64,000 nt of DNA from positions 3,591,101 to 3,655,100 of the forward strand of contig NZ_CP036455.1 of assembly GCF_004323735.1 (NCBI RefSeq), in the 5' to 3' direction. Every line of letters begins with the position of its first letter. The first letter of the stretch is position 1. The notes below the pieces were generated by a model. That model was given only the letters and a program-made list of their open reading frames with translations. It was not told the DNA's origin and ran no database searches. The DNA comes from Streptomonospora litoralis (GTDB taxonomy: Bacteria > Actinomycetota > Actinomycetes > Streptosporangiales > Streptosporangiaceae). A program made the position numbers and the translations under genes. Positions 1-64,000 of this stretch are shown here, in pieces.

Positions 1-11794
<11,794 letters not shown>

Positions 11795-11990
11795 GAATCC
11801 ACACCGCCGCGTGCGATTTCCAGCACCATCTCCACCTTCCGGCGAGGCCCGACTGATGAGACCCGAACGCGCTCGGCAATAGACACTGCCGCCGGTGGCG
11901 GGCGGACAACAACCCCTAGAATGCGCCCCCTAGCCCCCTGAATTCGCTGCGCCGCGGGACCGGCCGCGAGTACGCGCGTTACTGTTGACC
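11795..11990. promoter_or_regulatory. Divergent promoter region, PKS / LLM oxidoreductase, with CCCCTA repeats
   Basis: The 196 bp between the divergent PKS and oxidoreductase genes carries CCCCTAG at 11913-11919 and 11927-11933 and CCCCTGAATT at 11935-11944. The first and last copies are 22 bp apart. CCCCTGAATT recurs at 14479-14488, at a similar distance before the 5-epimerase gene. These look like activator sites, but the binding protein is unknown. Confidence 0.45.
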
Positions 11991-12872
11991 ATGGCCAATC
12001 GAGCACTTGAATTCGGCGTGGTGATGATCTCGTCCGGATGCACGCCGGAACAATGGAAGGTGAAATGCAGGCGAGCGGAGGATCTCGGCTACGACGTGAT
12101 CGGCGTGCCGGATCACCTGAACCTCATGTCGCCGTTTCCGTCGGCCGTACTGGCGGGCGCGGCGACCACCCGCGCCCGTATCGCCACCTACGTCGTCAAC
12201 AGCAATCTCTATAACCGCGCCCTGCTGGCCAGGGACATCGCGACGACGGATCTGCTGCTGGACGGCCGCCTGGAACTCGGGCTGGGCACGGGATATGTCG
12301 AGCGGGAATTCGAGGCGGCCGGTATCCCCTTCGGCACGCCGGCCGACCGGGTGGCGGGGCTCGAATCCGCGGTGACCGGGCTGGAGGAGCTGCTGGGAGC
12401 GGAGGACTCCCCCCTGCCCGTCCAGCGGCCGCGCCCGCCGCTGGTGGTCGGCGGCCACGGCAAGCGGGTCCTGCGGCTCGCGGCGCACGAAGCCGAGGTC
12501 GTCAGCTTCACCGGGGCGCCGTTCCGCCCGGAGTTCGGCCGGACCGGGCTGGTGGACGCGCCGGCACTGCGCGAGCGGGTCGGCTTCGTGCGCCGGGAAT
12601 GCGCGGGGCGCACGGCTCCGCCCGTGTTCAACGTCCTCTCCAAGCAGACGGTGCTGACCACCGACCGCCGGGCGGCGGCGGCCGAACTCGGCCGCTACGC
12701 CCCCGACCTCGGTGTCGACCAGCTGCTGGAGGTCCCCACGCTGTTCATCGGCACCGCCCGCCAGATCGCCGAGCAGCTCCACCGGCACAGCGAGGACTTC
12801 GGCATCACCTACTTCACGGTGATGGAGCCGGCGCTGGAGGATTTCGCGAAGGTCATCGAACAGGTTCGCTGA
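11991..12872 (+). CDS. LLM-class F420/FMN-dependent oxidoreductase
   Basis: A 293-residue bacterial-luciferase-like (TIM-barrel) protein. It begins with the LEFGVVM strand and contains the GLGTGYVEREF and VVGGHGKR segments seen in actinobacterial F420-dependent LLM oxidoreductases. Such enzymes reduce or oxidise small substrates, including sugars and polyketide intermediates; the substrate here is unknown. It diverges from the PKS gene and overlaps the end of the convergent glycosyltransferase by 20 bp, so a tailoring or sugar-related role is plausible. ATG 11991 was chosen; a TTG six bases upstream is also in frame. Neither has a strong ribosome site. A Rossmann-type dehydrogenase is ruled out because there is no glycine-rich NAD motif. 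Confidence 0.85.
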   Translation: MANRALEFGVVMISSGCTPEQWKVKCRRAEDLGYDVIGVPDHLNLMSPFPSAVLAGAATTRARIATYVVNSNLYNRALLARDIATTDLLLDGRLELGLGTGYVEREFEAAGIPFGTPADRVAGLESAVTGLEELLGAEDSPLPVQRPRPPLVVGGHGKRVLRLAAHEAEVVSFTGAPFRPEFGRTGLVDAPALRERVGFVRRECAGRTAPPVFNVLSKQTVLTTDRRAAAAELGRYAPDLGVDQLLEVPTLFIGTARQIAEQLHRHSEDFGITYFTVMEPALEDFAKVIEQVR

Positions 12873-14043
12873 TCGCCGACTCGACGACGTCCACCGCGGC
12901 GGCCAGGCCCTCCCGCTGCATCTCCTCCTGGACGGCCGAGACGGCCTTGCGCACCGACGCGTCCGCGGGCAGTTCGGCGGCGTAGGCGCGCAGCCGCTCC
13001 GCGAGGTCGGGGGCGTCGGGAGCCACCGCACGGCCCAGGCCCAGCTGCTCCAGCCGGTCGGCGTTGGCGCGCTGCTCACCCATCTGCGGCACCGCGATCA
13101 TCGGGACGCCGAAGTGCAGTGCCTCCATGACGCTGCCCATGCCGGCGTGGGTGAGGAACAGTTGCGCGTGTTCGAGCACGTCGAGCTGCGGGACGCTGGG
13201 GCGGACCTCGAAGTTCGCCGGCACGTCGCCGAGCGCGGCGGGGTCGACGTCGGGTCCGATCACCAGCACGACGTGCCACTCGGTGTCGGCGAAGGCCTCC
13301 ATGACGGTCGAGAAGAGGCCCGGCTGGTTGTGGTAGCGGGTACCCAGCGACACCAGGAAGACCGGGGCCTCGGACGGCGGCTGCCAGCGCTCCCCGGTTT
13401 CGCGCGGCCGCAGGCACGGCCCGACGAAGTGGAACGTGTCGTCGAAGGTGTCGCCCGCGTACTGGAACGAGCGGGGCAGGAAGACCAGGTGGCCGGGTAC
13501 GCCGCGGCCGAGCGAGTCCATCAGCTCGATCACCGACAGTCCGTCGCGGGCGGCGAGCCGCTGCATCCGGAGGATGAACCAGTACAGCCGCGGGTCGAGC
13601 TTGGGGAACTTGACGTAGCGGTCGGTCAGCGACCACTCGTCGTTGGAAACGAAGTTGGCCCACGACGGCACCGCGGGGATGCCGTGCCGATAGGCCAGCA
13701 GCCGCCCCCACCACGCGACCAGGCCGTCGAAGACGACCAGGTCGGGGCGGTTCTCGGCGAACCACTCGTCGAGGTGCTCGGAGAGCATGCGGGTCTCGCG
13801 CAGTCCCGCCAGCAGCCCCCGGGCGACGTCGAAGCCCTGCAGGGTGAGGGGTTTGTCCGAGGAGCCCGGCATGGTCGTCGCATAGGTCACGGGCTGTGCT
13901 CCGGCCCGCTCGACCCGCCCGGCGTGCTCCTCGCCGACCAGGTAGCTCACCCGGTGGCCGCGTGCGCCGAGCTCGGCGACGAGCCCCAGCGTCGGATTGA
14001 TGTGCCCCACCGCCGGAGGCGCGAGGAAAGCGATGTGCGCCAT
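12853..14043 (-). CDS. MGT-family (OleD/OleI-like) glycosyltransferase, probable self-resistance
   Basis: A 396-residue GT1 enzyme of the macrolide glycosyltransferase (MGT/YjiC) family. The N-terminus reads MAHIAFLAPPAVGHINP, and the C-terminal donor-binding block contains THAGMGSVMEALHFGVPM and PQMGEQ. Family members OleD, OleI and Mgt glucosylate macrolides to inactivate them inside the producer, so self-protection is the most likely role. Product decoration is the alternative. The start at MAHIAFL fits the family N-terminus, although the frame is open a little further upstream. A GGATGACA-CC-TGTCATCC palindrome lies 48-65 bp upstream of its start; the same core occurs before the ABC exporter. 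Confidence 0.88.
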   Translation of the reverse strand: MAHIAFLAPPAVGHINPTLGLVAELGARGHRVSYLVGEEHAGRVERAGAQPVTYATTMPGSSDKPLTLQGFDVARGLLAGLRETRMLSEHLDEWFAENRPDLVVFDGLVAWWGRLLAYRHGIPAVPSWANFVSNDEWSLTDRYVKFPKLDPRLYWFILRMQRLAARDGLSVIELMDSLGRGVPGHLVFLPRSFQYAGDTFDDTFHFVGPCLRPRETGERWQPPSEAPVFLVSLGTRYHNQPGLFSTVMEAFADTEWHVVLVIGPDVDPAALGDVPANFEVRPSVPQLDVLEHAQLFLTHAGMGSVMEALHFGVPMIAVPQMGEQRANADRLEQLGLGRAVAPDAPDLAERLRAYAAELPADASVRKAVSAVQEEMQREGLAAAVDVVESAISEPVR

Positions 14044-14090
14044 GACACCCGTCCCGTTCCATAAAGGTCGCCGCATTGAGCCGAAGCGCC

Positions 14091-14108
14091 GGATGACACC
14101 TGTCATCC
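14091..14108. promoter_or_regulatory. Palindromic operator TGACA-N2-TGTCA upstream of the resistance GT
   Basis: GGATGACACCTGTCATCC has perfect 8-bp arms around a CC centre. It sits between the glycosyltransferase (start 14043, minus) and the small membrane peptide gene (start 14224, plus). The core TGACA-N2-TGTCA recurs at 18787-18798 before the exporter. The size and symmetry suit a dimeric TetR, MarR or GntR-type repressor, which is not in this window. Confidence 0.6.
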
Positions 14109-14223
14109 GATCGACGTGACAATATCCCTATGTACGGATTGCCGCTGACCGGCAACATGTAACCAGACGACGAAGCGGACGGCAATCGCCGCCGTATTCG
14201 GCTAGCGGAAAAGGAGTACTGTA

Positions 14224-14400
14224 ATGGGTCAGGGCAGCAAGCAGATCGCCATCATGTCCGCCACCTCCATCGTCGGCGGACTGATCGGCTGGGGTGTCGG
14301 CACGGTCGTCATCGGGGCGCACATCCTCATCCCCATCGGTGTCGTCGTCGGCGTCGCCATCGGCCTGAGCCTGAGCAAGATGGGCAGCAAGCAGGCCTGA
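14224..14400 (+). CDS. 58-residue hydrophobic membrane peptide
   Basis: A short reading frame with a good ribosome site (AAGGAG at 14209-14214) nine bases before ATG. The peptide starts MGQGSKQ and ends MGSKQA. Between these lie two glycine- and isoleucine/valine-rich hydrophobic stretches (about residues 9-30 and 33-51), enough for two short membrane helices or a hairpin. Codon third positions are strongly G/C, as in neighbouring genes. I do not recognise a family. It lies between the resistance glycosyltransferase and the sugar epimerase, so an accessory membrane role in export or immunity is possible but is only inference. Confidence 0.7.
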   Translation: MGQGSKQIAIMSATSIVGGLIGWGVGTVVIGAHILIPIGVVVGVAIGLSLSKMGSKQA

Positions 14401-14478
14401 CCGGTATCCGGTTCGGAGCGTCCCGGATGAACCGTTCCGGGGGCAAGTCGGGGTCCCGCCTCAAGAGCAGGTCTGGGG

Positions 14479-14505
14479 CCCCTGAATTTTCTTAGGGGTA
14501 TCCCC
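14479..14505. promoter_or_regulatory. CCCCTGAATT and TAGGGGTATCCCC elements before the epimerase gene
   Basis: CCCCTGAATT (14479-14488) is followed by the near-palindrome TAGGGGTATCCCC (14493-14505), 35-61 bp before the epimerase ATG. The first element is identical to 11935-11944. The second resembles the GGGA-WW-TCCC sites of PAS-LuxR regulators, but that assignment is tentative. Confidence 0.4.
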
Positions 14506-14539
14506 GGGCGCTGCGGTGGCGCAACAATAGGGAATCACT

Positions 14540-15148
14540 ATGAGTTTCCGTGTTCTCGATGTCGAGGGAGCCGTGGAGTTCGGTTTCCCGGAATTCCCCG
14601 ACGACCGGGGGGCCTTCGCCTCGGCGCTGACGGAGTCCGGCTTCGCCCAAGCGCTCGGGCACCCGCCCTTCCCGCTCCGGCAGGCGAGCTTCACCCGCTC
14701 GCGCCGCGGCGTGATCCGGGGGGTCCACTTCACGGCGACCCCGCCGGGGTGCGCCAAGTTCGTCTACTGCCCGGCGGGCCGTGCGCTCGACCTCGTGGTC
14801 GACCTCCGGGTCGGCTCGCCCACCTGGGGCCGCTGGGACGCGGTCGAGCTGGGGACGGCCGAGCCGAAAGCCGTGTACCTGCCCGTCGGGGTGGGCCACG
14901 GCGTGGTGGCGCTGGAGGACGAGACGGTGATCTGCTACCTGCTCTCCGCGGAGTACGTCCCCGCGAACGAGCTGTCCGTCTCGGTGGCCAGCCCCGAATT
15001 CGCCGACCTCCCCATCCCCGCGGAGATCACGCCGGTGCAGTCGGCCCGGGACCAGGCGGCCCCCCTGTTGGCGGAGGCGCTGTCCGCGGGGCTGCTGCCC
15101 GACTACAGCCGCTGCCTCGGGGTGGCGAAGGAGTTTGCGCGAGGGTGA
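14540..15148 (+). CDS. dTDP-4-keto-6-deoxyhexose 3,5- (or 5-) epimerase, RmlC/EvaD family
   Basis: A 202-residue cupin of the RmlC family, about the normal length. The RGVHF segment holds the catalytic His, LVVDLR is the strand with the structural Asp, and GVGHGVVAL is the family's second motif. RmlC-type enzymes epimerise C3 and/or C5 of dTDP-4-keto sugars and so give L-sugars. In antibiotic clusters the homologues (EvaD, TylJ, EryBVII) often act at C5 or C3 only, and which one cannot be decided here. Together with the 2,3-dehydratase, C-methyltransferase and aminotransferase in this window it fits an aminodeoxysugar pathway. It converges on the response regulator gene. Confidence 0.9.
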   Translation: MSFRVLDVEGAVEFGFPEFPDDRGAFASALTESGFAQALGHPPFPLRQASFTRSRRGVIRGVHFTATPPGCAKFVYCPAGRALDLVVDLRVGSPTWGRWDAVELGTAEPKAVYLPVGVGHGVVALEDETVICYLLSAEYVPANELSVSVASPEFADLPIPAEITPVQSARDQAAPLLAEALSAGLLPDYSRCLGVAKEFARG

Positions 15149-15213
15149 ACCGCGCCCGCGCCGGGCGGCGGCCGGCCGCGTGCCGGGGCCGCCTCCCGGC
15201 CGGGCCGGTTCAC
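15145..15213. terminator. Inverted repeat spanning two convergent gene ends
   Basis: GTGAACCG (15145-15152) and CGGTTCAC (15206-15213) are perfect complements and include the stop codons of the convergent epimerase and response regulator genes. A GC-rich palindromic stretch (GCGGCCGGCCGC) lies between them. It may act as a bidirectional terminator, though the long spacer weakens the case. Confidence 0.35.
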
Positions 15214-15815
15214 AGCCAGCCGCGTTCCTCGGCCACCAGCGCGGCCTCGGACCGGGTCCGCGTGCCGGTCTTGCCGATCGCCGCCGAGAGGTGGTTGCGC
15301 ACGGTGCCCTCGGTGAGGTGGAGCTGTGCGGCCATCTCGTCGACGGTGCTCCCCCGTCCGACGGCCCGCAGCATCTCCTGCTCCCGGGAGGTCAGCGGGT
15401 TGATCCCGTGGGTCAGCGACTCGGTGGCCAGCGCGGGGTCCACGACCTTGATGCCCGAGCGCACGTCGCGGATCGCCTTGACCAGGTCCTCGGGCGGCGC
15501 GTCCTTGACCACGAAGCCGGTGGCGCCGGCCGCCATCGCGCGGGAGAGGTAGCCGGGCCGGCCGAAGGTGGTGCAGATCAGGATGCGGCACCGGGGCATG
15601 GACTCGTGCAGCTCGGACGCGACGGCCAGCCCGTCCTTGCCGGGCATCTGGATGTCGATGAGCGCCACGTCGGGGCTGGTCTCGCGGGCGGCCGCCAGCG
15701 CCTCGTCCCCCGACCCCGCCTGCGCCACGACGGTGATGTCGGCCTCCAGGTCGAGCATGGACGCGAGCGCGCCGCGCACCATGGCCTGGTCGTCGGCGAG
15801 GAGAACCCTGATCAA
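15210..15815 (-). CDS. NarL/LuxR-type response regulator
   Basis: A 201-residue response regulator: a receiver domain with phospho-acceptor Asp54 (ALIDIQMPGKDG) and a C-terminal LuxR helix-turn-helix (about 135-195; LTSREQEMLR, TEGTVRNHLS). The start is TTG at 15815. It overlaps the stop of the histidine kinase gene and has GAGGGAGGT about eight bases upstream, so translation is coupled to the kinase. It is the last gene of a four-gene minus-strand unit (ABC ATPase, permease, kinase, regulator), an arrangement typical of a drug- or envelope-stress-responsive exporter. Confidence 0.93.
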   Translation of the reverse strand: MIRVLLADDQAMVRGALASMLDLEADITVVAQAGSGDEALAAARETSPDVALIDIQMPGKDGLAVASELHESMPRCRILICTTFGRPGYLSRAMAAGATGFVVKDAPPEDLVKAIRDVRSGIKVVDPALATESLTHGINPLTSREQEMLRAVGRGSTVDEMAAQLHLTEGTVRNHLSAAIGKTGTRTRSEAALVAEERGWL

Positions 15816-17020
15816 TCCGTACCTCCCTCGTGCGCCCCCGCGCCCGCCCCGTTCCGACCGCCCTCGACGGGCACCTCGGCGCGCACGACGAAGCCTCCGC
15901 CCGCCGACCGGTGCGCCTGCAGGTCGCCTCCCCGCGCCGTGACGCGCTCCCGCAGCCCGCGCAGGCCGTTGCCGGTCTCCACCGGCCCGGTTCCCGGCCC
16001 GTCGTCCTCCACGACCAGCCAGTCGCGGCCGAAGTGGACCTCGACGGCCGAGGCACCGGAGTGGCGCACGGCGTTGGTCACCGCCTCGCGCACAACGTAG
16101 CCGAACACCTGCTGCACCCGGGGGTCGACCTCGTCCACGGCCTGCGGCAACCGGGCCGTGATCCCGGCGGCGCGCAGCGCCGAACCGGCCTCGGCCAGCG
16201 CGCCGGCCAGGGTGACCGACCGGTAGCCTGAAACCGTGGCGCGGACGTCGGCCAGGGCCTGGCGGGCGTACCGTTCGACTTCCCCGGCCTCTTCGGCCAC
16301 GGCCGGCTGGCCGGTGCTCTCCAGTAGGCGGCGCACGAGCCCGGCCTTGACGGTGATGGTGGTGAGGCTGTGCCCGAGGATGTCGTGCAGGTCCCGGGCG
16401 ACGCGCTCCCGCTCCTCGACGACGGCGAACGCCGCGATGCGGTCGCGGGCCCGGCGCAGCTGCTCGTTCGCCTCGACGAGGCGGATGAACAGGATCATAG
16501 CGGTGCCGACCGAGGCCAGCAGGACCAGCTCGGGCATGACCGCACCCAGGGTCCCCGAGAGCAGGGCCGTCCCCCCGACGGCCCCGACCGAGAGCACGAC
16601 CGCGCCCACTGCCAGGGCCGTACGGGCGAAGGCGCTGATCACGCACAGCGCGAAGACCAGGACCCAGGCGTTCTTGACGCCCATGAGGAACACCAGCGCG
16701 CCGCCCAGGATCAGCAGGAGCGCGCACATGAACAGGCGCACGCCCCATGCTTTGGACTCCCCCAGCGCGACGAACACGAGGTAGGAGCCGATGTAGGCGG
16801 TGCCCACGCCGATCGCCCACTGCCGCCGCGGAGGTTCGAGCCCGTCGAGCGCGTTGATGCCGTAGGGCAGCATCAGCGCGCTGAACAGCAGCGTCAGGCC
16901 CACGGACGTCCACAGCGCGCGGCGCCCGTGCGACGCCGACGGCGGCGCGAGGAGCCGTGGGCCGATCTCCTCGCGCCACCCGTGCGCGGCGGAGGTGTTC
17001 TCCGCCTCCGATGTGCTCAT
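15812..17020 (-). CDS. DesK/LiaS-type sensor histidine kinase
   Basis: A 402-residue kinase with about six N-terminal membrane segments (roughly residues 35-180). A HisKA_3 dimerisation helix follows with phospho-acceptor His212 in ERVARDLHDILGH, then a HATPase domain with the N box (REAVTNAVRHSG) and G boxes (DDGPG, GNGLRGLRERV). There is no large extracellular sensor loop, so it probably senses within the membrane, as LiaS- and DesK-like kinases do. It overlaps its response regulator gene and follows the ABC permease gene by 10 bp. It plausibly responds to the cluster's product or to membrane stress and controls the exporter. Confidence 0.92.
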   Translation of the reverse strand: MSTSEAENTSAAHGWREEIGPRLLAPPSASHGRRALWTSVGLTLLFSALMLPYGINALDGLEPPRRQWAIGVGTAYIGSYLVFVALGESKAWGVRLFMCALLLILGGALVFLMGVKNAWVLVFALCVISAFARTALAVGAVVLSVGAVGGTALLSGTLGAVMPELVLLASVGTAMILFIRLVEANEQLRRARDRIAAFAVVEERERVARDLHDILGHSLTTITVKAGLVRRLLESTGQPAVAEEAGEVERYARQALADVRATVSGYRSVTLAGALAEAGSALRAAGITARLPQAVDEVDPRVQQVFGYVVREAVTNAVRHSGASAVEVHFGRDWLVVEDDGPGTGPVETGNGLRGLRERVTARGGDLQAHRSAGGGFVVRAEVPVEGGRNGAGAGAHEGGTD

Positions 17021-17030
17021 CAGGTGCCGT

Positions 17031-17783
17031 TCAGCTCCGAGCCGAGTCGTGCCGGTAGCGCCAGACCACCGCCACCGCCAGTACGACCGACCATGCTAGA
17101 AGAACCGCCCCGGCCAGGACAGGACTCTGCGTCCCCACGCCGCTCGTGGACACGCCCGCCTTGCCGAGTTCGGCGAGCCAGTAGCTCGGCGTCACGTAGG
17201 AGACGTAGACGAACCAGGCCGGCAGGGACTGCAGGGGGATGAAGATGCCGCCGAAGATGGCCAGCACCAGCATGCCGATGATGGTGATCTGCTGGACGTT
17301 CTCCCGGGTGCCCAACTGGCCGATGAGCAGGCCCAGGATGGCGAACGGCAGCCCGCCGATCGACACCAGCAGCGTGACGAAGAGCCAGCCGGTGGGCTCC
17401 AGGCTGACGTCCAGGAACAGCGCCCCGACCAGCGCCACCACGAACGGCGGCGGGACGGCGACGACCATCCCCACGGCCGCCTTGCCCAGCAGGTAGTTCG
17501 CGCTCGACAGCGGGGTCAGCCGCAGTTGGCGCTGCCAGCCGGCCTTGCGTTCGTTGACCACGCGGGTGCCCACCAGCATCCCGGAGATGAGCACGCCCCA
17601 GGCGGCCATGCTGGGCATCAGGATGGTCGCCGGCTCGTACTGCGCCTTCTCCGCCGGCCACTCGGCCTGGAAGATGATGACCTCCAGGACGTAGAACGCG
17701 GCCGGGAAGCCGAGGACGAACAGGATCGTGCCCGGCTCGCGCAGCACCCTCCTCAGTTCGAGGGTGAGGTACCCGCCCTTCAT
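17031..17783 (-). CDS. ABC-2 type transporter permease
   Basis: A 250-residue integral membrane protein with six predicted helices, of the ABC-2 (DrrB-like) family. It shows the conserved ERKAGWQRQLRLTPLS cytoplasmic segment and a GGIFIPLQSLPAWF loop near the fifth helix. Its ATG overlaps the stop of the upstream ATPase gene. The pair forms a drug-resistance-type exporter, most likely for the polyketide or another amphiphile. Confidence 0.92.
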   Translation of the reverse strand: MKGGYLTLELRRVLREPGTILFVLGFPAAFYVLEVIIFQAEWPAEKAQYEPATILMPSMAAWGVLISGMLVGTRVVNERKAGWQRQLRLTPLSSANYLLGKAAVGMVVAVPPPFVVALVGALFLDVSLEPTGWLFVTLLVSIGGLPFAILGLLIGQLGTRENVQQITIIGMLVLAIFGGIFIPLQSLPAWFVYVSYVTPSYWLAELGKAGVSTSGVGTQSPVLAGAVLLAWSVVLAVAVVWRYRHDSARS

Positions 17784-18727
17784 GACTCCTCGCTTTCCTG
17801 CGACGTGAGAACCAGGAACGCCTCGTCCAGGCCGACGCCGACCACCTCGATGTCCCTGGCCTGCGGGAACCGGGAGAGCAGGGCACGCAGGGTCGCGTCG
17901 GAGTCGGAGCTGAGCACGGTCGCCTTGTCCATGCGGACCTCGACGTCGACCACCGAGGGCAGCGCGCGCACCGCATCCGCGTCCGCACCGGGGATCGTGG
18001 CGGTCACGGTGCGGCCGGCGGCCAGTGAGCGCACCTGCTCGACCGAGCCGTCGGCGACGACGCGGCCGCCCTTGAGGAAGACGACCCGGTCGGCGACCTC
18101 CTCGGCCTCCTCCAGGTAATGCGTCGCGAACATGACCGTGTGGCCCGAGGCGGTGAACTTCTTCATGGCCGCCCAGAAGTCGCGGCGCGTGGCGACGTCC
18201 ATGCCGGCCGTGGGCTCGTCCAGGATCAGCAGGTCGGGGTTGGAGACCGCCGCGATGGCGAAGCGGACCCGCTGCTGCTGCCCGCCGGAGAGCTTGGTGG
18301 ACCTGCGCTTGGCGAGGTCCTCGATCCCGGCCCAGCGCAGCGTCTCCCGCACGGAAAGCGGCTTGTTGTGCAGGGAGGCCACCATGGCGACCATCTCTTC
18401 CACGGTCGCGTCCTCCAGGAGCGCGCCCTCCTGCAGCATCGCGCCGATCCGGCCGTGCTGGATGGCGTCGCCGGGCGTGTGGCCGAACACGCGGACCTCG
18501 CCCGAGTCGGGCCGCGCCAGCCCCGTGAGCATGTCGACGGTGGTGGACTTGCCCGCGCCGTTGGGGCCGAGCAGCGCCACCACCTCGCCGGGGGCGATGG
18601 TCAGGTCGACGCCGTCGACGGCGCGCACGTCGCCGTAACGCTTGTACAGCGCGTCGGCATAAACCGCGGAATGGTCGCGCAACCGCCCCCCGTCCCGTCC
18701 CTTACCGGGGATCAGAGTTTCATCCAT
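17780..18727 (-). CDS. ABC transporter ATP-binding protein, DrrA-like
   Basis: A 315-residue ATPase with Walker A (GPNGAGKST), signature (LSGGQQQR), Walker B (LLILDEPTAGMD) and the H-loop (MFATHYLEEAEE). The roughly 90-residue C-terminal extension is usual in DrrA-type exporters. It is the first gene of the ATPase-permease-kinase-regulator unit. A TGACAGCTGTCA palindrome and CCCCTA repeats lie within about 100 bp upstream, so it is probably regulated together with the resistance glycosyltransferase. Export of the cluster product is inferred from position and family. Confidence 0.93.
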   Translation of the reverse strand: MDETLIPGKGRDGGRLRDHSAVYADALYKRYGDVRAVDGVDLTIAPGEVVALLGPNGAGKSTTVDMLTGLARPDSGEVRVFGHTPGDAIQHGRIGAMLQEGALLEDATVEEMVAMVASLHNKPLSVRETLRWAGIEDLAKRRSTKLSGGQQQRVRFAIAAVSNPDLLILDEPTAGMDVATRRDFWAAMKKFTASGHTVMFATHYLEEAEEVADRVVFLKGGRVVADGSVEQVRSLAAGRTVTATIPGADADAVRALPSVVDVEVRMDKATVLSSDSDATLRALLSRFPQARDIEVVGVGLDEAFLVLTSQESEES

Positions 18728-19035
18728 GCCTTAAGCATGCTGGATAGGGGCGGCGGATGCCTCGATCGGCTATCACGGGTTGGCCATGACAGCTGTCACC
18801 CTGCCCGAATCCCCTATCGCACCCCTAGATTCCGCGCTCACCGGCGCCGGAAAAGTTACGGGTGGCATATTCCGGGCGCTTGGCGCCAGCATGGTGCCCG
18901 GATCCGGCATACGGGCCCGGCAGCCCGATCCCGCGCCGGGTCGGCAGGCGCCGAACCGGTACCACGCTCGCACGGTTCGGCGGGCGGCACGCATCCCGCC
19001 GCGACCCGCCCCCGACACACCGGAGGAGACCAGTC
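18728..19035. promoter_or_regulatory. Divergent promoter region, ABC exporter / sugar methyltransferase
   Basis: No gene is visible in these 308 bp. It holds TGACAGCTGTCA (18787-18798), a perfect 12-bp palindrome with the same half-sites as 14094-14105; CCCCTAT (18811-18817) and CCCCTAG (18822-18828), spaced exactly 11 bp; and CCCCTATCC on the minus strand at 18742-18750. The 11-bp spacing is what SARP-type activators use. GGAGGAG at 19022-19028 is the methyltransferase ribosome site. Confidence 0.55.
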
Positions 19036-20262
19036 ATGTCCGAAAGCCCCCGCTGCCGCGTCTGCGCCGGACCGTTGCGGGAATTCGTCGATTTCGGCCG
19101 CCAGCCGCTGTCCAACCGTTTTCCGCTGCCGGACCGACTGGACGACGAGTATTTCTTCACCCTCGCCGCCGGAATCTGCGAGTCCTGCACCATGGTACAG
19201 CTGATGCGGGAAGTACCGCGCGACCGGATGTTCAACGAGGAATACCCGTACCTCTCCTCGGGTTCAGCCGTCATGCGCGAGCATTTCACCGAGATCGCGC
19301 AGCGTTTTCTGCGGACCCGCCTGGGTGAGGGCGGCTTCGCCGTCGAACTCGGCAGCAACGACGGCGTCATGCTGAAGACCATCGCCGACGCCGGCGTCCG
19401 CCACCTCGGTATCGACCCCTCCGACGGTGTCGCCGAGGCTGCCCGCGAACGCGGTGTGCGGGTCTGGACGCGGTTCTTCGAGCGGTCCACCGCCGAGGAG
19501 ATCGTGGCCGCCGAGGGCCGCGCCGACGTCGTCTACGCCGCGAACACGCTGTGCCACATCCCCTACCTCGACTCCGTCTTCGAGGGCATCCGCACGCTCC
19601 TCGCGCCGTCGGGAGTGTTCGTCTTCGAGGACCCCTATTTCGCCGACGTGGTCCGGCACAACTCCTTCGACCAGATCTACGACGAGCACTACTACCTCTT
19701 CTCCGCCCGCTCGGTGCAGGCGACCGCCGCCCGGTACGGCCTGGAGCTGGTCGACGTGGAGCGCCTGGCCGTGCACGGCGGCGAGGTGCGCTACACGCTC
19801 GCGCACGCCGGCGCGCTCACCCCCGGCACAGCCGTGGCCGACCTGATCGCCGAGGAGGACGCGCTCGGACTGGCCCGGAACGAGACCCTGGACGCCTTCG
19901 CCGCCGACGTCGCCGCCGTCCGCGACGACCTGGTGCGGCTGCTGTCCGAGCTGCGCGACCGGGGCAAGCGCGTCGTCGCCTACGGGGCCACCGCCAAGAG
20001 CGCGACCGTGGCGAACTACTGCGGCCTCGGCCCCGACCTGGTGGAGTTCGTCTGCGATACCACTCCTGCCAAGCAGGGCCGCGTCACCCCCGGGTCGCAC
20101 ATCCCGGTGCGCCCCGCCGAGGCGTTCCGCGACCCCGACTACCCCGACTACGCCCTGCTCTTCGCGTGGAACCACGCCGAGGAGGTCATGGCCAAGGAGC
20201 AGGAGTTCCGCGACGCCGGGGGCCGGTGGATCACCTACATCCCCGAGGTCGGAATCCTGTGA
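19036..20262 (+). CDS. NDP-hexose 3-C-methyltransferase (TylCIII/EvaC-like)
   Basis: A 408-residue protein with the layout of the sugar C-methyltransferase family: an N-terminal Cys-rich zinc-binding part (CRVC near residue 7, CESC near 53), a SAM-binding domain (VELGSNDGVMLKTI), the DEHYYLFS segment and a C-terminal domain starting near GKRVVAYGATAKSATVANY. Homologues TylCIII, EryBIII and EvaC methylate C3 of a dTDP-3-keto or 4-keto-2,6-dideoxy sugar. The start has a strong GGAGGAG site, and a long in-frame upstream extension is not protein-like. Its stop overlaps the GTG of the 2,3-dehydratase gene, so the two are translationally coupled. Confidence 0.93.
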   Translation: MSESPRCRVCAGPLREFVDFGRQPLSNRFPLPDRLDDEYFFTLAAGICESCTMVQLMREVPRDRMFNEEYPYLSSGSAVMREHFTEIAQRFLRTRLGEGGFAVELGSNDGVMLKTIADAGVRHLGIDPSDGVAEAARERGVRVWTRFFERSTAEEIVAAEGRADVVYAANTLCHIPYLDSVFEGIRTLLAPSGVFVFEDPYFADVVRHNSFDQIYDEHYYLFSARSVQATAARYGLELVDVERLAVHGGEVRYTLAHAGALTPGTAVADLIAEEDALGLARNETLDAFAADVAAVRDDLVRLLSELRDRGKRVVAYGATAKSATVANYCGLGPDLVEFVCDTTPAKQGRVTPGSHIPVRPAEAFRDPDYPDYALLFAWNHAEEVMAKEQEFRDAGGRWITYIPEVGIL

Positions 20263-21632
20263 CGGCCCTCGACGACGGCCGCGCCGGCGCCGCCGACCGG
20301 GTGGCCCGCTCCGCCGGGCTCGGCGCGGAGGGGGTCGTCTCCCTGCCCGAGTTCCGCGCGTGGTTCGCGGCGGCCGCCACCCGGGCGCGCGCCCGGGTGG
20401 CCCGGGTGCCGCTCGGCGGTCTGGACGGCTGGGCGGCCGATGCGGCGACCGGCGACATCCGCCACGAGAGCGGCCGGTTCTTCAGCGTGCGCGGGCTCGA
20501 CGTGCGCAACCCCGGAGGCGCTACCGAGCACTGGTCGCAGCCGATCATCGACCAGCCCGAGATCGGCGTCCTCGGCATTCTGGTCAAGGAGTTCGACGGC
20601 GTCTGGCACCTGCTGATGCAGGCGAAGACGGAGCCGGGCAACGTCAACGGCCTCCAGCTCTCGCCCACCGTGCAGGCCACGCGCAGCAACTACACCGGCG
20701 TCCACCGCGGCAGGGCGGTGCCCTACATCGAGTACTTCCTGGACCCGCCGCCGGAGCGGGTCGTCGCCGACTCCCTGCAGTCCGAGCAGGGCTCCTGGTT
20801 CCTGCGCAAGCACAACCGCAACATGGTCGTCGAGGCGCCCGACGAGCCGGTGCCCGTGCTGGAGGACTTCTGCTGGCTCACGCTCGGCCAGGTGCACGCG
20901 CTGCTCGCCGAGGACGACGTGGTGAACATGGACGCGCGCACGGTGCTGTCGTGCCTGCCGTTCCACGGCGGCGACCCCGACGCGGGCGCGCGGCACTCCA
21001 CCACCGGCGTGCTGAGCCGGATCACCGCGGCACGCGCCCGCACCGACATCGCGGCGGCGCCCGTGCCGCTGGCGTCGGTGCAGCGGTGGCACCGCAGCGG
21101 CGCCGGCGAACTGCACCACGAGAGCGGCCGCTTCTTCCGCGTCGTCGGCGTCGACGTGGCCACGCAGGGCCGCGAGGTGCGCCGGTGGTCGCAGCCGATG
21201 ATCGAACCGTGCGGCCGGGGCCTGACGGCCCTGCTCGTGAAGGACATCGGCGGCACGCCGCACGCGCTGCTGCACGCGCGCACCGAGCCGGGGTTCCGCG
21301 AGGGCGTGGAGCTGGGGCCGACGCTGCAGTGCACGCCGGCGAACTACCCGGACCGAGCCGCGCACCGGCCGCGGTTCCTCGACGCGGTCGCGGGCGCCGC
21401 GGCCGGGCGCGTCCGGTTCGACACCGTCCAGTCCGAGGAGGGCGGCCGGTTCTACCACGCGCGGACCCGCAACGTGGTGCTGGAGGTCGACGACGCCTCC
21501 GCGCCCGACGACGACCCCGACTACGTGTGGCTGTCGCTGCCCCAGATCGACGCTCTGCTCCGGCACAGCCACTACCTGAACATCCAGGCGCGCAGCCTCG
21601 TCGCCTGCCTGCGCAGCCGGCCCGCGGGCTGA
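20259..21632 (+). CDS. NDP-hexose 2,3-dehydratase (EvaA/TylCVI family)
   Basis: A 457-residue protein made of two tandem copies of the dehydratase repeat: HESGRFFSVRGLDV and HESGRFFRVVGVDV, each followed by a WSQP(I/M)I motif and later by SEQGSWF or SEEGGRF. The duplicated architecture and length match the 2,3-dehydratases, which start C2 deoxygenation of dTDP-4-keto-6-deoxyglucose. GTG 20259 overlaps the preceding TGA. Its product, a 3,4-diketo sugar, would be the substrate for the 3-aminotransferase at 24.4 kb in a vancosamine-type route. No C3 reductase gene is present, which argues for amination over reduction. Confidence 0.94.
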   Translation: MTALDDGRAGAADRVARSAGLGAEGVVSLPEFRAWFAAAATRARARVARVPLGGLDGWAADAATGDIRHESGRFFSVRGLDVRNPGGATEHWSQPIIDQPEIGVLGILVKEFDGVWHLLMQAKTEPGNVNGLQLSPTVQATRSNYTGVHRGRAVPYIEYFLDPPPERVVADSLQSEQGSWFLRKHNRNMVVEAPDEPVPVLEDFCWLTLGQVHALLAEDDVVNMDARTVLSCLPFHGGDPDAGARHSTTGVLSRITAARARTDIAAAPVPLASVQRWHRSGAGELHHESGRFFRVVGVDVATQGREVRRWSQPMIEPCGRGLTALLVKDIGGTPHALLHARTEPGFREGVELGPTLQCTPANYPDRAAHRPRFLDAVAGAAAGRVRFDTVQSEEGGRFYHARTRNVVLEVDDASAPDDDPDYVWLSLPQIDALLRHSHYLNIQARSLVACLRSRPAG

Positions 21633-21710
21633 GCCGTGCGGGCGGGCCGGGCGGCGGCGCCGACCGCGATCACCGGCGGCCCCGCCCTCGCCGCGTGCGT
21701 GCGCGCGCAT

Positions 21711-21739
21711 CGCCTCAGGCGTGCGTACCGCCTCAGGCG
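21711..21739. repeat. 11-bp direct repeat at the end of the 4,6-dehydratase gene
   Basis: CGCCTCAGGCG occurs at 21711-21721 and 21729-21739; the second copy contains the stop codon of the minus-strand dehydratase. It may be a short duplication of the gene end or part of a transcription-end structure between convergent genes. Confidence 0.4.
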
Positions 21740-22707
21740 GGCTGCGTCAGCGCCTTCCACCAGTGCGGGTTGCCCGCGTACCACCGGACGACGTCTTCGA
21801 GCCCCTCGTCCAGGCCGATGCGCGGCTCGTAGCCCAGCTCCGCGGCGATCTTGCTGTGGTCCACCGAGTAGCGCAGGTCGTGGCCCTTGCGGTCGGGCAC
21901 CCGCCGCACCCGGTCCCAGTCCAGGCCCATGATCGACAGGAGCCGCCCGGTCAGCTCGCGGTTGCTCAGCTCCGCGCCGCCGCCGATGTTGTACGTCTCG
22001 CCCGCCCGGCCCTTCTCGGCGACCAGTGCGACGCCCCGGCAGTGGTCGCTGACGTGCAGCCACTCGCGCACGTTGGACCCGTCGCCGTAGAGCGGCACCC
22101 CGCCGCCCTCCAGCAGGGTGGTGACGAAGCGGGGGATCACCTTCTCCGGGAACTGGCGGGGACCGTAGTTGTTGGAGCACCGCGTGATGCACGCGTCCAG
22201 GCCGTAGGTCCGGTGGTAGGAGCGCACCAGCAGGTCGGAGGACGCCTTCGACGCGGAGTAGGGGGAGTTGGGCTCCAGCGGGCACGCCTCGTCCCAGGAG
22301 CCCTCCTCGATCGACCCGTACACCTCGTCGGTGGAGACGTGCACGAACCGCCCCACCCCCGCCTCCAGAGCGCAGTGCAGCAGGTTCTGCGTACCGGCGA
22401 CGTTGGTCTGGAGGAACTCGTCGGAGCCGGCGATAGACCGGTCGACGTGGGTCTCGGCCGCGAAGTGGACGACGAGGTCGATGCCCTTCATCAGCCGCAG
22501 CACCACCGGCCGGTCGCAGATGTCGGCCCGGACGAACGACAGCCGGGCGTCCCGCATGCCGTCCAGGACGCGGCGGTCGCCGGCGTAGGTGAGCTTGTCC
22601 AGGACGACGACCTCGGTAGGGGTGAGGCCGGGGTAGCTGCCGTCGAGCAGGTCCAGCAGGAAGTGGGACCCGATGAAACCGGCGCCGCCGGTGACCATGA
22701 TGCGCAC
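21733..22707 (-). CDS. rmlB: dTDP-glucose 4,6-dehydratase
   Basis: A 324-residue extended SDR enzyme with the NAD motif TGGAGFIGSH, the catalytic STDEVYG segment (Thr-Asp-Glu), YSASK (Tyr, Lys) and the NNYGPRQFPEK substrate loop, all diagnostic of RmlB. It converts dTDP-glucose to dTDP-4-keto-6-deoxyglucose, the branch point for deoxysugars. Nine bases separate it from the thymidylyltransferase gene upstream, so the two form an operon. A housekeeping role in cell-wall rhamnose is possible, but the surroundings make a cluster role more likely. Confidence 0.96.
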   Translation of the reverse strand: MRIMVTGGAGFIGSHFLLDLLDGSYPGLTPTEVVVLDKLTYAGDRRVLDGMRDARLSFVRADICDRPVVLRLMKGIDLVVHFAAETHVDRSIAGSDEFLQTNVAGTQNLLHCALEAGVGRFVHVSTDEVYGSIEEGSWDEACPLEPNSPYSASKASSDLLVRSYHRTYGLDACITRCSNNYGPRQFPEKVIPRFVTTLLEGGGVPLYGDGSNVREWLHVSDHCRGVALVAEKGRAGETYNIGGGAELSNRELTGRLLSIMGLDWDRVRRVPDRKGHDLRYSVDHSKIAAELGYEPRIGLDEGLEDVVRWYAGNPHWWKALTQPA

Positions 22708-22716
22708 TGCGGACCC

Positions 22717-23604
22717 CTATTCTGCGACGCCCGGGGCGAACTCCTGGGCGATGTCCATGACGTATCGGCCGTAGTCGGTACTCGAAAGGGCGGCACCCAG
22801 GCGGTAGCAGGAGTCCGCGTCGATGAACCCCATCCGCAGCGCCACCTCCTCCAGGCACGCGATGCGGATGCCCTGGCGCTGCTCCATCGTCTGCACGTAG
22901 TGGCAGGCCTGCAGCAGGGCGTCGTGCGTCCCGGTGTCCAGCCAGGCGAAGCCGCGGCCCAGGTCCACCAGCTTCGCGTTGCCGTTCTCCAGGTAGGTGC
23001 GGTTGACGTCGGTGATCTCCAGTTCGCCGCGGGACGACGGCTCGATGCCGCGGGCGATCTCGACCACGTCGTTGTCGTAGAAGTACAGCCCGGTCACCGC
23101 GCAGTTCGACCGCGGCCGCTCCGGCTTCTCGTCCAGGGCGACCAGCCGCTCCTCGGCGTCCAGCACGGCGATGCCGTAGCGTCCCGGATCGTTCACCGGA
23201 TATCCGAAAAGCACGCAGCCGTCGACGTCTCCGGCGTTCTCCTGGAGCAGCGTGGAGAACACCGGGCCGTGGAAGATGTTGTCGCCGAGAATCAGCGCGC
23301 AGGAGTCGCCGCCGATGTGGTCGGCGCCGATGATGAACGCCTCGGCGAGCCCGTTCGGCTTCTCCTGCTCGGCGTAGCTCAGCTCGATCCCCAGACTCGA
23401 CCCGTCACCCAGCAGACCGCGGAACGAATCCAGGTCCCGTGGCGTGGATATGATCAGGATCTCGCGTATTCCGGCCAGCATCAGAACCGACAGCGGATAA
23501 TAGATCATCGGTTTGTTGTAGACCGGGAGAATCTGTTTCGACACCGACAGAGTGGTCGGATGCAGACGGGTTCCCGACCCGCCCGCGAGAATGATTCCTT
23601 TCAC
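22717..23604 (-). CDS. rmlA: Glucose-1-phosphate thymidylyltransferase
   Basis: A 295-residue nucleotidyltransferase with the signature GGSGTRLHP, the lysine loop SKQILPVYNKPM, GDNIFHG and EKPERPRSN, the expected set for RmlA. It makes dTDP-glucose from glucose-1-phosphate and dTTP, the first step of all deoxysugars here. GTG 23604 has GGGGGAGA just upstream. It is co-directional with the 4,6-dehydratase gene. Confidence 0.96.
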   Translation of the reverse strand: MKGIILAGGSGTRLHPTTLSVSKQILPVYNKPMIYYPLSVLMLAGIREILIISTPRDLDSFRGLLGDGSSLGIELSYAEQEKPNGLAEAFIIGADHIGGDSCALILGDNIFHGPVFSTLLQENAGDVDGCVLFGYPVNDPGRYGIAVLDAEERLVALDEKPERPRSNCAVTGLYFYDNDVVEIARGIEPSSRGELEITDVNRTYLENGNAKLVDLGRGFAWLDTGTHDALLQACHYVQTMEQRQGIRIACLEEVALRMGFIDADSCYRLGAALSSTDYGRYVMDIAQEFAPGVAE

Positions 23605-23720
23605 GTCTCCCCCAGAGATCCGCAGCCGACCCGGACCCCACCGCCCAGCCCCGCAGCAGCTCCCCGCCTCAGCACCGCCCATCCCGGCTGTGCGCCGCCA
23701 CCCGCCGTCGGGCACCGGGC

Positions 23721-24137
23721 TCAGCCCGTCCAGCCGCGCTCGCCGGCGAACCGGCCGAACGCGCTGCGCACCGCGAGAACCTGCGCCCCGCTCAGCTCGG
23801 GCGCGACATCCAGCAGCATCTCGGTGACCCGCCAGCGCAGCTCCTCCTCCGACAGCACCTCCGCGGTCTCCTCGTCGGCCCCACTCACGGCGGGCCGCGG
23901 TGAGACCGGCGCGGGCTCCAAGCCGGCCGGCGCGGACACGAGTTGCACGTCGAAGGCCTTCTTGCCGCGATGGCCGCCCACCGAGTCGAACCGGACCCGC
24001 CGGCCCGTCTGCAGCTGCGCCTTGATCTCCTCGTCCAGTGCCGAGGCGTGGATGAAGACGTCCTCGCCGCCGGCGTCCGGCTCGATGAAGCCGTAACCGC
24101 GCTCCTCGTCGAAACGCACGACCAATCCCGTCTCCAT
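23721..24137 (-). CDS. Cold-shock-domain protein with C-terminal extension
   Basis: A 138-residue protein whose first 65 residues are a cold-shock domain with both nucleic-acid-binding motifs (GYGFIEPD and DVFIHASAL). The remaining 70 or so form an acidic linker and a helical tail. Ordinary CspA proteins are about 67 residues; longer actinobacterial versions exist. It binds single-stranded RNA or DNA. It lies 116 bp upstream of rmlA on the same strand and may be a bystander general gene. A pathway role is not indicated. Confidence 0.85.
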   Translation of the reverse strand: METGLVVRFDEERGYGFIEPDAGGEDVFIHASALDEEIKAQLQTGRRVRFDSVGGHRGKKAFDVQLVSAPAGLEPAPVSPRPAVSGADEETAEVLSEEELRWRVTEMLLDVAPELSGAQVLAVRSAFGRFAGERGWTG

Positions 24138-24354
24138 ACAGCACCGTCCAACCTCGAATGCCTAACCGCACCGGCGCTGTGGATGATGGCACAGTCCGCT
24201 CGCCCGCTGGTACCCCTATCCGCCCCGAGTCATATCGGCGCCGTTCTAGGGGCCCTTAACATGGCCGACGCCCTGGCGAAACCCCCGGCATTCGGAATAG
24301 ATTGCGCTAGGCCTGGAGATAACCGGTTGTCCAAGACGGCAGTAGGGGGCGCCC
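24138..24354. promoter_or_regulatory. Divergent promoter region before the aminotransferase operon
   Basis: 217 bp between the cold-shock gene and the aminotransferase gene. It contains CCCCTAT (24213-24219) followed by GCCCCGAG, and CTAGGGG (24246-24252) in the opposite sense. These are the same CCCCTA core seen at 11.9, 14.5 and 18.8 kb. GTAGGGGGCG just before the ATG at 24355 may serve as the ribosome site. Confidence 0.4.
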
Positions 24355-25464
24355 ATGACGATACGCGTATGGAACTACCTCGACGAGTACGAAGACGAGC
24401 GCGCCGACATAATGGACGCGGTGGAAACCGTTTTCGAGTCGGGCCAGCTTGTTTTCGGCCCCAGCGTCCGCGGATTCGAGAGCGAGTTCGCGGAATACCA
24501 CGGGCTGCGGCATTGCGTCGGCGTCGACAACGGCACCAACGCGCTGGTGCTCGGCCTGCGCGCGCTCGGCGTGCGGGAGGGCGACGAGGTCGTCACCGTG
24601 TCGAACACGGCCGCGCCCACCGTGGTCGCGATCGACCAGATCGGCGCGGTCCCGGTGTTCGTCGACGTGCGCGAGTCGGACTTCCTGATGGACGTCGACC
24701 AGGTCGAGGCCGCGATCACCGACCGCACCCGGTGCCTGCTGGTGGTGCACCTCTACGGCCAGTGCGTCGACATGGACGCCGTCCAGGCGATCGCCGAGCG
24801 CCACTCGCTGCCGGTGCTGGAGGACTGCGCGCAGTCGCACGGCGCGCGGCAGGGCGGCCGGCTCGCCGGGACCTTCGGCAGCGCCGCCGCGTACTCCTTC
24901 TACCCGACCAAGGTGCTGGGCGGCTACGGCGACGGCGGAGCGGTCGCCACCTCCGACGACGGGACCGCCGCGGCGCTGCGCCGGCTGCGCTACTACGGCA
25001 TGGAGGACCGGTACTACGTCGTCGGCACGCCCGGCCACAACAGCCGTCTGGATGCCGTGCAGGCCGAGATACTGCGCAGGAAGCTGACCCGGCTGGACGC
25101 CTACGCCGAAGGGCGCCGGCGGGTCGCCCGGCGCTACGAGGAGGCGCTCGCAGACACCGGGCTGCTCCTGCCGCGCACGGCCGAGGGCAACGAGCACGTC
25201 TACTACGTCTACGTCGTCCGCCATCCGCGGCGCGAGGAGATCATGGCGGAGCTGAAGTCCTACGGGATCGCGCTGAACATCAGCTACCCCTGGCCCGTGC
25301 ACACCATGTCGGGATTCGCCCATCTCGGCTACTCCGAGGGTGCGCTGCCGGTCACCGAGCGGCTCGCCGGGGAGATCTTCTCCCTGCCGATGTATCCGTC
25401 CCTCCCTCCAGAGCGGCAGGACCTCGTCGTCAAGGCGCTGCGCGACGTCCTGGCCACCTCCTGA
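24355..25464 (+). CDS. PLP-dependent sugar 3-aminotransferase (DegT/DnrJ/EryC1 family)
   Basis: A 369-residue aminotransferase with the family's PLP lysine in [15 protein letters not shown] (K186), [11 protein letters not shown] (PLP-ring Asp) and the [17 protein letters not shown] phosphate-binding entry. The DegT/EryC1 family transaminates keto-sugars. The C3-acting members are TylB/DesV (mycaminose, desosamine) and EvaB-like (vancosamine). No 3,4-ketoisomerase occurs in the window, whereas a 2,3-dehydratase and a C-methyltransferase do, so the EvaB-like reaction on a 3,4-diketo-2,6-dideoxy sugar is favoured. It is first in an operon with a glycosyltransferase and a sulfotransferase. Confidence 0.92.
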
Positions 25465-25494
25465 AGATCCCCACGACCCCCCGCTAGGAGCATC

Positions 25495-26763
25495 ATGCGT
25501 GTACTTTTCGCAACCGTCGGCGAGCCCTCGCACCTGTATGCGCAGGTGCCGACGGCCTGGGCGCTGCTCGCGGCCGGCCACGACGTGCGGGTCGCCAGCG
25601 GACCGGCGATGACCGAGGTCATCGCCTCGGCCGGGCTGCCCCCCGTCGCGGTGGGCGAGGACCACGGCATGGACGAGCTGCTGCGGTCCGCCGAAGACGA
25701 GGTCGGCTCGATCGAGAACGAGATCGCCGACTGGAGCGACCCGTTCGACGAGCGGCTGACCTGGGAGGAGGTGCTGCTGAAGTACCAGGCCTCGGTCCCC
25801 TACGGGATCCAGCCCTTCAACGCCCCGATCCTCGACGGGCTGGTGGAGTACGCCCGCGCGTGGCAGCCCGACCTCGTCGTCTGGGACCCCATCACCTACG
25901 CCGGGGCCGTCGCGGCCCGCGTGGTCGGAGCCGCCCACGCGCGGCTGCTGTGGTCGGTGGACATCTACTCCACGATGCGCGAGACCTGGCGCCGGCTCGC
26001 CGAGCAGCAGCCGCCCGAGGAGCGCCACGACCCGCTCGGCGAATGGCTCGCGGAGTCGCTGCGGGAGTACGGCTGCACCTTCGACGAGGAGGTCGTCGTC
26101 GGCCAGTGGACCATCGACCAGGTCCCCGACCCCGTCCAGTTCGACCTCCCGCTGCAGCGCGTACCCGTGCGCTATGTGCCGTACCACACGCGCCGCCTCA
26201 CCCCGGACTGGGTCTTCGAGCAGCCCGAGCGCCCGCGCGTCGCCGTGTCGGGGCGGGGCTCGCTCGACGCCAAGCTCAACAGCAGCGTCTTCCCCGTCGC
26301 CGAGGCGGTGCGGGCGGTGGCCGACCTCGACGTCGAGGTGGTCGCGGTGCTGACCGAGAGCGAGCAGGAGAAGCTCGGCCCCGTGCCCGACAACGTCCGG
26401 CTGGTGGACTTCGTCCCGTTCCAGACGCTGCTGCCCACCTGCTCGGCGGTGGTGCACCACGGCGGGTTCGGCGCCGCGTCGACGGCCGGGCTCTGCGGCA
26501 CCCCGCAACTACTGCTGCCCATCAAGCACGCCGACGCCTGGGTCCGGGCGCAGCACCTCAGCCGGGCGGAGGCGGGGCTGTACCAGCACGCGCCCGGCGC
26601 CACCGCCGAGGGCATCCGCGACCAGGTGTCGCGCCTGCTGGAGGACCCCGCGATCGCCCAGGGAGCGCAGCGGCTTCAGCAGCGGATCGCCGACACCCCG
26701 ACTCCGCACGGAATCGTGGCCGAACTGGAGGACCTGACGCACAAGCACCGGGCGCGTACCTGA
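25495..26763 (+). CDS. Macrolide glycosyltransferase (EryCIII/DesVII/TylM2-like)
   Basis: A 422-residue GT1 enzyme starting MRVLFATVGEPSHLY, with the C-terminal donor site SAVVHHGGFGAASTAGLCGTP and a preceding VRLVDFVPFQTLLP. This pattern belongs to the antibiotic aminosugar transferases (EryCIII, DesVII, TylM2), not to the OleD-like group at 13 kb. It lies 30 bp after the aminotransferase gene, with GGAG before its ATG. Many relatives need a P450-like partner protein (EryCII, DesVIII), and none is encoded in this window. It probably attaches the aminosugar to the aglycone. Confidence 0.92.
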   Translation: MRVLFATVGEPSHLYAQVPTAWALLAAGHDVRVASGPAMTEVIASAGLPPVAVGEDHGMDELLRSAEDEVGSIENEIADWSDPFDERLTWEEVLLKYQASVPYGIQPFNAPILDGLVEYARAWQPDLVVWDPITYAGAVAARVVGAAHARLLWSVDIYSTMRETWRRLAEQQPPEERHDPLGEWLAESLREYGCTFDEEVVVGQWTIDQVPDPVQFDLPLQRVPVRYVPYHTRRLTPDWVFEQPERPRVAVSGRGSLDAKLNSSVFPVAEAVRAVADLDVEVVAVLTESEQEKLGPVPDNVRLVDFVPFQTLLPTCSAVVHHGGFGAASTAGLCGTPQLLLPIKHADAWVRAQHLSRAEAGLYQHAPGATAEGIRDQVSRLLEDPAIAQGAQRLQQRIADTPTPHGIVAELEDLTHKHRART

Positions 26764-26796
26764 GCGCGGCGGCGCGAGAGCGAGGGAACTGATTCG

Positions 26797-27459
26797 ATGA
26801 AGGTCATAGGGGTCGGTTTCGGGCGTACCGGTACCTACTCCCTCAAGCTGGCGCTGGAGGAGCTCGGCTACGGGCCGTGCGACCACATGTACGAGGTCGC
26901 CGAGCATCCGCCGCGCATCCGTCAGTGGCTGGACATCATCGAGGACCGCTCGGCGGACTGGGACGGCCTCTTCGCCGGTTACAACGCCGCGGTGGACTGG
27001 CCGACCGCCGCCTACTGGCGCGAACTCGCCGAGCACTACCCCGAGGCGAAGCTGGTGCTGACGGTCCGGGACCCGCAGCGGTGGTACGAGAGCACCCAGG
27101 CCACCATCTTCAAGCGGAGCCCGCTGACGCGCCCGCTCACCTGGCTCGCCGAACGGCAGAGCCCCGACCTGAGGTCCTTCCTCGCGATGGACCGGAAGAG
27201 CGTGCAGGAGCGCGTCTTCGACCGCACCCTGCACGACCGCGATCACCTGATCTCGGTCTACAAGCGGCACATCGCCGAGGTCCAGGCGGAGATCCCGCCG
27301 GAGCGGCTGCTGACCTACGAGGTCGGCCAGGGGTGGAAGCCCTTGTGCGAGTTCCTGGAGGTCCCCCAACCCGAGACGGAGTTCCCCCGCCGAAACCGGC
27401 GCGGCGACTTCAGCCAGGAATCCAACAAGCACATCCAGAAGCTCCTCGCGTCCCGGTGA
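26797..27459 (+). CDS. Sulfotransferase family protein (PAPS-dependent)
   Basis: A 220-residue P-loop protein with the 5'-phosphosulfate loop GFGRTGTYSLKLAL at the very N-terminus and a 3'-phosphate-binding segment VRDPQRWYES (about residues 88-97). This matches the actinobacterial Sulfotransfer_4 group, which is shorter than classical cytosolic sulfotransferases. It is third in the aminotransferase-glycosyltransferase operon and is followed by a terminator hairpin. It may sulfate the macrolide or its sugar. Its substrate is unknown, and some family members may not be true sulfotransferases. Confidence 0.82.
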   Translation: MKVIGVGFGRTGTYSLKLALEELGYGPCDHMYEVAEHPPRIRQWLDIIEDRSADWDGLFAGYNAAVDWPTAAYWRELAEHYPEAKLVLTVRDPQRWYESTQATIFKRSPLTRPLTWLAERQSPDLRSFLAMDRKSVQERVFDRTLHDRDHLISVYKRHIAEVQAEIPPERLLTYEVGQGWKPLCEFLEVPQPETEFPRRNRRGDFSQESNKHIQKLLASR

Positions 27460-27470
27460 CACGGCCCCGC

Positions 27471-27507
27471 GGCGGCGCCTCCCGCCCCACAGCGGAGAGG
27501 CGCCGCC
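27471..27507. terminator. Hairpin terminator after the sulfotransferase gene
   Basis: GGCGGCGCCTC (27471-27481) and GAGGCGCCGCC (27497-27507) form a perfect 11-bp stem with a 15-base loop, 12 bases after the stop codon. There is no clear T-run, as is common for actinobacterial terminators. Confidence 0.75.
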
Positions 27508-27893
27508 CCAGGCACGGCGGCGCTCCGGCGGATTGGGCGTGGCCCTGCCGGTCCGCATCCCGTGAGCATTCGCTACCGGAAAACGAACAGCCACGGACGA
27601 CAACGGGCTTCAGCCGGAGGCGGTGAGCCGGCGAGCGCGATAGACGGGTCTGCGCGCCGGACCGTACCCGATACCGCACCTGTTTCCCCGGACCGCTCAC
27701 CGAACCGGACATGCGACTCTTACCGCATCCGGCTCTCCACGGGTTCTGCGCCCCATCGATGATCTTGGGCGGCCCACGGTGCCGGGATGCTCAGCCCGCG
27801 CCGGGATTCCTTGTGTCGGCAGCCTTGACCGGCGGTGGGCGGGCGCGAAACGGTCGGGAGCAACTATTCGCCGCAGACGTGATGGGCCTTGCC
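27508..27893. other. Intergenic region with no recognised gene
   Basis: About 390 bp between the terminator and the methyltransferase gene. I see no protein-like reading frame or clear operator. It probably marks the right boundary of the sugar/macrolide operon. Confidence 0.6.
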
Positions 27894-28718
27894 ATGAGCG
27901 AGCACGCACCCGACGCCGCCGCCTCGAACGGCACTTCCTCGATCGACTTCTCGGTGCCGCATTCGTCCCGGGTGTGGAACTACTGGCTCGGCGGCGAAGA
28001 CAACTACGCCGCCGACCGCGCCGCGGGGGACGAGGTGATCGACACCATCCCCGACATCCCCGTCGGTGCGCGCGCCGAGCGGGCCTTCTTGAACCGGGTG
28101 ATCCGCCACCTGGTCCTCGACGCCGGGATCCGGCAGTTTCTCGATGTCGGCACCGGCCTGCCGACCATGGACAACACCCACGAGGTGGCCCAAGACCTGG
28201 CGCCGGAATCGCGGATCGTCTACGTCGACAACGACCCGCTCGTCATGCTCCACGCCCGCGCGCTGCTGTCCAGCACGCTCGAAGGCCCGACGGACTACGT
28301 CGAGGCGGATCTGCGCGACCCCGAGACCATTCTCCAGAAGAGCGCCCGGACACTGGACTTCAGCCGCCCCGTCGGGCTGATGCTGCTGGGCGTGGTCAAC
28401 CACATCATGGACTCCGAAGAGTCCTACCGGCTCGTCGCCCGGCTCGTCGAGGCCCTGCCCGCGGGCAGCCACCTCGCCCTGACCCACTCCACCGCAGAGG
28501 TGCACGGCGAGCCGATGCTGCGGGTCATGCGCGAGATGAACGAACGCGGCGGCACCCCGATCCGCGCCCGGACCCGCCAGGAGATCGAGGGCTACTTCGA
28601 GGGCTTGGAGCTGCTGGAGCCCGGGGTGGTCTCCTGCTCACTCTGGCGCCCCGAGCCGACCGGCCTCGGCACGCCCCCCGAGGTGTACCTGTTCGGCGGT
28701 GTCGGCCGGGTCGGCTGA
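27894..28718 (+). CDS. SAM-dependent methyltransferase, Methyltransf_19 (DUF574) family
   Basis: A 274-residue protein with the family hallmarks: SRVWNYWLGGEDNYAADR near the N-terminus, FLDVGTGLPT as the SAM motif, VYVDNDPLVMLHARAL, and the C-terminal EGLELLEPGVVSCSLWRPE. These proteins are very abundant in actinomycetes. They have a Rossmann SAM fold but poorly known substrates, and many may be regulatory. ATG 27894 (MSEHAP) was chosen, although an in-frame ATG lies 12 bases upstream. It appears monocistronic, between the macrolide region and the arabinofuranosidase. Confidence 0.9.
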   Translation: MSEHAPDAAASNGTSSIDFSVPHSSRVWNYWLGGEDNYAADRAAGDEVIDTIPDIPVGARAERAFLNRVIRHLVLDAGIRQFLDVGTGLPTMDNTHEVAQDLAPESRIVYVDNDPLVMLHARALLSSTLEGPTDYVEADLRDPETILQKSARTLDFSRPVGLMLLGVVNHIMDSEESYRLVARLVEALPAGSHLALTHSTAEVHGEPMLRVMREMNERGGTPIRARTRQEIEGYFEGLELLEPGVVSCSLWRPEPTGLGTPPEVYLFGGVGRVG

Positions 28719-28967
28719 GCGGCCTCGGCGCGGTTTCCGCCGCTTTCACCGCCCCGGGCCCGCCGGTGCGAGAGTGAGGTGCAGCCGCGCGGGTTCCGCG
28801 AGGCCGGCGCGCGCCCGTCGGCGTCGGCGGGTCGGGCGGCGAGGGTGGCTTCGGCCGTACGCGGCGCGAGGATGGCAGCGAACTTCAGTCCGTCCACGGC
28901 GCGGCGGTCTCGGTCGGCCGGTGTCTCCGGCTCCCGGCCGCCTGCTGAACAGGCGGCTCCGCCCCGC

Positions 28968-29087
28968 TCACCGGTCGCCGGGTGCGGCGGACAAGCCTCC
29001 GAAGAGCAGGTCCACGACCTGGTCGGCCAGTTCCTCCACCTCGTACCGGCTTTCCCCGGATGAACCGGGATCGTCAGGGGCGCCCAT
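28968..29087 (-). pseudogene. Possible remnant of a TetR-regulator C-terminus
   Basis: A 39-codon frame ends with VEELADQVVDLLFGGL, which resembles the last helix of TetR-family regulators. No helix-turn-helix region remains in the 511-bp gap around it (28719-29229). It could be a decayed gene end or chance. Apart from this and the CebR-type box at 29129, nothing is visible in the gap. Confidence 0.2.
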
Positions 29088-29128
29088 GCGCGGTCGTTGA
29101 CGGCTCCCCGGCCGTGTCCGATGATTTC

Positions 29129-29140
29129 GGGAGCGCTCCC
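29129..29140. promoter_or_regulatory. CebR/LacI-type operator before the arabinofuranosidase gene
   Basis: GGGAGCGCTCCC is a perfect palindrome 90-101 bp before the ATG. It matches the core of the CebR box (TGGGAGCGCTCCCA) that represses cellulase and other glycosidase genes in actinomycetes. The LacI regulator at 44 kb has a different site nearby (AAAGCGCT core), so the cognate repressor is probably elsewhere. Confidence 0.75.
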
Positions 29141-29229
29141 AGAGCGCGTTACGGCGGGAGGAGCCGCATCGGCGGCCTCTCGGGTGGCAGCACGCACGTT
29201 CTTGACCCCCCTACACGAGGACGGTTCCC

Positions 29230-31332
29230 ATGCAGCTCGCAGTCCCGCGCCGCGCCCCGTCGCGGCCCGGCGCCGCCATAGGACTGGCCGCCGCACTCAC
29301 CTGTACCGCCCTGGCCGCCACCGTGGTGGCGGCCGAGCCGCCCCGGGCCGCCGCCGACCCGCCCGACGAGGCCCCCGTCGACGTCTCGGTCAACGCGAAG
29401 CTGGGGCTGGGCACCATCGACGAGGCGGCGTTCGGGGTCAACCACGCGATCTGGGACGCGCACATGAACGACCCCGAGGTCGCCACGCTGCTGGAGGACG
29501 CCGGCATCGGGGTGATGCGCTACCCGGGCGGGTCCTACGGCGACATCTACCACTGGGAGGACCACACCGCGCCCGGCGGCTACGTGGCGCCCAACACCGA
29601 CTTCGACGCCTTCATGGGCACGGTGCGCGCGGCCGGAGCCCAGCCGATGATCATCGCGAACTACGGCACCGGCAGCCCCGAAGAGGCCGCGGAGTGGGTG
29701 CGCTACGCCAACGTCACCAACGACTACAACGCCAAGTACTGGGAGATCGGCAACGAGGTCTACGGCAACGGCCACTACGGAAACGGCTGGGAGGAGGATG
29801 ACCACGCCGACAAGAGCCCCGCGGAGTACGCGCGCAACCTGCTCGACTACGCGGAGGCGATGAAGGCGGTCGATCCGACCATCGAGATCGGCGCGGTGCT
29901 GACCACCCCGGGCGACTGGCCCGACGGGATCGTCGGCCCCGGCGACTCCGCCGACTGGAACAACACCGTGCTCTCCCGCGTCGCCGACACCATCGACTTC
30001 GCCGTGGTGCACTCCTATCCCGGCGGCTCCACCGCCGACGAGGCGCTGGACCGGGTCCGGCGCCTGCCGGGCCAGCTGCGCCAGGTCCGCCGGCAGCTCG
30101 ACCACCACGCCGGGGAGCGCTCGTCCGAGATCGGCATCGCGCTGACCGAGGTCAACACCAAAGTGCAGATGAACAGCCGCCCCGCCGGCCTGTTCGCGCC
30201 GCACGTGTACATGACCGCTATGGAGAACGGCGTCTTCAACATCGACTGGTGGAACGTCCACAACGGCCCCACCGAGGTGAACCGGGTGGACGGCGAACTC
30301 GGGTTCAACGACTTCGGGCTGCTCTCCAGCGGCGGCTGCATCGACGACGTCTGCCAGCCGCCGGTCAACACGCCCTTCCACCCCTACTACGGCATCAAAG
30401 CCCTCACCGACCTCGGCCGCCCCGGCGACACCATGGTCGCCTCCTCCTCCGGCAGCGAGGACGTCGCGGTCCACGCCGTGCACCAGGACGACGGCGACCT
30501 GAGCGTCATGCTCATCAACAAGGACCAGGACACGTCCCACCCGGTGGACATCGACTACGCCGGATTCACGCCCGACGGCGGGCAGCCGGTCGTCCACCGC
30601 TACGCCCGCGGCGACAGCGACGTCACCGAGGTCGCCGCCCCCGGCGACGGCACCATGACCCTCAAGCCCTACTCGATCACCACGGTGACCGTCTCGCCGA
30701 AGAACGGCGAGGCGGCGGTGGGCGCCCCGGGCACGCCCGAGCTCACGGCCGCGGACAGCACCACCGCCACACGGAGCTGGCCCGCCGCCACCCGCGGCAC
30801 GCCGGTGCGCTACGAGGTCTACGAGCAGCTCGGCGCCAACGCCCAGCTCCTGGCCACCACCACCTCCACCTCGGTGACCCTGAACAACCTGCCCCCGGGC
30901 TCCGAACACAGCGTCAACGTGCTGGCCCGCGACGCGGCCGGGCACCTCTCCCGGCCCTCCGAGCCCCTGACCGTCGCCACCACGTCACCGCAGGACAGCA
31001 CCTGCCAGGTGAACTACAGCGTGGACAACAGCTGGAGCAGCGGCTTCGTCGCCACGGTCACCGTCTCCAACCTCGCCGACACACCGATCAACGGGTGGAG
31101 CCTGGACTTCACCTGGCCCGAGACCGGGCAGTCGCTGCAAAGCGCCTGGAACGCGCAGGTGAGCAGCGACGGGCGGCGCGTCCACGTCACCGACAACGGC
31201 CAGAACGCCACCCTGGCTCCCGACGGCGGCTCCACCGCGACCTTCGGGTTCGTCGGTGCCAACGACGGCGCCAACCCCGCGCCCACCACCTTCACCCTCA
31301 ACGGCACGGTCTGCCGCACGGCCGGCGACTGA
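29230..31332 (+). CDS. Secreted GH51-like alpha-L-arabinofuranosidase with Fn3 and CBM2
   Basis: A 700-residue secreted glycoside hydrolase. A signal peptide (about residues 1-42) precedes a clan-A TIM barrel with acid/base Glu176 in WEIGNEVYGNG and a likely nucleophile Glu307 in ALTEVNT. A beta domain, a fibronectin-III-like module (about 500-595) and a C-terminal CBM2 follow. The CBM2 is bounded by the usual Cys pair (about 600 and 696) with its exposed Trp residues (NSW, NGWSLDFTW). GH51-type arabinofuranosidases remove arabinose from arabinoxylan; GH39-like activity is the alternative. It is preceded by a CebR-type box and followed by a strong terminator. Confidence 0.85.
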   Translation: MQLAVPRRAPSRPGAAIGLAAALTCTALAATVVAAEPPRAAADPPDEAPVDVSVNAKLGLGTIDEAAFGVNHAIWDAHMNDPEVATLLEDAGIGVMRYPGGSYGDIYHWEDHTAPGGYVAPNTDFDAFMGTVRAAGAQPMIIANYGTGSPEEAAEWVRYANVTNDYNAKYWEIGNEVYGNGHYGNGWEEDDHADKSPAEYARNLLDYAEAMKAVDPTIEIGAVLTTPGDWPDGIVGPGDSADWNNTVLSRVADTIDFAVVHSYPGGSTADEALDRVRRLPGQLRQVRRQLDHHAGERSSEIGIALTEVNTKVQMNSRPAGLFAPHVYMTAMENGVFNIDWWNVHNGPTEVNRVDGELGFNDFGLLSSGGCIDDVCQPPVNTPFHPYYGIKALTDLGRPGDTMVASSSGSEDVAVHAVHQDDGDLSVMLINKDQDTSHPVDIDYAGFTPDGGQPVVHRYARGDSDVTEVAAPGDGTMTLKPYSITTVTVSPKNGEAAVGAPGTPELTAADSTTATRSWPAATRGTPVRYEVYEQLGANAQLLATTTSTSVTLNNLPPGSEHSVNVLARDAAGHLSRPSEPLTVATTSPQDSTCQVNYSVDNSWSSGFVATVTVSNLADTPINGWSLDFTWPETGQSLQSAWNAQVSSDGRRVHVTDNGQNATLAPDGGSTATFGFVGANDGANPAPTTFTLNGTVCRTAGD

Positions 31333-31347
31333 GCAGGGCCCGGTCCC

Positions 31348-31379
31348 GGCGGGACGGGCGGTGTGCCTCCCGTCCCGCC
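31348..31379. terminator. Hairpin terminator between convergent genes
   Basis: GGCGGGACGGG (31348-31358) pairs perfectly with CCCGTCCCGCC (31369-31379) around a 10-base loop, 16 bases after the glycosidase stop and before the end of the convergent quinone reductase gene. Confidence 0.75.
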
Positions 31380-31447
31380 TCAGCGGCGGCTTCCGGCCGC
31401 CCCCGGCTCCAGACGGACCTCCCCGAAGCGCCGGCGAGCGCCCTGTG

Positions 31448-32410
31448 TCATCCGTCCACCGAGAGGACGAGCCTGCCGCGGGTGCCACCGGATGCGACGA
31501 GTTCGTGGGCCCGGTGGGCATCCGAAAGCGGCAGCACCTGCTGCCGCGGGGACCGGAGCCGGCCGTCGTCGAAGAGGCGGGCGAGCGAGGCGAGCAGCCG
31601 GCCGTCCGGTTCGGCGCCGAGGAAACGGGCGCGGATCCCGCGCGGCGGCACCGGCTCGGTCCCCGGCCGCGGCTCGTCCTCCAGCGAGGGGATGTAGACG
31701 GCGCGCCCGCCGTCGCGCACCGCCTCGAATCCGCGCAGCAGCACCTGTGGCCGCACCTCGCCCCCGGCGCAGTCCAGCATCGCGTCGACCCCTCCCCCGG
31801 CGGCGTCGCGCACCGCTTGGGGCCAGGCGTCGTCCCGGTAGTCGACGGCGGCCGTCGCGCCCGACTCCCGGACCGCGGGGTGGTCGGGCGCGCTCGCCGT
31901 GCCGACCACCCGCGCCCCCAGGAGCCGGGCCGCGATCTGGACGGCGAAGGCACCGACGCCGCCGGCGGCACCGGTGACCAGGACCGCCTCCCCTCGCTCG
32001 ACGCCGAGAACGTCGACGAGCGCCTGGTGGGCCGTCGTCGCGGCAACCGGTACCCCCGCGGCTTCCTGCGCCGACAGCGACTCCGGTCTGCGGGCGGCGG
32101 CGTCGGCCGAAACGGCGCGCAACTCGGCGTATCCCCCGCCGGGGACGTCGAACGCGTAGACCTCGTCACCCGGCTGGAAGTCCGTGACGCCGGCTCCGAC
32201 GCGCTCCACGACGCCGGCGGACTCCAACCCGGGGACGTAGGGAAACTCCATCGCGCCGAAACGGCCCTCGCGGGCCATCACGTCCCAGTAGCCGACGCCT
32301 GCGGCGGCGTTGCGGAGGAGGATGTGTCCGGGCCCGGTCTCGGGGACCGGGAGCCGGGCCGTGCCCAGCTGTTCCGCTCCTCCGAACCTCTCGATCGCCA
32401 TCGCACGCAT
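31448..32410 (-). CDS. Zinc-independent NADPH:quinone oxidoreductase-type MDR protein
   Basis: A 320-residue medium-chain reductase with an N-terminal GroES-like fold (PGLESAGVVERVGAGV) and the NADPH motif VTGAAGGVGAFAVQ. The zinc-ligand cysteines of alcohol dehydrogenases are absent. Family members reduce quinones or enones. AAGGGAG precedes the ATG. It diverges from a LysR regulator gene 161 bp away, the usual layout in which the regulator controls the reductase. Confidence 0.92.
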   Translation of the reverse strand: MRAMAIERFGGAEQLGTARLPVPETGPGHILLRNAAAGVGYWDVMAREGRFGAMEFPYVPGLESAGVVERVGAGVTDFQPGDEVYAFDVPGGGYAELRAVSADAAARRPESLSAQEAAGVPVAATTAHQALVDVLGVERGEAVLVTGAAGGVGAFAVQIAARLLGARVVGTASAPDHPAVRESGATAAVDYRDDAWPQAVRDAAGGGVDAMLDCAGGEVRPQVLLRGFEAVRDGGRAVYIPSLEDEPRPGTEPVPPRGIRARFLGAEPDGRLLASLARLFDDGRLRSPRQQVLPLSDAHRAHELVASGGTRGRLVLSVDG

Positions 32411-32571
32411 GCCGGCACTCCCTTCGCTCGTCGTCGGCATCCCGCTCGTCGCCACGCATCCGTCCCGCCCCGAGAACGGCGGTCCGCCCCTCGGCGCGAA
32501 CGCGACCAGCGTCGCCGCCCCACGGCACGGCCGTCCAAGTCCCGCAGGGCTGCGATCGATAAACTGAAGGC

Positions 32572-33450
32572 ATGGAACCGGATTTCCGGCTGCTGCGCTC
32601 CTTCGTGGCCGTGGCCGAGGAGCTGCACTTCGGTGAGGCCGCCGTCCGGTTGCGCGTCGCCCAGCCCGCCCTGTCCAAGCAGATCGCGAAGCTGGAGTCC
32701 GACCTCGGGGTGTCCCTGTTCGACCGCACCAGCCGGCGGGTGCGGCTCACCCCCGCGGGCGAGGCACTGCTTCCGCAGGCGCGGACGGCGCTGGAGCAGG
32801 CGCGCGCCGGGCTGCGGCGCGCCAGGGCGGTGGGTGAGCGCACGAGCGGGGTGCTGCGCGTGGGCTTCATGACCGGCGCGATCCAGCCGGCCCTGCTGCG
32901 CGCGTTCGAGCGGGAGTACCCCGCGGCCGGCGTCGACGTGAAGCGCTACGACTGGTTCGACCAGACCGCGTGCCTGCGCGACGGGCGTGCCGACATCGCC
33001 TTCGTCTGCCCGCCCATCGAGGAAGCCGACATACGCGTCGAGGTCCTCGCCGAGCAGACGCGGCTCGCGGTGCTGCCCCGCGGGCACCCGGCGGCGGGGC
33101 GAAGCGCGCTGTCCATACTCGACCTGGGCGAGGAGCCGGTGATCGGGCACCACCGGGCGCCGCGGGCCTGGGCCCGGTTCTCCGCCGTGGATCCGCGCCC
33201 GGACGGCTCACCCGCGGTCTACGGCCCCGCCGTCGACACGGTCGAGGAGAAGCTCGAACACGCCGCCGCCGGGCACGGCGTCGGACTCGTCCCGTCCTCC
33301 ATCCGCGACCACTACGACCGCGACGACGTGGTCTTCGTCCCGGTCACCGACATCCCGCCCTGCCAGTCCGCGCTCGCGTGGCTCCCGCCCGCCCGGAGTC
33401 CGCTGATGCGCGCCTTTGTGGCACTCGCGCGCGATCGATACGGTCGGTGA
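32572..33450 (+). CDS. LysR-family transcriptional regulator
   Basis: A 292-residue LysR protein: an N-terminal winged HTH (RLLRSFVAVAEELHFGEAAVRLRVAQPALSKQI... pattern at about residues 5-42) and a periplasmic-binding-type effector domain from about 90. It is divergent from the quinone reductase gene, its likely target, with a 161-bp shared promoter region. The effector is unknown. Confidence 0.94.
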   Translation: MEPDFRLLRSFVAVAEELHFGEAAVRLRVAQPALSKQIAKLESDLGVSLFDRTSRRVRLTPAGEALLPQARTALEQARAGLRRARAVGERTSGVLRVGFMTGAIQPALLRAFEREYPAAGVDVKRYDWFDQTACLRDGRADIAFVCPPIEEADIRVEVLAEQTRLAVLPRGHPAAGRSALSILDLGEEPVIGHHRAPRAWARFSAVDPRPDGSPAVYGPAVDTVEEKLEHAAAGHGVGLVPSSIRDHYDRDDVVFVPVTDIPPCQSALAWLPPARSPLMRAFVALARDRYGR

Positions 33451-33579
33451 GAGCCTGGCGGGGTCCCCGCACGAGCGGCGCGGGGCCGGGAGCCGCAACG
33501 CCTTCCGGCACACCGGGCATCGCCGACCCGGTCGAGGCGGATTCGAAACGCCCGCCCGTGGGGGTGAAGGAGCGAGGGA

Positions 33580-34755
33580 ATGCGTGTACTCATCGCCGGG
33601 GCGGGTCTGGCGGGTCTGTGCCTGCACCGGCTGCTCCGGGACGCGGGCCATGAGGTCCGCTCGCTCGAACGGGCGCGGAGTTTCGGTCGGCTGGGCTACG
33701 GCATCGGCCTGTGGAGCAACGCCTGGCAGGTTCTGGAGCAGGCCGGAGCCGCCGACGCCGTCGCACAGGCCGGGGTTCCGGTCGGCCACTGGCAGTTGCG
33801 CGACGCGTCCGGCCGCTTGCTGCGCGCCCTGTCCACCGACCAGCCGGCCTCCGCCGAGGAGACCGGCGACGGCGCCCGCGCGGCGCAGCGCCCGTTCACC
33901 GTCGTGCACCGCGCCGACCTGCACGACGCGCTACGCGCCCGGGTCCCCGACGCCGAGATCCGGACGGGCATCGCCGTCGAGGATGTGCGCCACAGCAACG
34001 GCCGGACGACCGCCGTGCTGTCGGACGGCACCGAGGAGGAGGCCGACGTCCTGGTCGGCGCGGACGGGGTGCACTCGCGGGTGCGTGAGTCGGCCGGCGG
34101 AGGCGGCGCCGCCGATCTCGGCACCGCGGCCTGGGCGTTCTGGGTGCCCGAGGGCGTCGACGTGCCCGACGGCTTCACCGAGATGTGGGGCGAGGACGGC
34201 AAGGCGTTCCTGATCGCCGGCGTCTCCGGGGCGCGGATGGCGACCCTGGCGATGCCCGTGCCCGCCGACGCCGACGTCGGCGACCCGCTCGGCTACCTGC
34301 GCAGCCGCGCGCACGAATGGGTGCTGCCCGAAGTCCTCGACCACCTCGCCCGCACGGGCGGGGACGTCTTCTTCGACCGCAACCGCGCTGTGGCCCCGCC
34401 GCGGTTCGCCCGCGGGCGCGTCGCGCTGATCGGCGACGCCGGCCACGCTCTGCATCCGGTCATCGGGATGGGCGCCACCCTGGCTCTGGAGGACGCCTGG
34501 GTGCTGGCCGACGAACTCACCGGCCCGGCCCCGGCCGCCCGGGCGCCGCAGGCGCTGGCGGGCTTTCGCCGGCGGCGCCGCCGCCCGGTCCACCGCGCCC
34601 GGCGCGAGGCCGCTCTGGCGCAGCGGCTGGTGCTGACTCCCAACCCCCTGGTGCGCCGGACGCGCAACGCGCTGGCCGCACACACGCGGGTCTTCGACCG
34701 GTTCTTCACCCGCCAGGCCGACGAGCTGTCCCGCCCGCTCTCCGCACGGCTGTAG
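33580..34755 (+). CDS. FAD-dependent aromatic hydroxylase-type monooxygenase
   Basis: A 391-residue flavoprotein monooxygenase with all three motifs of the PHBH family: GAGLAGL at the N-terminus, VGADGVHSRVR (DG motif, about 165) and ALIGDAGHALHPVIGMGA (GD motif, about 285). Such enzymes hydroxylate phenols or oxidise them to quinones. The type III PKS gene starts about 210 bp downstream on the same strand, an arrangement like SrsA/SrsC, where the oxygenase turns an alkylresorcinol into a quinone. A role on the type III PKS product is therefore likely but inferred. Confidence 0.9.
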   Translation: MRVLIAGAGLAGLCLHRLLRDAGHEVRSLERARSFGRLGYGIGLWSNAWQVLEQAGAADAVAQAGVPVGHWQLRDASGRLLRALSTDQPASAEETGDGARAAQRPFTVVHRADLHDALRARVPDAEIRTGIAVEDVRHSNGRTTAVLSDGTEEEADVLVGADGVHSRVRESAGGGGAADLGTAAWAFWVPEGVDVPDGFTEMWGEDGKAFLIAGVSGARMATLAMPVPADADVGDPLGYLRSRAHEWVLPEVLDHLARTGGDVFFDRNRAVAPPRFARGRVALIGDAGHALHPVIGMGATLALEDAWVLADELTGPAPAARAPQALAGFRRRRRRPVHRARREAALAQRLVLTPNPLVRRTRNALAAHTRVFDRFFTRQADELSRPLSARL

Positions 34756-34967
34756 TGCGCCGGCCGGAGGCGGGGTGCGGCCGTCGGTCGCGGACGCCTC
34801 GGCCGTGCCGGGCAGCCGGATCGGGCCGGTTCCGGGCATGCGCGGTCGTTAGCGCGGGGGTTGCGGGGTAGCGGACTCGGTGGCGCGATCGCCCTCCTCG
34901 TCGTGCACCGGGCGTAACCGCCAGGAGGCGCCGGCGCGGTCGGGGGTCCGGAGTCGAGCTGGGAGAC

Positions 34968-36029
34968 ATGATGCGTGTCGGGGCCGTACGGACGGTGCTT
35001 CCGGAGCACTACTACAGCCAGGAGGAGATCACCGACGCCATGGCGCGGTGGACGGACGCCGATGAGCGGCTGCTGCGCCGCTTCCATGCCGCCACCCAGG
35101 TGAGTGGGCGGCCGCTGGTGTGGCCGCTGGAGGAGTATCCGAAGCTGAACGACTTCACCACCGCCAACGACGCCTTCATCGACAACGCGCTCGACCTGGG
35201 CGAGCGCGCCATGCGGGCGGCTCTGGAGAGCGCCGGGGTACAGGCGCGCGAGGTGGACCAGCTCGTCGTGTGCTATTCCACGGGCGTAGCCACCCCCACC
35301 CCGGATGTGGGCCTGGCCAAGCGCGCGGGGCTGCGGGCGGACGTCAAGCGCGTCCCGGTGTTCGGGCTGGGCTGCTCCGCCGGCGCCGCCGGACTGGCGC
35401 GACTGCACGACTACCTGCTCGGCCGGCCGGACCAGGTGGCCATGCTGGTGTGCATCGAGTTGTGCTCGCTGACCCTGCAGCGAGACGACACCTCCACGGC
35501 GAACCTGGTGGCCAGCGGCCTGTTCGGCGACGGCGTCACGGCCGTGGTGGCGCTGGGCGAACAGGCCGCCGAGCGCGGCTCCGCAATCAGGCGGGGGCCA
35601 CGCGTCACGGCCTCCGGCAGCAGGCTCTACCCCGGCACCGAGCGCCTGATGGGCTGGGAGATCGGCGAGCACGGCTTCCGCACGGTCCTCGCCGCCGACC
35701 TGGCGGACCACGTGGAGGCCGTCCTCGCCGACGACGTGGCCGCCTTCCTCGGCGACCACGGGCTCTCGCGAAAGGACGTGTCGTCGTGGGTGTGCCACCC
35801 CGGCGGCCCCAAGGTGCTCGACAAGATCAGCGAGGTCCTCGACTTCGGCCACGGCGAGTTGGACGTCACCTGGCAGTCCCTCCGGCAATTGGGGAACCTG
35901 TCCTCGGTGTCGGTGCTCGACGTGCTGGAGAGGACGATCGCGGACCACCGCCCGGCCGAGGGCGAACCCGGCGTGCTGATGGCACTGGGGCCGGGCTTCT
36001 CCGCCGACCTGGTCCTGCTGCGCTGGTGA
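34968..36029 (+). CDS. Type III polyketide synthase (chalcone-synthase family)
   Basis: A 353-residue homodimeric ketosynthase with the full Cys-His-Asn triad: C136 in VFGLGCSAGAAGLAR, His in VCHPGGPKVLD and Asn in QLGNLSSVSVLD. It makes pyrones, resorcinols or naphthols from acyl- and malonyl-CoA; the sequence does not say which. GGGAG lies just before tandem ATGs at 34968 and 34971, and the second has the better spacing. The upstream FAD monooxygenase and downstream MFS exporter complete a small cluster. The Ser-Val-Ser after the Asn motif and the lack of a methyltransferase leave the product class open. Confidence 0.95.
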   Translation: MMRVGAVRTVLPEHYYSQEEITDAMARWTDADERLLRRFHAATQVSGRPLVWPLEEYPKLNDFTTANDAFIDNALDLGERAMRAALESAGVQAREVDQLVVCYSTGVATPTPDVGLAKRAGLRADVKRVPVFGLGCSAGAAGLARLHDYLLGRPDQVAMLVCIELCSLTLQRDDTSTANLVASGLFGDGVTAVVALGEQAAERGSAIRRGPRVTASGSRLYPGTERLMGWEIGEHGFRTVLAADLADHVEAVLADDVAAFLGDHGLSRKDVSSWVCHPGGPKVLDKISEVLDFGHGELDVTWQSLRQLGNLSSVSVLDVLERTIADHRPAEGEPGVLMALGPGFSADLVLLRW

Positions 36030-36099
36030 GCGCCGGCGGGGCTGCGCACGCGGCGCCGGACGAAGCACGGCGACGGCGGCCCGCGCCCCGCTACACGGA

Positions 36100-37539
36100 C
36101 TACCGCCGGGCCGCCGTGCCGCGCCGCATGCTGGGTGCGGCGTCGGAGTCGCGGATGAGGGAGACCACGAACAGCCCGAGGACGGCGAAGACGACGGCCG
36201 CCAGGAAAGCGCCGTGGTAGGCGTCCATCCGGGCTTGGGCCCGAGCCGCGCTCGACGCCGCCGCACCCAGGGCCGCGGTCTCGGCCTGGGTGCGGATCAC
36301 CAGCACGGTCGACAGCACCGCGACACCGGTGGCGGTGGCGACCTGGCGGCTGGCGTTGAACAACGACGTCGCCCGGCCCATGGATTGCGTGGCGGTCCGG
36401 GCGAAGGCCGCGGCCTGGAGCGGGACCATGGACATGCCCATGCCGATCCCCTGGACGAACATCATCGCGCCGAGGACCCAGTACGGCGTCGACAGGCCCA
36501 CCAACTGGAACGACAGGGAGAGGCCGCCGATCAGGGTCAGGCCCGCCAACAGCAGCCGTCGCGGTCCGACGCGCGGGTAGACGCGGCTGACGAACTGCGT
36601 GGTGACGACCATGCCCAGTGCCTGCGGCATCAGCACGAGCCCGGCGTCCAGTGCGGAGGCGCCGCGCAGGTTCTGCATGTAGAGCGGCACCAGGAACAGC
36701 ACGCCGAACATGGCGGCGGTGAGGCACAGCAGCGTCGCGTTGCCCGCACCGAACAGCCGCTGCCCCAGCAGGCGCAGGTCCAGCATCGGTTCCCGGGCCG
36801 TGAGCTCCCGCCAGACGAACAGGCCGAGGAGCACGGGGGCGACGATGAGCCCGATCCACACCGACGGCTCGCCCCAGCCCTGCTGGGCCCCGCGCTCCAG
36901 AGTGGCCAGCAGGCTCGCCAACCCGGCCCCGGCGAGCACGAATCCGGCGACGTCGAAGCCGCCGGCACTCTCCTGCTTCTCTTCGCGCAGGAACAGGACG
37001 GTGAACAGCAGCGCCAGCGTCCCGACGGGCACGTTGATGAAGAAGATCCAGCGCCAGCTGGCGTATTCGACCAGGAAGCCGCCCAGAACCGGCCCCAGGG
37101 CGGGGGCGATGCTCGTGGGGATCATCAGCACCGCCGACGCCGTCGCCCGCTCCTCGGCGGGGAAGGCGCGGAAGAGCATCGCCTGGCCGACCGGGACGAG
37201 CATGCCTCCGCCCACGCCTTGCAGCACCCGGGCGGCGATCAGCCAGCCGATTCCGGTGGCGAATCCGCACAGCACGGACGCGGCGGTGAAGACGAGTACG
37301 GCCAGCTGGAAGGTCCGCTTGCTGCCGAACCGGTCGCTGATCCAGCCGGAGGCGGGGATGAACACCGCGAGGCTGATCATGTAGCCGGTCAGCACCCACT
37401 GCAGGGTGGTCTCGTCGACGCCGAACTCGCGCCCCAGGGTCGCAAGCGCCACGTTGAGGATGGTGACGTCCAGGATCTGCATGATCAGACCGAACACGAA
37501 CGTGACCGCGACCAGCCACTTGTACTCGACACGAGGCAA
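36100..37539 (-). CDS. MFS drug exporter, DHA2 (14-TMS) family
   Basis: A 479-residue transporter with the motif D1 segment (LDVTILNVALATL), motif A (GWISDRFGSKRTF) and motif C (SIAPALGPVLGGFLVE) of the DHA2/EmrB-QacA drug:H+ antiporters. About 14 membrane helices are visible. The start is TTG (37539) with AAGGAAGGCGGAG further upstream. It converges on the type III PKS gene and probably exports its product or an unrelated toxicant. Confidence 0.92.
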   Translation of the reverse strand: MPRVEYKWLVAVTFVFGLIMQILDVTILNVALATLGREFGVDETTLQWVLTGYMISLAVFIPASGWISDRFGSKRTFQLAVLVFTAASVLCGFATGIGWLIAARVLQGVGGGMLVPVGQAMLFRAFPAEERATASAVLMIPTSIAPALGPVLGGFLVEYASWRWIFFINVPVGTLALLFTVLFLREEKQESAGGFDVAGFVLAGAGLASLLATLERGAQQGWGEPSVWIGLIVAPVLLGLFVWRELTAREPMLDLRLLGQRLFGAGNATLLCLTAAMFGVLFLVPLYMQNLRGASALDAGLVLMPQALGMVVTTQFVSRVYPRVGPRRLLLAGLTLIGGLSLSFQLVGLSTPYWVLGAMMFVQGIGMGMSMVPLQAAAFARTATQSMGRATSLFNASRQVATATGVAVLSTVLVIRTQAETAALGAAASSAARAQARMDAYHGAFLAAVVFAVLGLFVVSLIRDSDAAPSMRRGTAARR

Positions 37540-37684
37540 CAGACGGCTCCGCCTTCCTTGAGCGGTGACGATGCGGGCGGCACGGCTTGGGCCGCAGCAT
37601 CGCGGACGACCACACGGTGGCTCCTGGCTCCCGAAACGCCGGCTCCCGCTGCGGTCGGCGCAAGGGCGCCACCAGTGTGCCCTA

Positions 37685-37702
37685 CCAGGTGCCGCTACCT
37701 GG
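37685..37702. promoter_or_regulatory. Dyad CCAGGT-N6-ACCTGG upstream of the MFS gene
   Basis: A perfect 6-bp inverted repeat with a six-base spacer, about 150 bp upstream of the MFS start. A weaker hairpin (CGAGA/TCTCG, 37725-37740) next to it may end ArsR transcription. It could be a TetR-type operator, but no regulator gene is adjacent. Confidence 0.35.
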
Positions 37703-37803
37703 ATGCCGCACTCCTGCGACGTGGCGAGAGCAAAATCTCGTTTCCCGCGGAGCCCGGAGCCCCCCGCGCGGCCCCGGCCCGGCCGCCGACCCGGGCGCGC
37801 CGG

Positions 37804-38199
37804 TCAGCGGCCGGGGGCGGGCTCGGTGTCGTCGGGCTCGGGGGCGTCGGGCGGTTGGGGGCCCAGGCGCAGGTGTTCGATGTGGTACAGGGCCTGGTCC
37901 AGCAGGCCGGCCACGTGGTCGTCGTAGAGGGAGTAGACCACCGAGCGGCCCTGGCGGGTGCCGGCGACCAGGCCGAGGTTGCGCAGCAGCCGGAGCTGGT
38001 GGGAGCAGGCGGACTGCTCCAGGCCGACCTCGGCGGCCAGGGCGGTGGCCGGGAGCGGACCCTCGCGCAGCCGGGCCAGGATCAGCAGCCGCGACGGCGT
38101 CGCCAGTGCCTGCAGCGTCGTGGCCACCTGCTCGGCGTCGGCCGCATCAAGGCGGGTACGGACGGCGGGCTGCGCCGCGGCGGTGACTCGATGACCCAT
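37804..38199 (-). CDS. ArsR/SmtB-family metal-responsive repressor
   Basis: A 131-residue winged-helix repressor. The recognition helix is SACSHQLRLLRNLG. The last helix reads DDHVAGLLDQALYHIEH, giving Asp-x-His and, eleven and fourteen residues further on, two His. This is the spacing of the alpha-5 metal site of SmtB/CzrA-type Zn/Co/Ni sensors. It diverges from a P1B-type ATPase gene, with an inverted repeat typical of ArsR operators between them, so it very probably represses that pump until metal binds. ATG 38199 was chosen because the sequence upstream in frame is not protein-like. Confidence 0.93.
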   Translation of the reverse strand: MGHRVTAAAQPAVRTRLDAADAEQVATTLQALATPSRLLILARLREGPLPATALAAEVGLEQSACSHQLRLLRNLGLVAGTRQGRSVVYSLYDDHVAGLLDQALYHIEHLRLGPQPPDAPEPDDTEPAPGR

Positions 38200-38223
38200 G
38201 GGGCCTATGCTACCGACCCGCAG

Positions 38224-38247
38224 ATGAACGCATGAATCATTGTTCAT
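38224..38247. promoter_or_regulatory. ArsR operator in the divergent metal-efflux promoter
   Basis: ATGAAC (38224-38229) and GTTCAT (38242-38247) form an inverted repeat with a 12-base AT-rich spacer, unusual in this GC-rich DNA. The form matches the TGAA-N-TTCA operators of SmtB/ArsR repressors and sits 55-78 bp before the ATPase ATG and 25-48 bp before the repressor. Confidence 0.75.
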
Positions 38248-38301
38248 CCTTTCCTGTAAGCTGGCCGGGTCCGTGCGCCTTCCCGACAGCAAGGACCCGC
38301 C

Positions 38302-40269
38302 GTGCCGCTTCTGACCACCCGTCCGCCCGCCGGGGGCGGACGCACCGCCGCCCCGCGGCGCCGCACCCGGCTGCTCGCGCTGCCCGAAGCCCGCTGGGCC
38401 GCCGCCGCGCTCGCGCTGTTCCTGACCGCCCTGCCGCTGGACCTGCTCGGCGCACCCGCCTGGACGTGGGGCCCGCTCTACGCACTGGCCTACGCATCCG
38501 GCGGCTGGGAACCCGCACTGGAAGGGCTCAAGGCGCTGCGGGAGAAGCGCCTGGACGTCGACCTGCTCATGGTCGCCGCCGCCCTCGGCGCCGCCGCGAT
38601 CGGCCAGGTCCTCGACGGCGCGCTGCTCATCGTCATCTTCGCCACCTCCGGCGCACTGGAGGCGATCGCCACCGCCCGCACCGCGGACTCCGTGCGCGGC
38701 CTGCTCGACCTCGCACCCCAGCGCGCCGTGCGCCTGGCCGCCGACGGCGCCGAGGAGCCGGTCGCAGCGGCCGAGCTGCGCATCGGCGACACCGTGCTCG
38801 TCCGCCCGGGCGAGCGGGTCGGCGCCGACGGCCGCGTCACCGACGGGGCGAGCGAGGTCGACCAGGCCGCGGTCACCGGCGAGCCGCTGCCCGCGGTCAA
38901 AGAGATCGGCGACACCGTCTTCGCCGGCACCCTCAACGGCACCGGGCACCTGCGCGTGGCCGTGGAACGCGATCCCGCCGACACCGTGATCGCCCGCATC
39001 GCGGCCATGGTGGACGACGCCTCCCGGACCAAGGCCGCCACCCAGCTGTTCATCGAACGCGTGGAGCAGCGCTACTCGGTGGGCATGGTCGCCGCCACGC
39101 TCGCCCTGTTCACCGTGCCGCTGCTGTGGGGCGCAGCGCTGGAGCCCACCCTGCTGCGGGCGATGACGTTCATGATCGTGGCCTCGCCGTGCGCGCTGGT
39201 GCTGGCCACCATGCCGCCGATGCTCGCGGCGATCGCCAACGCCGGGCGCCACGGGGTCCTGGTCAAGTCCGCCCGCGCCCTGGAGCGGCTCGCCCGCAGC
39301 GACCGGGCGGCGCTGGACAAGACCGGGACGCTCACCGAAGGCGCTCCCCGGGTGAGCGACATCCTGCCGCTGACCGACGACTTCGCCGCCGAGGAGGTGC
39401 TGGCGCTCGCGGCCGCCGCCGAGCACCCCAGCGAGCACCCGCTGGCCCGCGCCGTGGTCGCCGCCGCCCGCGAGCGCGGTGTCGCCGTCGAGACGGCCGC
39501 GGACTTCTCCGCGGCCGTGGGCCGCGGCGTGCGCGCCGTGGTCGCGGGCCGCGACGTCGCCGTGGGCGCGCCGCAGCGCCTGGTGGACGACGCGGCACCC
39601 GGCGCCGCGCGGGCACGGTCCGGGGCCGCGGCGCTGGAGGACACCGGCAAAACCGCGGTGGTCGTGCTCGCCGACGGGCGGCCGGTGGGCCTGCTCGGCG
39701 TCGCCGACCGCATGCGTCCCGGTGCCGCCGACGCCGTCGCCCGGCTGCGCGCTCTGACCGGCACCGAACCGGTGCTGCTGACCGGGGACAACCCGCGCGC
39801 CGCCGAACTGGTGGCCGCCCAGGCGGGCATCGGCGAGGCACGCTCCGGGCTGCTGCCCGAGGACAAGGTCGCCGCGGTGCACGGTTTCGAGGAAGCCGGA
39901 CACCGCGTGCTGATGGTGGGCGACGGGATCAACGACGCGCCCGCCCTGGCCGCCGCGCACACCTCGATCGCCATGGGCCGCGCCGGCTCCGACCTCGCTC
40001 TGGAGACCGCCGACGCCGTCGTGGTCGGCGACGACCTGGCCGCCGTGCCCACCGCCCTGTCGCTGGCCCGCCGCGCCCGCCGGCTGGTCGCCCAGAACCT
40101 GGTGATCGCGGCGGTGTTCATCGCCGGACTGGTCGCCTGGGACCTGGCGGGCACCCTGCCGCTGCCGCTGGCCGTGGCCGGCCACGAGGGCTCCACCGTG
40201 CTGGTCGCGCTCAACGGCCTGCGCCTGCTGGGCGAAGGGGCCTGGCGCCGGGCACAGGCCGACGAGTAG
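38302..40269 (+). CDS. P1B-4-type heavy-metal translocating ATPase
   Basis: A 655-residue P-type ATPase without an N-terminal heavy-metal-binding domain. It has the dephosphorylation loop (TGEPLPA), SPC in the metal-binding helix (C297), DKTGTLT (phospho-Asp339), SEHPLA and GDGINDAPAL, and HEGST in the last helix. SPC plus HEGST without an N-terminal metal domain is the P1B-4 pattern (CoaT, CtpD), associated with Co2+, Fe2+ or Zn2+ efflux. It is divergent from the ArsR gene, whose metal site fits the same metals. Confidence 0.94.
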   Translation: MPLLTTRPPAGGGRTAAPRRRTRLLALPEARWAAAALALFLTALPLDLLGAPAWTWGPLYALAYASGGWEPALEGLKALREKRLDVDLLMVAAALGAAAIGQVLDGALLIVIFATSGALEAIATARTADSVRGLLDLAPQRAVRLAADGAEEPVAAAELRIGDTVLVRPGERVGADGRVTDGASEVDQAAVTGEPLPAVKEIGDTVFAGTLNGTGHLRVAVERDPADTVIARIAAMVDDASRTKAATQLFIERVEQRYSVGMVAATLALFTVPLLWGAALEPTLLRAMTFMIVASPCALVLATMPPMLAAIANAGRHGVLVKSARALERLARSDRAALDKTGTLTEGAPRVSDILPLTDDFAAEEVLALAAAAEHPSEHPLARAVVAAARERGVAVETAADFSAAVGRGVRAVVAGRDVAVGAPQRLVDDAAPGAARARSGAAALEDTGKTAVVVLADGRPVGLLGVADRMRPGAADAVARLRALTGTEPVLLTGDNPRAAELVAAQAGIGEARSGLLPEDKVAAVHGFEEAGHRVLMVGDGINDAPALAAAHTSIAMGRAGSDLALETADAVVVGDDLAAVPTALSLARRARRLVAQNLVIAAVFIAGLVAWDLAGTLPLPLAVAGHEGSTVLVALNGLRLLGEGAWRRAQADE

Positions 40270-40433
40270 TACTCCGTGCCTCGCGTCGCCGGCGGCTGCG
40301 GGTAGTACCGGTTCCGGTCATCTGGGTGCGGGTTTCGGTTATGGGGGCAGTGGTTCCGGTCAGTGGCGGTGCGGCGGGGCGGTGGGCGGCGGGGACGGCC
40401 CCACAGACAGACTCGGCGCGGCTTGTCCCGTCT

Positions 40434-40486
40434 ATCGTGAACTTATGGTCGCCGGGAAGCGCATTCCGGGGCCATAAGTTCACGAT
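40434..40486. terminator. 15-bp perfect inverted repeat between convergent genes
   Basis: ATCGTGAACTTATGG (40434-40448) and CCATAAGTTCACGAT (40472-40486) are exact reverse complements around a 23-base spacer that itself can partly pair (CCGGGAA...TTCCGGG). The 306-bp gap (40270-40575) between the convergent ATPase and PTS genes holds nothing else. A bidirectional terminator is the simplest reading. The AT content of the arms is unusually high for this DNA, so a small mobile palindrome is an alternative. Confidence 0.6.
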
Positions 40487-40575
40487 CACCGCCGGATGAA
40501 CCGGCAAGCGGGCCGAGCCCCGCTGCCACCGTCGCCGCCGCCTTTCCGTTCAGGACACGGTGCACCCGCCCCGCG

Positions 40576-42153
40576 TCAGGAGGGCGAGGAGGCGGGCGAA
40601 GGCGTCGGACTCCGGGCCGGGTCCTCGGCGGGGGCCGCCGCGGGGTCGTCGGCGGGTGACGCGTCCGGGGCGGCGGACTCGGCAGCGTTCAGTTCGGCGG
40701 CGGCCTGGCGGCTGAAGCCGAAGAAGTAGGTCAGCACGAAGCCCGCGGCGTAGCCGACCAGCAGGCCGATCCCGTAGACCAGGATCGCGGCGCCGATGCC
40801 CTGATTGCCCTGGACGAGCGGGAAGAGCGCCCACCCCGAGGGGCCGATCGCGGTGGAGCCCGCGCTCACCCCCAACTGGTTGGCCAGGCCGAGGAAGCTG
40901 CCCCCGACCGCGCCCCCGGCGCAGGCGGTCAGGAACGGGCGGCCCAGCGGCAGCGTCACTCCGTAGATCAGCGGCTCCCCCACGCCGAGCACGCCGGCGG
41001 GCAGCGCCGAGCGGATGGTGGCGCGGATGCCCTCGTTGTTCTTCAGGCGCAGGTAGATCGCCGCCGCCGCGCCGACCTGCCCCGCACCGGCCATCGCCAG
41101 CACCGGCAGAAGCACCGTGTAGCCGTCCACGTCGATCAGGGTCGTGTGGATCGGGATGAGGGCCTGGTGCAGCCCCAGCATCACCAGGGGCAGGAACAGT
41201 CCGCCCAGCAGCAGCCCGGCCAGCGCTCCCGCCTGCCCCAGCAGCCAGTTCGCCGCCACACCGATGGCCGCGGACACCTCGCCCGCCACGAACATCAGCC
41301 CGTACACCGTGACGAGCCCCGAGACCAGCACCGCGACGGTGGGGGTGATGAGGATGTCCAGCGTCTCGGGCACCCACCGGCGGGTCCAGCGCTCCACATA
41401 GGCGCACAGCACCGCCGCCCCGAGGGCGCCGAGGACGCCGCCCTGGCCGGGTTCGAGCGCGACCCCGAACGCCCGGATGTCGGCCACCCCGCTGAACGGG
41501 ATGATCGCGGCGACCGCGCCGCCCAGGATCGGGGTGCCGCCGAACTCCTTGGCGGCGTTCATCCCCACGAACACCATGATCAGCGACATGAAGCCCACGG
41601 CGATCGCGTTCAGCGCCGGCAGCAGGGGGGTCAGCCAGCCGAGGTTGGTGAACACGCCGGTGACCCCGGCCAGGATGCCGCAGGCGATCAGCGCGGGGAT
41701 CAGCGGCACGAAGATGTTGGCGATGCGCCGCAGGAGGAGCTTGAACGGGGTCGCGTTGCGCCGCTTGTTCTCCGCGCGGATCGCCGCGCCCTTGGCGGCG
41801 AGCGCTTCGGCGTCGACGGCCGCGCCCTGGGCCGACCCCGCCGAATCCGCCTGCGAAGAGGCGTCCGCGCCGTCGCCGGAGGGGGTCTGGGATTCGACGA
41901 GCCGGGAGAACTCCGCGGCGACCTTGGAGACGGCGGCCGGGCCCAGCACGATCTGGAAGGTCTCGTCCTCGACGACGCCCATCACTTTCGGGTGGTCGCG
42001 GATCTCCTGCTCGCGGACCTGTGCGCGATCGGCCACGCCGATCCGCAGCCGGCTGATGCAGTTGGTGACGGAGGTGACGTTGTCCTCGCCGCCGACCAGC
42101 GCGAGCAGGTCCCGTGCGGTTGCCGCGTGGCCGGTGGCACCCGAGTCGCTCAT
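40576..42153 (-). CDS. PTS system EIIBC component, N-acetylmuramic-acid (MurP) type
   Basis: A 525-residue permease. An N-terminal EIIB domain has phospho-Cys32 (TSVTNCISRLRI), and an Ala/Ser-rich linker leads to a ten-helix EIIC domain of the glucose/sucrose superfamily (from about 125), with the GVGEPLIYGVTLPLGRPF substrate loop. No EIIA domain is fused, so phosphate comes from a separate EIIA. The adjacent MurQ etherase gene, 40 bp upstream on the same strand, makes MurNAc the likely substrate: EIIBC imports MurNAc as its 6-phosphate. The C-terminal 40 residues are a Ser/Pro/Ala tail. Confidence 0.88.
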   Translation of the reverse strand: MSDSGATGHAATARDLLALVGGEDNVTSVTNCISRLRIGVADRAQVREQEIRDHPKVMGVVEDETFQIVLGPAAVSKVAAEFSRLVESQTPSGDGADASSQADSAGSAQGAAVDAEALAAKGAAIRAENKRRNATPFKLLLRRIANIFVPLIPALIACGILAGVTGVFTNLGWLTPLLPALNAIAVGFMSLIMVFVGMNAAKEFGGTPILGGAVAAIIPFSGVADIRAFGVALEPGQGGVLGALGAAVLCAYVERWTRRWVPETLDILITPTVAVLVSGLVTVYGLMFVAGEVSAAIGVAANWLLGQAGALAGLLLGGLFLPLVMLGLHQALIPIHTTLIDVDGYTVLLPVLAMAGAGQVGAAAAIYLRLKNNEGIRATIRSALPAGVLGVGEPLIYGVTLPLGRPFLTACAGGAVGGSFLGLANQLGVSAGSTAIGPSGWALFPLVQGNQGIGAAILVYGIGLLVGYAAGFVLTYFFGFSRQAAAELNAAESAAPDASPADDPAAAPAEDPARSPTPSPASSPS

Positions 42154-42198
42154 TAGCAGCTTCCTTCCGAGCTCGGGGGTTGGGGGGTGCGGGGGAAC

Positions 42199-43158
42199 TC
42201 AGTCCCCGGGTGCGGCCGATTCGACCGCCTCGCGGAGTCGGCCGCCGCAGGCGCGGAGGAGGCGCCGGGCCTCCTCCGCGTCGACGCGGCCGAGAACGGT
42301 GAGGATGGCGGTCTTGACGTCGCCGCCGCTCGCGGACAGGGCTGCGCCCACCTCGTCGTCGGCGGCCCCGGTGGCCATCTCCACGATCCGGTGCGAGCGT
42401 GCGCGCAGCTTGTCGTTGGTGCTGCGCAGGTCCACCATCAGGTTTCCGTAGGTCTTGCCCAGGCGGATCATGGCGACGGTGGACAGTGTGTTGAGGACCA
42501 GTTTCTGTGCGGTGCCGGCCTTGAGGCGGGTGGAGCCGACGATCAGCTCGGGGCCGGTGTCGACCTCGACCGCGTGGTCGGCGGCCGCACCCAGCGGCGA
42601 GCCGGGGTTGGAGGAGACGGCGACCGTCAGCGCGCCGCGTTCGGCGGCGTGGCGGAGGGCGGCGACGGAGTAGGGGGTCCGGCCCGAGGCGGAGATGCCC
42701 ACCACGGTGTCGTCACCGGTGAGGTCCAGGGCGTCCAGGTCGGCTGCGGCGGCCCGGGGATCGTCCTCGGCACCCTCGACGGCGTCGCGGACGGCGGTCG
42801 GACCGCCGGCGATCAGCCCGATCACCTGCTCGGGGTCGGTGTTGAAGGTCGGCGGGCACTCCGAGGCGTCCAGCACGCCCATCCGGCCGGCGGTGCCGGC
42901 GCCGGCGTAGACGAGCCGGCCGCCGCGGGCCATGCGGGCGGCGATGGCGTCCGCGGCGGCGGCGATGACCGCGGCGGCGGCGCCGACCGCGGGGGCCACG
43001 GTCGCGTCTTCGGCGTTCATGGCGCGCACGATGGCCTCGGTGTCCATGCGGTCGATGCCGCTGAGGTCCGTGCGGCGCGCTTCGGTCGCCAACCCGGTGA
43101 GATCGGCCCGCAGGTCGTGGACCGGGCTGTCGGCGCCGCTGGTGTGCGTAGTGGCCAT
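42199..43158 (-). CDS. murQ: N-acetylmuramic acid 6-phosphate etherase
   Basis: A 319-residue SIS-domain enzyme with LVYAGAGTAGRMGVLDASECPPTF (the Glu of ASECPP is catalytic), GISASGRTPYSVAALRHA and the KAGTAQKLVLNTLST segment typical of MurQ. It cleaves the lactyl ether of MurNAc-6-P to GlcNAc-6-P and D-lactate, in the recycling of own or foreign peptidoglycan. It sits upstream of the PTS permease gene in one operon. The start is uncertain: ATG 43158 is used, but an in-frame ATG at 43188 also exists and neither has a ribosome site. Confidence 0.94.
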   Translation of the reverse strand: MATTHTSGADSPVHDLRADLTGLATEARRTDLSGIDRMDTEAIVRAMNAEDATVAPAVGAAAAVIAAAADAIAARMARGGRLVYAGAGTAGRMGVLDASECPPTFNTDPEQVIGLIAGGPTAVRDAVEGAEDDPRAAAADLDALDLTGDDTVVGISASGRTPYSVAALRHAAERGALTVAVSSNPGSPLGAAADHAVEVDTGPELIVGSTRLKAGTAQKLVLNTLSTVAMIRLGKTYGNLMVDLRSTNDKLRARSHRIVEMATGAADDEVGAALSASGGDVKTAILTVLGRVDAEEARRLLRACGGRLREAVESAAPGD

Positions 43159-43188
43159 GAGGAGGCGCGATCCCTTCGACGTGGGCAT

Positions 43189-43511
43189 CCATCTGCCGTG
43201 CTCGCTTAGCCCCGTAAATTTCTACCATGCACTCCACATGTCAAGTAAAAAACTTTCTTTCGAGGGCACAGCGGTGCCGTCACGACCGCTTCGCGGGTGG
43301 TGGTGCAGCGTTGCAGGGGCGAATCCCCCGCCGCTCGGCGGCAAGCCGGCATCGGCGCTTCGCGCCCGCGGCCCCATCGCCGCAGCCTGCTGTGGCGGCG
43401 GTGTTGCGCGCGGTTCGGCGAGGTGCCTCGGGCGGAGCCGGGCGCCTTCGGCGTATCCGCTGGTACTCCCGAACGAACCCCGTGGGGCCCGGGCGGCGGT
43501 ATATCCCAGGC
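43189..43511. promoter_or_regulatory. murQ-PTS promoter region with AT-rich stretch
   Basis: No gene is visible. The stretch 43208-43262 is strikingly AT-rich (AAATTTCTACC..., CATGTCAAGTAAAAAACTTT) for this DNA and probably contains the murQ promoter and operator. No MurR-type regulator is encoded nearby. Confidence 0.45.
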
Positions 43512-44513
43512 TCAGGCCGAGTCGCGCAGGACGAGCTCGGTGGGCAGGATGACGTGGCGGCTGCCGTGCGGACCGGCCGGGGTCAGGACCAGCTCGACCA
43601 TGGCGGTGGCCTGCTCGACGACCGGGTGCCTGACGGTGGTCAGCGGCGGATCGGTGAAGGTCGCGGCCTCGATGTCGTCGAACCCCACCACCGCCACGTC
43701 GTCGGGCACGCGGCGGCCCGCCTTGCGCAGGGTCTGCAGCGCGCCGACGGCCATCAGGTCGTTGGCGGCGAAGACGGCGTCGAGGCCGGGATCGTCCTCC
43801 AGCAGATGGCGCATCGCCGTCGCGCCGGAGGCCCGGGTAAAGTCCCCGACCGCGACAATCGACCGGCGGTCCGACGACCGCAGTGCGTCGCGATAGCCGG
43901 TGAGGCGGTCCTGCCCGGCGGTCATGTCCTGCGGTCCGGCGATGGTGGCGATGCGCCGGCGGCCGGTTCCGAGCAGGTGCCGCACGGCCTGCTCCGCTCC
44001 CCCGACGTTGTCGTTGTCGGCGTAGGGCAGATCCACGGCGACGGCCGGCCGGCCGTAGGACACCACCGGCACTCCCATACGCGCGATGGCGCCCGGCAGC
44101 GGGTCGGCGCCGTGCATGGACACGAACATGACCCCGTCCACGTGCCCCCCGGCGACGTAGCTCTCCACCTTCGCCTGCGCCTGCGGAGAGCCCGCCAGCA
44201 TGAGCACCACCTGCTTACCGGACACCTCCAGCTCGCTGCTCACGGTGCGGATGACCAGGGAGAACAGCGGATCGTCGGAGAACACGCGGGTGGGCGGTTC
44301 GGAGACGACCAGCGCGATCGAGTCGGTCTGGCGGGTGACCAGGCTGCGCGCCGCCGAGTTCGGCACGTACCCCAGCTCCTCGACGGCACGCAGGACCGCG
44401 TCGCGGATCCCGGGGTCGACGGTGGTCCGCCCGTTCACGACACGGGAGGCGGTCGCGCGCGACACCCTCGCCCGTGCGGCGACCGCCTCCAATGTGGGAC
44501 GCCTGCTCTCCAC
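43512..44513 (-). CDS. LacI-family transcriptional repressor
   Basis: A 333-residue LacI protein: an N-terminal HTH with hinge helix (TLEAVAARARVSRATASRVV, then YVPNSAARSLVTRQT) and a periplasmic-binding-type effector domain with FAANDLMAVGALQ and VVGFDDIEAATFTDPPLTTV. GTG 44513 has GGAAAGGG upstream; the frame is open much further but not protein-like there. One 14-bp operator lies 37-50 bp upstream of the gene, and the exact reverse complement lies before the divergent GH16 gene. It therefore probably represses itself and the glucanase, with a beta-glucan oligosaccharide as inducer. Confidence 0.94.
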   Translation of the reverse strand: MESRRPTLEAVAARARVSRATASRVVNGRTTVDPGIRDAVLRAVEELGYVPNSAARSLVTRQTDSIALVVSEPPTRVFSDDPLFSLVIRTVSSELEVSGKQVVLMLAGSPQAQAKVESYVAGGHVDGVMFVSMHGADPLPGAIARMGVPVVSYGRPAVAVDLPYADNDNVGGAEQAVRHLLGTGRRRIATIAGPQDMTAGQDRLTGYRDALRSSDRRSIVAVGDFTRASGATAMRHLLEDDPGLDAVFAANDLMAVGALQTLRKAGRRVPDDVAVVGFDDIEAATFTDPPLTTVRHPVVEQATAMVELVLTPAGPHGSRHVILPTELVLRDSA

Positions 44514-44549
44514 TACCGACCCTTTCCGCCATGCAGCCCTTCGCACCCT

Positions 44550-44563
44550 GAGAAAGCGCTCTC
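44550..44563. promoter_or_regulatory. LacI-type operator, copy 1 (before the repressor gene)
   Basis: GAGAAAGCGCTCTC, a near-palindrome around AGCGCT, 37-50 bp upstream of the LacI start. It is the exact reverse complement of copy 2. No gene occupies 44514-44861. Confidence 0.75.
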
Positions 44564-44736
44564 TGACGCACTCCGCACTCCGCGGCCGCGCAGCCCGCCC
44601 ACACGCCCGCCGAGCGCCGCACACCCTTGCCCCGGCACGGGAGACCGAACGACCACAGCGCGTCGCGGGTGAATGACAATCAAGCACCCTCTCCGTCTTG
44701 TGCGGCCATGTTATCTGTGTCATGTTCGTAAAGCGA

Positions 44737-44750
44737 GAGAGCGCTTTCTC
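44737..44750. promoter_or_regulatory. LacI-type operator, copy 2 (before the GH16 gene)
   Basis: GAGAGCGCTTTCTC, 112-125 bp before the glucanase ATG and the exact reverse complement of copy 1. The two sites are centred 187 bp apart, which would allow looping. Confidence 0.75.
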
Positions 44751-44861
44751 GTTGCTGCACGGAGCTCCACCCGTGTCCGTCCCCGGGGCCCACCCATGCC
44801 CCGGGGCGGCACGCACAGCGACTGACCGGCCACATCCCCCACGCATGGAAACGAGGTCAGG

Positions 44862-46292
44862 ATGGAGAGCCATCGATCCCCCAGGCGCAGACGTCCGAGC
44901 AGCCTGCTCGCGGCGCTCGGCGCGCTCCTCCTCCCCGTGGCGACGGTGACCGCGGTGACCGCGCCCGCCGCCCACGCCGACGTCCCTCCCGCTCCCGAGG
45001 GCTGGAACCACGTCTGGAGCGACGACTTCGACGGCCCGGCGGGCTCCCTGCCCGACTCGGAGAACTGGATCGTCGACACCGGCACCTCCTACCCCGGCGG
45101 CCCCGCCAACTGGGGCACCGGCGAGGTGCAGACCTACACCGACAACCCCGAGAACCTGGCCCTGGACGGCCAGGGCAACCTGCGCATCACTCCCCGCCGC
45201 GACGCGTCGGGGCAGTGGACCTCGGCGCGCATCGAGACGCGCCGGTCCGACTTCAAACCCGCCGACGGCGAGACCCTGCGCATCGAGGGCCGCCTGCAGG
45301 TGCCCGACGTCAGCGGAGAGGCCGCGCTCGGCTACTGGCCGGCGTTCTGGGCGCTCGGCTCGCCCTACCGCGGCGAGTACTGGAACTGGCCCGGCGTGGG
45401 CGAGTTCGACATCATGGAGAACGTCAACGGGATCAACCGGGTCTGGGGCGTGCTCCACTGCGGGGTCTCCCCCGGCGGCCCGTGCAACGAGACCGAGGGG
45501 CTCGGCGCCAGCAGGGTCTGCCCCGGCTCCAGCTGCCAGTCCGCGTTCCACACCTACCGGTTCGAGTGGGACCGCAGCGGCTCCTCCAGCCAGTTGCGGT
45601 GGTACGTCGACGGTCAGCAGTACCACAGCGTCGACGAAAGCCAGATCGGCGCCTCCGCGTGGAGCGACATGACCAGCCACGCCGGCTACTTCATCCTGCT
45701 CAACGTGGCCATGGGCGGCGCCTTCCCCGACGGTGTCCAGGGCAGCGCCACACCCACCGCCGCCACACAACCCGGCTACCCCATGGTCGTCGACTACGTC
45801 TCGGTCTGGGAGACCGGCTCGGGCGGCGGCGGAACGCCCACCGACCCGCCCGGCGACGGCGGCGACGACGGCGGCGGCGTGGACGCCCGCTCCACCATCC
45901 AGGGCGAGGACTACCAGGCGCAGACCGGCACCGCGCTGGAAACCACCTCCGACACCGGAGGCGGGCAGAACGTCGCCCAAATCGGCGACGGCGACCGGCT
46001 GCGCTTCGACGACGTCGAGTTCGGCACCACGGCCGCCGGGCAGTTCAAGGCCCGCGTGGCCTCGGGTGCGGCGGCCGGAGTGAGCGGCCTGGTCGAGGTC
46101 AGACTCGACAGCGCCACCGCAGCGCCGGTCGCGAGCTTCGCCGTGGCCGACACCGGAGGATGGCAGAGCTGGCGCACGGTTCCGGCGAACATGAGCGCGG
46201 TGACCGGAACCCACGACGTCTACATCACCTTCTCCAGCGGCCAGCCGGCCGATTTCGTCAACCTGAACTGGTTCACGTTCTCCTCGAACTGA
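44862..46292 (+). CDS. Secreted GH16 endo-beta-1,3-glucanase with CBM6
   Basis: A 476-residue secreted protein. The signal peptide (1-39) ends with AHA-D. The GH16 domain (about 45-315) has the catalytic ExDxxE motif as GEFDIMENVN (E181, D183, E186) and the WPAFWALG segment. A Gly/Pro/Asp linker follows, then a CBM6-type beta-sandwich (about 345-475; IQGEDY ... VNLNWFTF). GH16 enzymes with EFDIME are laminarinases or related glucanases, acting on fungal or algal beta-glucan. It is probably controlled by the neighbouring LacI repressor and is followed by a strong terminator. Confidence 0.93.
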   Translation: MESHRSPRRRRPSSLLAALGALLLPVATVTAVTAPAAHADVPPAPEGWNHVWSDDFDGPAGSLPDSENWIVDTGTSYPGGPANWGTGEVQTYTDNPENLALDGQGNLRITPRRDASGQWTSARIETRRSDFKPADGETLRIEGRLQVPDVSGEAALGYWPAFWALGSPYRGEYWNWPGVGEFDIMENVNGINRVWGVLHCGVSPGGPCNETEGLGASRVCPGSSCQSAFHTYRFEWDRSGSSSQLRWYVDGQQYHSVDESQIGASAWSDMTSHAGYFILLNVAMGGAFPDGVQGSATPTAATQPGYPMVVDYVSVWETGSGGGGTPTDPPGDGGDDGGGVDARSTIQGEDYQAQTGTALETTSDTGGGQNVAQIGDGDRLRFDDVEFGTTAAGQFKARVASGAAAGVSGLVEVRLDSATAAPVASFAVADTGGWQSWRTVPANMSAVTGTHDVYITFSSGQPADFVNLNWFTFSSN

Positions 46293-46310
46293 TCCGGACG
46301 CAGTAATCGG

Positions 46311-46352
46311 GGCGGCCGGCGCATTCGTGCACGACGCGGTGCGCCGGCCGCC
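46311..46352. terminator. Strong hairpin terminator after the GH16 gene
   Basis: GGCGGCCGGCGCA (46311-46323) pairs perfectly with TGCGCCGGCCGCC (46340-46352) around a 16-base loop, 19 bases after the stop codon. Confidence 0.8.
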
Positions 46353-46504
46353 TTCGCACGACATCTACGGCTCCGCCCGCCCGGTGAACGTGGCACCGGC
46401 TGCTGCGCGGTGCGGCCTCCCGCAGCCGCACGGCCGCGCGACGTTTGAGGGCGCCCTGCGCCGGTAGCGCCAAGGCAAGGAACAGCTGTTCGAGGGGGCT
46501 TGCC

Positions 46505-46948
46505 ATGCTGATCCGTTCCGCCGTGGAAGGCGCGGTGGCCGGCGCGCTGGCGACCGGGGCGATGACGGCGGCGTTCGAAGCCGGTCGCCGCCGCGGGGCG
46601 CACCACGGCCATCCGCCGAAGCACATCGTCCGAGCGCTGCTGTCCGGCGGCGGCTCCCACCGGCCGCGCTCAGGCGAGGACATCGCCGCCGGAACGGCGC
46701 ATCTGGGCTTCGGAACCACCATGGGAGCGCTGTTCGGCGCCGTCACCGGGACCCGCAGGCCGCCGCGCAGCCTCGGAGCCGCCTATGCCTTGGCCATCAT
46801 GGCCGCCGGTTACCAAAGCGGGGCGCCCCGCATCGGCGCGCTGCCGCCGCTGAGCCGCGACCACCCCGGACGCACCGCGAGCCTCGTCGGCGCGCACGTC
46901 CTCTACGGCTGGACGCTCGCCTCGTCGCTGCGCCGCGCCCGCCGGTAG
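46505..46948 (+). CDS. Small membrane protein of unknown function
   Basis: A 147-residue protein starting MLIRSAVEGAVAGALATGAMT, with GAGGGGG upstream of the ATG. Three or four hydrophobic, Gly/Ala-rich segments (about 5-24, 62-82, 88-103, 123-140) are separated by basic loops. The layout resembles the DUF1440/DUF6789 type of small membrane proteins, whose function is unknown. It stands alone. Confidence 0.7.
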   Translation: MLIRSAVEGAVAGALATGAMTAAFEAGRRRGAHHGHPPKHIVRALLSGGGSHRPRSGEDIAAGTAHLGFGTTMGALFGAVTGTRRPPRSLGAAYALAIMAAGYQSGAPRIGALPPLSRDHPGRTASLVGAHVLYGWTLASSLRRARR

Positions 46949-47107
46949 GCGCCCCAGCCCTGTTCGCGAATCGTCGGAACGAAGCGCCCGGCGTAGCCCC
47001 GAGGTACGAGGGGTCCTCCGCTACCCGGGGGTGACGCGTGCGGCGCGTGCCGCGGCCTAGCGTCGGCACCGACACGGTTTCTCGATCGAACGGGGTTGAT
47101 CGGTCCC

Positions 47108-47362
47108 ATGCCGGTACAGCGCACCGCTCTGCTGTCCGAACTCGCGCAGGGCGTCGGAGCGGCGTTCGGCCTGCTGGTGTCCGGGCTGCTCCTCGCGGCT
47201 TATGTGGCCCTCGTCGCGGGGGCGCTCGTCAGCGTCCTGGCATCCGGGCTCGGCGGCGGCATGAAATTCGTGTGGGCCGTCTTCATTTTCTGCGCGCCGA
47301 TCCTCGGACCGCTCTGCTGGTTCCTCATCGGCCGCAAGCACGTGTCGGCCCAGGTGAGCTGA
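47108..47362 (+). CDS. Small PLDc_N-domain membrane protein
   Basis: An 84-residue protein with two membrane helices (about 16-40 and 50-75), ending FIFCAPILGPLCWFLIGRK. This is the PLDc_N signature (P-x-LGP-x-x-(Y/W)-x-x-x-GR), often found as a free-standing small protein in actinomycetes. Function is unknown. ATG 47108 was preferred to an in-frame TTG at 47096. Confidence 0.75.
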   Translation: MPVQRTALLSELAQGVGAAFGLLVSGLLLAAYVALVAGALVSVLASGLGGGMKFVWAVFIFCAPILGPLCWFLIGRKHVSAQVS

Positions 47363-47495
47363 CGCCGCCGCGCCACCCGCCCTCGGGTGACGCCCCGCCC
47401 GTGCGGCTCGCCTACCCGGACGGGCGAACGCCGGCCTGATAGAAAGCTGAGTGTTCTTTAGGCCGCGGTTAATTCCTGGGAGTACCCTGAGAGTC

Positions 47496-48467
47496 ATGTC
47501 AACGCTGCGCCGACGAATCCTTGACGTACTTCCCAAGGTCAAAGTCCATGTGCGCGACCTCGAACCGGGGACTGCGCTGCTCTCGCGCCGCGGCGACCAC
47601 CGGGTGACTCCCGTAGGCCCGAAGTCCTGGCTGGTCAGCCGCAGCAAGGACAGCCTCGCCAAGGCGATGTCCCGAACACTCGGCGGCGACGCCGCCGCCC
47701 GGGAATGGCGCCCCGTCCCGCTCGGCCCCGGAGCCCGCCTGCTGGTCGACGACGACCAGCCCGGCGGCGACGAATGGCACATGCACAAGGCCGCGCAGGA
47801 CTACCTCGCCGAGCGGCATGTGGCCGCGTTGCTCCGGCATTACCGGGTGAACTGCGTCTTCGACGTGGGCGCAAACGTGGGGCAATACGCACGCCGGCTG
47901 CGCAAGCACGGCTACACCGGGCGGATCGTCTCCTTCGAGCCGGTTGGGGCGATCGCGGAGAAACTGCGCGAGGCGGCCGCCGACGATCCGGACTGGTGGG
48001 TCTATCCCAACGCGCTGGGCCGCGAGGAGCGTGTCGACAACATCAACGTGGTGCAGGGCTCGATGAGTTCGCTGCTGGGGCCGACCGAGTTCGGCAACCA
48101 GCGCTACAAGCGGTTCCGCAACACCTCGGAGGAGGAGATCGTCGTCCGCCGATTGGACGCGCTGATGGACGAGGCGCTGAAGGGCATCGACGACCCCCGG
48201 CCCTACTTGAAGCTCGACACCCAGGGCTACGACCTCGAAGCCTTCGGGGGCGCGGGTAAGCGGTCCGCGGACTTCGTGGGCCTGCAGTCGGAGGTCGCCC
48301 TGATGCAGATCTACGAGGGAATGCCGCGCATGCACGAGGCGATCGCCGCATACGAGGCCGACGGTTTCGAGATCACGGGCATGTTCCCGGTGACACGCGA
48401 GGAGGCCACCGGCCGCGTGTTGGAATTCGACTGCGTCATGGTGCGCGCCGACGCCCTCGGCGAGTAG
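47496..48467 (+). CDS. FkbM-family methyltransferase
   Basis: A 323-residue protein with a SAM-binding core at about 125-300: VFDVGANVGQYARRLRKHGYTGRIVSFEPV, then YLKLDTQGYDLEAFGG and a final VMV strand. These match the FkbM family (Methyltransf_21), mostly O-methyltransferases acting on polyketides, sugars or lipids. The N-terminal 110 residues are extra to the fold. It is not in an obvious operon and its substrate is unknown. It lies between small membrane proteins and the right-hand cluster and could belong to the latter. Confidence 0.88.
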   Translation: MSTLRRRILDVLPKVKVHVRDLEPGTALLSRRGDHRVTPVGPKSWLVSRSKDSLAKAMSRTLGGDAAAREWRPVPLGPGARLLVDDDQPGGDEWHMHKAAQDYLAERHVAALLRHYRVNCVFDVGANVGQYARRLRKHGYTGRIVSFEPVGAIAEKLREAAADDPDWWVYPNALGREERVDNINVVQGSMSSLLGPTEFGNQRYKRFRNTSEEEIVVRRLDALMDEALKGIDDPRPYLKLDTQGYDLEAFGGAGKRSADFVGLQSEVALMQIYEGMPRMHEAIAAYEADGFEITGMFPVTREEATGRVLEFDCVMVRADALGE

Positions 48468-48694
48468 TCGTCGGCGGTTCCGCTGCGGCTGCCGAGGCCG
48501 AGATCCAGCGCGGTCTCCTCGGCGAAGCGCCGCCGCGCGCGGATGAGCGGTGTCGTCTCCTCCGGTACGGCCAGGGCGATCCGGGTGTGGCCGCGCTCGG
48601 CCGGGCACCGGATCCGCAGGGCGGCGTGCGCGAGGCGCCGCCGGGCGCTGGTCCGGCGGCCCCCGACCGACGCCCCGCACGCGCCCCCCGCGGC

Positions 48695-49453
48695 TCACAT
48701 GATGGAGACGCCGCTGTCGACACTGATGACCTGGCCGGTCATGCAGTCCTGGGACAGCAGGAGCCCCATGGTCTCGGCGACCTCCTCGGGTTCGACGAAG
48801 CGCGGCACGGGCGCCTTGTCGCGGATGTCGGAGACGACTCGCTCCGACAGGCCCTCGGTCATCGTGGTGGGCATGAACCCGGGCGACAGGGCGTTGACGG
48901 TCACCCCCCGCCGCCCGCACTCCGCCGCCAGCGTCCGGGTCAGACCGATCAGCCCCGCCTTGGACGACGCGTAGGCGGTCTGGCCCGCGGTGGCGACGAG
49001 GGCGGAGGGCGAGACGATGTTGACCACCCGTCCCCACCGGTTCCGCAGCATGGCGGGCACGGCGGCGCGCGCCGTGTGGAAGGGGCCCACCAGGTTGGTC
49101 TGGATGACCTGCGCCCAGTCCTGCGGCGACTGCATCGCCATCGCGGCGTCCTTGCGGACCGCGCCGTTGTTGACGAGGACGTCCACCGGGCCGAGTTCGC
49201 CGGTGATGCGCTCCATGAACGCGGTGACCGCCTCGTAGGACCCCACGTCGCCGGTGACCAGGACCGAGTCGTTGCGCAGCTCGCCCTGCAGCTTGCGCGC
49301 GGCCTCCTCTGACGAGTTGTAGTGCACGGCGACACGGCACCCGAGCCGGTCCAGCTCCGCGGCCAGCGCCTTCCCGAGTCCTCCCGATGCGCCGGTGACC
49401 AGGGCCACCGGGCTCTCGGGACGCACTCCTGCGGGCTTGTCCTTACTGCTCAT
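48695..49453 (-). CDS. 3-oxoacyl-ACP reductase-like SDR (FabG type)
   Basis: A 252-residue short-chain dehydrogenase with TGASGGLGKA, NNGAVRKDA, a catalytic Ser in NIVSPSALVATAG and YASSK. The overall sequence is close to FabG-type ketoreductases, including the C-terminal TGQVISVDSG. It follows the KAS III and ACP genes on the same strand, so it likely reduces the ACP-bound beta-keto chain. GGAG lies five bases before ATG 49453. It differs from housekeeping FabG in context: no FabH/ACP/FabF operon of primary metabolism is visible. Confidence 0.9.
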   Translation of the reverse strand: MSSKDKPAGVRPESPVALVTGASGGLGKALAAELDRLGCRVAVHYNSSEEAARKLQGELRNDSVLVTGDVGSYEAVTAFMERITGELGPVDVLVNNGAVRKDAAMAMQSPQDWAQVIQTNLVGPFHTARAAVPAMLRNRWGRVVNIVSPSALVATAGQTAYASSKAGLIGLTRTLAAECGRRGVTVNALSPGFMPTTMTEGLSERVVSDIRDKAPVPRFVEPEEVAETMGLLLSQDCMTGQVISVDSGVSIM

Positions 49454-49580
49454 ACTCACTCCACGATCGGTTGGACGCGGATGGCGGAACGGGCGCCGGC
49501 GCCGGACGGCCGCCGCGGCGGTGCCCCGGCCCTATGCCGGGGCACCGCGGTTCGGCGGCGGGCCCGCTCGGGGCGCTCGG

Positions 49581-50576
49581 TCACCGGCCGCCCCACTCCA
49601 GGAGCACGGACCCCCACGTCATGCCGGCGCCGAATCCGGCGAGGAGCACCAGCTGCCCCTCGCGGATGCGTCCGGCGTCCAGGGCCTCCGCGAGGGCGAG
49701 GGGGACCGACGCCGATGCGGTGTTGCCGTAGCGGTCCAGATTGGACACCAACCGCTCCGGCGGCAGCCCGGTGTGCTGCAGGACCGAGTTGATGATCCGG
49801 ATGTTGGCCTGGTGCGGGATGACGTGGTCGACGTCGGCCGGTTCGACCTTGGCCGATTCCAGGGTCTGGCGCACGGTCTCGACGGTGTAGCGCACCGCGT
49901 TCAGATAGATCTCGTTGCCGTTGATCCGCGCGTAGTGCAGCCCTTCGCGCACGGTCTCCGCCGTCGTGGGCAGCCGGCTGCCGCCGGCGAGGACCTTCAG
50001 ACTGGAGCTGCACGAGCCGTCGGCGCCGAGGTTCCATCCCCGGACCACGTGGTCGGGCCGGGGGGTCAGCACCAGTGCGCCGGCCCCGTCGCCCACCAGG
50101 ATGCCCAGGTCCCGGTCGTCGGGCCGGACCGTGAGCGTATGGGTGTCGGACCCGATCAGCAGGACGGGGCGCGGGTCCAGGGCCATCAGGGCCATGGCCG
50201 ACACCACACCGTAGACGAAACCGGCGCACTCGGCGTTGAGGTCGTGGGCGCTACCGGCGATACCGAGCTCGTGGTGGACGAAGGCCGACGTCGCCGGGGA
50301 CGGCTGCTCGGGGGTGGCGGTGGCGACCATCAGGTGGGCGATGTCGGCACCGTCCAGGCCCGCCTTGGCCAGCGCGTCGCGGCCGGCCTCGACGGCCAGC
50401 GACGCGGTGGTCTGCCCGGGCTCGACGGCGCGCCGTTCGCGGATGCCGCAGCGGCTGACGATCCAGTCCTCGTCGACGCCGAAACGCTGCGCCAGCTCGG
50501 CGTTGGAGACGACCCGCTCCGGCAGGGCCGTGCCCCAGCCGGCGATGCCGAATCCGCTCACCGCATCGGCCGTCAT
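49581..50576 (-). CDS. 3-oxoacyl-ACP synthase III (KAS III/FabH-like)
   Basis: A 331-residue ketosynthase III with a complete Cys-His-Asn triad: C117 (LNAECAGFVYG), H255 (VIPHQAN) and N285 (YGNTASAS). It primes or condenses an acyl-CoA with malonyl-ACP. Its ATG overlaps the stop of the ACP gene, so the two are translationally coupled and it probably works with that ACP. In secondary metabolism such pairs (RedP-RedQ in prodiginine synthesis, for example) start short dedicated fatty chains. Confidence 0.94.
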   Translation of the reverse strand: MTADAVSGFGIAGWGTALPERVVSNAELAQRFGVDEDWIVSRCGIRERRAVEPGQTTASLAVEAGRDALAKAGLDGADIAHLMVATATPEQPSPATSAFVHHELGIAGSAHDLNAECAGFVYGVVSAMALMALDPRPVLLIGSDTHTLTVRPDDRDLGILVGDGAGALVLTPRPDHVVRGWNLGADGSCSSSLKVLAGGSRLPTTAETVREGLHYARINGNEIYLNAVRYTVETVRQTLESAKVEPADVDHVIPHQANIRIINSVLQHTGLPPERLVSNLDRYGNTASASVPLALAEALDAGRIREGQLVLLAGFGAGMTWGSVLLEWGGR

Positions 50577-50827
50577 CCCTGCTCCGGGACGAGCCGCTGG
50601 ATGCGCTCGTGGACGGTGCGCAGGGTCGTCGTGTCGTCCATGTCGGCGAACAGGGACTCGTCGGCCGGAATGTGCGGGTAGTCGTTCTGGAACCCGTACA
50701 GCCACTCCATCAGGTCGAGCGAGTCGACGTCCTCGATGTGCTGCAGCGGGTGGTCCGGGTCGACGGCCTTGGCTCCCGAAACTGCGGTGAGCTGACTCGC
50801 GAGTTCGTCGATCGTGGGCATGGACAT
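50573..50827 (-). CDS. Acyl carrier protein
   Basis: An 84-residue acidic protein with the attachment Ser36 in EDVDSLDLMEWLYG. The motif is DSLD instead of the usual DSL(D/S)xVEL, and the helix after it is aromatic, so it is a diverged, dedicated ACP. First gene of ACP-KAS III-FabG. The PPTase encoded at 56.5 kb may activate it. The start is ATG 50827 or 50821. Confidence 0.9.
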   Translation of the reverse strand: MSMPTIDELASQLTAVSGAKAVDPDHPLQHIEDVDSLDLMEWLYGFQNDYPHIPADESLFADMDDTTTLRTVHERIQRLVPEQG

Positions 50828-51013
50828 CAGCGGTCGTCTCCTTACGCGGCTGCGTCGTTTCGCCAGTCATGGAACAGCCCGGCGCGCAATCCGCGCGCAA
50901 CAAGCCCGCATACGCCGCCGCCGGCCGATCGGGACTCGCCCGCGGCAGCGCGCCGGGCCTTCGCACCGCGGCCCCGGCCGCCGGAACGCGCGTCCTTGCG
51001 TTGCGCGGACGCG

Positions 51014-51031
51014 TCTTGCACATCTCTTGCG
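51014..51031 (+). promoter_or_regulatory. Putative SARP site: TCTTGC(A/G) repeat at 11-bp spacing
   Basis: TCTTGCA (51014-51020) and TCTTGCG (51025-51031) are direct repeats exactly 11 bp apart, 72-89 bp before the methyltransferase ATG. The same heptamer type occurs upstream of the oxoamine synthase (62000-62066). An inverted repeat CGCGTCC/GGACGCG (50989-51013) adjoins it. No gene is seen in 50828-51102. Confidence 0.6.
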
Positions 51032-51102
51032 GGCGTCCCGCTTGGCTCTCCCGCGGGGATCCATGCACCGCCCGCCGGAACAGGAAACGAGGTAGCCAAC
51101 CG

Positions 51103-51999
51103 ATGACGACGGCTTCGGCGGAGGAAACCGCCAGTCGGGTCAACCCCGACGTCGACGCGATCAGACACCACTACGAGGTGGGCAACGACTTCTACCGGCT
51201 CCTGCTGGGCCCGACGATGATGTACTCGGGCGGCTACTGGGAGCCCGGCGAGGGCTTGCGCGAGGCCCTGGACCGCGCCCAGGAGCGCAAGCTCGACGCC
51301 TTCGCCGACCTCGCCGGGGCATCCGGCGCCAAGCGGGTGCTGGACATCGGCTGCGGGTGGGGCACCCTGCTCGACCGGCTGACGACGGTCCACGGCGTGG
51401 GCCGCGGGGTGGGGCTGACGCTCAGCCGGACCCAGCAGGAGTTCGTGCACGGGCTCGGCAACGAGCGGATCGAGGCCCGCGTCGAGAGCTGGGAGGAGCA
51501 CGAGGCCGAGGAGCCCTACGACGCCGCGTTCTCCCTCAACTCGCTGGAGCACTTCGTCCACTCCAGCCTGCCGCCGCGGGAGCGGACGAAGCGGTACCGC
51601 GCCTTCTTCGGCCGCGTCCACAAGGCGCTGCGCCCCGGCGCCGGGTTCGTACTGCACACCATGACGGCCGAGGCGCTGCCGATGAACCGCGCCCTGCTGG
51701 ACGACCTGAAATTCCTGCAGCGCTCGGAATTCGAAGGCTGCCACATTCCGCACCTGCACGAGATATCGCTGGGCATGGAAGGGCTTTTCGACGTCGTCGA
51801 GATCCGCAACGAGCGCGAGTCGTTCGCCAAGGCCTGCCGCGCGTGGCTGGAGCTGCTCGCGCAGCGCAGGGACGAGGCCGTGGCCCTGGAGGGCGAGGAC
51901 GTGGTGGCGCGGTTCGAGCGCTATCTGGACATCTTCGCCTACACGCTGGAAGACCGTTTTTTCAACAATTTCCGTATCACCGTCGAGCGCCGTTCCTAA
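51103..51999 (+). CDS. SAM methyltransferase, cyclopropane-fatty-acid-synthase-like
   Basis: A 298-residue methyltransferase with the CFA/mycolic-methylase N-terminal pattern HYEVGNDFYRLLLGPTMMYSGGYW, SAM motif VLDIGCGWGTLL, and the SLEHF and LHTM segments. Length matches mycolate methylases more than full CFA synthases (about 400). The Cys of YSCAY, present in cyclopropane synthases, is Gly here, so O-, N- or C-methylation of a lipid-like or ACP-bound chain is more likely than cyclopropanation. First gene of a six-gene operon. ATG 51103 follows ACGAGG; the frame is open upstream but not protein-like. Confidence 0.88.
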   Translation: MTTASAEETASRVNPDVDAIRHHYEVGNDFYRLLLGPTMMYSGGYWEPGEGLREALDRAQERKLDAFADLAGASGAKRVLDIGCGWGTLLDRLTTVHGVGRGVGLTLSRTQQEFVHGLGNERIEARVESWEEHEAEEPYDAAFSLNSLEHFVHSSLPPRERTKRYRAFFGRVHKALRPGAGFVLHTMTAEALPMNRALLDDLKFLQRSEFEGCHIPHLHEISLGMEGLFDVVEIRNERESFAKACRAWLELLAQRRDEAVALEGEDVVARFERYLDIFAYTLEDRFFNNFRITVERRS

Positions 52000-52010
52000 A
52001 AGGGGCTGTG

Positions 52011-53594
52011 ATGACAACCGCGTCGCACGACATCCGACTCGACGAGCCCGAGATCCGCGAATCGCACCGGGAGTCCGCGACGGGCGGGCCGGGCCGGCAC
52101 CTGCGGGTGGCGGTCGTCGGAAGCGGCTTCTCCGGGCTCGGTACGGCCATCCGGCTGCTCCAGGAGGGCATCACGGACTTCCTGGTCTTCGAGCGCGACC
52201 ACGAGGTGGGCGGCACCTGGCGGGACAACACCTATCCGGGCTGCCAGTGCGACGTCATGTCGCACCTGTACTCGTTCTCCTTCGCGCGCAATCCGGGCTG
52301 GAAGAGCACCTACGGCCGCCAGGAGGAGCTGTTCGCCTACCTGCGCGACTGCGCCGACCGGTTCGGCGCGCGCCCGCACATCCGCTTCGGCCACGAAGTG
52401 CTCGACGCCCGCTGGGACGAGGACGTCCGGCGGTGGCGGATCGAGACCTCGCAGGGCGAGTACACGGCTGGGGTCCTGGTCACCGGAGCCGGATACCTGA
52501 GCGAGCCCGCCGTTCCCGACGTACCCGGACTGGCCGGCTTCGAGGGGCCGGTGTTCCACTCGTCGCGCTGGGACCACGACTTCGACCTGGACGGCAAGCG
52601 CGTCGCCGTGATCGGCACCGGCGCCTCGGCGATCCAGTTCGTGCCCAAGATCCAGCCGCAGGTGGGCCGCCTGGACCTCTACCAGCGCACCCCGCCCTGG
52701 ATCGGGCCGAAGAACGACAAGCCCACCGGGGCGGTGCAGTCCTGGATGCTGCACAACGTCCCCGGCTACCAGCGGTTCCGCCGCAACTTCAACATGTGGG
52801 GGCGCGAGTTCCTCGCGTTCGTGATGTCCCGGCCCAAGATGGCCGCCCGCATGCAGAGCATGGCCAGCAACCACCTGGACAAGAGCGTGCCCGACCCCGA
52901 GCTGCGCGCCCGGCTGCGGCCCGACTACGTCATGGCCTGCAAGCGGCTGCTGTTCTCCAACACCTACTATCCCGCCGTCCAGCAGGACAACGTCGAGCTG
53001 ATCACCGACGGCATCGACCACGTGCGCCCGGGCTCTATCGTGACGGCCGACGGGCGCGAGCGCGAGATCGACGCCATCATCCTGGGCACCGGCTTCCGGG
53101 CCACCGACCAGCCGATCACCGAGCGCGTCCACGGCCGCGGCGGCGAGCAGCTGCGCGAGGTGTGGCGGCGGGAGGGGATCTCCGCGCACCGCGGCACGAC
53201 GGTCCCCGGTTTTCCGAACCTGTTCATGATGCTGGGCCCCAACACCACCCTGGGCCATTCCTCGCAGGTGGTGATGATCGAGGCGCAGATCAAGTACCTG
53301 CTGAGCGCGCTGAAGCACATGGCCCGAACCGGCGTGGACAGCGTCGAAGTCCGCCCCGAAGCCCACCGGGCGTGGAACGAGCGGCTCGCCGCCTCGCTGG
53401 ACGGCACGGTGTGGAACGCCGGCAACTGCCGGAGCTGGTACCTCGACGAGCACGGCCGCAACCCCTCCATCTGGCCCACCTACACCTGGCGCTTCCGCCG
53501 AGCCACGAAGCGCTTCGACCCGGGCGAGTACTCGCTCGCCCGCACCGCCGGCTCCGGCCTCCCCCACGTACGACCGAGCCTGATCCAGGAGTGA
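52011..53594 (+). CDS. Type I Baeyer-Villiger-type flavin monooxygenase
   Basis: A 527-residue flavoprotein with two Rossmann motifs (VVGSGFSGLG at about 35; VIGTGASAIQF at about 201). Between them is the BVMO fingerprint FEGPVFHSSRWD (177-188), which fits FxGxxxHxxxW(P/D). Also present are GGTWRDNTYPGCQCDV and the C-terminal WPTYTW. Type I BVMOs insert oxygen next to ketones; some members N-hydroxylate instead. It starts 12 bp after the methyltransferase gene and ends 9 bp before the oxidase gene. In this cluster an alpha-amino ketone or beta-keto chain would be a reasonable substrate. Confidence 0.93.
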   Translation: MTTASHDIRLDEPEIRESHRESATGGPGRHLRVAVVGSGFSGLGTAIRLLQEGITDFLVFERDHEVGGTWRDNTYPGCQCDVMSHLYSFSFARNPGWKSTYGRQEELFAYLRDCADRFGARPHIRFGHEVLDARWDEDVRRWRIETSQGEYTAGVLVTGAGYLSEPAVPDVPGLAGFEGPVFHSSRWDHDFDLDGKRVAVIGTGASAIQFVPKIQPQVGRLDLYQRTPPWIGPKNDKPTGAVQSWMLHNVPGYQRFRRNFNMWGREFLAFVMSRPKMAARMQSMASNHLDKSVPDPELRARLRPDYVMACKRLLFSNTYYPAVQQDNVELITDGIDHVRPGSIVTADGREREIDAIILGTGFRATDQPITERVHGRGGEQLREVWRREGISAHRGTTVPGFPNLFMMLGPNTTLGHSSQVVMIEAQIKYLLSALKHMARTGVDSVEVRPEAHRAWNERLAASLDGTVWNAGNCRSWYLDEHGRNPSIWPTYTWRFRRATKRFDPGEYSLARTAGSGLPHVRPSLIQE

Positions 53595-53602
53595 ACGATC
53601 CG

Positions 53603-55081
53603 ATGACTGTCGAACTCTCACGCCGCAACGTATTGACCGGGATGGCCCTCACCGCGGTCGGCTGGAGTGTCTCCAGCCAGTCGTGGGCCGTCGCCGACAC
53701 CCGCGGATCCGATGTGGTTCCGCTGCCCGAGCTCGACGGCCGCGTGGAGACCTCGGCCTCCGCCACCTCGGGCTTCGGGCACGACTTCGGGCGCATGATC
53801 ACCGGCGATCCCTGGGGCGTGCTGCGCCCCGGCTCTGTGCGCGACATCCAGAAGATCGTGCGCTACGCCCGCAAGAACGAGCTGAAGGTGGCCGTCAACG
53901 GCCGGTCCGGCACCGGCGACGACCTCGAATCGCACTCCAGCTACGGCCAGGCCCTGGTCCCCGGCGGCATCGCGATCGACGCGCGCGGCCTCTCGAAGAT
54001 TCTGGACGTCGACTCCGAGCGCGCCGTGGTCGAGGCCGGCGTCACCTGGGCGCAGCTGACCGACGCGGCACTCGAAAAGGGACTCACCCCGCCCGCCCTC
54101 ACCGACTACCTGCACCTGTCGGTGGGCGGCACCCTCAGCGTCGGCGGCATCGGCGGAACCGTCCGCGAGCACGGCCTGCAGGTCGACACGGTGGAGTCCG
54201 TCGACGTCGTCACCGGCGAGGGCCGGCTGGAGCACGCCTCACCGTGGCGCAACGCCGACCTGTTCTACGCCGTCCTCGCCGGCGGCGGCCAGTGCGGCAT
54301 CATCGTCCGCGCAACGGTGAAGATGCAGCGGGCACCGGAGCGGGCGCTGATGTGCAGCCTGTTCTACACCGACCGCGACACCTGGATGGCCGACAGCGAG
54401 CGGATCATGCGCACCCGCCGCTTCGACGCCCAGGCCGGGGAAATGCTGCTCAACCCCGAAGGCACCGGCTGGATGTACAAGATCGAGGGCGTCGCCTTCC
54501 ACAAGGAGGGAAAGGCCCCCGACACCGACCGGCTGCTGCGCGGACTGCGCGACGACCGCGGCTCCGCCGACATCCAGAAGATGTCCTACCGCGACTACGC
54601 GTTCCGCCTCGACCCCTACGAGGCCTACCTCAAGGACGCCGGGTACTGGAAGGCCGCCAAGCCCTGGCTGAGCCTGTTCCTTCCGGCCTCGAAGACCGAC
54701 CGGTTCCTGCGCGAGGCGGAGCGGGAGCTGGACGCCGCCGACATCGGCGCCGGCTTCCTGCTCGTCTATCCGTACAAGACCCGCAAGATCACCCGGCCGC
54801 TGGCGGTGCAGCCCGACGAGCGGGAGGGCTACCTGTTCGACCTGCTGCGGTTCCCCGCGCCGGACGGCTCCGACATCGAGGGCATGCTCCGCCAGAACCG
54901 CCGGCTGCACGACACGGCCGTGCGGATGGGCGCCAAACGCTACCTCGTGGGCGCGATCCCGGACATGAGCCGCCGGGACTGGCGCGAGCACTTCGGCCAC
55001 CACTACTGGTGGTTCCGGTTCGCCAAGCGCCGGCACGACCCCGACAACGTCCTCACTCCCGGCCAGGGGTTCTTCGGCTGA
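53603..55081 (+). CDS. Tat-exported FAD-linked oxidase, cytokinin-dehydrogenase-like
   Basis: A 492-residue VAO/PCMH-fold oxidase. The N-terminus SRRNVLTGMALTAVGW is a twin-arginine signal (R7, R8). The FAD domain includes GTLSVGGIGGTVREHG and AVLAGGGQCGIIVRATV. The C-terminal half and last residues (NVLTPGQGFF) resemble cytokinin dehydrogenases. The His-Ser-containing loop ESHSSYGQA may carry the covalent flavin, but a short insertion makes this uncertain. Family members oxidise C-N or C-O bonds. Within the operon it probably oxidises the pathway product outside the membrane; a true cytokinin substrate seems unlikely. Confidence 0.88.
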   Translation: MTVELSRRNVLTGMALTAVGWSVSSQSWAVADTRGSDVVPLPELDGRVETSASATSGFGHDFGRMITGDPWGVLRPGSVRDIQKIVRYARKNELKVAVNGRSGTGDDLESHSSYGQALVPGGIAIDARGLSKILDVDSERAVVEAGVTWAQLTDAALEKGLTPPALTDYLHLSVGGTLSVGGIGGTVREHGLQVDTVESVDVVTGEGRLEHASPWRNADLFYAVLAGGGQCGIIVRATVKMQRAPERALMCSLFYTDRDTWMADSERIMRTRRFDAQAGEMLLNPEGTGWMYKIEGVAFHKEGKAPDTDRLLRGLRDDRGSADIQKMSYRDYAFRLDPYEAYLKDAGYWKAAKPWLSLFLPASKTDRFLREAERELDAADIGAGFLLVYPYKTRKITRPLAVQPDEREGYLFDLLRFPAPDGSDIEGMLRQNRRLHDTAVRMGAKRYLVGAIPDMSRRDWREHFGHHYWWFRFAKRRHDPDNVLTPGQGFFG

Positions 55082-55127
55082 CTCCGGCCGCGACCCGGCA
55101 GAGACCGCTACCCGCAGGGGATCGTCC

Positions 55128-55628
55128 ATGAAGAACTACGACCGCATCGACGAGGCGGTGATCGAGGCGCCTCCCGCAGCCGTGTGGGAGGCGCTGATCT
55201 CCGAGTTCCGCGGCGCCGCCCGGTGGTGGGTGCCGCACAACACCTATGCCCTGCTTTCCGGCTCGCCCGACGAGGTGGGCGGCGAGGTCGAGGTCACCGT
55301 GCACACGCGCGGCGCCGACCGCGGCGGGCTCAAGTTGAGGTTCGTCTCGCGGACCCGCTCGGTGGAGCCCGACCGCATGCTGGCGGTGGAGTACGTCTCC
55401 GGGGTGTTCCGCGGACCGAGCGAGTTCTGGCTGACTCCCCTCGACGACGGTGCTCGCACGCGCCTGGCGATGCACTTCCGGGGGCGGCCGCACGGCTGGC
55501 TGCGGCTGCTCTCCGGCGTCGCACCGCTCGACCGCGAGCACTCGGCCGGCACGCAGGCGGCCTTCGCCGAACTCGCGCGGCGGCTGGCCGGCGCGCACGG
55601 CTCGGAGACCGGAAAGGAGAGCGTCTGA
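55128..55628 (+). CDS. SRPBCC-fold protein (polyketide cyclase/Bet v1-like)
   Basis: A 166-residue START/SRPBCC protein: IDEAVIEAPPAAVWEALI at the N-terminus, a curved-sheet pattern in the middle (VEVTVHTRG, LKLRFVSRTR, LAVEYVSG, FWLTPLDDGARTRLAMHF) and a long C-terminal helix. Such proteins bind hydrophobic ligands, and some act as aromatase/cyclases. Its TGA shares one base with the ATG of the hydrolase gene. A binding or cyclising role for the chain is plausible but not shown. Confidence 0.85.
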   Translation: MKNYDRIDEAVIEAPPAAVWEALISEFRGAARWWVPHNTYALLSGSPDEVGGEVEVTVHTRGADRGGLKLRFVSRTRSVEPDRMLAVEYVSGVFRGPSEFWLTPLDDGARTRLAMHFRGRPHGWLRLLSGVAPLDREHSAGTQAAFAELARRLAGAHGSETGKESV

Positions 55629-56542
55629 TGTCGGATACGACCACCGAACCGGCCGCCGCCGCGACCGCGGCAGGAGAGGGCACGGTCGTCGCCGACGACG
55701 GCGCGCGGTTGGCCGTCACCGTCCTGGAGCCGGTCCCGGCCCACAGCCCCTTCTCCTCCGCCGCCGCGGGCCTGCCCACGGCGGTGCTGGCCCACGGCTG
55801 GGGCGCCGGCCGCCGCGTCTGGGGCACGGTCGCCGACCGCCTCATCCGCGGCGGCCACCGCGTCGTGCTATACGACCAGCGGGGGCACGGCGGCTCCGGA
55901 ACGGGTACGGAGCCGATCGCCGTCGACCGGCTCGGCAGGGACCTGGCCGCGGTCCTGGAGGCCGTCGGCGCCGAGCGGGCGGTCGTCGTCGGACACTCCG
56001 GCGGCGGCTTCGCCGCGCTGGCCCACACCTCGGGCGGCTCGGAGTCCGCGAAGCGGCGCGTGGGCGGACTCGTCCTGGTGAGCACGGCCGCCCACGACCA
56101 GGACACGCCCGAGGGCGAGGTCCGCATGATGGGCAGCCCGCTATTCTCCCGGGCGCTGGCCCGTCCGGCGCTGGGGCGGAGGCTGCTCGCCCAGACCATG
56201 GGCAAGGGCGCGGACCCGCGCCTGCTGGAGGTCCACCGCCAGATGTTCGCCGCGACACCCGCGCAGGTGCGTGCCTCCTGCTTCCGGTGCTCGCGCGGCA
56301 TGGACCTGCGCGAGCCGCTCGCGTCGGTCGCGGTTCCGGCTGTGGTGCTGGCCGGGGCCCAGGACCGCACGATCGCGCCGCGGCTCGGCGCGGCGGTCGC
56401 CGAGGCGCTGCCCGAGGCGCGGTTCGCGGAGTCGGCCGGCATCGGCCACATGCTGCCGCTGGAGGCGCCCTCGGCCGTGGTGGAGGCTGTCTCGGAGGTG
56501 GCCGCGGCGGTGGACGGCGGACGCCTACGGGCCTACCGGTGA
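55628..56542 (+). CDS. Alpha/beta-fold hydrolase
   Basis: A 304-residue hydrolase with the oxyanion segment LAHGWGAGRRVW, nucleophile elbow VVGHSGGGFAAL, acid in GAQDRTIAP and final GIGHMLPLE His, so the Ser-Asp-His triad is complete. It resembles general esterase, lactonase or perhydrolase-type enzymes. It overlaps both neighbours and may release or cyclise the product, or hydrolyse an ester formed by the BVMO. Confidence 0.9.
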   Translation: MSDTTTEPAAAATAAGEGTVVADDGARLAVTVLEPVPAHSPFSSAAAGLPTAVLAHGWGAGRRVWGTVADRLIRGGHRVVLYDQRGHGGSGTGTEPIAVDRLGRDLAAVLEAVGAERAVVVGHSGGGFAALAHTSGGSESAKRRVGGLVLVSTAAHDQDTPEGEVRMMGSPLFSRALARPALGRRLLAQTMGKGADPRLLEVHRQMFAATPAQVRASCFRCSRGMDLREPLASVAVPAVVLAGAQDRTIAPRLGAAVAEALPEARFAESAGIGHMLPLEAPSAVVEAVSEVAAAVDGGRLRAYR

Positions 56543-57225
56543 TCGAGGACCTGCTCACGGCGGACTGCGCGGTCGCCGAGGCGTTCGACGACTCCGCCGC
56601 TGTAGCGCTGTTTCCGCAGGAGGCGGCGCTGATGGAGGGGCGGGTGGCGCGGCGGCGCCGGCAGTTCGCGACCGGGCGGTCGTGCGCCCGCCGCGCACTC
56701 GGCCGCCTGGGCGTGCCGCCCGCCCCTCTGCTTCCGGGGCCGGGCGGCGCGCCCGTGTGGCCGCAGGGCGTGGTCGGCAGCATCACGCACTGCGACGGCT
56801 ACCTGGCCGCCGCCGTGGCCCCCGCCCGCGCGGTGGCGGCGGTGGGCATCGACGCGGAGCCCGCCCTGCCCCTGCCGGAGGGGGTCCTCTCCCTGGTGGC
56901 CGGGCCCGAGGAGCAGGAGGCGCTGTCGGCCTTCGGTACCGAGGGAGCCGCGGCCTGCCGCGACCGGCTGCTGTTCAGCGCGAAGGAGGCGGTCTACAAG
57001 GCGTGGTACCCGCGGGCCCGGCGGTGGTCGGCGCTGCGGGAGATCCGCGTCGTGCTCGACCCCGGCGGCACGTTCACGGCCCGGCCGCCGGCCCGCGGTC
57101 CGGCGGGCGCTGCGCAGCACGACTACAGCGGCCGCTGGCTGGTGCGGTCGGGGCTGCTGCTGGCCGCGGTGCTGGAGCCGGCGCCGGCCGGGCACCCGTC
57201 CCGGCTGTTTCGGCTCAGCTCTTGA
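56539..57225 (+). CDS. 4'-phosphopantetheinyl transferase (Sfp/EntD type)
   Basis: A 228-residue PPTase with GSITHCDGYLAA, VGIDAEPALP and FSAKEAVYKAWYP, the three motifs that bind CoA, Mg2+ and the carrier protein. GTG 56539 overlaps the hydrolase TGA. It converts apo-ACP to holo-ACP, most likely the diverged ACP at 50.6 kb and possibly the PKS carriers. Last gene of the six-gene operon. Its 3' end overlaps the convergent AraC gene by 11 bp. Confidence 0.94.
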   Translation: MIEDLLTADCAVAEAFDDSAAVALFPQEAALMEGRVARRRRQFATGRSCARRALGRLGVPPAPLLPGPGGAPVWPQGVVGSITHCDGYLAAAVAPARAVAAVGIDAEPALPLPEGVLSLVAGPEEQEALSAFGTEGAAACRDRLLFSAKEAVYKAWYPRARRWSALREIRVVLDPGGTFTARPPARGPAGAAQHDYSGRWLVRSGLLLAAVLEPAPAGHPSRLFRLSS

Positions 57226-58207
57226 GCAGCACCGCCCGCGGCGCCTCGCCACGCGGCCGCGGGGGCGCGGCCTGGCCGCGGGTGCGGTACTCCTGCGGGC
57301 TCATGCCGTGCTCGCGCTTGAACGCCGCGCTCAACGCGAACGCGCTGCTGTAGCCGACGCGCCGGGACACGGCGTCGACGGTGGCGTCGGGCTCGTGCAG
57401 CAGGTCGGCCGCCAGGGTCAGGCGCCAGCTTGTGAGGTAGGCCATGGGCGGCTGCCCCACGAGGGAGGTGAACCGGCGCGCGAAGCCGGCCCGGGAGGCA
57501 CCGACCTTGGCGGCCAGCGCCGCCACCGTCCAGGCGTGCGCGGGGTTCTCGTGGACCAGCCGCAGTGCCGGGCCGACGACGGGGTCGCCTTGGGCCCGAT
57601 ACCAGGCGGGGGCGCTGTCGCCGTCCGTTGCCAGCCAGTTGCGCAGCACGCTGACCAGCAGCAGGTCCAGCAGCCGGTCCAGCACGAGCTGCTGGCCGAG
57701 TTTCTCGCGGTGGATCTCGGCGGCGAGCAGCGACACCAGGGTGGCGTCGCCGGCGTCGGCCTCCTGCACGAGCAGTTCGGGCATCGTGGTCAGCAGCCGC
57801 CGCCCGATCTCGCTGGGCGCCTGGTAGGTGCCGCTCAACATCACCGAGGCGCCGTCGTGGAGGCCGTCGCCCCACGTGCGGATGCCGAGGGACATGTACT
57901 CGGTGACGTCCTCCCCCGCCGACGTGGTGCAGCGCTGCTCGGGGCCGACGGTGACCTGCGCCGGGGTGGCGAGGGAGTCGGCCAGCGTGTAGGGCCGCGG
58001 ACCGCGGACGGCGGCCACGTCTCCCGGGTGCAGCGGGGTCGGGGTGCCGTGCTCGGGGATGATCCAGGCGTCGCCGCGCACCATGGTCACGACCGAGACG
58101 GGAGCCCGGTCCTCCACGCGCAGCGACCACGGCGGTGTGAACATCGAGCGGAGCAGGAACGCCCCGCGTGCCTTCGGACTCTCCAACAGAGCGGTGAGCG
58201 CGTCCAT
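57215..58207 (-). CDS. AraC-family regulator with cupin sensor
   Basis: A 330-residue regulator with an N-terminal AraC-type cupin (about 10-175) and a C-terminal double HTH (about 220-310; TVAALAAKVGASRAGFARRFTSLVG and VSRRVGYSSAFALSAAFKREHG). It resembles actinobacterial AraC proteins that sit next to oxidoreductase genes. It diverges from the DUF1772-NmrA genes, with a 38-bp palindrome in the shared promoter region, and probably controls them instead of the flanking biosynthetic operon. Confidence 0.93.
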   Translation of the reverse strand: MDALTALLESPKARGAFLLRSMFTPPWSLRVEDRAPVSVVTMVRGDAWIIPEHGTPTPLHPGDVAAVRGPRPYTLADSLATPAQVTVGPEQRCTTSAGEDVTEYMSLGIRTWGDGLHDGASVMLSGTYQAPSEIGRRLLTTMPELLVQEADAGDATLVSLLAAEIHREKLGQQLVLDRLLDLLLVSVLRNWLATDGDSAPAWYRAQGDPVVGPALRLVHENPAHAWTVAALAAKVGASRAGFARRFTSLVGQPPMAYLTSWRLTLAADLLHEPDATVDAVSRRVGYSSAFALSAAFKREHGMSPQEYRTRGQAAPPRPRGEAPRAVLLKS

Positions 58208-58360
58208 GGTTGGATTCTAGGCGGCCGCCGTGAATTTTCCACCCCGGCCAGGACAAGGAAACAGCAAGTACGAGATTCTTTCACGTTCGGCGCGTCCGCT
58301 GTGTTCCGGCCCCGCCCCGCACCAACCGAAGCCGGGGCGCGGCCGCATGCCCGCGGGCCG

Positions 58361-58398
58361 CCTGCGCGGACGCCGCACCGGTGCGGCGTCCGCGCAGG
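58361..58398. repeat. 38-bp perfect palindrome in a divergent promoter
   Basis: The arm CCTGCGCGGACGCCGCACC (58361-58379) is followed directly by its exact reverse complement (58380-58398), with no spacer. It lies 154 bp upstream of the AraC start and 58 bp upstream of the DUF1772 start. It could be an operator, or a cruciform or attenuator-like hairpin in the DUF1772 leader. Confidence 0.85.
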
Positions 58399-58455
58399 GG
58401 CCGTGGGCCGGAAGCCGGATATGAATATCTCCTAAACACGGACGGGACTTTTTCA

Positions 58456-58953
58456 ATGGAACTTGCGCAGTTGTCGCTGGCGGCGGCGACGGTGGCGACC
58501 GGAATGGTCGCGGGGCTCTTCTTCGTCTTCTCGTGCGCGGTGATGCCCGCTCTGCGCCGCACCTCGGATCAGGTGTTCGTCGAGGTCATGCAGCGCATCA
58601 ACGCCGCGATCCTGAACGGCTGGTTCCTGCTCGTGTTCCTGGGCGCCCCGCTCGCCACGGCTCTCACCGCGGTGCTGGCGCTGTCGGGCCGAAACGAGCG
58701 GCTGCTGTCCCCGGTGACGGCGGCCCTCGCGCTCTACCTGGCGATGATCGTCGTCACGCGGGCGTTCAACATCCGGATGAACAACGAACTGGCCCGCGCG
58801 GGCGACTCCGGCCGCGGCGCGGCGGCCGCACGGCGCCGGTTCGAGGGGCCGTGGAACCGGTGGAACCACGTCCGCACCCTGCTGTCGACGGCGTCCGCGT
58901 GCTGCCTGGTCTGGGCGCTGGCCACGGGTGCGGGGGCGGCCGCTGCGGGGTGA
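58456..58953 (+). CDS. DUF1772 (anthrone-oxygenase-like) membrane protein, copy 1
   Basis: A 165-residue four-helix membrane protein with the DUF1772 features GLFFVFSCAVMPALRR, FVEVMQRINAAILNGWF, FNIRMNNELA and FEGPWNRWNHVRTLLS. The family includes anthrone-oxygenase-like proteins, but most members have no known role. It is followed by an NmrA-type reductase gene and a second DUF1772 gene, a common actinobacterial trio beside an AraC regulator. Confidence 0.88.
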   Translation: MELAQLSLAAATVATGMVAGLFFVFSCAVMPALRRTSDQVFVEVMQRINAAILNGWFLLVFLGAPLATALTAVLALSGRNERLLSPVTAALALYLAMIVVTRAFNIRMNNELARAGDSGRGAAAARRRFEGPWNRWNHVRTLLSTASACCLVWALATGAGAAAAG

Positions 58954-59034
58954 CACGGCGATCGTAGACGCTCGAATATGCGGGCGAGCTTCGCGGCTAT
59001 GGTTCGCCCGCTCCCGCCGGGATTGACTGGGAGC

Positions 59035-59865
59035 ATGACGACACAGGAGAACACCCAGTCCAAGCCCACGCTGGTGACCGGCGGCACCGGCAAGACCGGC
59101 CGCAGGGTCGCCGAGCGCCTCACGCAGCGCGGCCTGCCCGTACGCATCGGCTCCCGCTCCGCCCAGCCGCCCTTCTCCTGGGAGGACCCCGGCACCTGGG
59201 AGGCCGCTCTGGAAGGCGTCGGCGGCGTCTACATCTGCTTCCAGCCCGACCTGGCGTTCCCGGGTGCCGCCGAGACCGTGGGCCGCTTCGCCCGCCTGGC
59301 GGTCTCCAAGGGCGCGCGGCGCCTGGTGGTGCTCTCGGGGCGCGGCGAAGAAGGCGCCGAGGCCGCGGAGAAGCAGGTGCAGGAGGCCGGCGCCGAGTGG
59401 ACCGTGGTCCGCTGCAGCTGGTTCAACCAGAACTTCAATGAGAGCTTCTTCCTGGACCCGGTCCTGGCCGGCGAACTGGCGCTGCCCACGGGCGACGCCG
59501 TCGAGCCGTTCGTGGACGCCGAGGACATCGCCGACGTGTCCGCCGCCGCGCTGAGCGAGCCGGGCCACGCCGGCCAGGTCTACGAGCTGTCCGGCCCGCG
59601 CCTGCTGAGCTTCGGCGACGTCGCCCGGGAGCTCTCCACCGCCACCGGCCGCGACATCCGGTACGTGCCCGTCACCGGCGACGAGTTCCGCGCCATCCTG
59701 CGGGAGAACGGCCTGCCGGAAGAGTTCGCCGACCTGTTCGAGCTGGTCTCCGACGGCCGCAACGCCCACCTCGTCGACGGCGTCGAGCGGGCGCTGGGCC
59801 GCAAGCCGCGGGACTTCCGCGAGTTCGCCGCCGAAGCCGCGGCCACCGGGGTGTGGAACCCCTGA
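59035..59865 (+). CDS. NmrA-like NAD(P)-binding protein
   Basis: A 276-residue atypical SDR with TGGTGKTGRRVAERL at the N-terminus, LVVLSGRGEEG, and FVDAEDIADVSAAAL. It lacks the YxxxK catalytic pair, as NmrA and quinone-reductase-type relatives do. It may sense redox state or reduce a quinone. It lies 81 bp after the first DUF1772 gene. Confidence 0.9.
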   Translation: MTTQENTQSKPTLVTGGTGKTGRRVAERLTQRGLPVRIGSRSAQPPFSWEDPGTWEAALEGVGGVYICFQPDLAFPGAAETVGRFARLAVSKGARRLVVLSGRGEEGAEAAEKQVQEAGAEWTVVRCSWFNQNFNESFFLDPVLAGELALPTGDAVEPFVDAEDIADVSAAALSEPGHAGQVYELSGPRLLSFGDVARELSTATGRDIRYVPVTGDEFRAILRENGLPEEFADLFELVSDGRNAHLVDGVERALGRKPRDFREFAAEAAATGVWNP

Positions 59866-59892
59866 TCCGTCCGCTGCGGCGGACACGGACGA

Positions 59893-59920
59893 CGGGGCGC
59901 CACACCGAAAGGGCGCCCCG
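59893..59920. terminator. Hairpin between the NmrA and second DUF1772 genes
   Basis: CGGGGCGCC (59893-59901) pairs with GGCGCCCCG (59912-59920) over a 10-base loop. A smaller stem GTCCGC/GCGGAC (59869-59884) precedes it, right after the NmrA stop. Together they may end or attenuate transcription before the second DUF1772 gene. Confidence 0.55.
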
Positions 59921-59947
59921 CGGGCCCAAGACGACAGGGGGAGGCGG

Positions 59948-60523
59948 ATGAGGACCGAAACAGGCGCCGGCCGGCCTGAGGCGCTCGGAATCGGGACGCA
60001 GGCGAGCCCGGGGGGCGCGACCGCCGGAGCCGTCCTCGCGGGGGCCGCGGTAGGGACGGGGCTCATGGCGGGCCTGTTCTTCGCGTTCGACGTGGGGGTC
60101 ATGCCGGGGCTGGCCAAGACGGGCGACCTGGTGTTCGTGACCGTCATGCAGCGCATCAACGCGGAGATCGAGAACGGCCTGTTCGGGCTGGTGTTCCTCG
60201 GCGCCTTCCTCGCGACCGGGGTGGCGGCCGCGCTGCAGCACCGGCTCGGCCGCCACCGCGCCGCTTTGCGGGTGTGGGGAGCCCTCGCGTGCTACGCCGG
60301 GATGCTGGCGATCACCGCGGGGGTCAACATCCCGCTGAACCAGGCCCTGGCACGTGCGGGCGACCCTGCCGAGATCCCCGACCTGCATGCGGTGCGGACC
60401 GCGTTCGAGGGGCCGTGGCGCCTGGCGAACGCGGCGCGGACCGCCGCCTGCACGGCCGCTCTGGGACTGCTCGCCCGCGCCTTGATCCTGCACCGGCGAT
60501 CGGCCCGGCCCGCGCGTCGGTGA
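59948..60523 (+). CDS. DUF1772 membrane protein, copy 2
   Basis: A 191-residue four-helix protein, paralogous to the one at 58456: GLFFAFDVGVMPGLAK, FVTVMQRINAEIENGLF, VNIPLNQALARAG and FEGPWRLANAART align with the first copy, and an extra 30-residue N-terminus is present. Two diverged copies around one NmrA gene suggest an old duplication. Function is unknown. Confidence 0.87.
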   Translation: MRTETGAGRPEALGIGTQASPGGATAGAVLAGAAVGTGLMAGLFFAFDVGVMPGLAKTGDLVFVTVMQRINAEIENGLFGLVFLGAFLATGVAAALQHRLGRHRAALRVWGALACYAGMLAITAGVNIPLNQALARAGDPAEIPDLHAVRTAFEGPWRLANAARTAACTAALGLLARALILHRRSARPARR

Positions 60524-60730
60524 CGGTGCGCAAGGGCGGCGCGTGGAACAGGCCCTCCGGCATCCGGCGGGGAGGCGAGGCGCTTCCTCACCGGGTGTCG
60601 GAGGGCCGCGAACCGTAGTGCCGCTGTCGGCGGAGGCGGCCGGACCCGGCCCCGCGGACGGTCAGGCCGCCTCGAACGCCGCGGGAGCGGCGGTTGAGGG
60701 GGCGGACCGTCTGCCGCACGGAAGGCGGGA

Positions 60731-61576
60731 TCAGACGTTTTGCGGACGAGGGACGTGCGAGGCGGAGTGGCCGGGACCGCGGCCGGGGTCCCAGTCGTGC
60801 CCCGAGTCCTCCGGCGAGCGGAGCAGGTCGATGTACATCCGCTGGACCTCCGGCGCCGGGTCGACGCCGAGCTGCTCGGCGAGGAGCTCGCGGAGTTCGT
60901 GGTAGGCGCCGAGCGCCTCGGCGCGGTTGCCGGCCGAGGCCAGCGCGGCGATCCGGCAGCGGTGCGCGCTCTCCCGGAACGGCGCGTGGCGGATCGCCGT
61001 GTTGGCGTAGCGCAGGGCGCGGTACCGGTCGCTCAGGGCGGACGAGGCGAGGCTCGCGATCTCCAGAGCGGCCAATCTCAGCGCGTCGACCCGCTCGCGC
61101 ACGCCGATCACCCAGTCGCCGTCGTGGGCCGCGAGGAACGCCCCCTCCAGGCAGGAGGCCGCCCGCTCGGCGAGCCGGCACGCCGCGCGGTGGTCGCTGC
61201 GGGCGAACGCCTCGGCCGCCTCGGTCACCGCCGACTCCGCGTGCTCCAGGTCGACGCGGACCTCGGCGGGCAGCCGCAGGAAATAGCGGCCGCCCTGGGA
61301 GACGAGCGAACCCACGGCCCCGGAGGGTGCGGTATCGGCGAGGAAGCCGCGCACCCGGCTGACGATGCTGCGCAGGGCCGAGGGCCAGGTGTTGGGCAGC
61401 CCTTCCGGCCATATCGTGTCGGCGAGCTGTTCACGATTGGTTCCCTGGGCGCGCTCCATAACCAATCGCGCAAACGCGACCTGCGCCTGCGGACTCGTCA
61501 GGCTCCGGGCCCTTCGGTTGGAACATTCGATTGTGACGAGTCCGGTGAGGTTGATCCGCAAGTCGTCCGTACTCAT
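60731..61576 (-). CDS. SARP-family transcriptional activator
   Basis: A 281-residue regulator with the SARP architecture: an N-terminal OmpR-type winged helix (about 1-95; LTSPQAQVAFARLVMER, NTWPSALRSIVSRVRGFL) and a bacterial transcriptional activation domain (about 100-260; AALASAGNRAEALGAYHELRELLAEQLGVDPAPEVQRMY). There is no NB-ARC extension, so it is a small SARP of the ActII-ORF4/RedD kind. SARPs bind direct heptamer repeats spaced 11 bp, close to the -10 box. Such repeats occur upstream of the methyltransferase operon and the oxoamine synthase, its likely targets. ATG 61576 was chosen at the conserved domain edge. Confidence 0.93.
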   Translation of the reverse strand: MSTDDLRINLTGLVTIECSNRRARSLTSPQAQVAFARLVMERAQGTNREQLADTIWPEGLPNTWPSALRSIVSRVRGFLADTAPSGAVGSLVSQGGRYFLRLPAEVRVDLEHAESAVTEAAEAFARSDHRAACRLAERAASCLEGAFLAAHDGDWVIGVRERVDALRLAALEIASLASSALSDRYRALRYANTAIRHAPFRESAHRCRIAALASAGNRAEALGAYHELRELLAEQLGVDPAPEVQRMYIDLLRSPEDSGHDWDPGRGPGHSASHVPRPQNV

Positions 61577-62149
61577 GGCTACCCCCAATGTAGAGCCTGC
61601 CTTCACGCTCGCTCGACAAGTGAAAAGCGTGATGTTTGTCGGGCCGCGTGTCAAGCGAGGAGGCACCCCTAAAACGAGACTGTGAAATGCTCGACCGAAT
61701 CGCGCCCGCACTCGGCCGCGCGATTCCTGTGTTGATCATGAATATCTTCCATCGATTACTCTTCGGAATTCTTCATTGACGCTCGGTTCCGACCGGAAGA
61801 ATGCCCCCGGCCCGGCTTCCTGCGGAGACGGCCGGATGCGGCGGGCTCCCCGCCGGCGGCCCCGCGTCCGGCGGGGGGCAGAGCGCCCGCGGCGCTCCCG
61901 TCGACCAGCGCGGGCCGACCCGCCTTGCGCAGCCCACCCGGCGGGCACCCCGACTCCTCGCTTCCATATTCCATACGGAATTTCGTCACCTCATTCTCAT
62001 GTTGCGCCCGTGTTGCGGGAACAGGGTAAGAAGCCGCTGTCGCCCTGCTGTTGCGCCCGACTTGCGTGCGGTTCAGTAGAAATATTCCGCGTCGGAGCAC
62101 CGCCGCCCGCACCGGCGGCGGCATCGGCCCGCTAATGAAGGAGACGCGT
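61577..62149. promoter_or_regulatory. SARP / oxoamine synthase intergenic region with SARP heptamers
   Basis: No gene is visible in these 573 bp. TGTTGCG occurs at 62000-62006 and 62011-62017 (11-bp step), and TGTTGCG at 62049-62055 with ACTTGCG at 62060-62066 (again 11 bp). TAGAAA (62077-62082), ten bases beyond the last repeat, is a plausible -10 box. Also present are ATTCC-ATAC-GGAAT (61968-61981) and CCCCTAA (61666-61672) near the SARP start. Confidence 0.65.
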
Positions 62150-63367
62150 GTGACACCGCCATCGGCCTGGGGCGTGCTAGCAGAAAGATTGGCCGCCACG
62201 CAGCGGCGCGTTCGGTCACTGGAATCCGAGCCGGACCGGCGCAACAGTTTCCTGCCCTACACAGTCGAACGCGATTCGGCCTATGCCGAATTCGAGGGCT
62301 CGCGGCTGCTGATGATGTCCGGTTACAGCTACCTGGGCCTGGCGGGCGACGAACGGGTGGTCGCGGCCGCGAAGTCGGCGGTGGACACCTACGGCACCGG
62401 CAACCACGGCGTCCGCGCGCTGGCCGGCACCATCCCGCTGCACGAGGAGCTGGAAGCGGAGATCGCCCGCTTCGCCGGGCGCGAGGCCGCGATCGCGTTC
62501 GGCTCCGGCTACGCCGCCAACGTCGGCACGGTGGGCGGCCTGGTCGGGGCCGGCGACACCGTGTTCATCGACAAGTACGACCACGCCAGCATCGTCGACG
62601 GCTGCCGGCTGAGCGGGGCCGAGGTGACCCGGTTCCGCCACAACGACGTCGAGCACCTGGGGCGGCGGCTGGCCGCCTCCCGCACCCGCGGCCTGCGGCT
62701 GGTCATCGTGGACAGCGTCTACTCCATGGACGGCGACATCGCGCCCCTTCCGCAGCTGCGGCGGGTCTGCGACGAGCACGACGCGCTGCTGATGGTCGAC
62801 GAGGCCCACGCCCTGGGGGTCATCGGCGCATCGGGCGGCGGCATCGAGGACCACTTCGGCGGCGAGGTCCGGGTCGACGTGAAGCTGGGGACGCTGTCCA
62901 AGGCGATCCCGTCGATGGGCGGCTGGGTGGCGGGCGACCAGGCGCTGATCGGCCACCTGCGGTACGCGGCGCGGCCCTTCCTGTTCTCCGCCGCGCTGGC
63001 TCCGGCACAGGCTGCTGCCGCGCTGGAGTCCCTGCGCATCCTGCGCGCCGAGCCGGAACGGGTCGCCCACACCCAGCACGAGTCCGCGCGGCTGCGCGAT
63101 CTGCTCTCCGCGGCGGGTCTGCGCACCGCGGCGAGTGAGACGGCGGTGATCCCGCTGATCGCGGGCGGCGACGAGACCGCCTACGACTTCGCGACCGCCT
63201 GCCGCCACGAGGGCGTCATCGCCCTGCCGGTGGTCACCCCGGCCGTGCCCAACGACCTGGCCCGGCTGCGGATCGCGGTCACCGCGCGGCACAGCAAGGC
63301 CGACATCGACTTCGCCGCGGAAGCCTTCCTCAAGGCCGCGCGCACCTCGGCCGTACTGCCGTCCTGA
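62150..63367 (+). CDS. Alpha-oxoamine synthase (KAPA synthase/serine palmitoyltransferase-like)
   Basis: A 405-residue PLP enzyme with SGYSYLGLAGD, GTGNHGVRALAGT, the PLP-ring Asp in MVDEAHALGV (217-220) and the Schiff-base Lys251 in KLGTLSKAIPSMGG. The family condenses an amino acid with an acyl thioester, with loss of CO2, to give an alpha-amino ketone. Biotin BioF is possible, but the neighbours (SARP, ketosynthase, ACP) favour a secondary-metabolite role, as for the oxoamine synthases of prodiginine-type pathways. GTG 62150 has AAGGAG six bases upstream, so an in-frame ATG at 62135 is less likely. Confidence 0.92.
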   Translation: MTPPSAWGVLAERLAATQRRVRSLESEPDRRNSFLPYTVERDSAYAEFEGSRLLMMSGYSYLGLAGDERVVAAAKSAVDTYGTGNHGVRALAGTIPLHEELEAEIARFAGREAAIAFGSGYAANVGTVGGLVGAGDTVFIDKYDHASIVDGCRLSGAEVTRFRHNDVEHLGRRLAASRTRGLRLVIVDSVYSMDGDIAPLPQLRRVCDEHDALLMVDEAHALGVIGASGGGIEDHFGGEVRVDVKLGTLSKAIPSMGGWVAGDQALIGHLRYAARPFLFSAALAPAQAAAALESLRILRAEPERVAHTQHESARLRDLLSAAGLRTAASETAVIPLIAGGDETAYDFATACRHEGVIALPVVTPAVPNDLARLRIAVTARHSKADIDFAAEAFLKAARTSAVLPS

Positions 63368-63396
63368 AGACACCGTTGGAGCGGACGCGAGTTCCG

Positions 63397-64000
63397 ATGC
63401 GCAATTCATCCAGACCACCCGTCGCCATCACCGGCTGGGGCGTCGTGACGCCGGCCGGCTGCAGCCCCGACGACCTGTGGGCCGGCCTGCGGGCCGGAAA
63501 GTCCACCGCCGCCGTCCTCACCTCACCGGAACTGGCCCGCCACCGGATGCACATCGGCTGTGCGGTGCGCGGGCTGGACGGGGCCCGCGAGGTCTCGGCC
63601 AAGGACGCCCGCAGACTCGACCCGTTCACGGTGTACGGCACCACGGCGGCGTTGGCGGCCCACCGCGACGCCGGCTCCCCTGCGCCCGAGCCCGGCCGCG
63701 GCGCGATCGTCGTCGGCAACGCCGTCGGCGGCCGCTCCACCAGCGACAGCCAGAGCCGCAACTACGTGGAGCAGGGCCCGGGGCGGGTCAACCCGCTCAT
63801 GCCGCTGATGACCATGCCCAACGCCGCCGCGGCGCGGATCGCCATGGACCTGGGATGGCAGGGCCCCGCCACGACCATCGCCACCACCTGCTCCAGCGGC
63901 GCGGACGCGGTGGGCCACGCCCTGCTGCTCCTGCAGACGGGCCGGGCCGACGCGGTGCTCGCCGGCGGCTGCGAATGCACGCTGACGCCCGTCACCCTCG
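63397..64000 (+). CDS. FabF/KAS II-type ketosynthase (3' end outside window)
   Basis: The first 201 residues of a KAS I/II-type ketosynthase, cut off by the window edge. It starts VAITGWGVVTPAGCSPDDLW. The active-site Cys165 lies in IATTCSSGADAVGHAL, so this half at least is catalytic and not a chain-length factor. The His residues lie beyond the edge. It is 29 bp after the oxoamine synthase gene and on the same strand. With KAS III, ACP and FabG it would extend an ACP-bound chain. A type II PKS alpha subunit cannot be excluded from this part. Confidence 0.92.
   Translation, partial: MRNSSRPPVAITGWGVVTPAGCSPDDLWAGLRAGKSTAAVLTSPELARHRMHIGCAVRGLDGAREVSAKDARRLDPFTVYGTTAALAAHRDAGSPAPEPGRGAIVVGNAVGGRSTSDSQSRNYVEQGPGRVNPLMPLMTMPNAAAARIAMDLGWQGPATTIATTCSSGADAVGHALLLLQTGRADAVLAGGCECTLTPVTL

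Follow-up and report, generated by a model that had tools for sequence, protein, structure and literature searches.

Streptomonospora litoralis carries a kosinostatin-type ring-forming gene cassette beside an alpha-oxoamine synthase, a probable pathway from a pyrrolopyrrole starter unit

Genes of the locus

The window analysed here, a stretch of 64,000 nucleotides of the Streptomonospora litoralis genome, holds at its right-hand end part of a biosynthetic gene cluster whose limits, in window numbering, lie at about 48.7 kb and about 73.1 kb. The window edge splits this cluster, and in the genome sequence it continues for about 9 kb further to the right. Its genes are as follows:

48695..49453, minus strand: FabG-type 3-oxoacyl-ACP reductase, left end of the cluster (Pfam adh_short_C2; an alternative upstream start is possible)
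49581..50576, minus strand: beta-ketoacyl-ACP synthase III, KAS III (Pfam ACP_syn_III/_C)
50573..50827, minus strand: acyl carrier protein (ACP) of 84 aa with a DSL motif
51103..51999, plus strand: CMAS/CFA-like SAM methyltransferase (Pfam CMAS, 157 bits)
52008..53594, plus strand: Baeyer-Villiger-type flavin monooxygenase, BVMO (Pfam)
53603..55081, plus strand: cytokinin-dehydrogenase-like (CKX-like) FAD oxidase (Pfam FAD_binding_4 and Cytokin-bind)
55128..55628, plus strand: SRPBCC (polyketide cyclase-like) protein (Pfam Polyketide_cyc2)
55628..56542, plus strand: alpha/beta hydrolase (Pfam Abhydrolase_6)
56539..57225, plus strand: 4'-phosphopantetheinyl transferase, PPTase (Pfam 4PPT_N and ACPS)
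57215..58207, minus strand: AraC-family regulator with Cupin_6 (Pfam), found also in N. salina and several relatives
58456..58953, plus strand: anthrone-oxygenase-like protein (Pfam PF08592)
59035..59865, plus strand: NmrA-like NAD(P)-binding protein (Pfam)
60065..60523, plus strand: second anthrone-oxygenase-like protein (Pfam PF08592)
60731..61459, minus strand: SARP-type regulator (Pfam BTAD; additional ATG start 117 bases upstream)
62135..63367, plus strand: alpha-oxoamine synthase, AOS (Pfam Aminotran_1_2)
63397..64000 and on to 64632 outside the window, plus strand: FabF-type ketosynthase (KS) with Cys-His-His active site (Pfam)
Genome C1:3655798-3664185, after the KS: MaoC, adenylation enzyme, ACP, TrpD-, TrpA-, EctC-, ACAD-, TrpF- and TrpC-like genes and a hydrolase

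All genes named in the original prediction are present and were matched by Pfam, except for the small ACP, which lacks a Pfam match and shows a DSL motif in 14/14 aligned rows. The oxoamine synthase and ketosynthase had been recognised correctly, and only their limits changed: the starts were moved to near 62135 and near 63397, and the ketosynthase ends beyond the window. The AraC-type regulator, the two anthrone-oxygenase-like genes and the NmrA-like gene had not been listed before. Extension of the locus to the right completed the KS and added MaoC, the adenylation enzyme, ACP, and the Trp-like, EctC-like and ACAD-like genes.

FabG scored 222 bits with the NCBIfam model 3oxo_ACP_reduc (cut-off 298) and is 67-78% identical in the loci of AOS type or AOS clade where KAS III is seen as well. 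KAS III itself (PRK09352, 316 bits, cut-off 249) and the KS (PRK07314, 434 bits, cut-off 387) exceed the respective thresholds. The best solved relatives of the BVMO are cyclohexanone and phenylacetone monooxygenases. For the CKX-like oxidase, solved cytokinin dehydrogenases match with up to 182 bits, and its N-terminus, read from the start at 53603, contains the twin-arginine-type stretch SRRNVLT. The PLP lysine and the His of AOS are kept in 18/18 rows, and its nearest solved structure is serine palmitoyltransferase (283 bits). AOS does not stand beside bio genes, a possibility that had been considered earlier: the gene lies between SARP and the KS, MaoC and adenylation genes, and its scores with the bioF model (378 and 387 bits) are below the cut-off of 426, as is that of the other bioF-like gene of the genome (355 bits).

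The eight-gene cassette and its relatives

A ring-forming cassette starts about 1.5 kb past the window edge, and the earlier statement that no pyrrole-forming gene is present does not hold for the complete cluster. This main omission, the right-hand 9 kb, was due to the window edge, and the genes located there decide the identity of the cluster. The cassette is composed of adenylation enzyme-ACP-TrpD-TrpA-EctC-ACAD-TrpF-TrpC, in that order, where the adenylation enzyme is a stand-alone one, the EctC-like protein is an ectoine-synthase-like cupin and the ACAD is a prolyl-carrier-type dehydrogenase. Key residues are conserved: the metal-binding DE (39/39) and GTGGG (38/39) of TrpD, the catalytic Cys/Asp of TrpF (17/17; its profile matches PRAI structures), the Lys and Glu positions of TrpC (37/37), the Glu/Asp of TrpA (36/36), the metal ligands of EctC (39/39) and the catalytic Glu of the dehydrogenase (37/37). 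The EctC-like protein passes the cut-off of the NCBIfam ectoine synthase subfamily PRK13290 (140 vs. 128 bits); no ectA- or ectB-like gene, as expected in an ectoine cluster, was found by Pfam among the called genes. Separate, ordinary copies of trpD, trpC, trpA and ectC lie elsewhere in the genome (ectC at 0.57 Mb).

For comparison we used 35 close relatives from a scan of named species. All eight cassette genes were detected in 32 of them, in the same order and on one strand in 30/35, and the cassette occurs in three biosynthetic contexts. AOS is present in 16/35, often together with KAS III, ACP, FabG and the methyltransferase. KAS III and CMAS were located inside the 10-kb flank of 8 of these 16 loci; in the other fetched stretches (8/16), some of them on short contigs, KAS III was not seen, and in N. 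salina (L029) it appears once the stretch is extended (G113). FabG, KAS III, ACP and CMAS directly adjoin SARP-AOS in several Streptomyces, N. salina and G089 contain both halves of the cluster, and in the AOS-free loci G039 and G084 the cassette is accompanied by KAS III-ACP-FabG and CKX. A PRPP synthetase gene lies within one sister cluster (G039). Since the same genes stand close together in related loci of other genera, their grouping is not due to chance, and the view that dissociated acyl-ACP enzymes and an oxoamine synthase belong to a single biosynthetic cluster is supported.

Two relatives are published kosinostatin-type clusters (PMC13099267, PMC7918784), those of S. spiroverticillatus JCM 4609 (L046) and N. 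alkaliphila YIM 80379 (L058/G071), the latter with a type II KS/CLF on the cassette contig. Cassette proteins of the S. litoralis cluster are 42-68% identical to those of both (46-65% for L046; ACAD 55-58%). Disruption of ksnC3, described as putatively encoding a phosphoribosylanthranilate isomerase, abolished kosinostatin in a strain whose cluster is nearly identical to that of JCM 4609 (PMC13099267); by annotation, ksnC3 is the counterpart of the TrpF-like gene described here. Taken together with the shared gene set, this identifies the cassette as the one (kstB/kstC) for the kosinostatin pyrrolopyrrole, and the rare double-pyrrole ring of that antibiotic is probably what the altered Trp-like enzymes make. 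The adenylation pocket residues D-L-Q-T-D-S at six positions are found in 36/38 rows, in every context and in both published clusters, and the pattern DLLQxTVDS is common to the S. litoralis cluster, L046 and L058. As these residues are fixed across contexts, the substrate of the adenylation enzyme is probably the same in all.

Proposed pathway and alternative readings

Based on gene content, conservation, active-site residues and the link to kosinostatin, we consider it probable (about 0.68) that the kosinostatin cassette of the cluster builds a bicyclic acid of pyrrolopyrrole type on a carrier protein and that, in contrast to kosinostatin, dissociated fatty-acid-like enzymes then take this acid as their starter acyl unit; the reactions in S. 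litoralis, the substrate and the product we infer. The adenylation enzyme would load an amino-acid-like substrate onto the ACP, the EctC-like cupin would close a cyclic amidine and the dehydrogenase would oxidise (aromatise) the ring. The TrpD-like enzyme could then join phosphoribose from PRPP to the amine, followed by an Amadori rearrangement by the TrpF-like enzyme, closure of the second pyrrole ring by the TrpC-like enzyme and splitting off of glyceraldehyde 3-phosphate by the TrpA-like enzyme. The acyl-ACP may be extended or supplied by KS, FabG, MaoC and KAS III/ACP, and a decarboxylative condensation with a (second) amino acid, catalysed by AOS, would free the chain. The product may be tailored by the methyltransferase, the BVMO and the exported CKX-like oxidase. 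An alpha-amino ketone and an extracellular last step, both put forward in the original prediction, remain putative.

As the source of the pyrrolopyrrole we propose glutamine; EctC is reported to form ADPC from this amino acid as a side activity. In its full form our proposal is a tentative one: the cassette may be self-contained and transferable and lead from L-glutamine and PRPP to 1,6-dihydropyrrolo[2,3-b]pyrrole-2-carboxyl-ACP by a route in which the cupin would make a five-ring amidine, the dehydrogenase would give an aminopyrrole that mimics anthranilate, and TrpD-F-C-A would add the second pyrrole. If so, the nicotinic-acid origin of kosinostatin would be corrected, some orphan EctC proteins would be explained, and in the family of the S. 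litoralis cluster the cassette would feed a prodiginine-like KS/AOS line that leads to a previously unseen class of pyrrolopyrrole products.

The glutamine proposal conflicts with the published origin, in which nicotinic acid and ribose are given as the precursors of kosinostatin (PMC5321127, PMC7918784). There, nicotinic acid is what the adenylation enzyme loads; it becomes a pyrrole, to which a second ring derived from PRPP is attached by the Trp-like enzymes, so that the bicyclic unit is the same and its first half differs; kstB is listed with the role 'Load nicotinic acid and convert it to a pyrrole' (PMC7918784, Table 5; also PMC5321127, PMC8400222). In these three papers the route is given after Ma et al. 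2013. We regard this origin as somewhat unlikely for the cassette, which includes among its eight shared genes no pyridine hydroxylase or ring-opening enzyme and has an EctC-type cyclase and a prolyl-carrier-type dehydrogenase for which the nicotinic-acid route offers no obvious need. Moreover, the pocket Asp, which we take to be the residue binding the amino group of alpha-amino acids, is kept in 37/38 rows.

Considerably less probable is a prodiginine-like line that starts with the loading of proline: oxidation would give pyrrole-2-carboxyl-ACP, the KS would lengthen it and AOS would condense it with an amino acid, with the Trp-like genes serving something else. Such a line, with gene roles known for RedM/O/W/X/N and RedP/Q, is suggested by the best stand-alone solved relative of the adenylation enzyme, an L-proline ligase (6o6e), by the dehydrogenase, whose best NCBIfam model is RedW and whose best structures are prolyl-ACP dehydrogenases, and by the presence of KS and AOS. 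However, the dehydrogenase remains well short of the RedW (325 vs. 650 bits) and PigA (317 vs. 500 bits) cut-offs, the KS reaches only 87 bits with PigJ and, as noted earlier for the part inside the window, no prodiginine ligase (RedH/PigC) was found by Pfam among the called cluster genes. Furthermore, the Trp-like and EctC genes accompany the cassette in 32/35 relatives, and the TrpF-like gene is required in a kosinostatin producer.

We find it very improbable that the Trp-like genes provide an additional source of tryptophan or indole, converting anthranilate to indole for an indole-containing product. All four anthranilate-to-indole steps are represented and TrpA passes the NCBIfam trpA cut-off (149 vs. 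102 bits), yet TrpD (147 vs. 199 bits) and TrpC (113 vs. 284 bits) are well below theirs, Pfam revealed neither a TrpB- nor a TrpE-like gene in the block, and EctC, adenylation enzyme, ACP and dehydrogenase go along in 32/35 relatives. TrpD has KTGSR in place of KHGNR of the genome's own copy, and TrpC lacks SPSKG and has SAS in place of ESG; these changed positions are presumably those facing the aromatic substrate. Finally, that two unrelated clusters, at 48.7-57.2 kb (KAS III, CMAS, BVMO, CKX) and 62-73 kb (AOS, cassette), are mere neighbours, with regulators and small genes in the roughly 5 kb between them, is hardly credible and already largely refuted by the adjoining and co-occurring halves in the relatives named above.

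Comparison with known systems

With the tryptophan pathway (TrpD, TrpF, TrpC, TrpA) the cassette shares folds and catalytic residues, and the same chemistry is expected. The first half of the prodiginine pathway is resembled in the stand-alone adenylation enzyme, carrier protein, prolyl-type dehydrogenase, KS, oxoamine synthase, KAS III and ACP, whereas the AOS described here scores as BioF/SPT-like, the KS as FabF-like, and Trp-like and EctC genes are added.

Orphan EctC proteins, described by Czech et al. 2019 (PMC6344544) as 'not yet clear' in function, resemble the cassette EctC: they too have the fold and the metal ligands of ectoine synthase, lie away from an ect operon and have a Trp displaced in the chain. 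Unlike them, the cassette EctC has a genomic context that suggests its substrate. Two questions become testable with this family: whether the pyrrolopyrrole originates from glutamine or nicotinic acid, and what role some orphan ectoine synthases have. The antiSMASH types given for the kosinostatin region include 'ectoine' (PMC7918784), and such clusters may therefore be classed as ectoine and overlooked.

Among the papers listed in the literature searches, quinocyclines are the only pyrrolopyrrole natural products seen to be named. With the cassette in three contexts and AOS in 16/35 sampled loci, a class of unseen compounds should exist. Within the open-access literature no published description of the whole gene set was found.

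In kosinostatin-type clade III, transglutaminase-like genes occur in 10/12 rows and UbiD in 6/12; neither was found in the S. litoralis cluster or the AOS-type loci searched, and UbiD was not found in the L046 and N. alkaliphila stretches. We know of no requirement for either in forming the ring itself. Given the 42-68% identity and a clade lacking these two genes, the product may differ from kosinostatin. Kosinostatin-type cyclase genes were not found with the cluster, and type II KS-alpha/CLF gave only 38% and 32% matches in the region, both to the FabF-type KS.

The original prediction had left room for a match to a characterised cluster, and this applies to the cassette, in which the kosinostatin/quinocycline cluster (kst/ksn) has the same gene order and the same six fixed pocket residues. 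It does not apply to the remainder: kosinostatin has an aromatic polyketide synthase, and the S. litoralis cluster instead has AOS-KS-MaoC, KAS III-ACP-FabG, CMAS, BVMO and the CKX-like oxidase. The cassette itself is already known, and here it stands with AOS, KS and MaoC in place of an aromatic polyketide synthase.

Extent of the cluster

An unfamiliar dissociated acyl-ACP/alpha-oxoamine synthase (AOS) cluster had been predicted at 48695-64000, with no pyrrole-forming gene visible. All of its genes between 48.7 and 64 kb are present, with Pfam support for all except the small ACP, and this reading was partly right; the decisive genes, however, sit just past the window edge. When the locus was extended to the right, as had been proposed, using genes called with a GC3-based script, biosynthetic genes continued from the ketosynthase to a hydrolase ending at 73085 (numbering runs on past 64000):

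62135-63367, AOS
63397-64632, FabF-type ketosynthase (KS), running past the window edge
64698-65513, MaoC
65506-67032, stand-alone amino-acid adenylation enzyme
67029-67292, carrier protein
67295-68353, TrpD-like
68394-69179, TrpA-like
69190-69564, EctC-like cupin
69573-70718, acyl-CoA-dehydrogenase-type flavoenzyme
70715-71449, TrpF-like (start taken from a list of possible starts)
71449-72207, TrpC-like
72366-73085, hydrolase

To the right of the hydrolase lie a LytTR/histidine-kinase pair and then a symporter, which were taken as the right border of the cluster. The left half (KAS III, the methyltransferase CMAS and others) was assigned to the same cluster as the AOS and the eight-gene cassette (adenylation enzyme to TrpC-like), because KAS III and CMAS occur within the 10-kb flank in 8 of the 16 AOS loci, and both are present in Nocardiopsis salina and in genome G089 once longer stretches are read. 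The idea of two unrelated neighbouring clusters was dropped, as was that of the AOS being bioF, since its score is below the cut-off and it lacks bio neighbours. In the open-access papers searched, no description of the whole gene set was found.

Positions 1-27000 of the window hold a separate glycosylated-metabolite cluster. It contains an open frame of ~3,900 aa, probably a type I PKS, which matches, at 39%, a gene annotated by Pfam as an acyltransferase. It also encodes a glycosyltransferase, an NDP-hexose 2,3-dehydratase, a C-methyltransferase, an NDP-sugar epimerase/dehydratase, a nucleotidyltransferase, a DegT aminotransferase, an ABC exporter and a two-component pair. Three of the sugar genes have counterparts, at 37-57% identity, adjoining the kosinostatin cassette of N. 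alkaliphila.

Relatives of the cassette and their three contexts

With just the few top first-look candidates per genome scored, the TrpD-like protein had a match in 6 genomes out of an order-level sample of 297 (E<=1e-30, own genome counted) and, out of a phylum-level sample of 396 (E<=1e-60), in its own genome only; it was not found in the five same-genus genomes listed in the order-level search. A scan of named species, from which the best 80 loci were kept, gave 35 loci (L028-L062) with 48-63% identity, followed by a gap to <=39%; loci L063-L107, at or below that value, were left out of the analysis. All eight cassette genes were found in 32/35 relatives. TrpA was absent within the fetched stretch of L052. 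In the 21 kb fetched for L048 and L060 the cassette is represented only by ACP, TrpD and EctC, together with a distant AL-like match in L048; the remaining cassette genes of these loci may lie further away. These two loci, from S. albogriseolus JCM 4616 and Streptomyces sp. SW4, respectively, also have, close to the partial cassette, a SnoaL-like gene that shares 85-86% identity with one in a type II locus.

The one-strand order adenylation-ACP-TrpD-TrpA-EctC-ACAD-TrpF-TrpC (ACAD being the flavoenzyme) is conserved in 30/35 loci, with TrpF and TrpC moved in L043 and L056. Hosts are actinomycetes in 34 of the 35 cases, the exception being Azospirillum griseum (L056). The full set of eight genes in this proteobacterium, where TrpF and TrpC have shifted to an upstream position, suggests transfer across phyla.

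An unrooted tree (IQ-TREE quick mode, SH-aLRT support only) was built from seven concatenated cassette proteins in 37 rows. L048 and L060 were excluded from it; L016, which has an in-frame stop, was excluded from alignments and its genome G084 was read through gene calling. The AOS, found in 16/35 loci, requires 2 changes on the tree vs. a shuffled mean of 12.7. Clade I is the window's type (AOS-KS-MaoC), with N. salina as the window's sister, and includes three rows with MaoC (two also with KS) but without a visible AOS. Placement of the Arthrobacter row L053, on a long branch, is unsure, and the type II PKS label of L056 is doubtful, given a 36% KS match only and no CLF.

Clade II (four rows, support 100%) lacks the AOS. 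SARP, KAS III, ACP, FabG and the cytokinin-dehydrogenase-like oxidase are found in G039 and G084 and in part in L059; the short L051 shows AraC and NmrA only. In G039, a PRPP synthetase gene (L023:14458-15435) and an acyltransferase gene adjoin KAS III-FabG, in keeping with PRPP being a substrate. No other locus gave a full-length match to the synthetase; L059 has a partial one (39%). A protein of ~1000 aa also adjoins AOS-free clusters (L023:3971-6973 and L051:8700-11708). Pfam matches it weakly to BTAD in G039 (28.7 bits) and to nothing at 1e-5 in L051; it is perhaps a large SARP-type regulator. To our knowledge, no product has been assigned to a cluster of clade I or clade II.

Clade III comprises 12 rows, of kosinostatin-type clusters together with metagenome and other loci. 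A transglutaminase-like protein occurs in 10/12 of them and UbiD in 6/12; the stretches fetched for the two published clusters showed no UbiD. In clade I both proteins are missing and KS and AOS take their place, which would fit a carboxyl thioester that is extended and not removed. The UbiD family includes a pyrrole-2-carboxylate decarboxylase (PMC7976604). That pyrrole-2-carboxylate is removed in kosinostatin-type clusters is nonetheless a weak argument, with UbiD in half of the clade III rows and none found in the published pair.

Predicted chemistry of the cassette

Pfam TrpF (PF00697) was found nowhere in the genome, the cluster protein included, so that the TrpF-like call rests on an NCBIfam match (PRK01222, 47 bits; cut-off 216), on a profile matching phosphoribosylanthranilate isomerase structures at 1e-12, and on the catalytic Cys and Asp, kept in 17/17 aligned members. 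The genome has a second trpC and trpA at 2.42 Mb and a second ectC at 0.57 Mb, all higher-scoring than the cluster copies, and an ordinary trpD at its 2.25 Mb locus; the cluster genes are distinct from these housekeeping genes. Aligned with the genome's own copies, cluster TrpD keeps the PRPP/metal motifs and has KTGSR in place of KHGNR, while TrpC keeps the Lys and Glu residues, has SAS in place of ESG and has lost SPSKG. We take the altered positions to point towards the ring of anthranilate or towards its carboxylate. With catalytic motifs conserved and anthranilate-facing positions altered, the chemistry seems to be kept and the acceptor changed. A role in tryptophan or indole supply was dropped in view of the altered substrate residues and because Pfam found no TrpB in the block.

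For the window, the adenylation pocket, with positions assigned from motifs following the GrsA scheme, reads DLLQLTVDS; L046 (S. spiroverticillatus JCM 4609) has DLLQVTVDS and L058 (N. alkaliphila) has DLLQITVDS. Six of the nine positions hold the same residues (D, L, Q, T, D and S) in 36/38 rows, whatever the context; one deviating row has Ser for Thr and the other is the distant homologue in L048. The best stand-alone solved relative of the enzyme is an L-proline ligase. Prolyl-carrier dehydrogenases are the closest relatives of the dehydrogenase, which keeps, in 37/37 rows, a Glu that is presumably their catalytic base. The EctC-like cupin retains three metal ligands and the positions of Ser-23, Arg-25, Thr-40, Tyr-52 and Phe-106 (named in PMC6344544) in 39/39 rows; the Trp has shifted by some three residues, and Asn-38 is replaced (Thr in 37/39). 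This replacement was dropped as a sign of a carrier-bound substrate, since the ordinary ectC of the genome carries His at that position.

Together with the reported side reaction of EctC, glutamine to ADPC, these features of the adenylation enzyme, dehydrogenase and cupin suggest a glutamine route. Glutamine would be converted to a proline-like cyclic amidine and this to an anthranilate-like 5-aminopyrrole-2-carboxyl-ACP, to which TrpD, F, C and A would add the second ring; such a route would give all eight genes a role. The cassette could be a self-contained, transferable route from L-glutamine and PRPP to a pyrrolopyrrole carboxyl-ACP, feeding the KS/AOS line in the window's family. We give this tentative reading a probability of roughly 0.32, rated slightly lower because UbiD was not seen in the published clusters.

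Against these glutamine-directed features, nicotinic acid and ribose are given as the start of kosinostatin in the available parts of two reviews (PMC5321127, PMC8400222), and the accessible part of PMC8698034 does not mention the ring's origin. We rate a nicotinic acid and ribose origin as less likely than not, as we do the glutamine reading; if the adenylation enzyme does load nicotinic acid, the glutamine step is wrong and the pyrrolopyrrole assignment is unaffected. Loading of beta-alanine, leading to pyrrole-3-carboxylate, was dropped, as the literature points to a pyrrolopyrrole and the pocket keeps the alpha-amino-acid Asp.

Relation to kosinostatin clusters

The glutamine proposal for ring formation is the bolder, testable part of the account given here. 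S. spiroverticillatus JCM 4609 is reported to carry a kosinostatin cluster at least 90% similar to the S. albidoflavus ksn cluster; kosinostatin production was lost when ksnC3, which putatively encodes a phosphoribosylanthranilate isomerase, was disrupted (PMC13099267). N. alkaliphila YIM 80379 is listed with an almost complete kosinostatin cluster in PMC7918784, which also assigns kstC to the conversion of pyrrole and phosphoribosyl pyrophosphate (PRPP) to pyrrolopyrrole. On the N. alkaliphila contig we found type II KS-alpha (74%) and CLF (61%). The cassette proteins of the window are 46-65% identical to those of S. spiroverticillatus and 42-68% to those of N. alkaliphila. The window's cassette is a known ring-forming cassette standing in a new biosynthetic setting.
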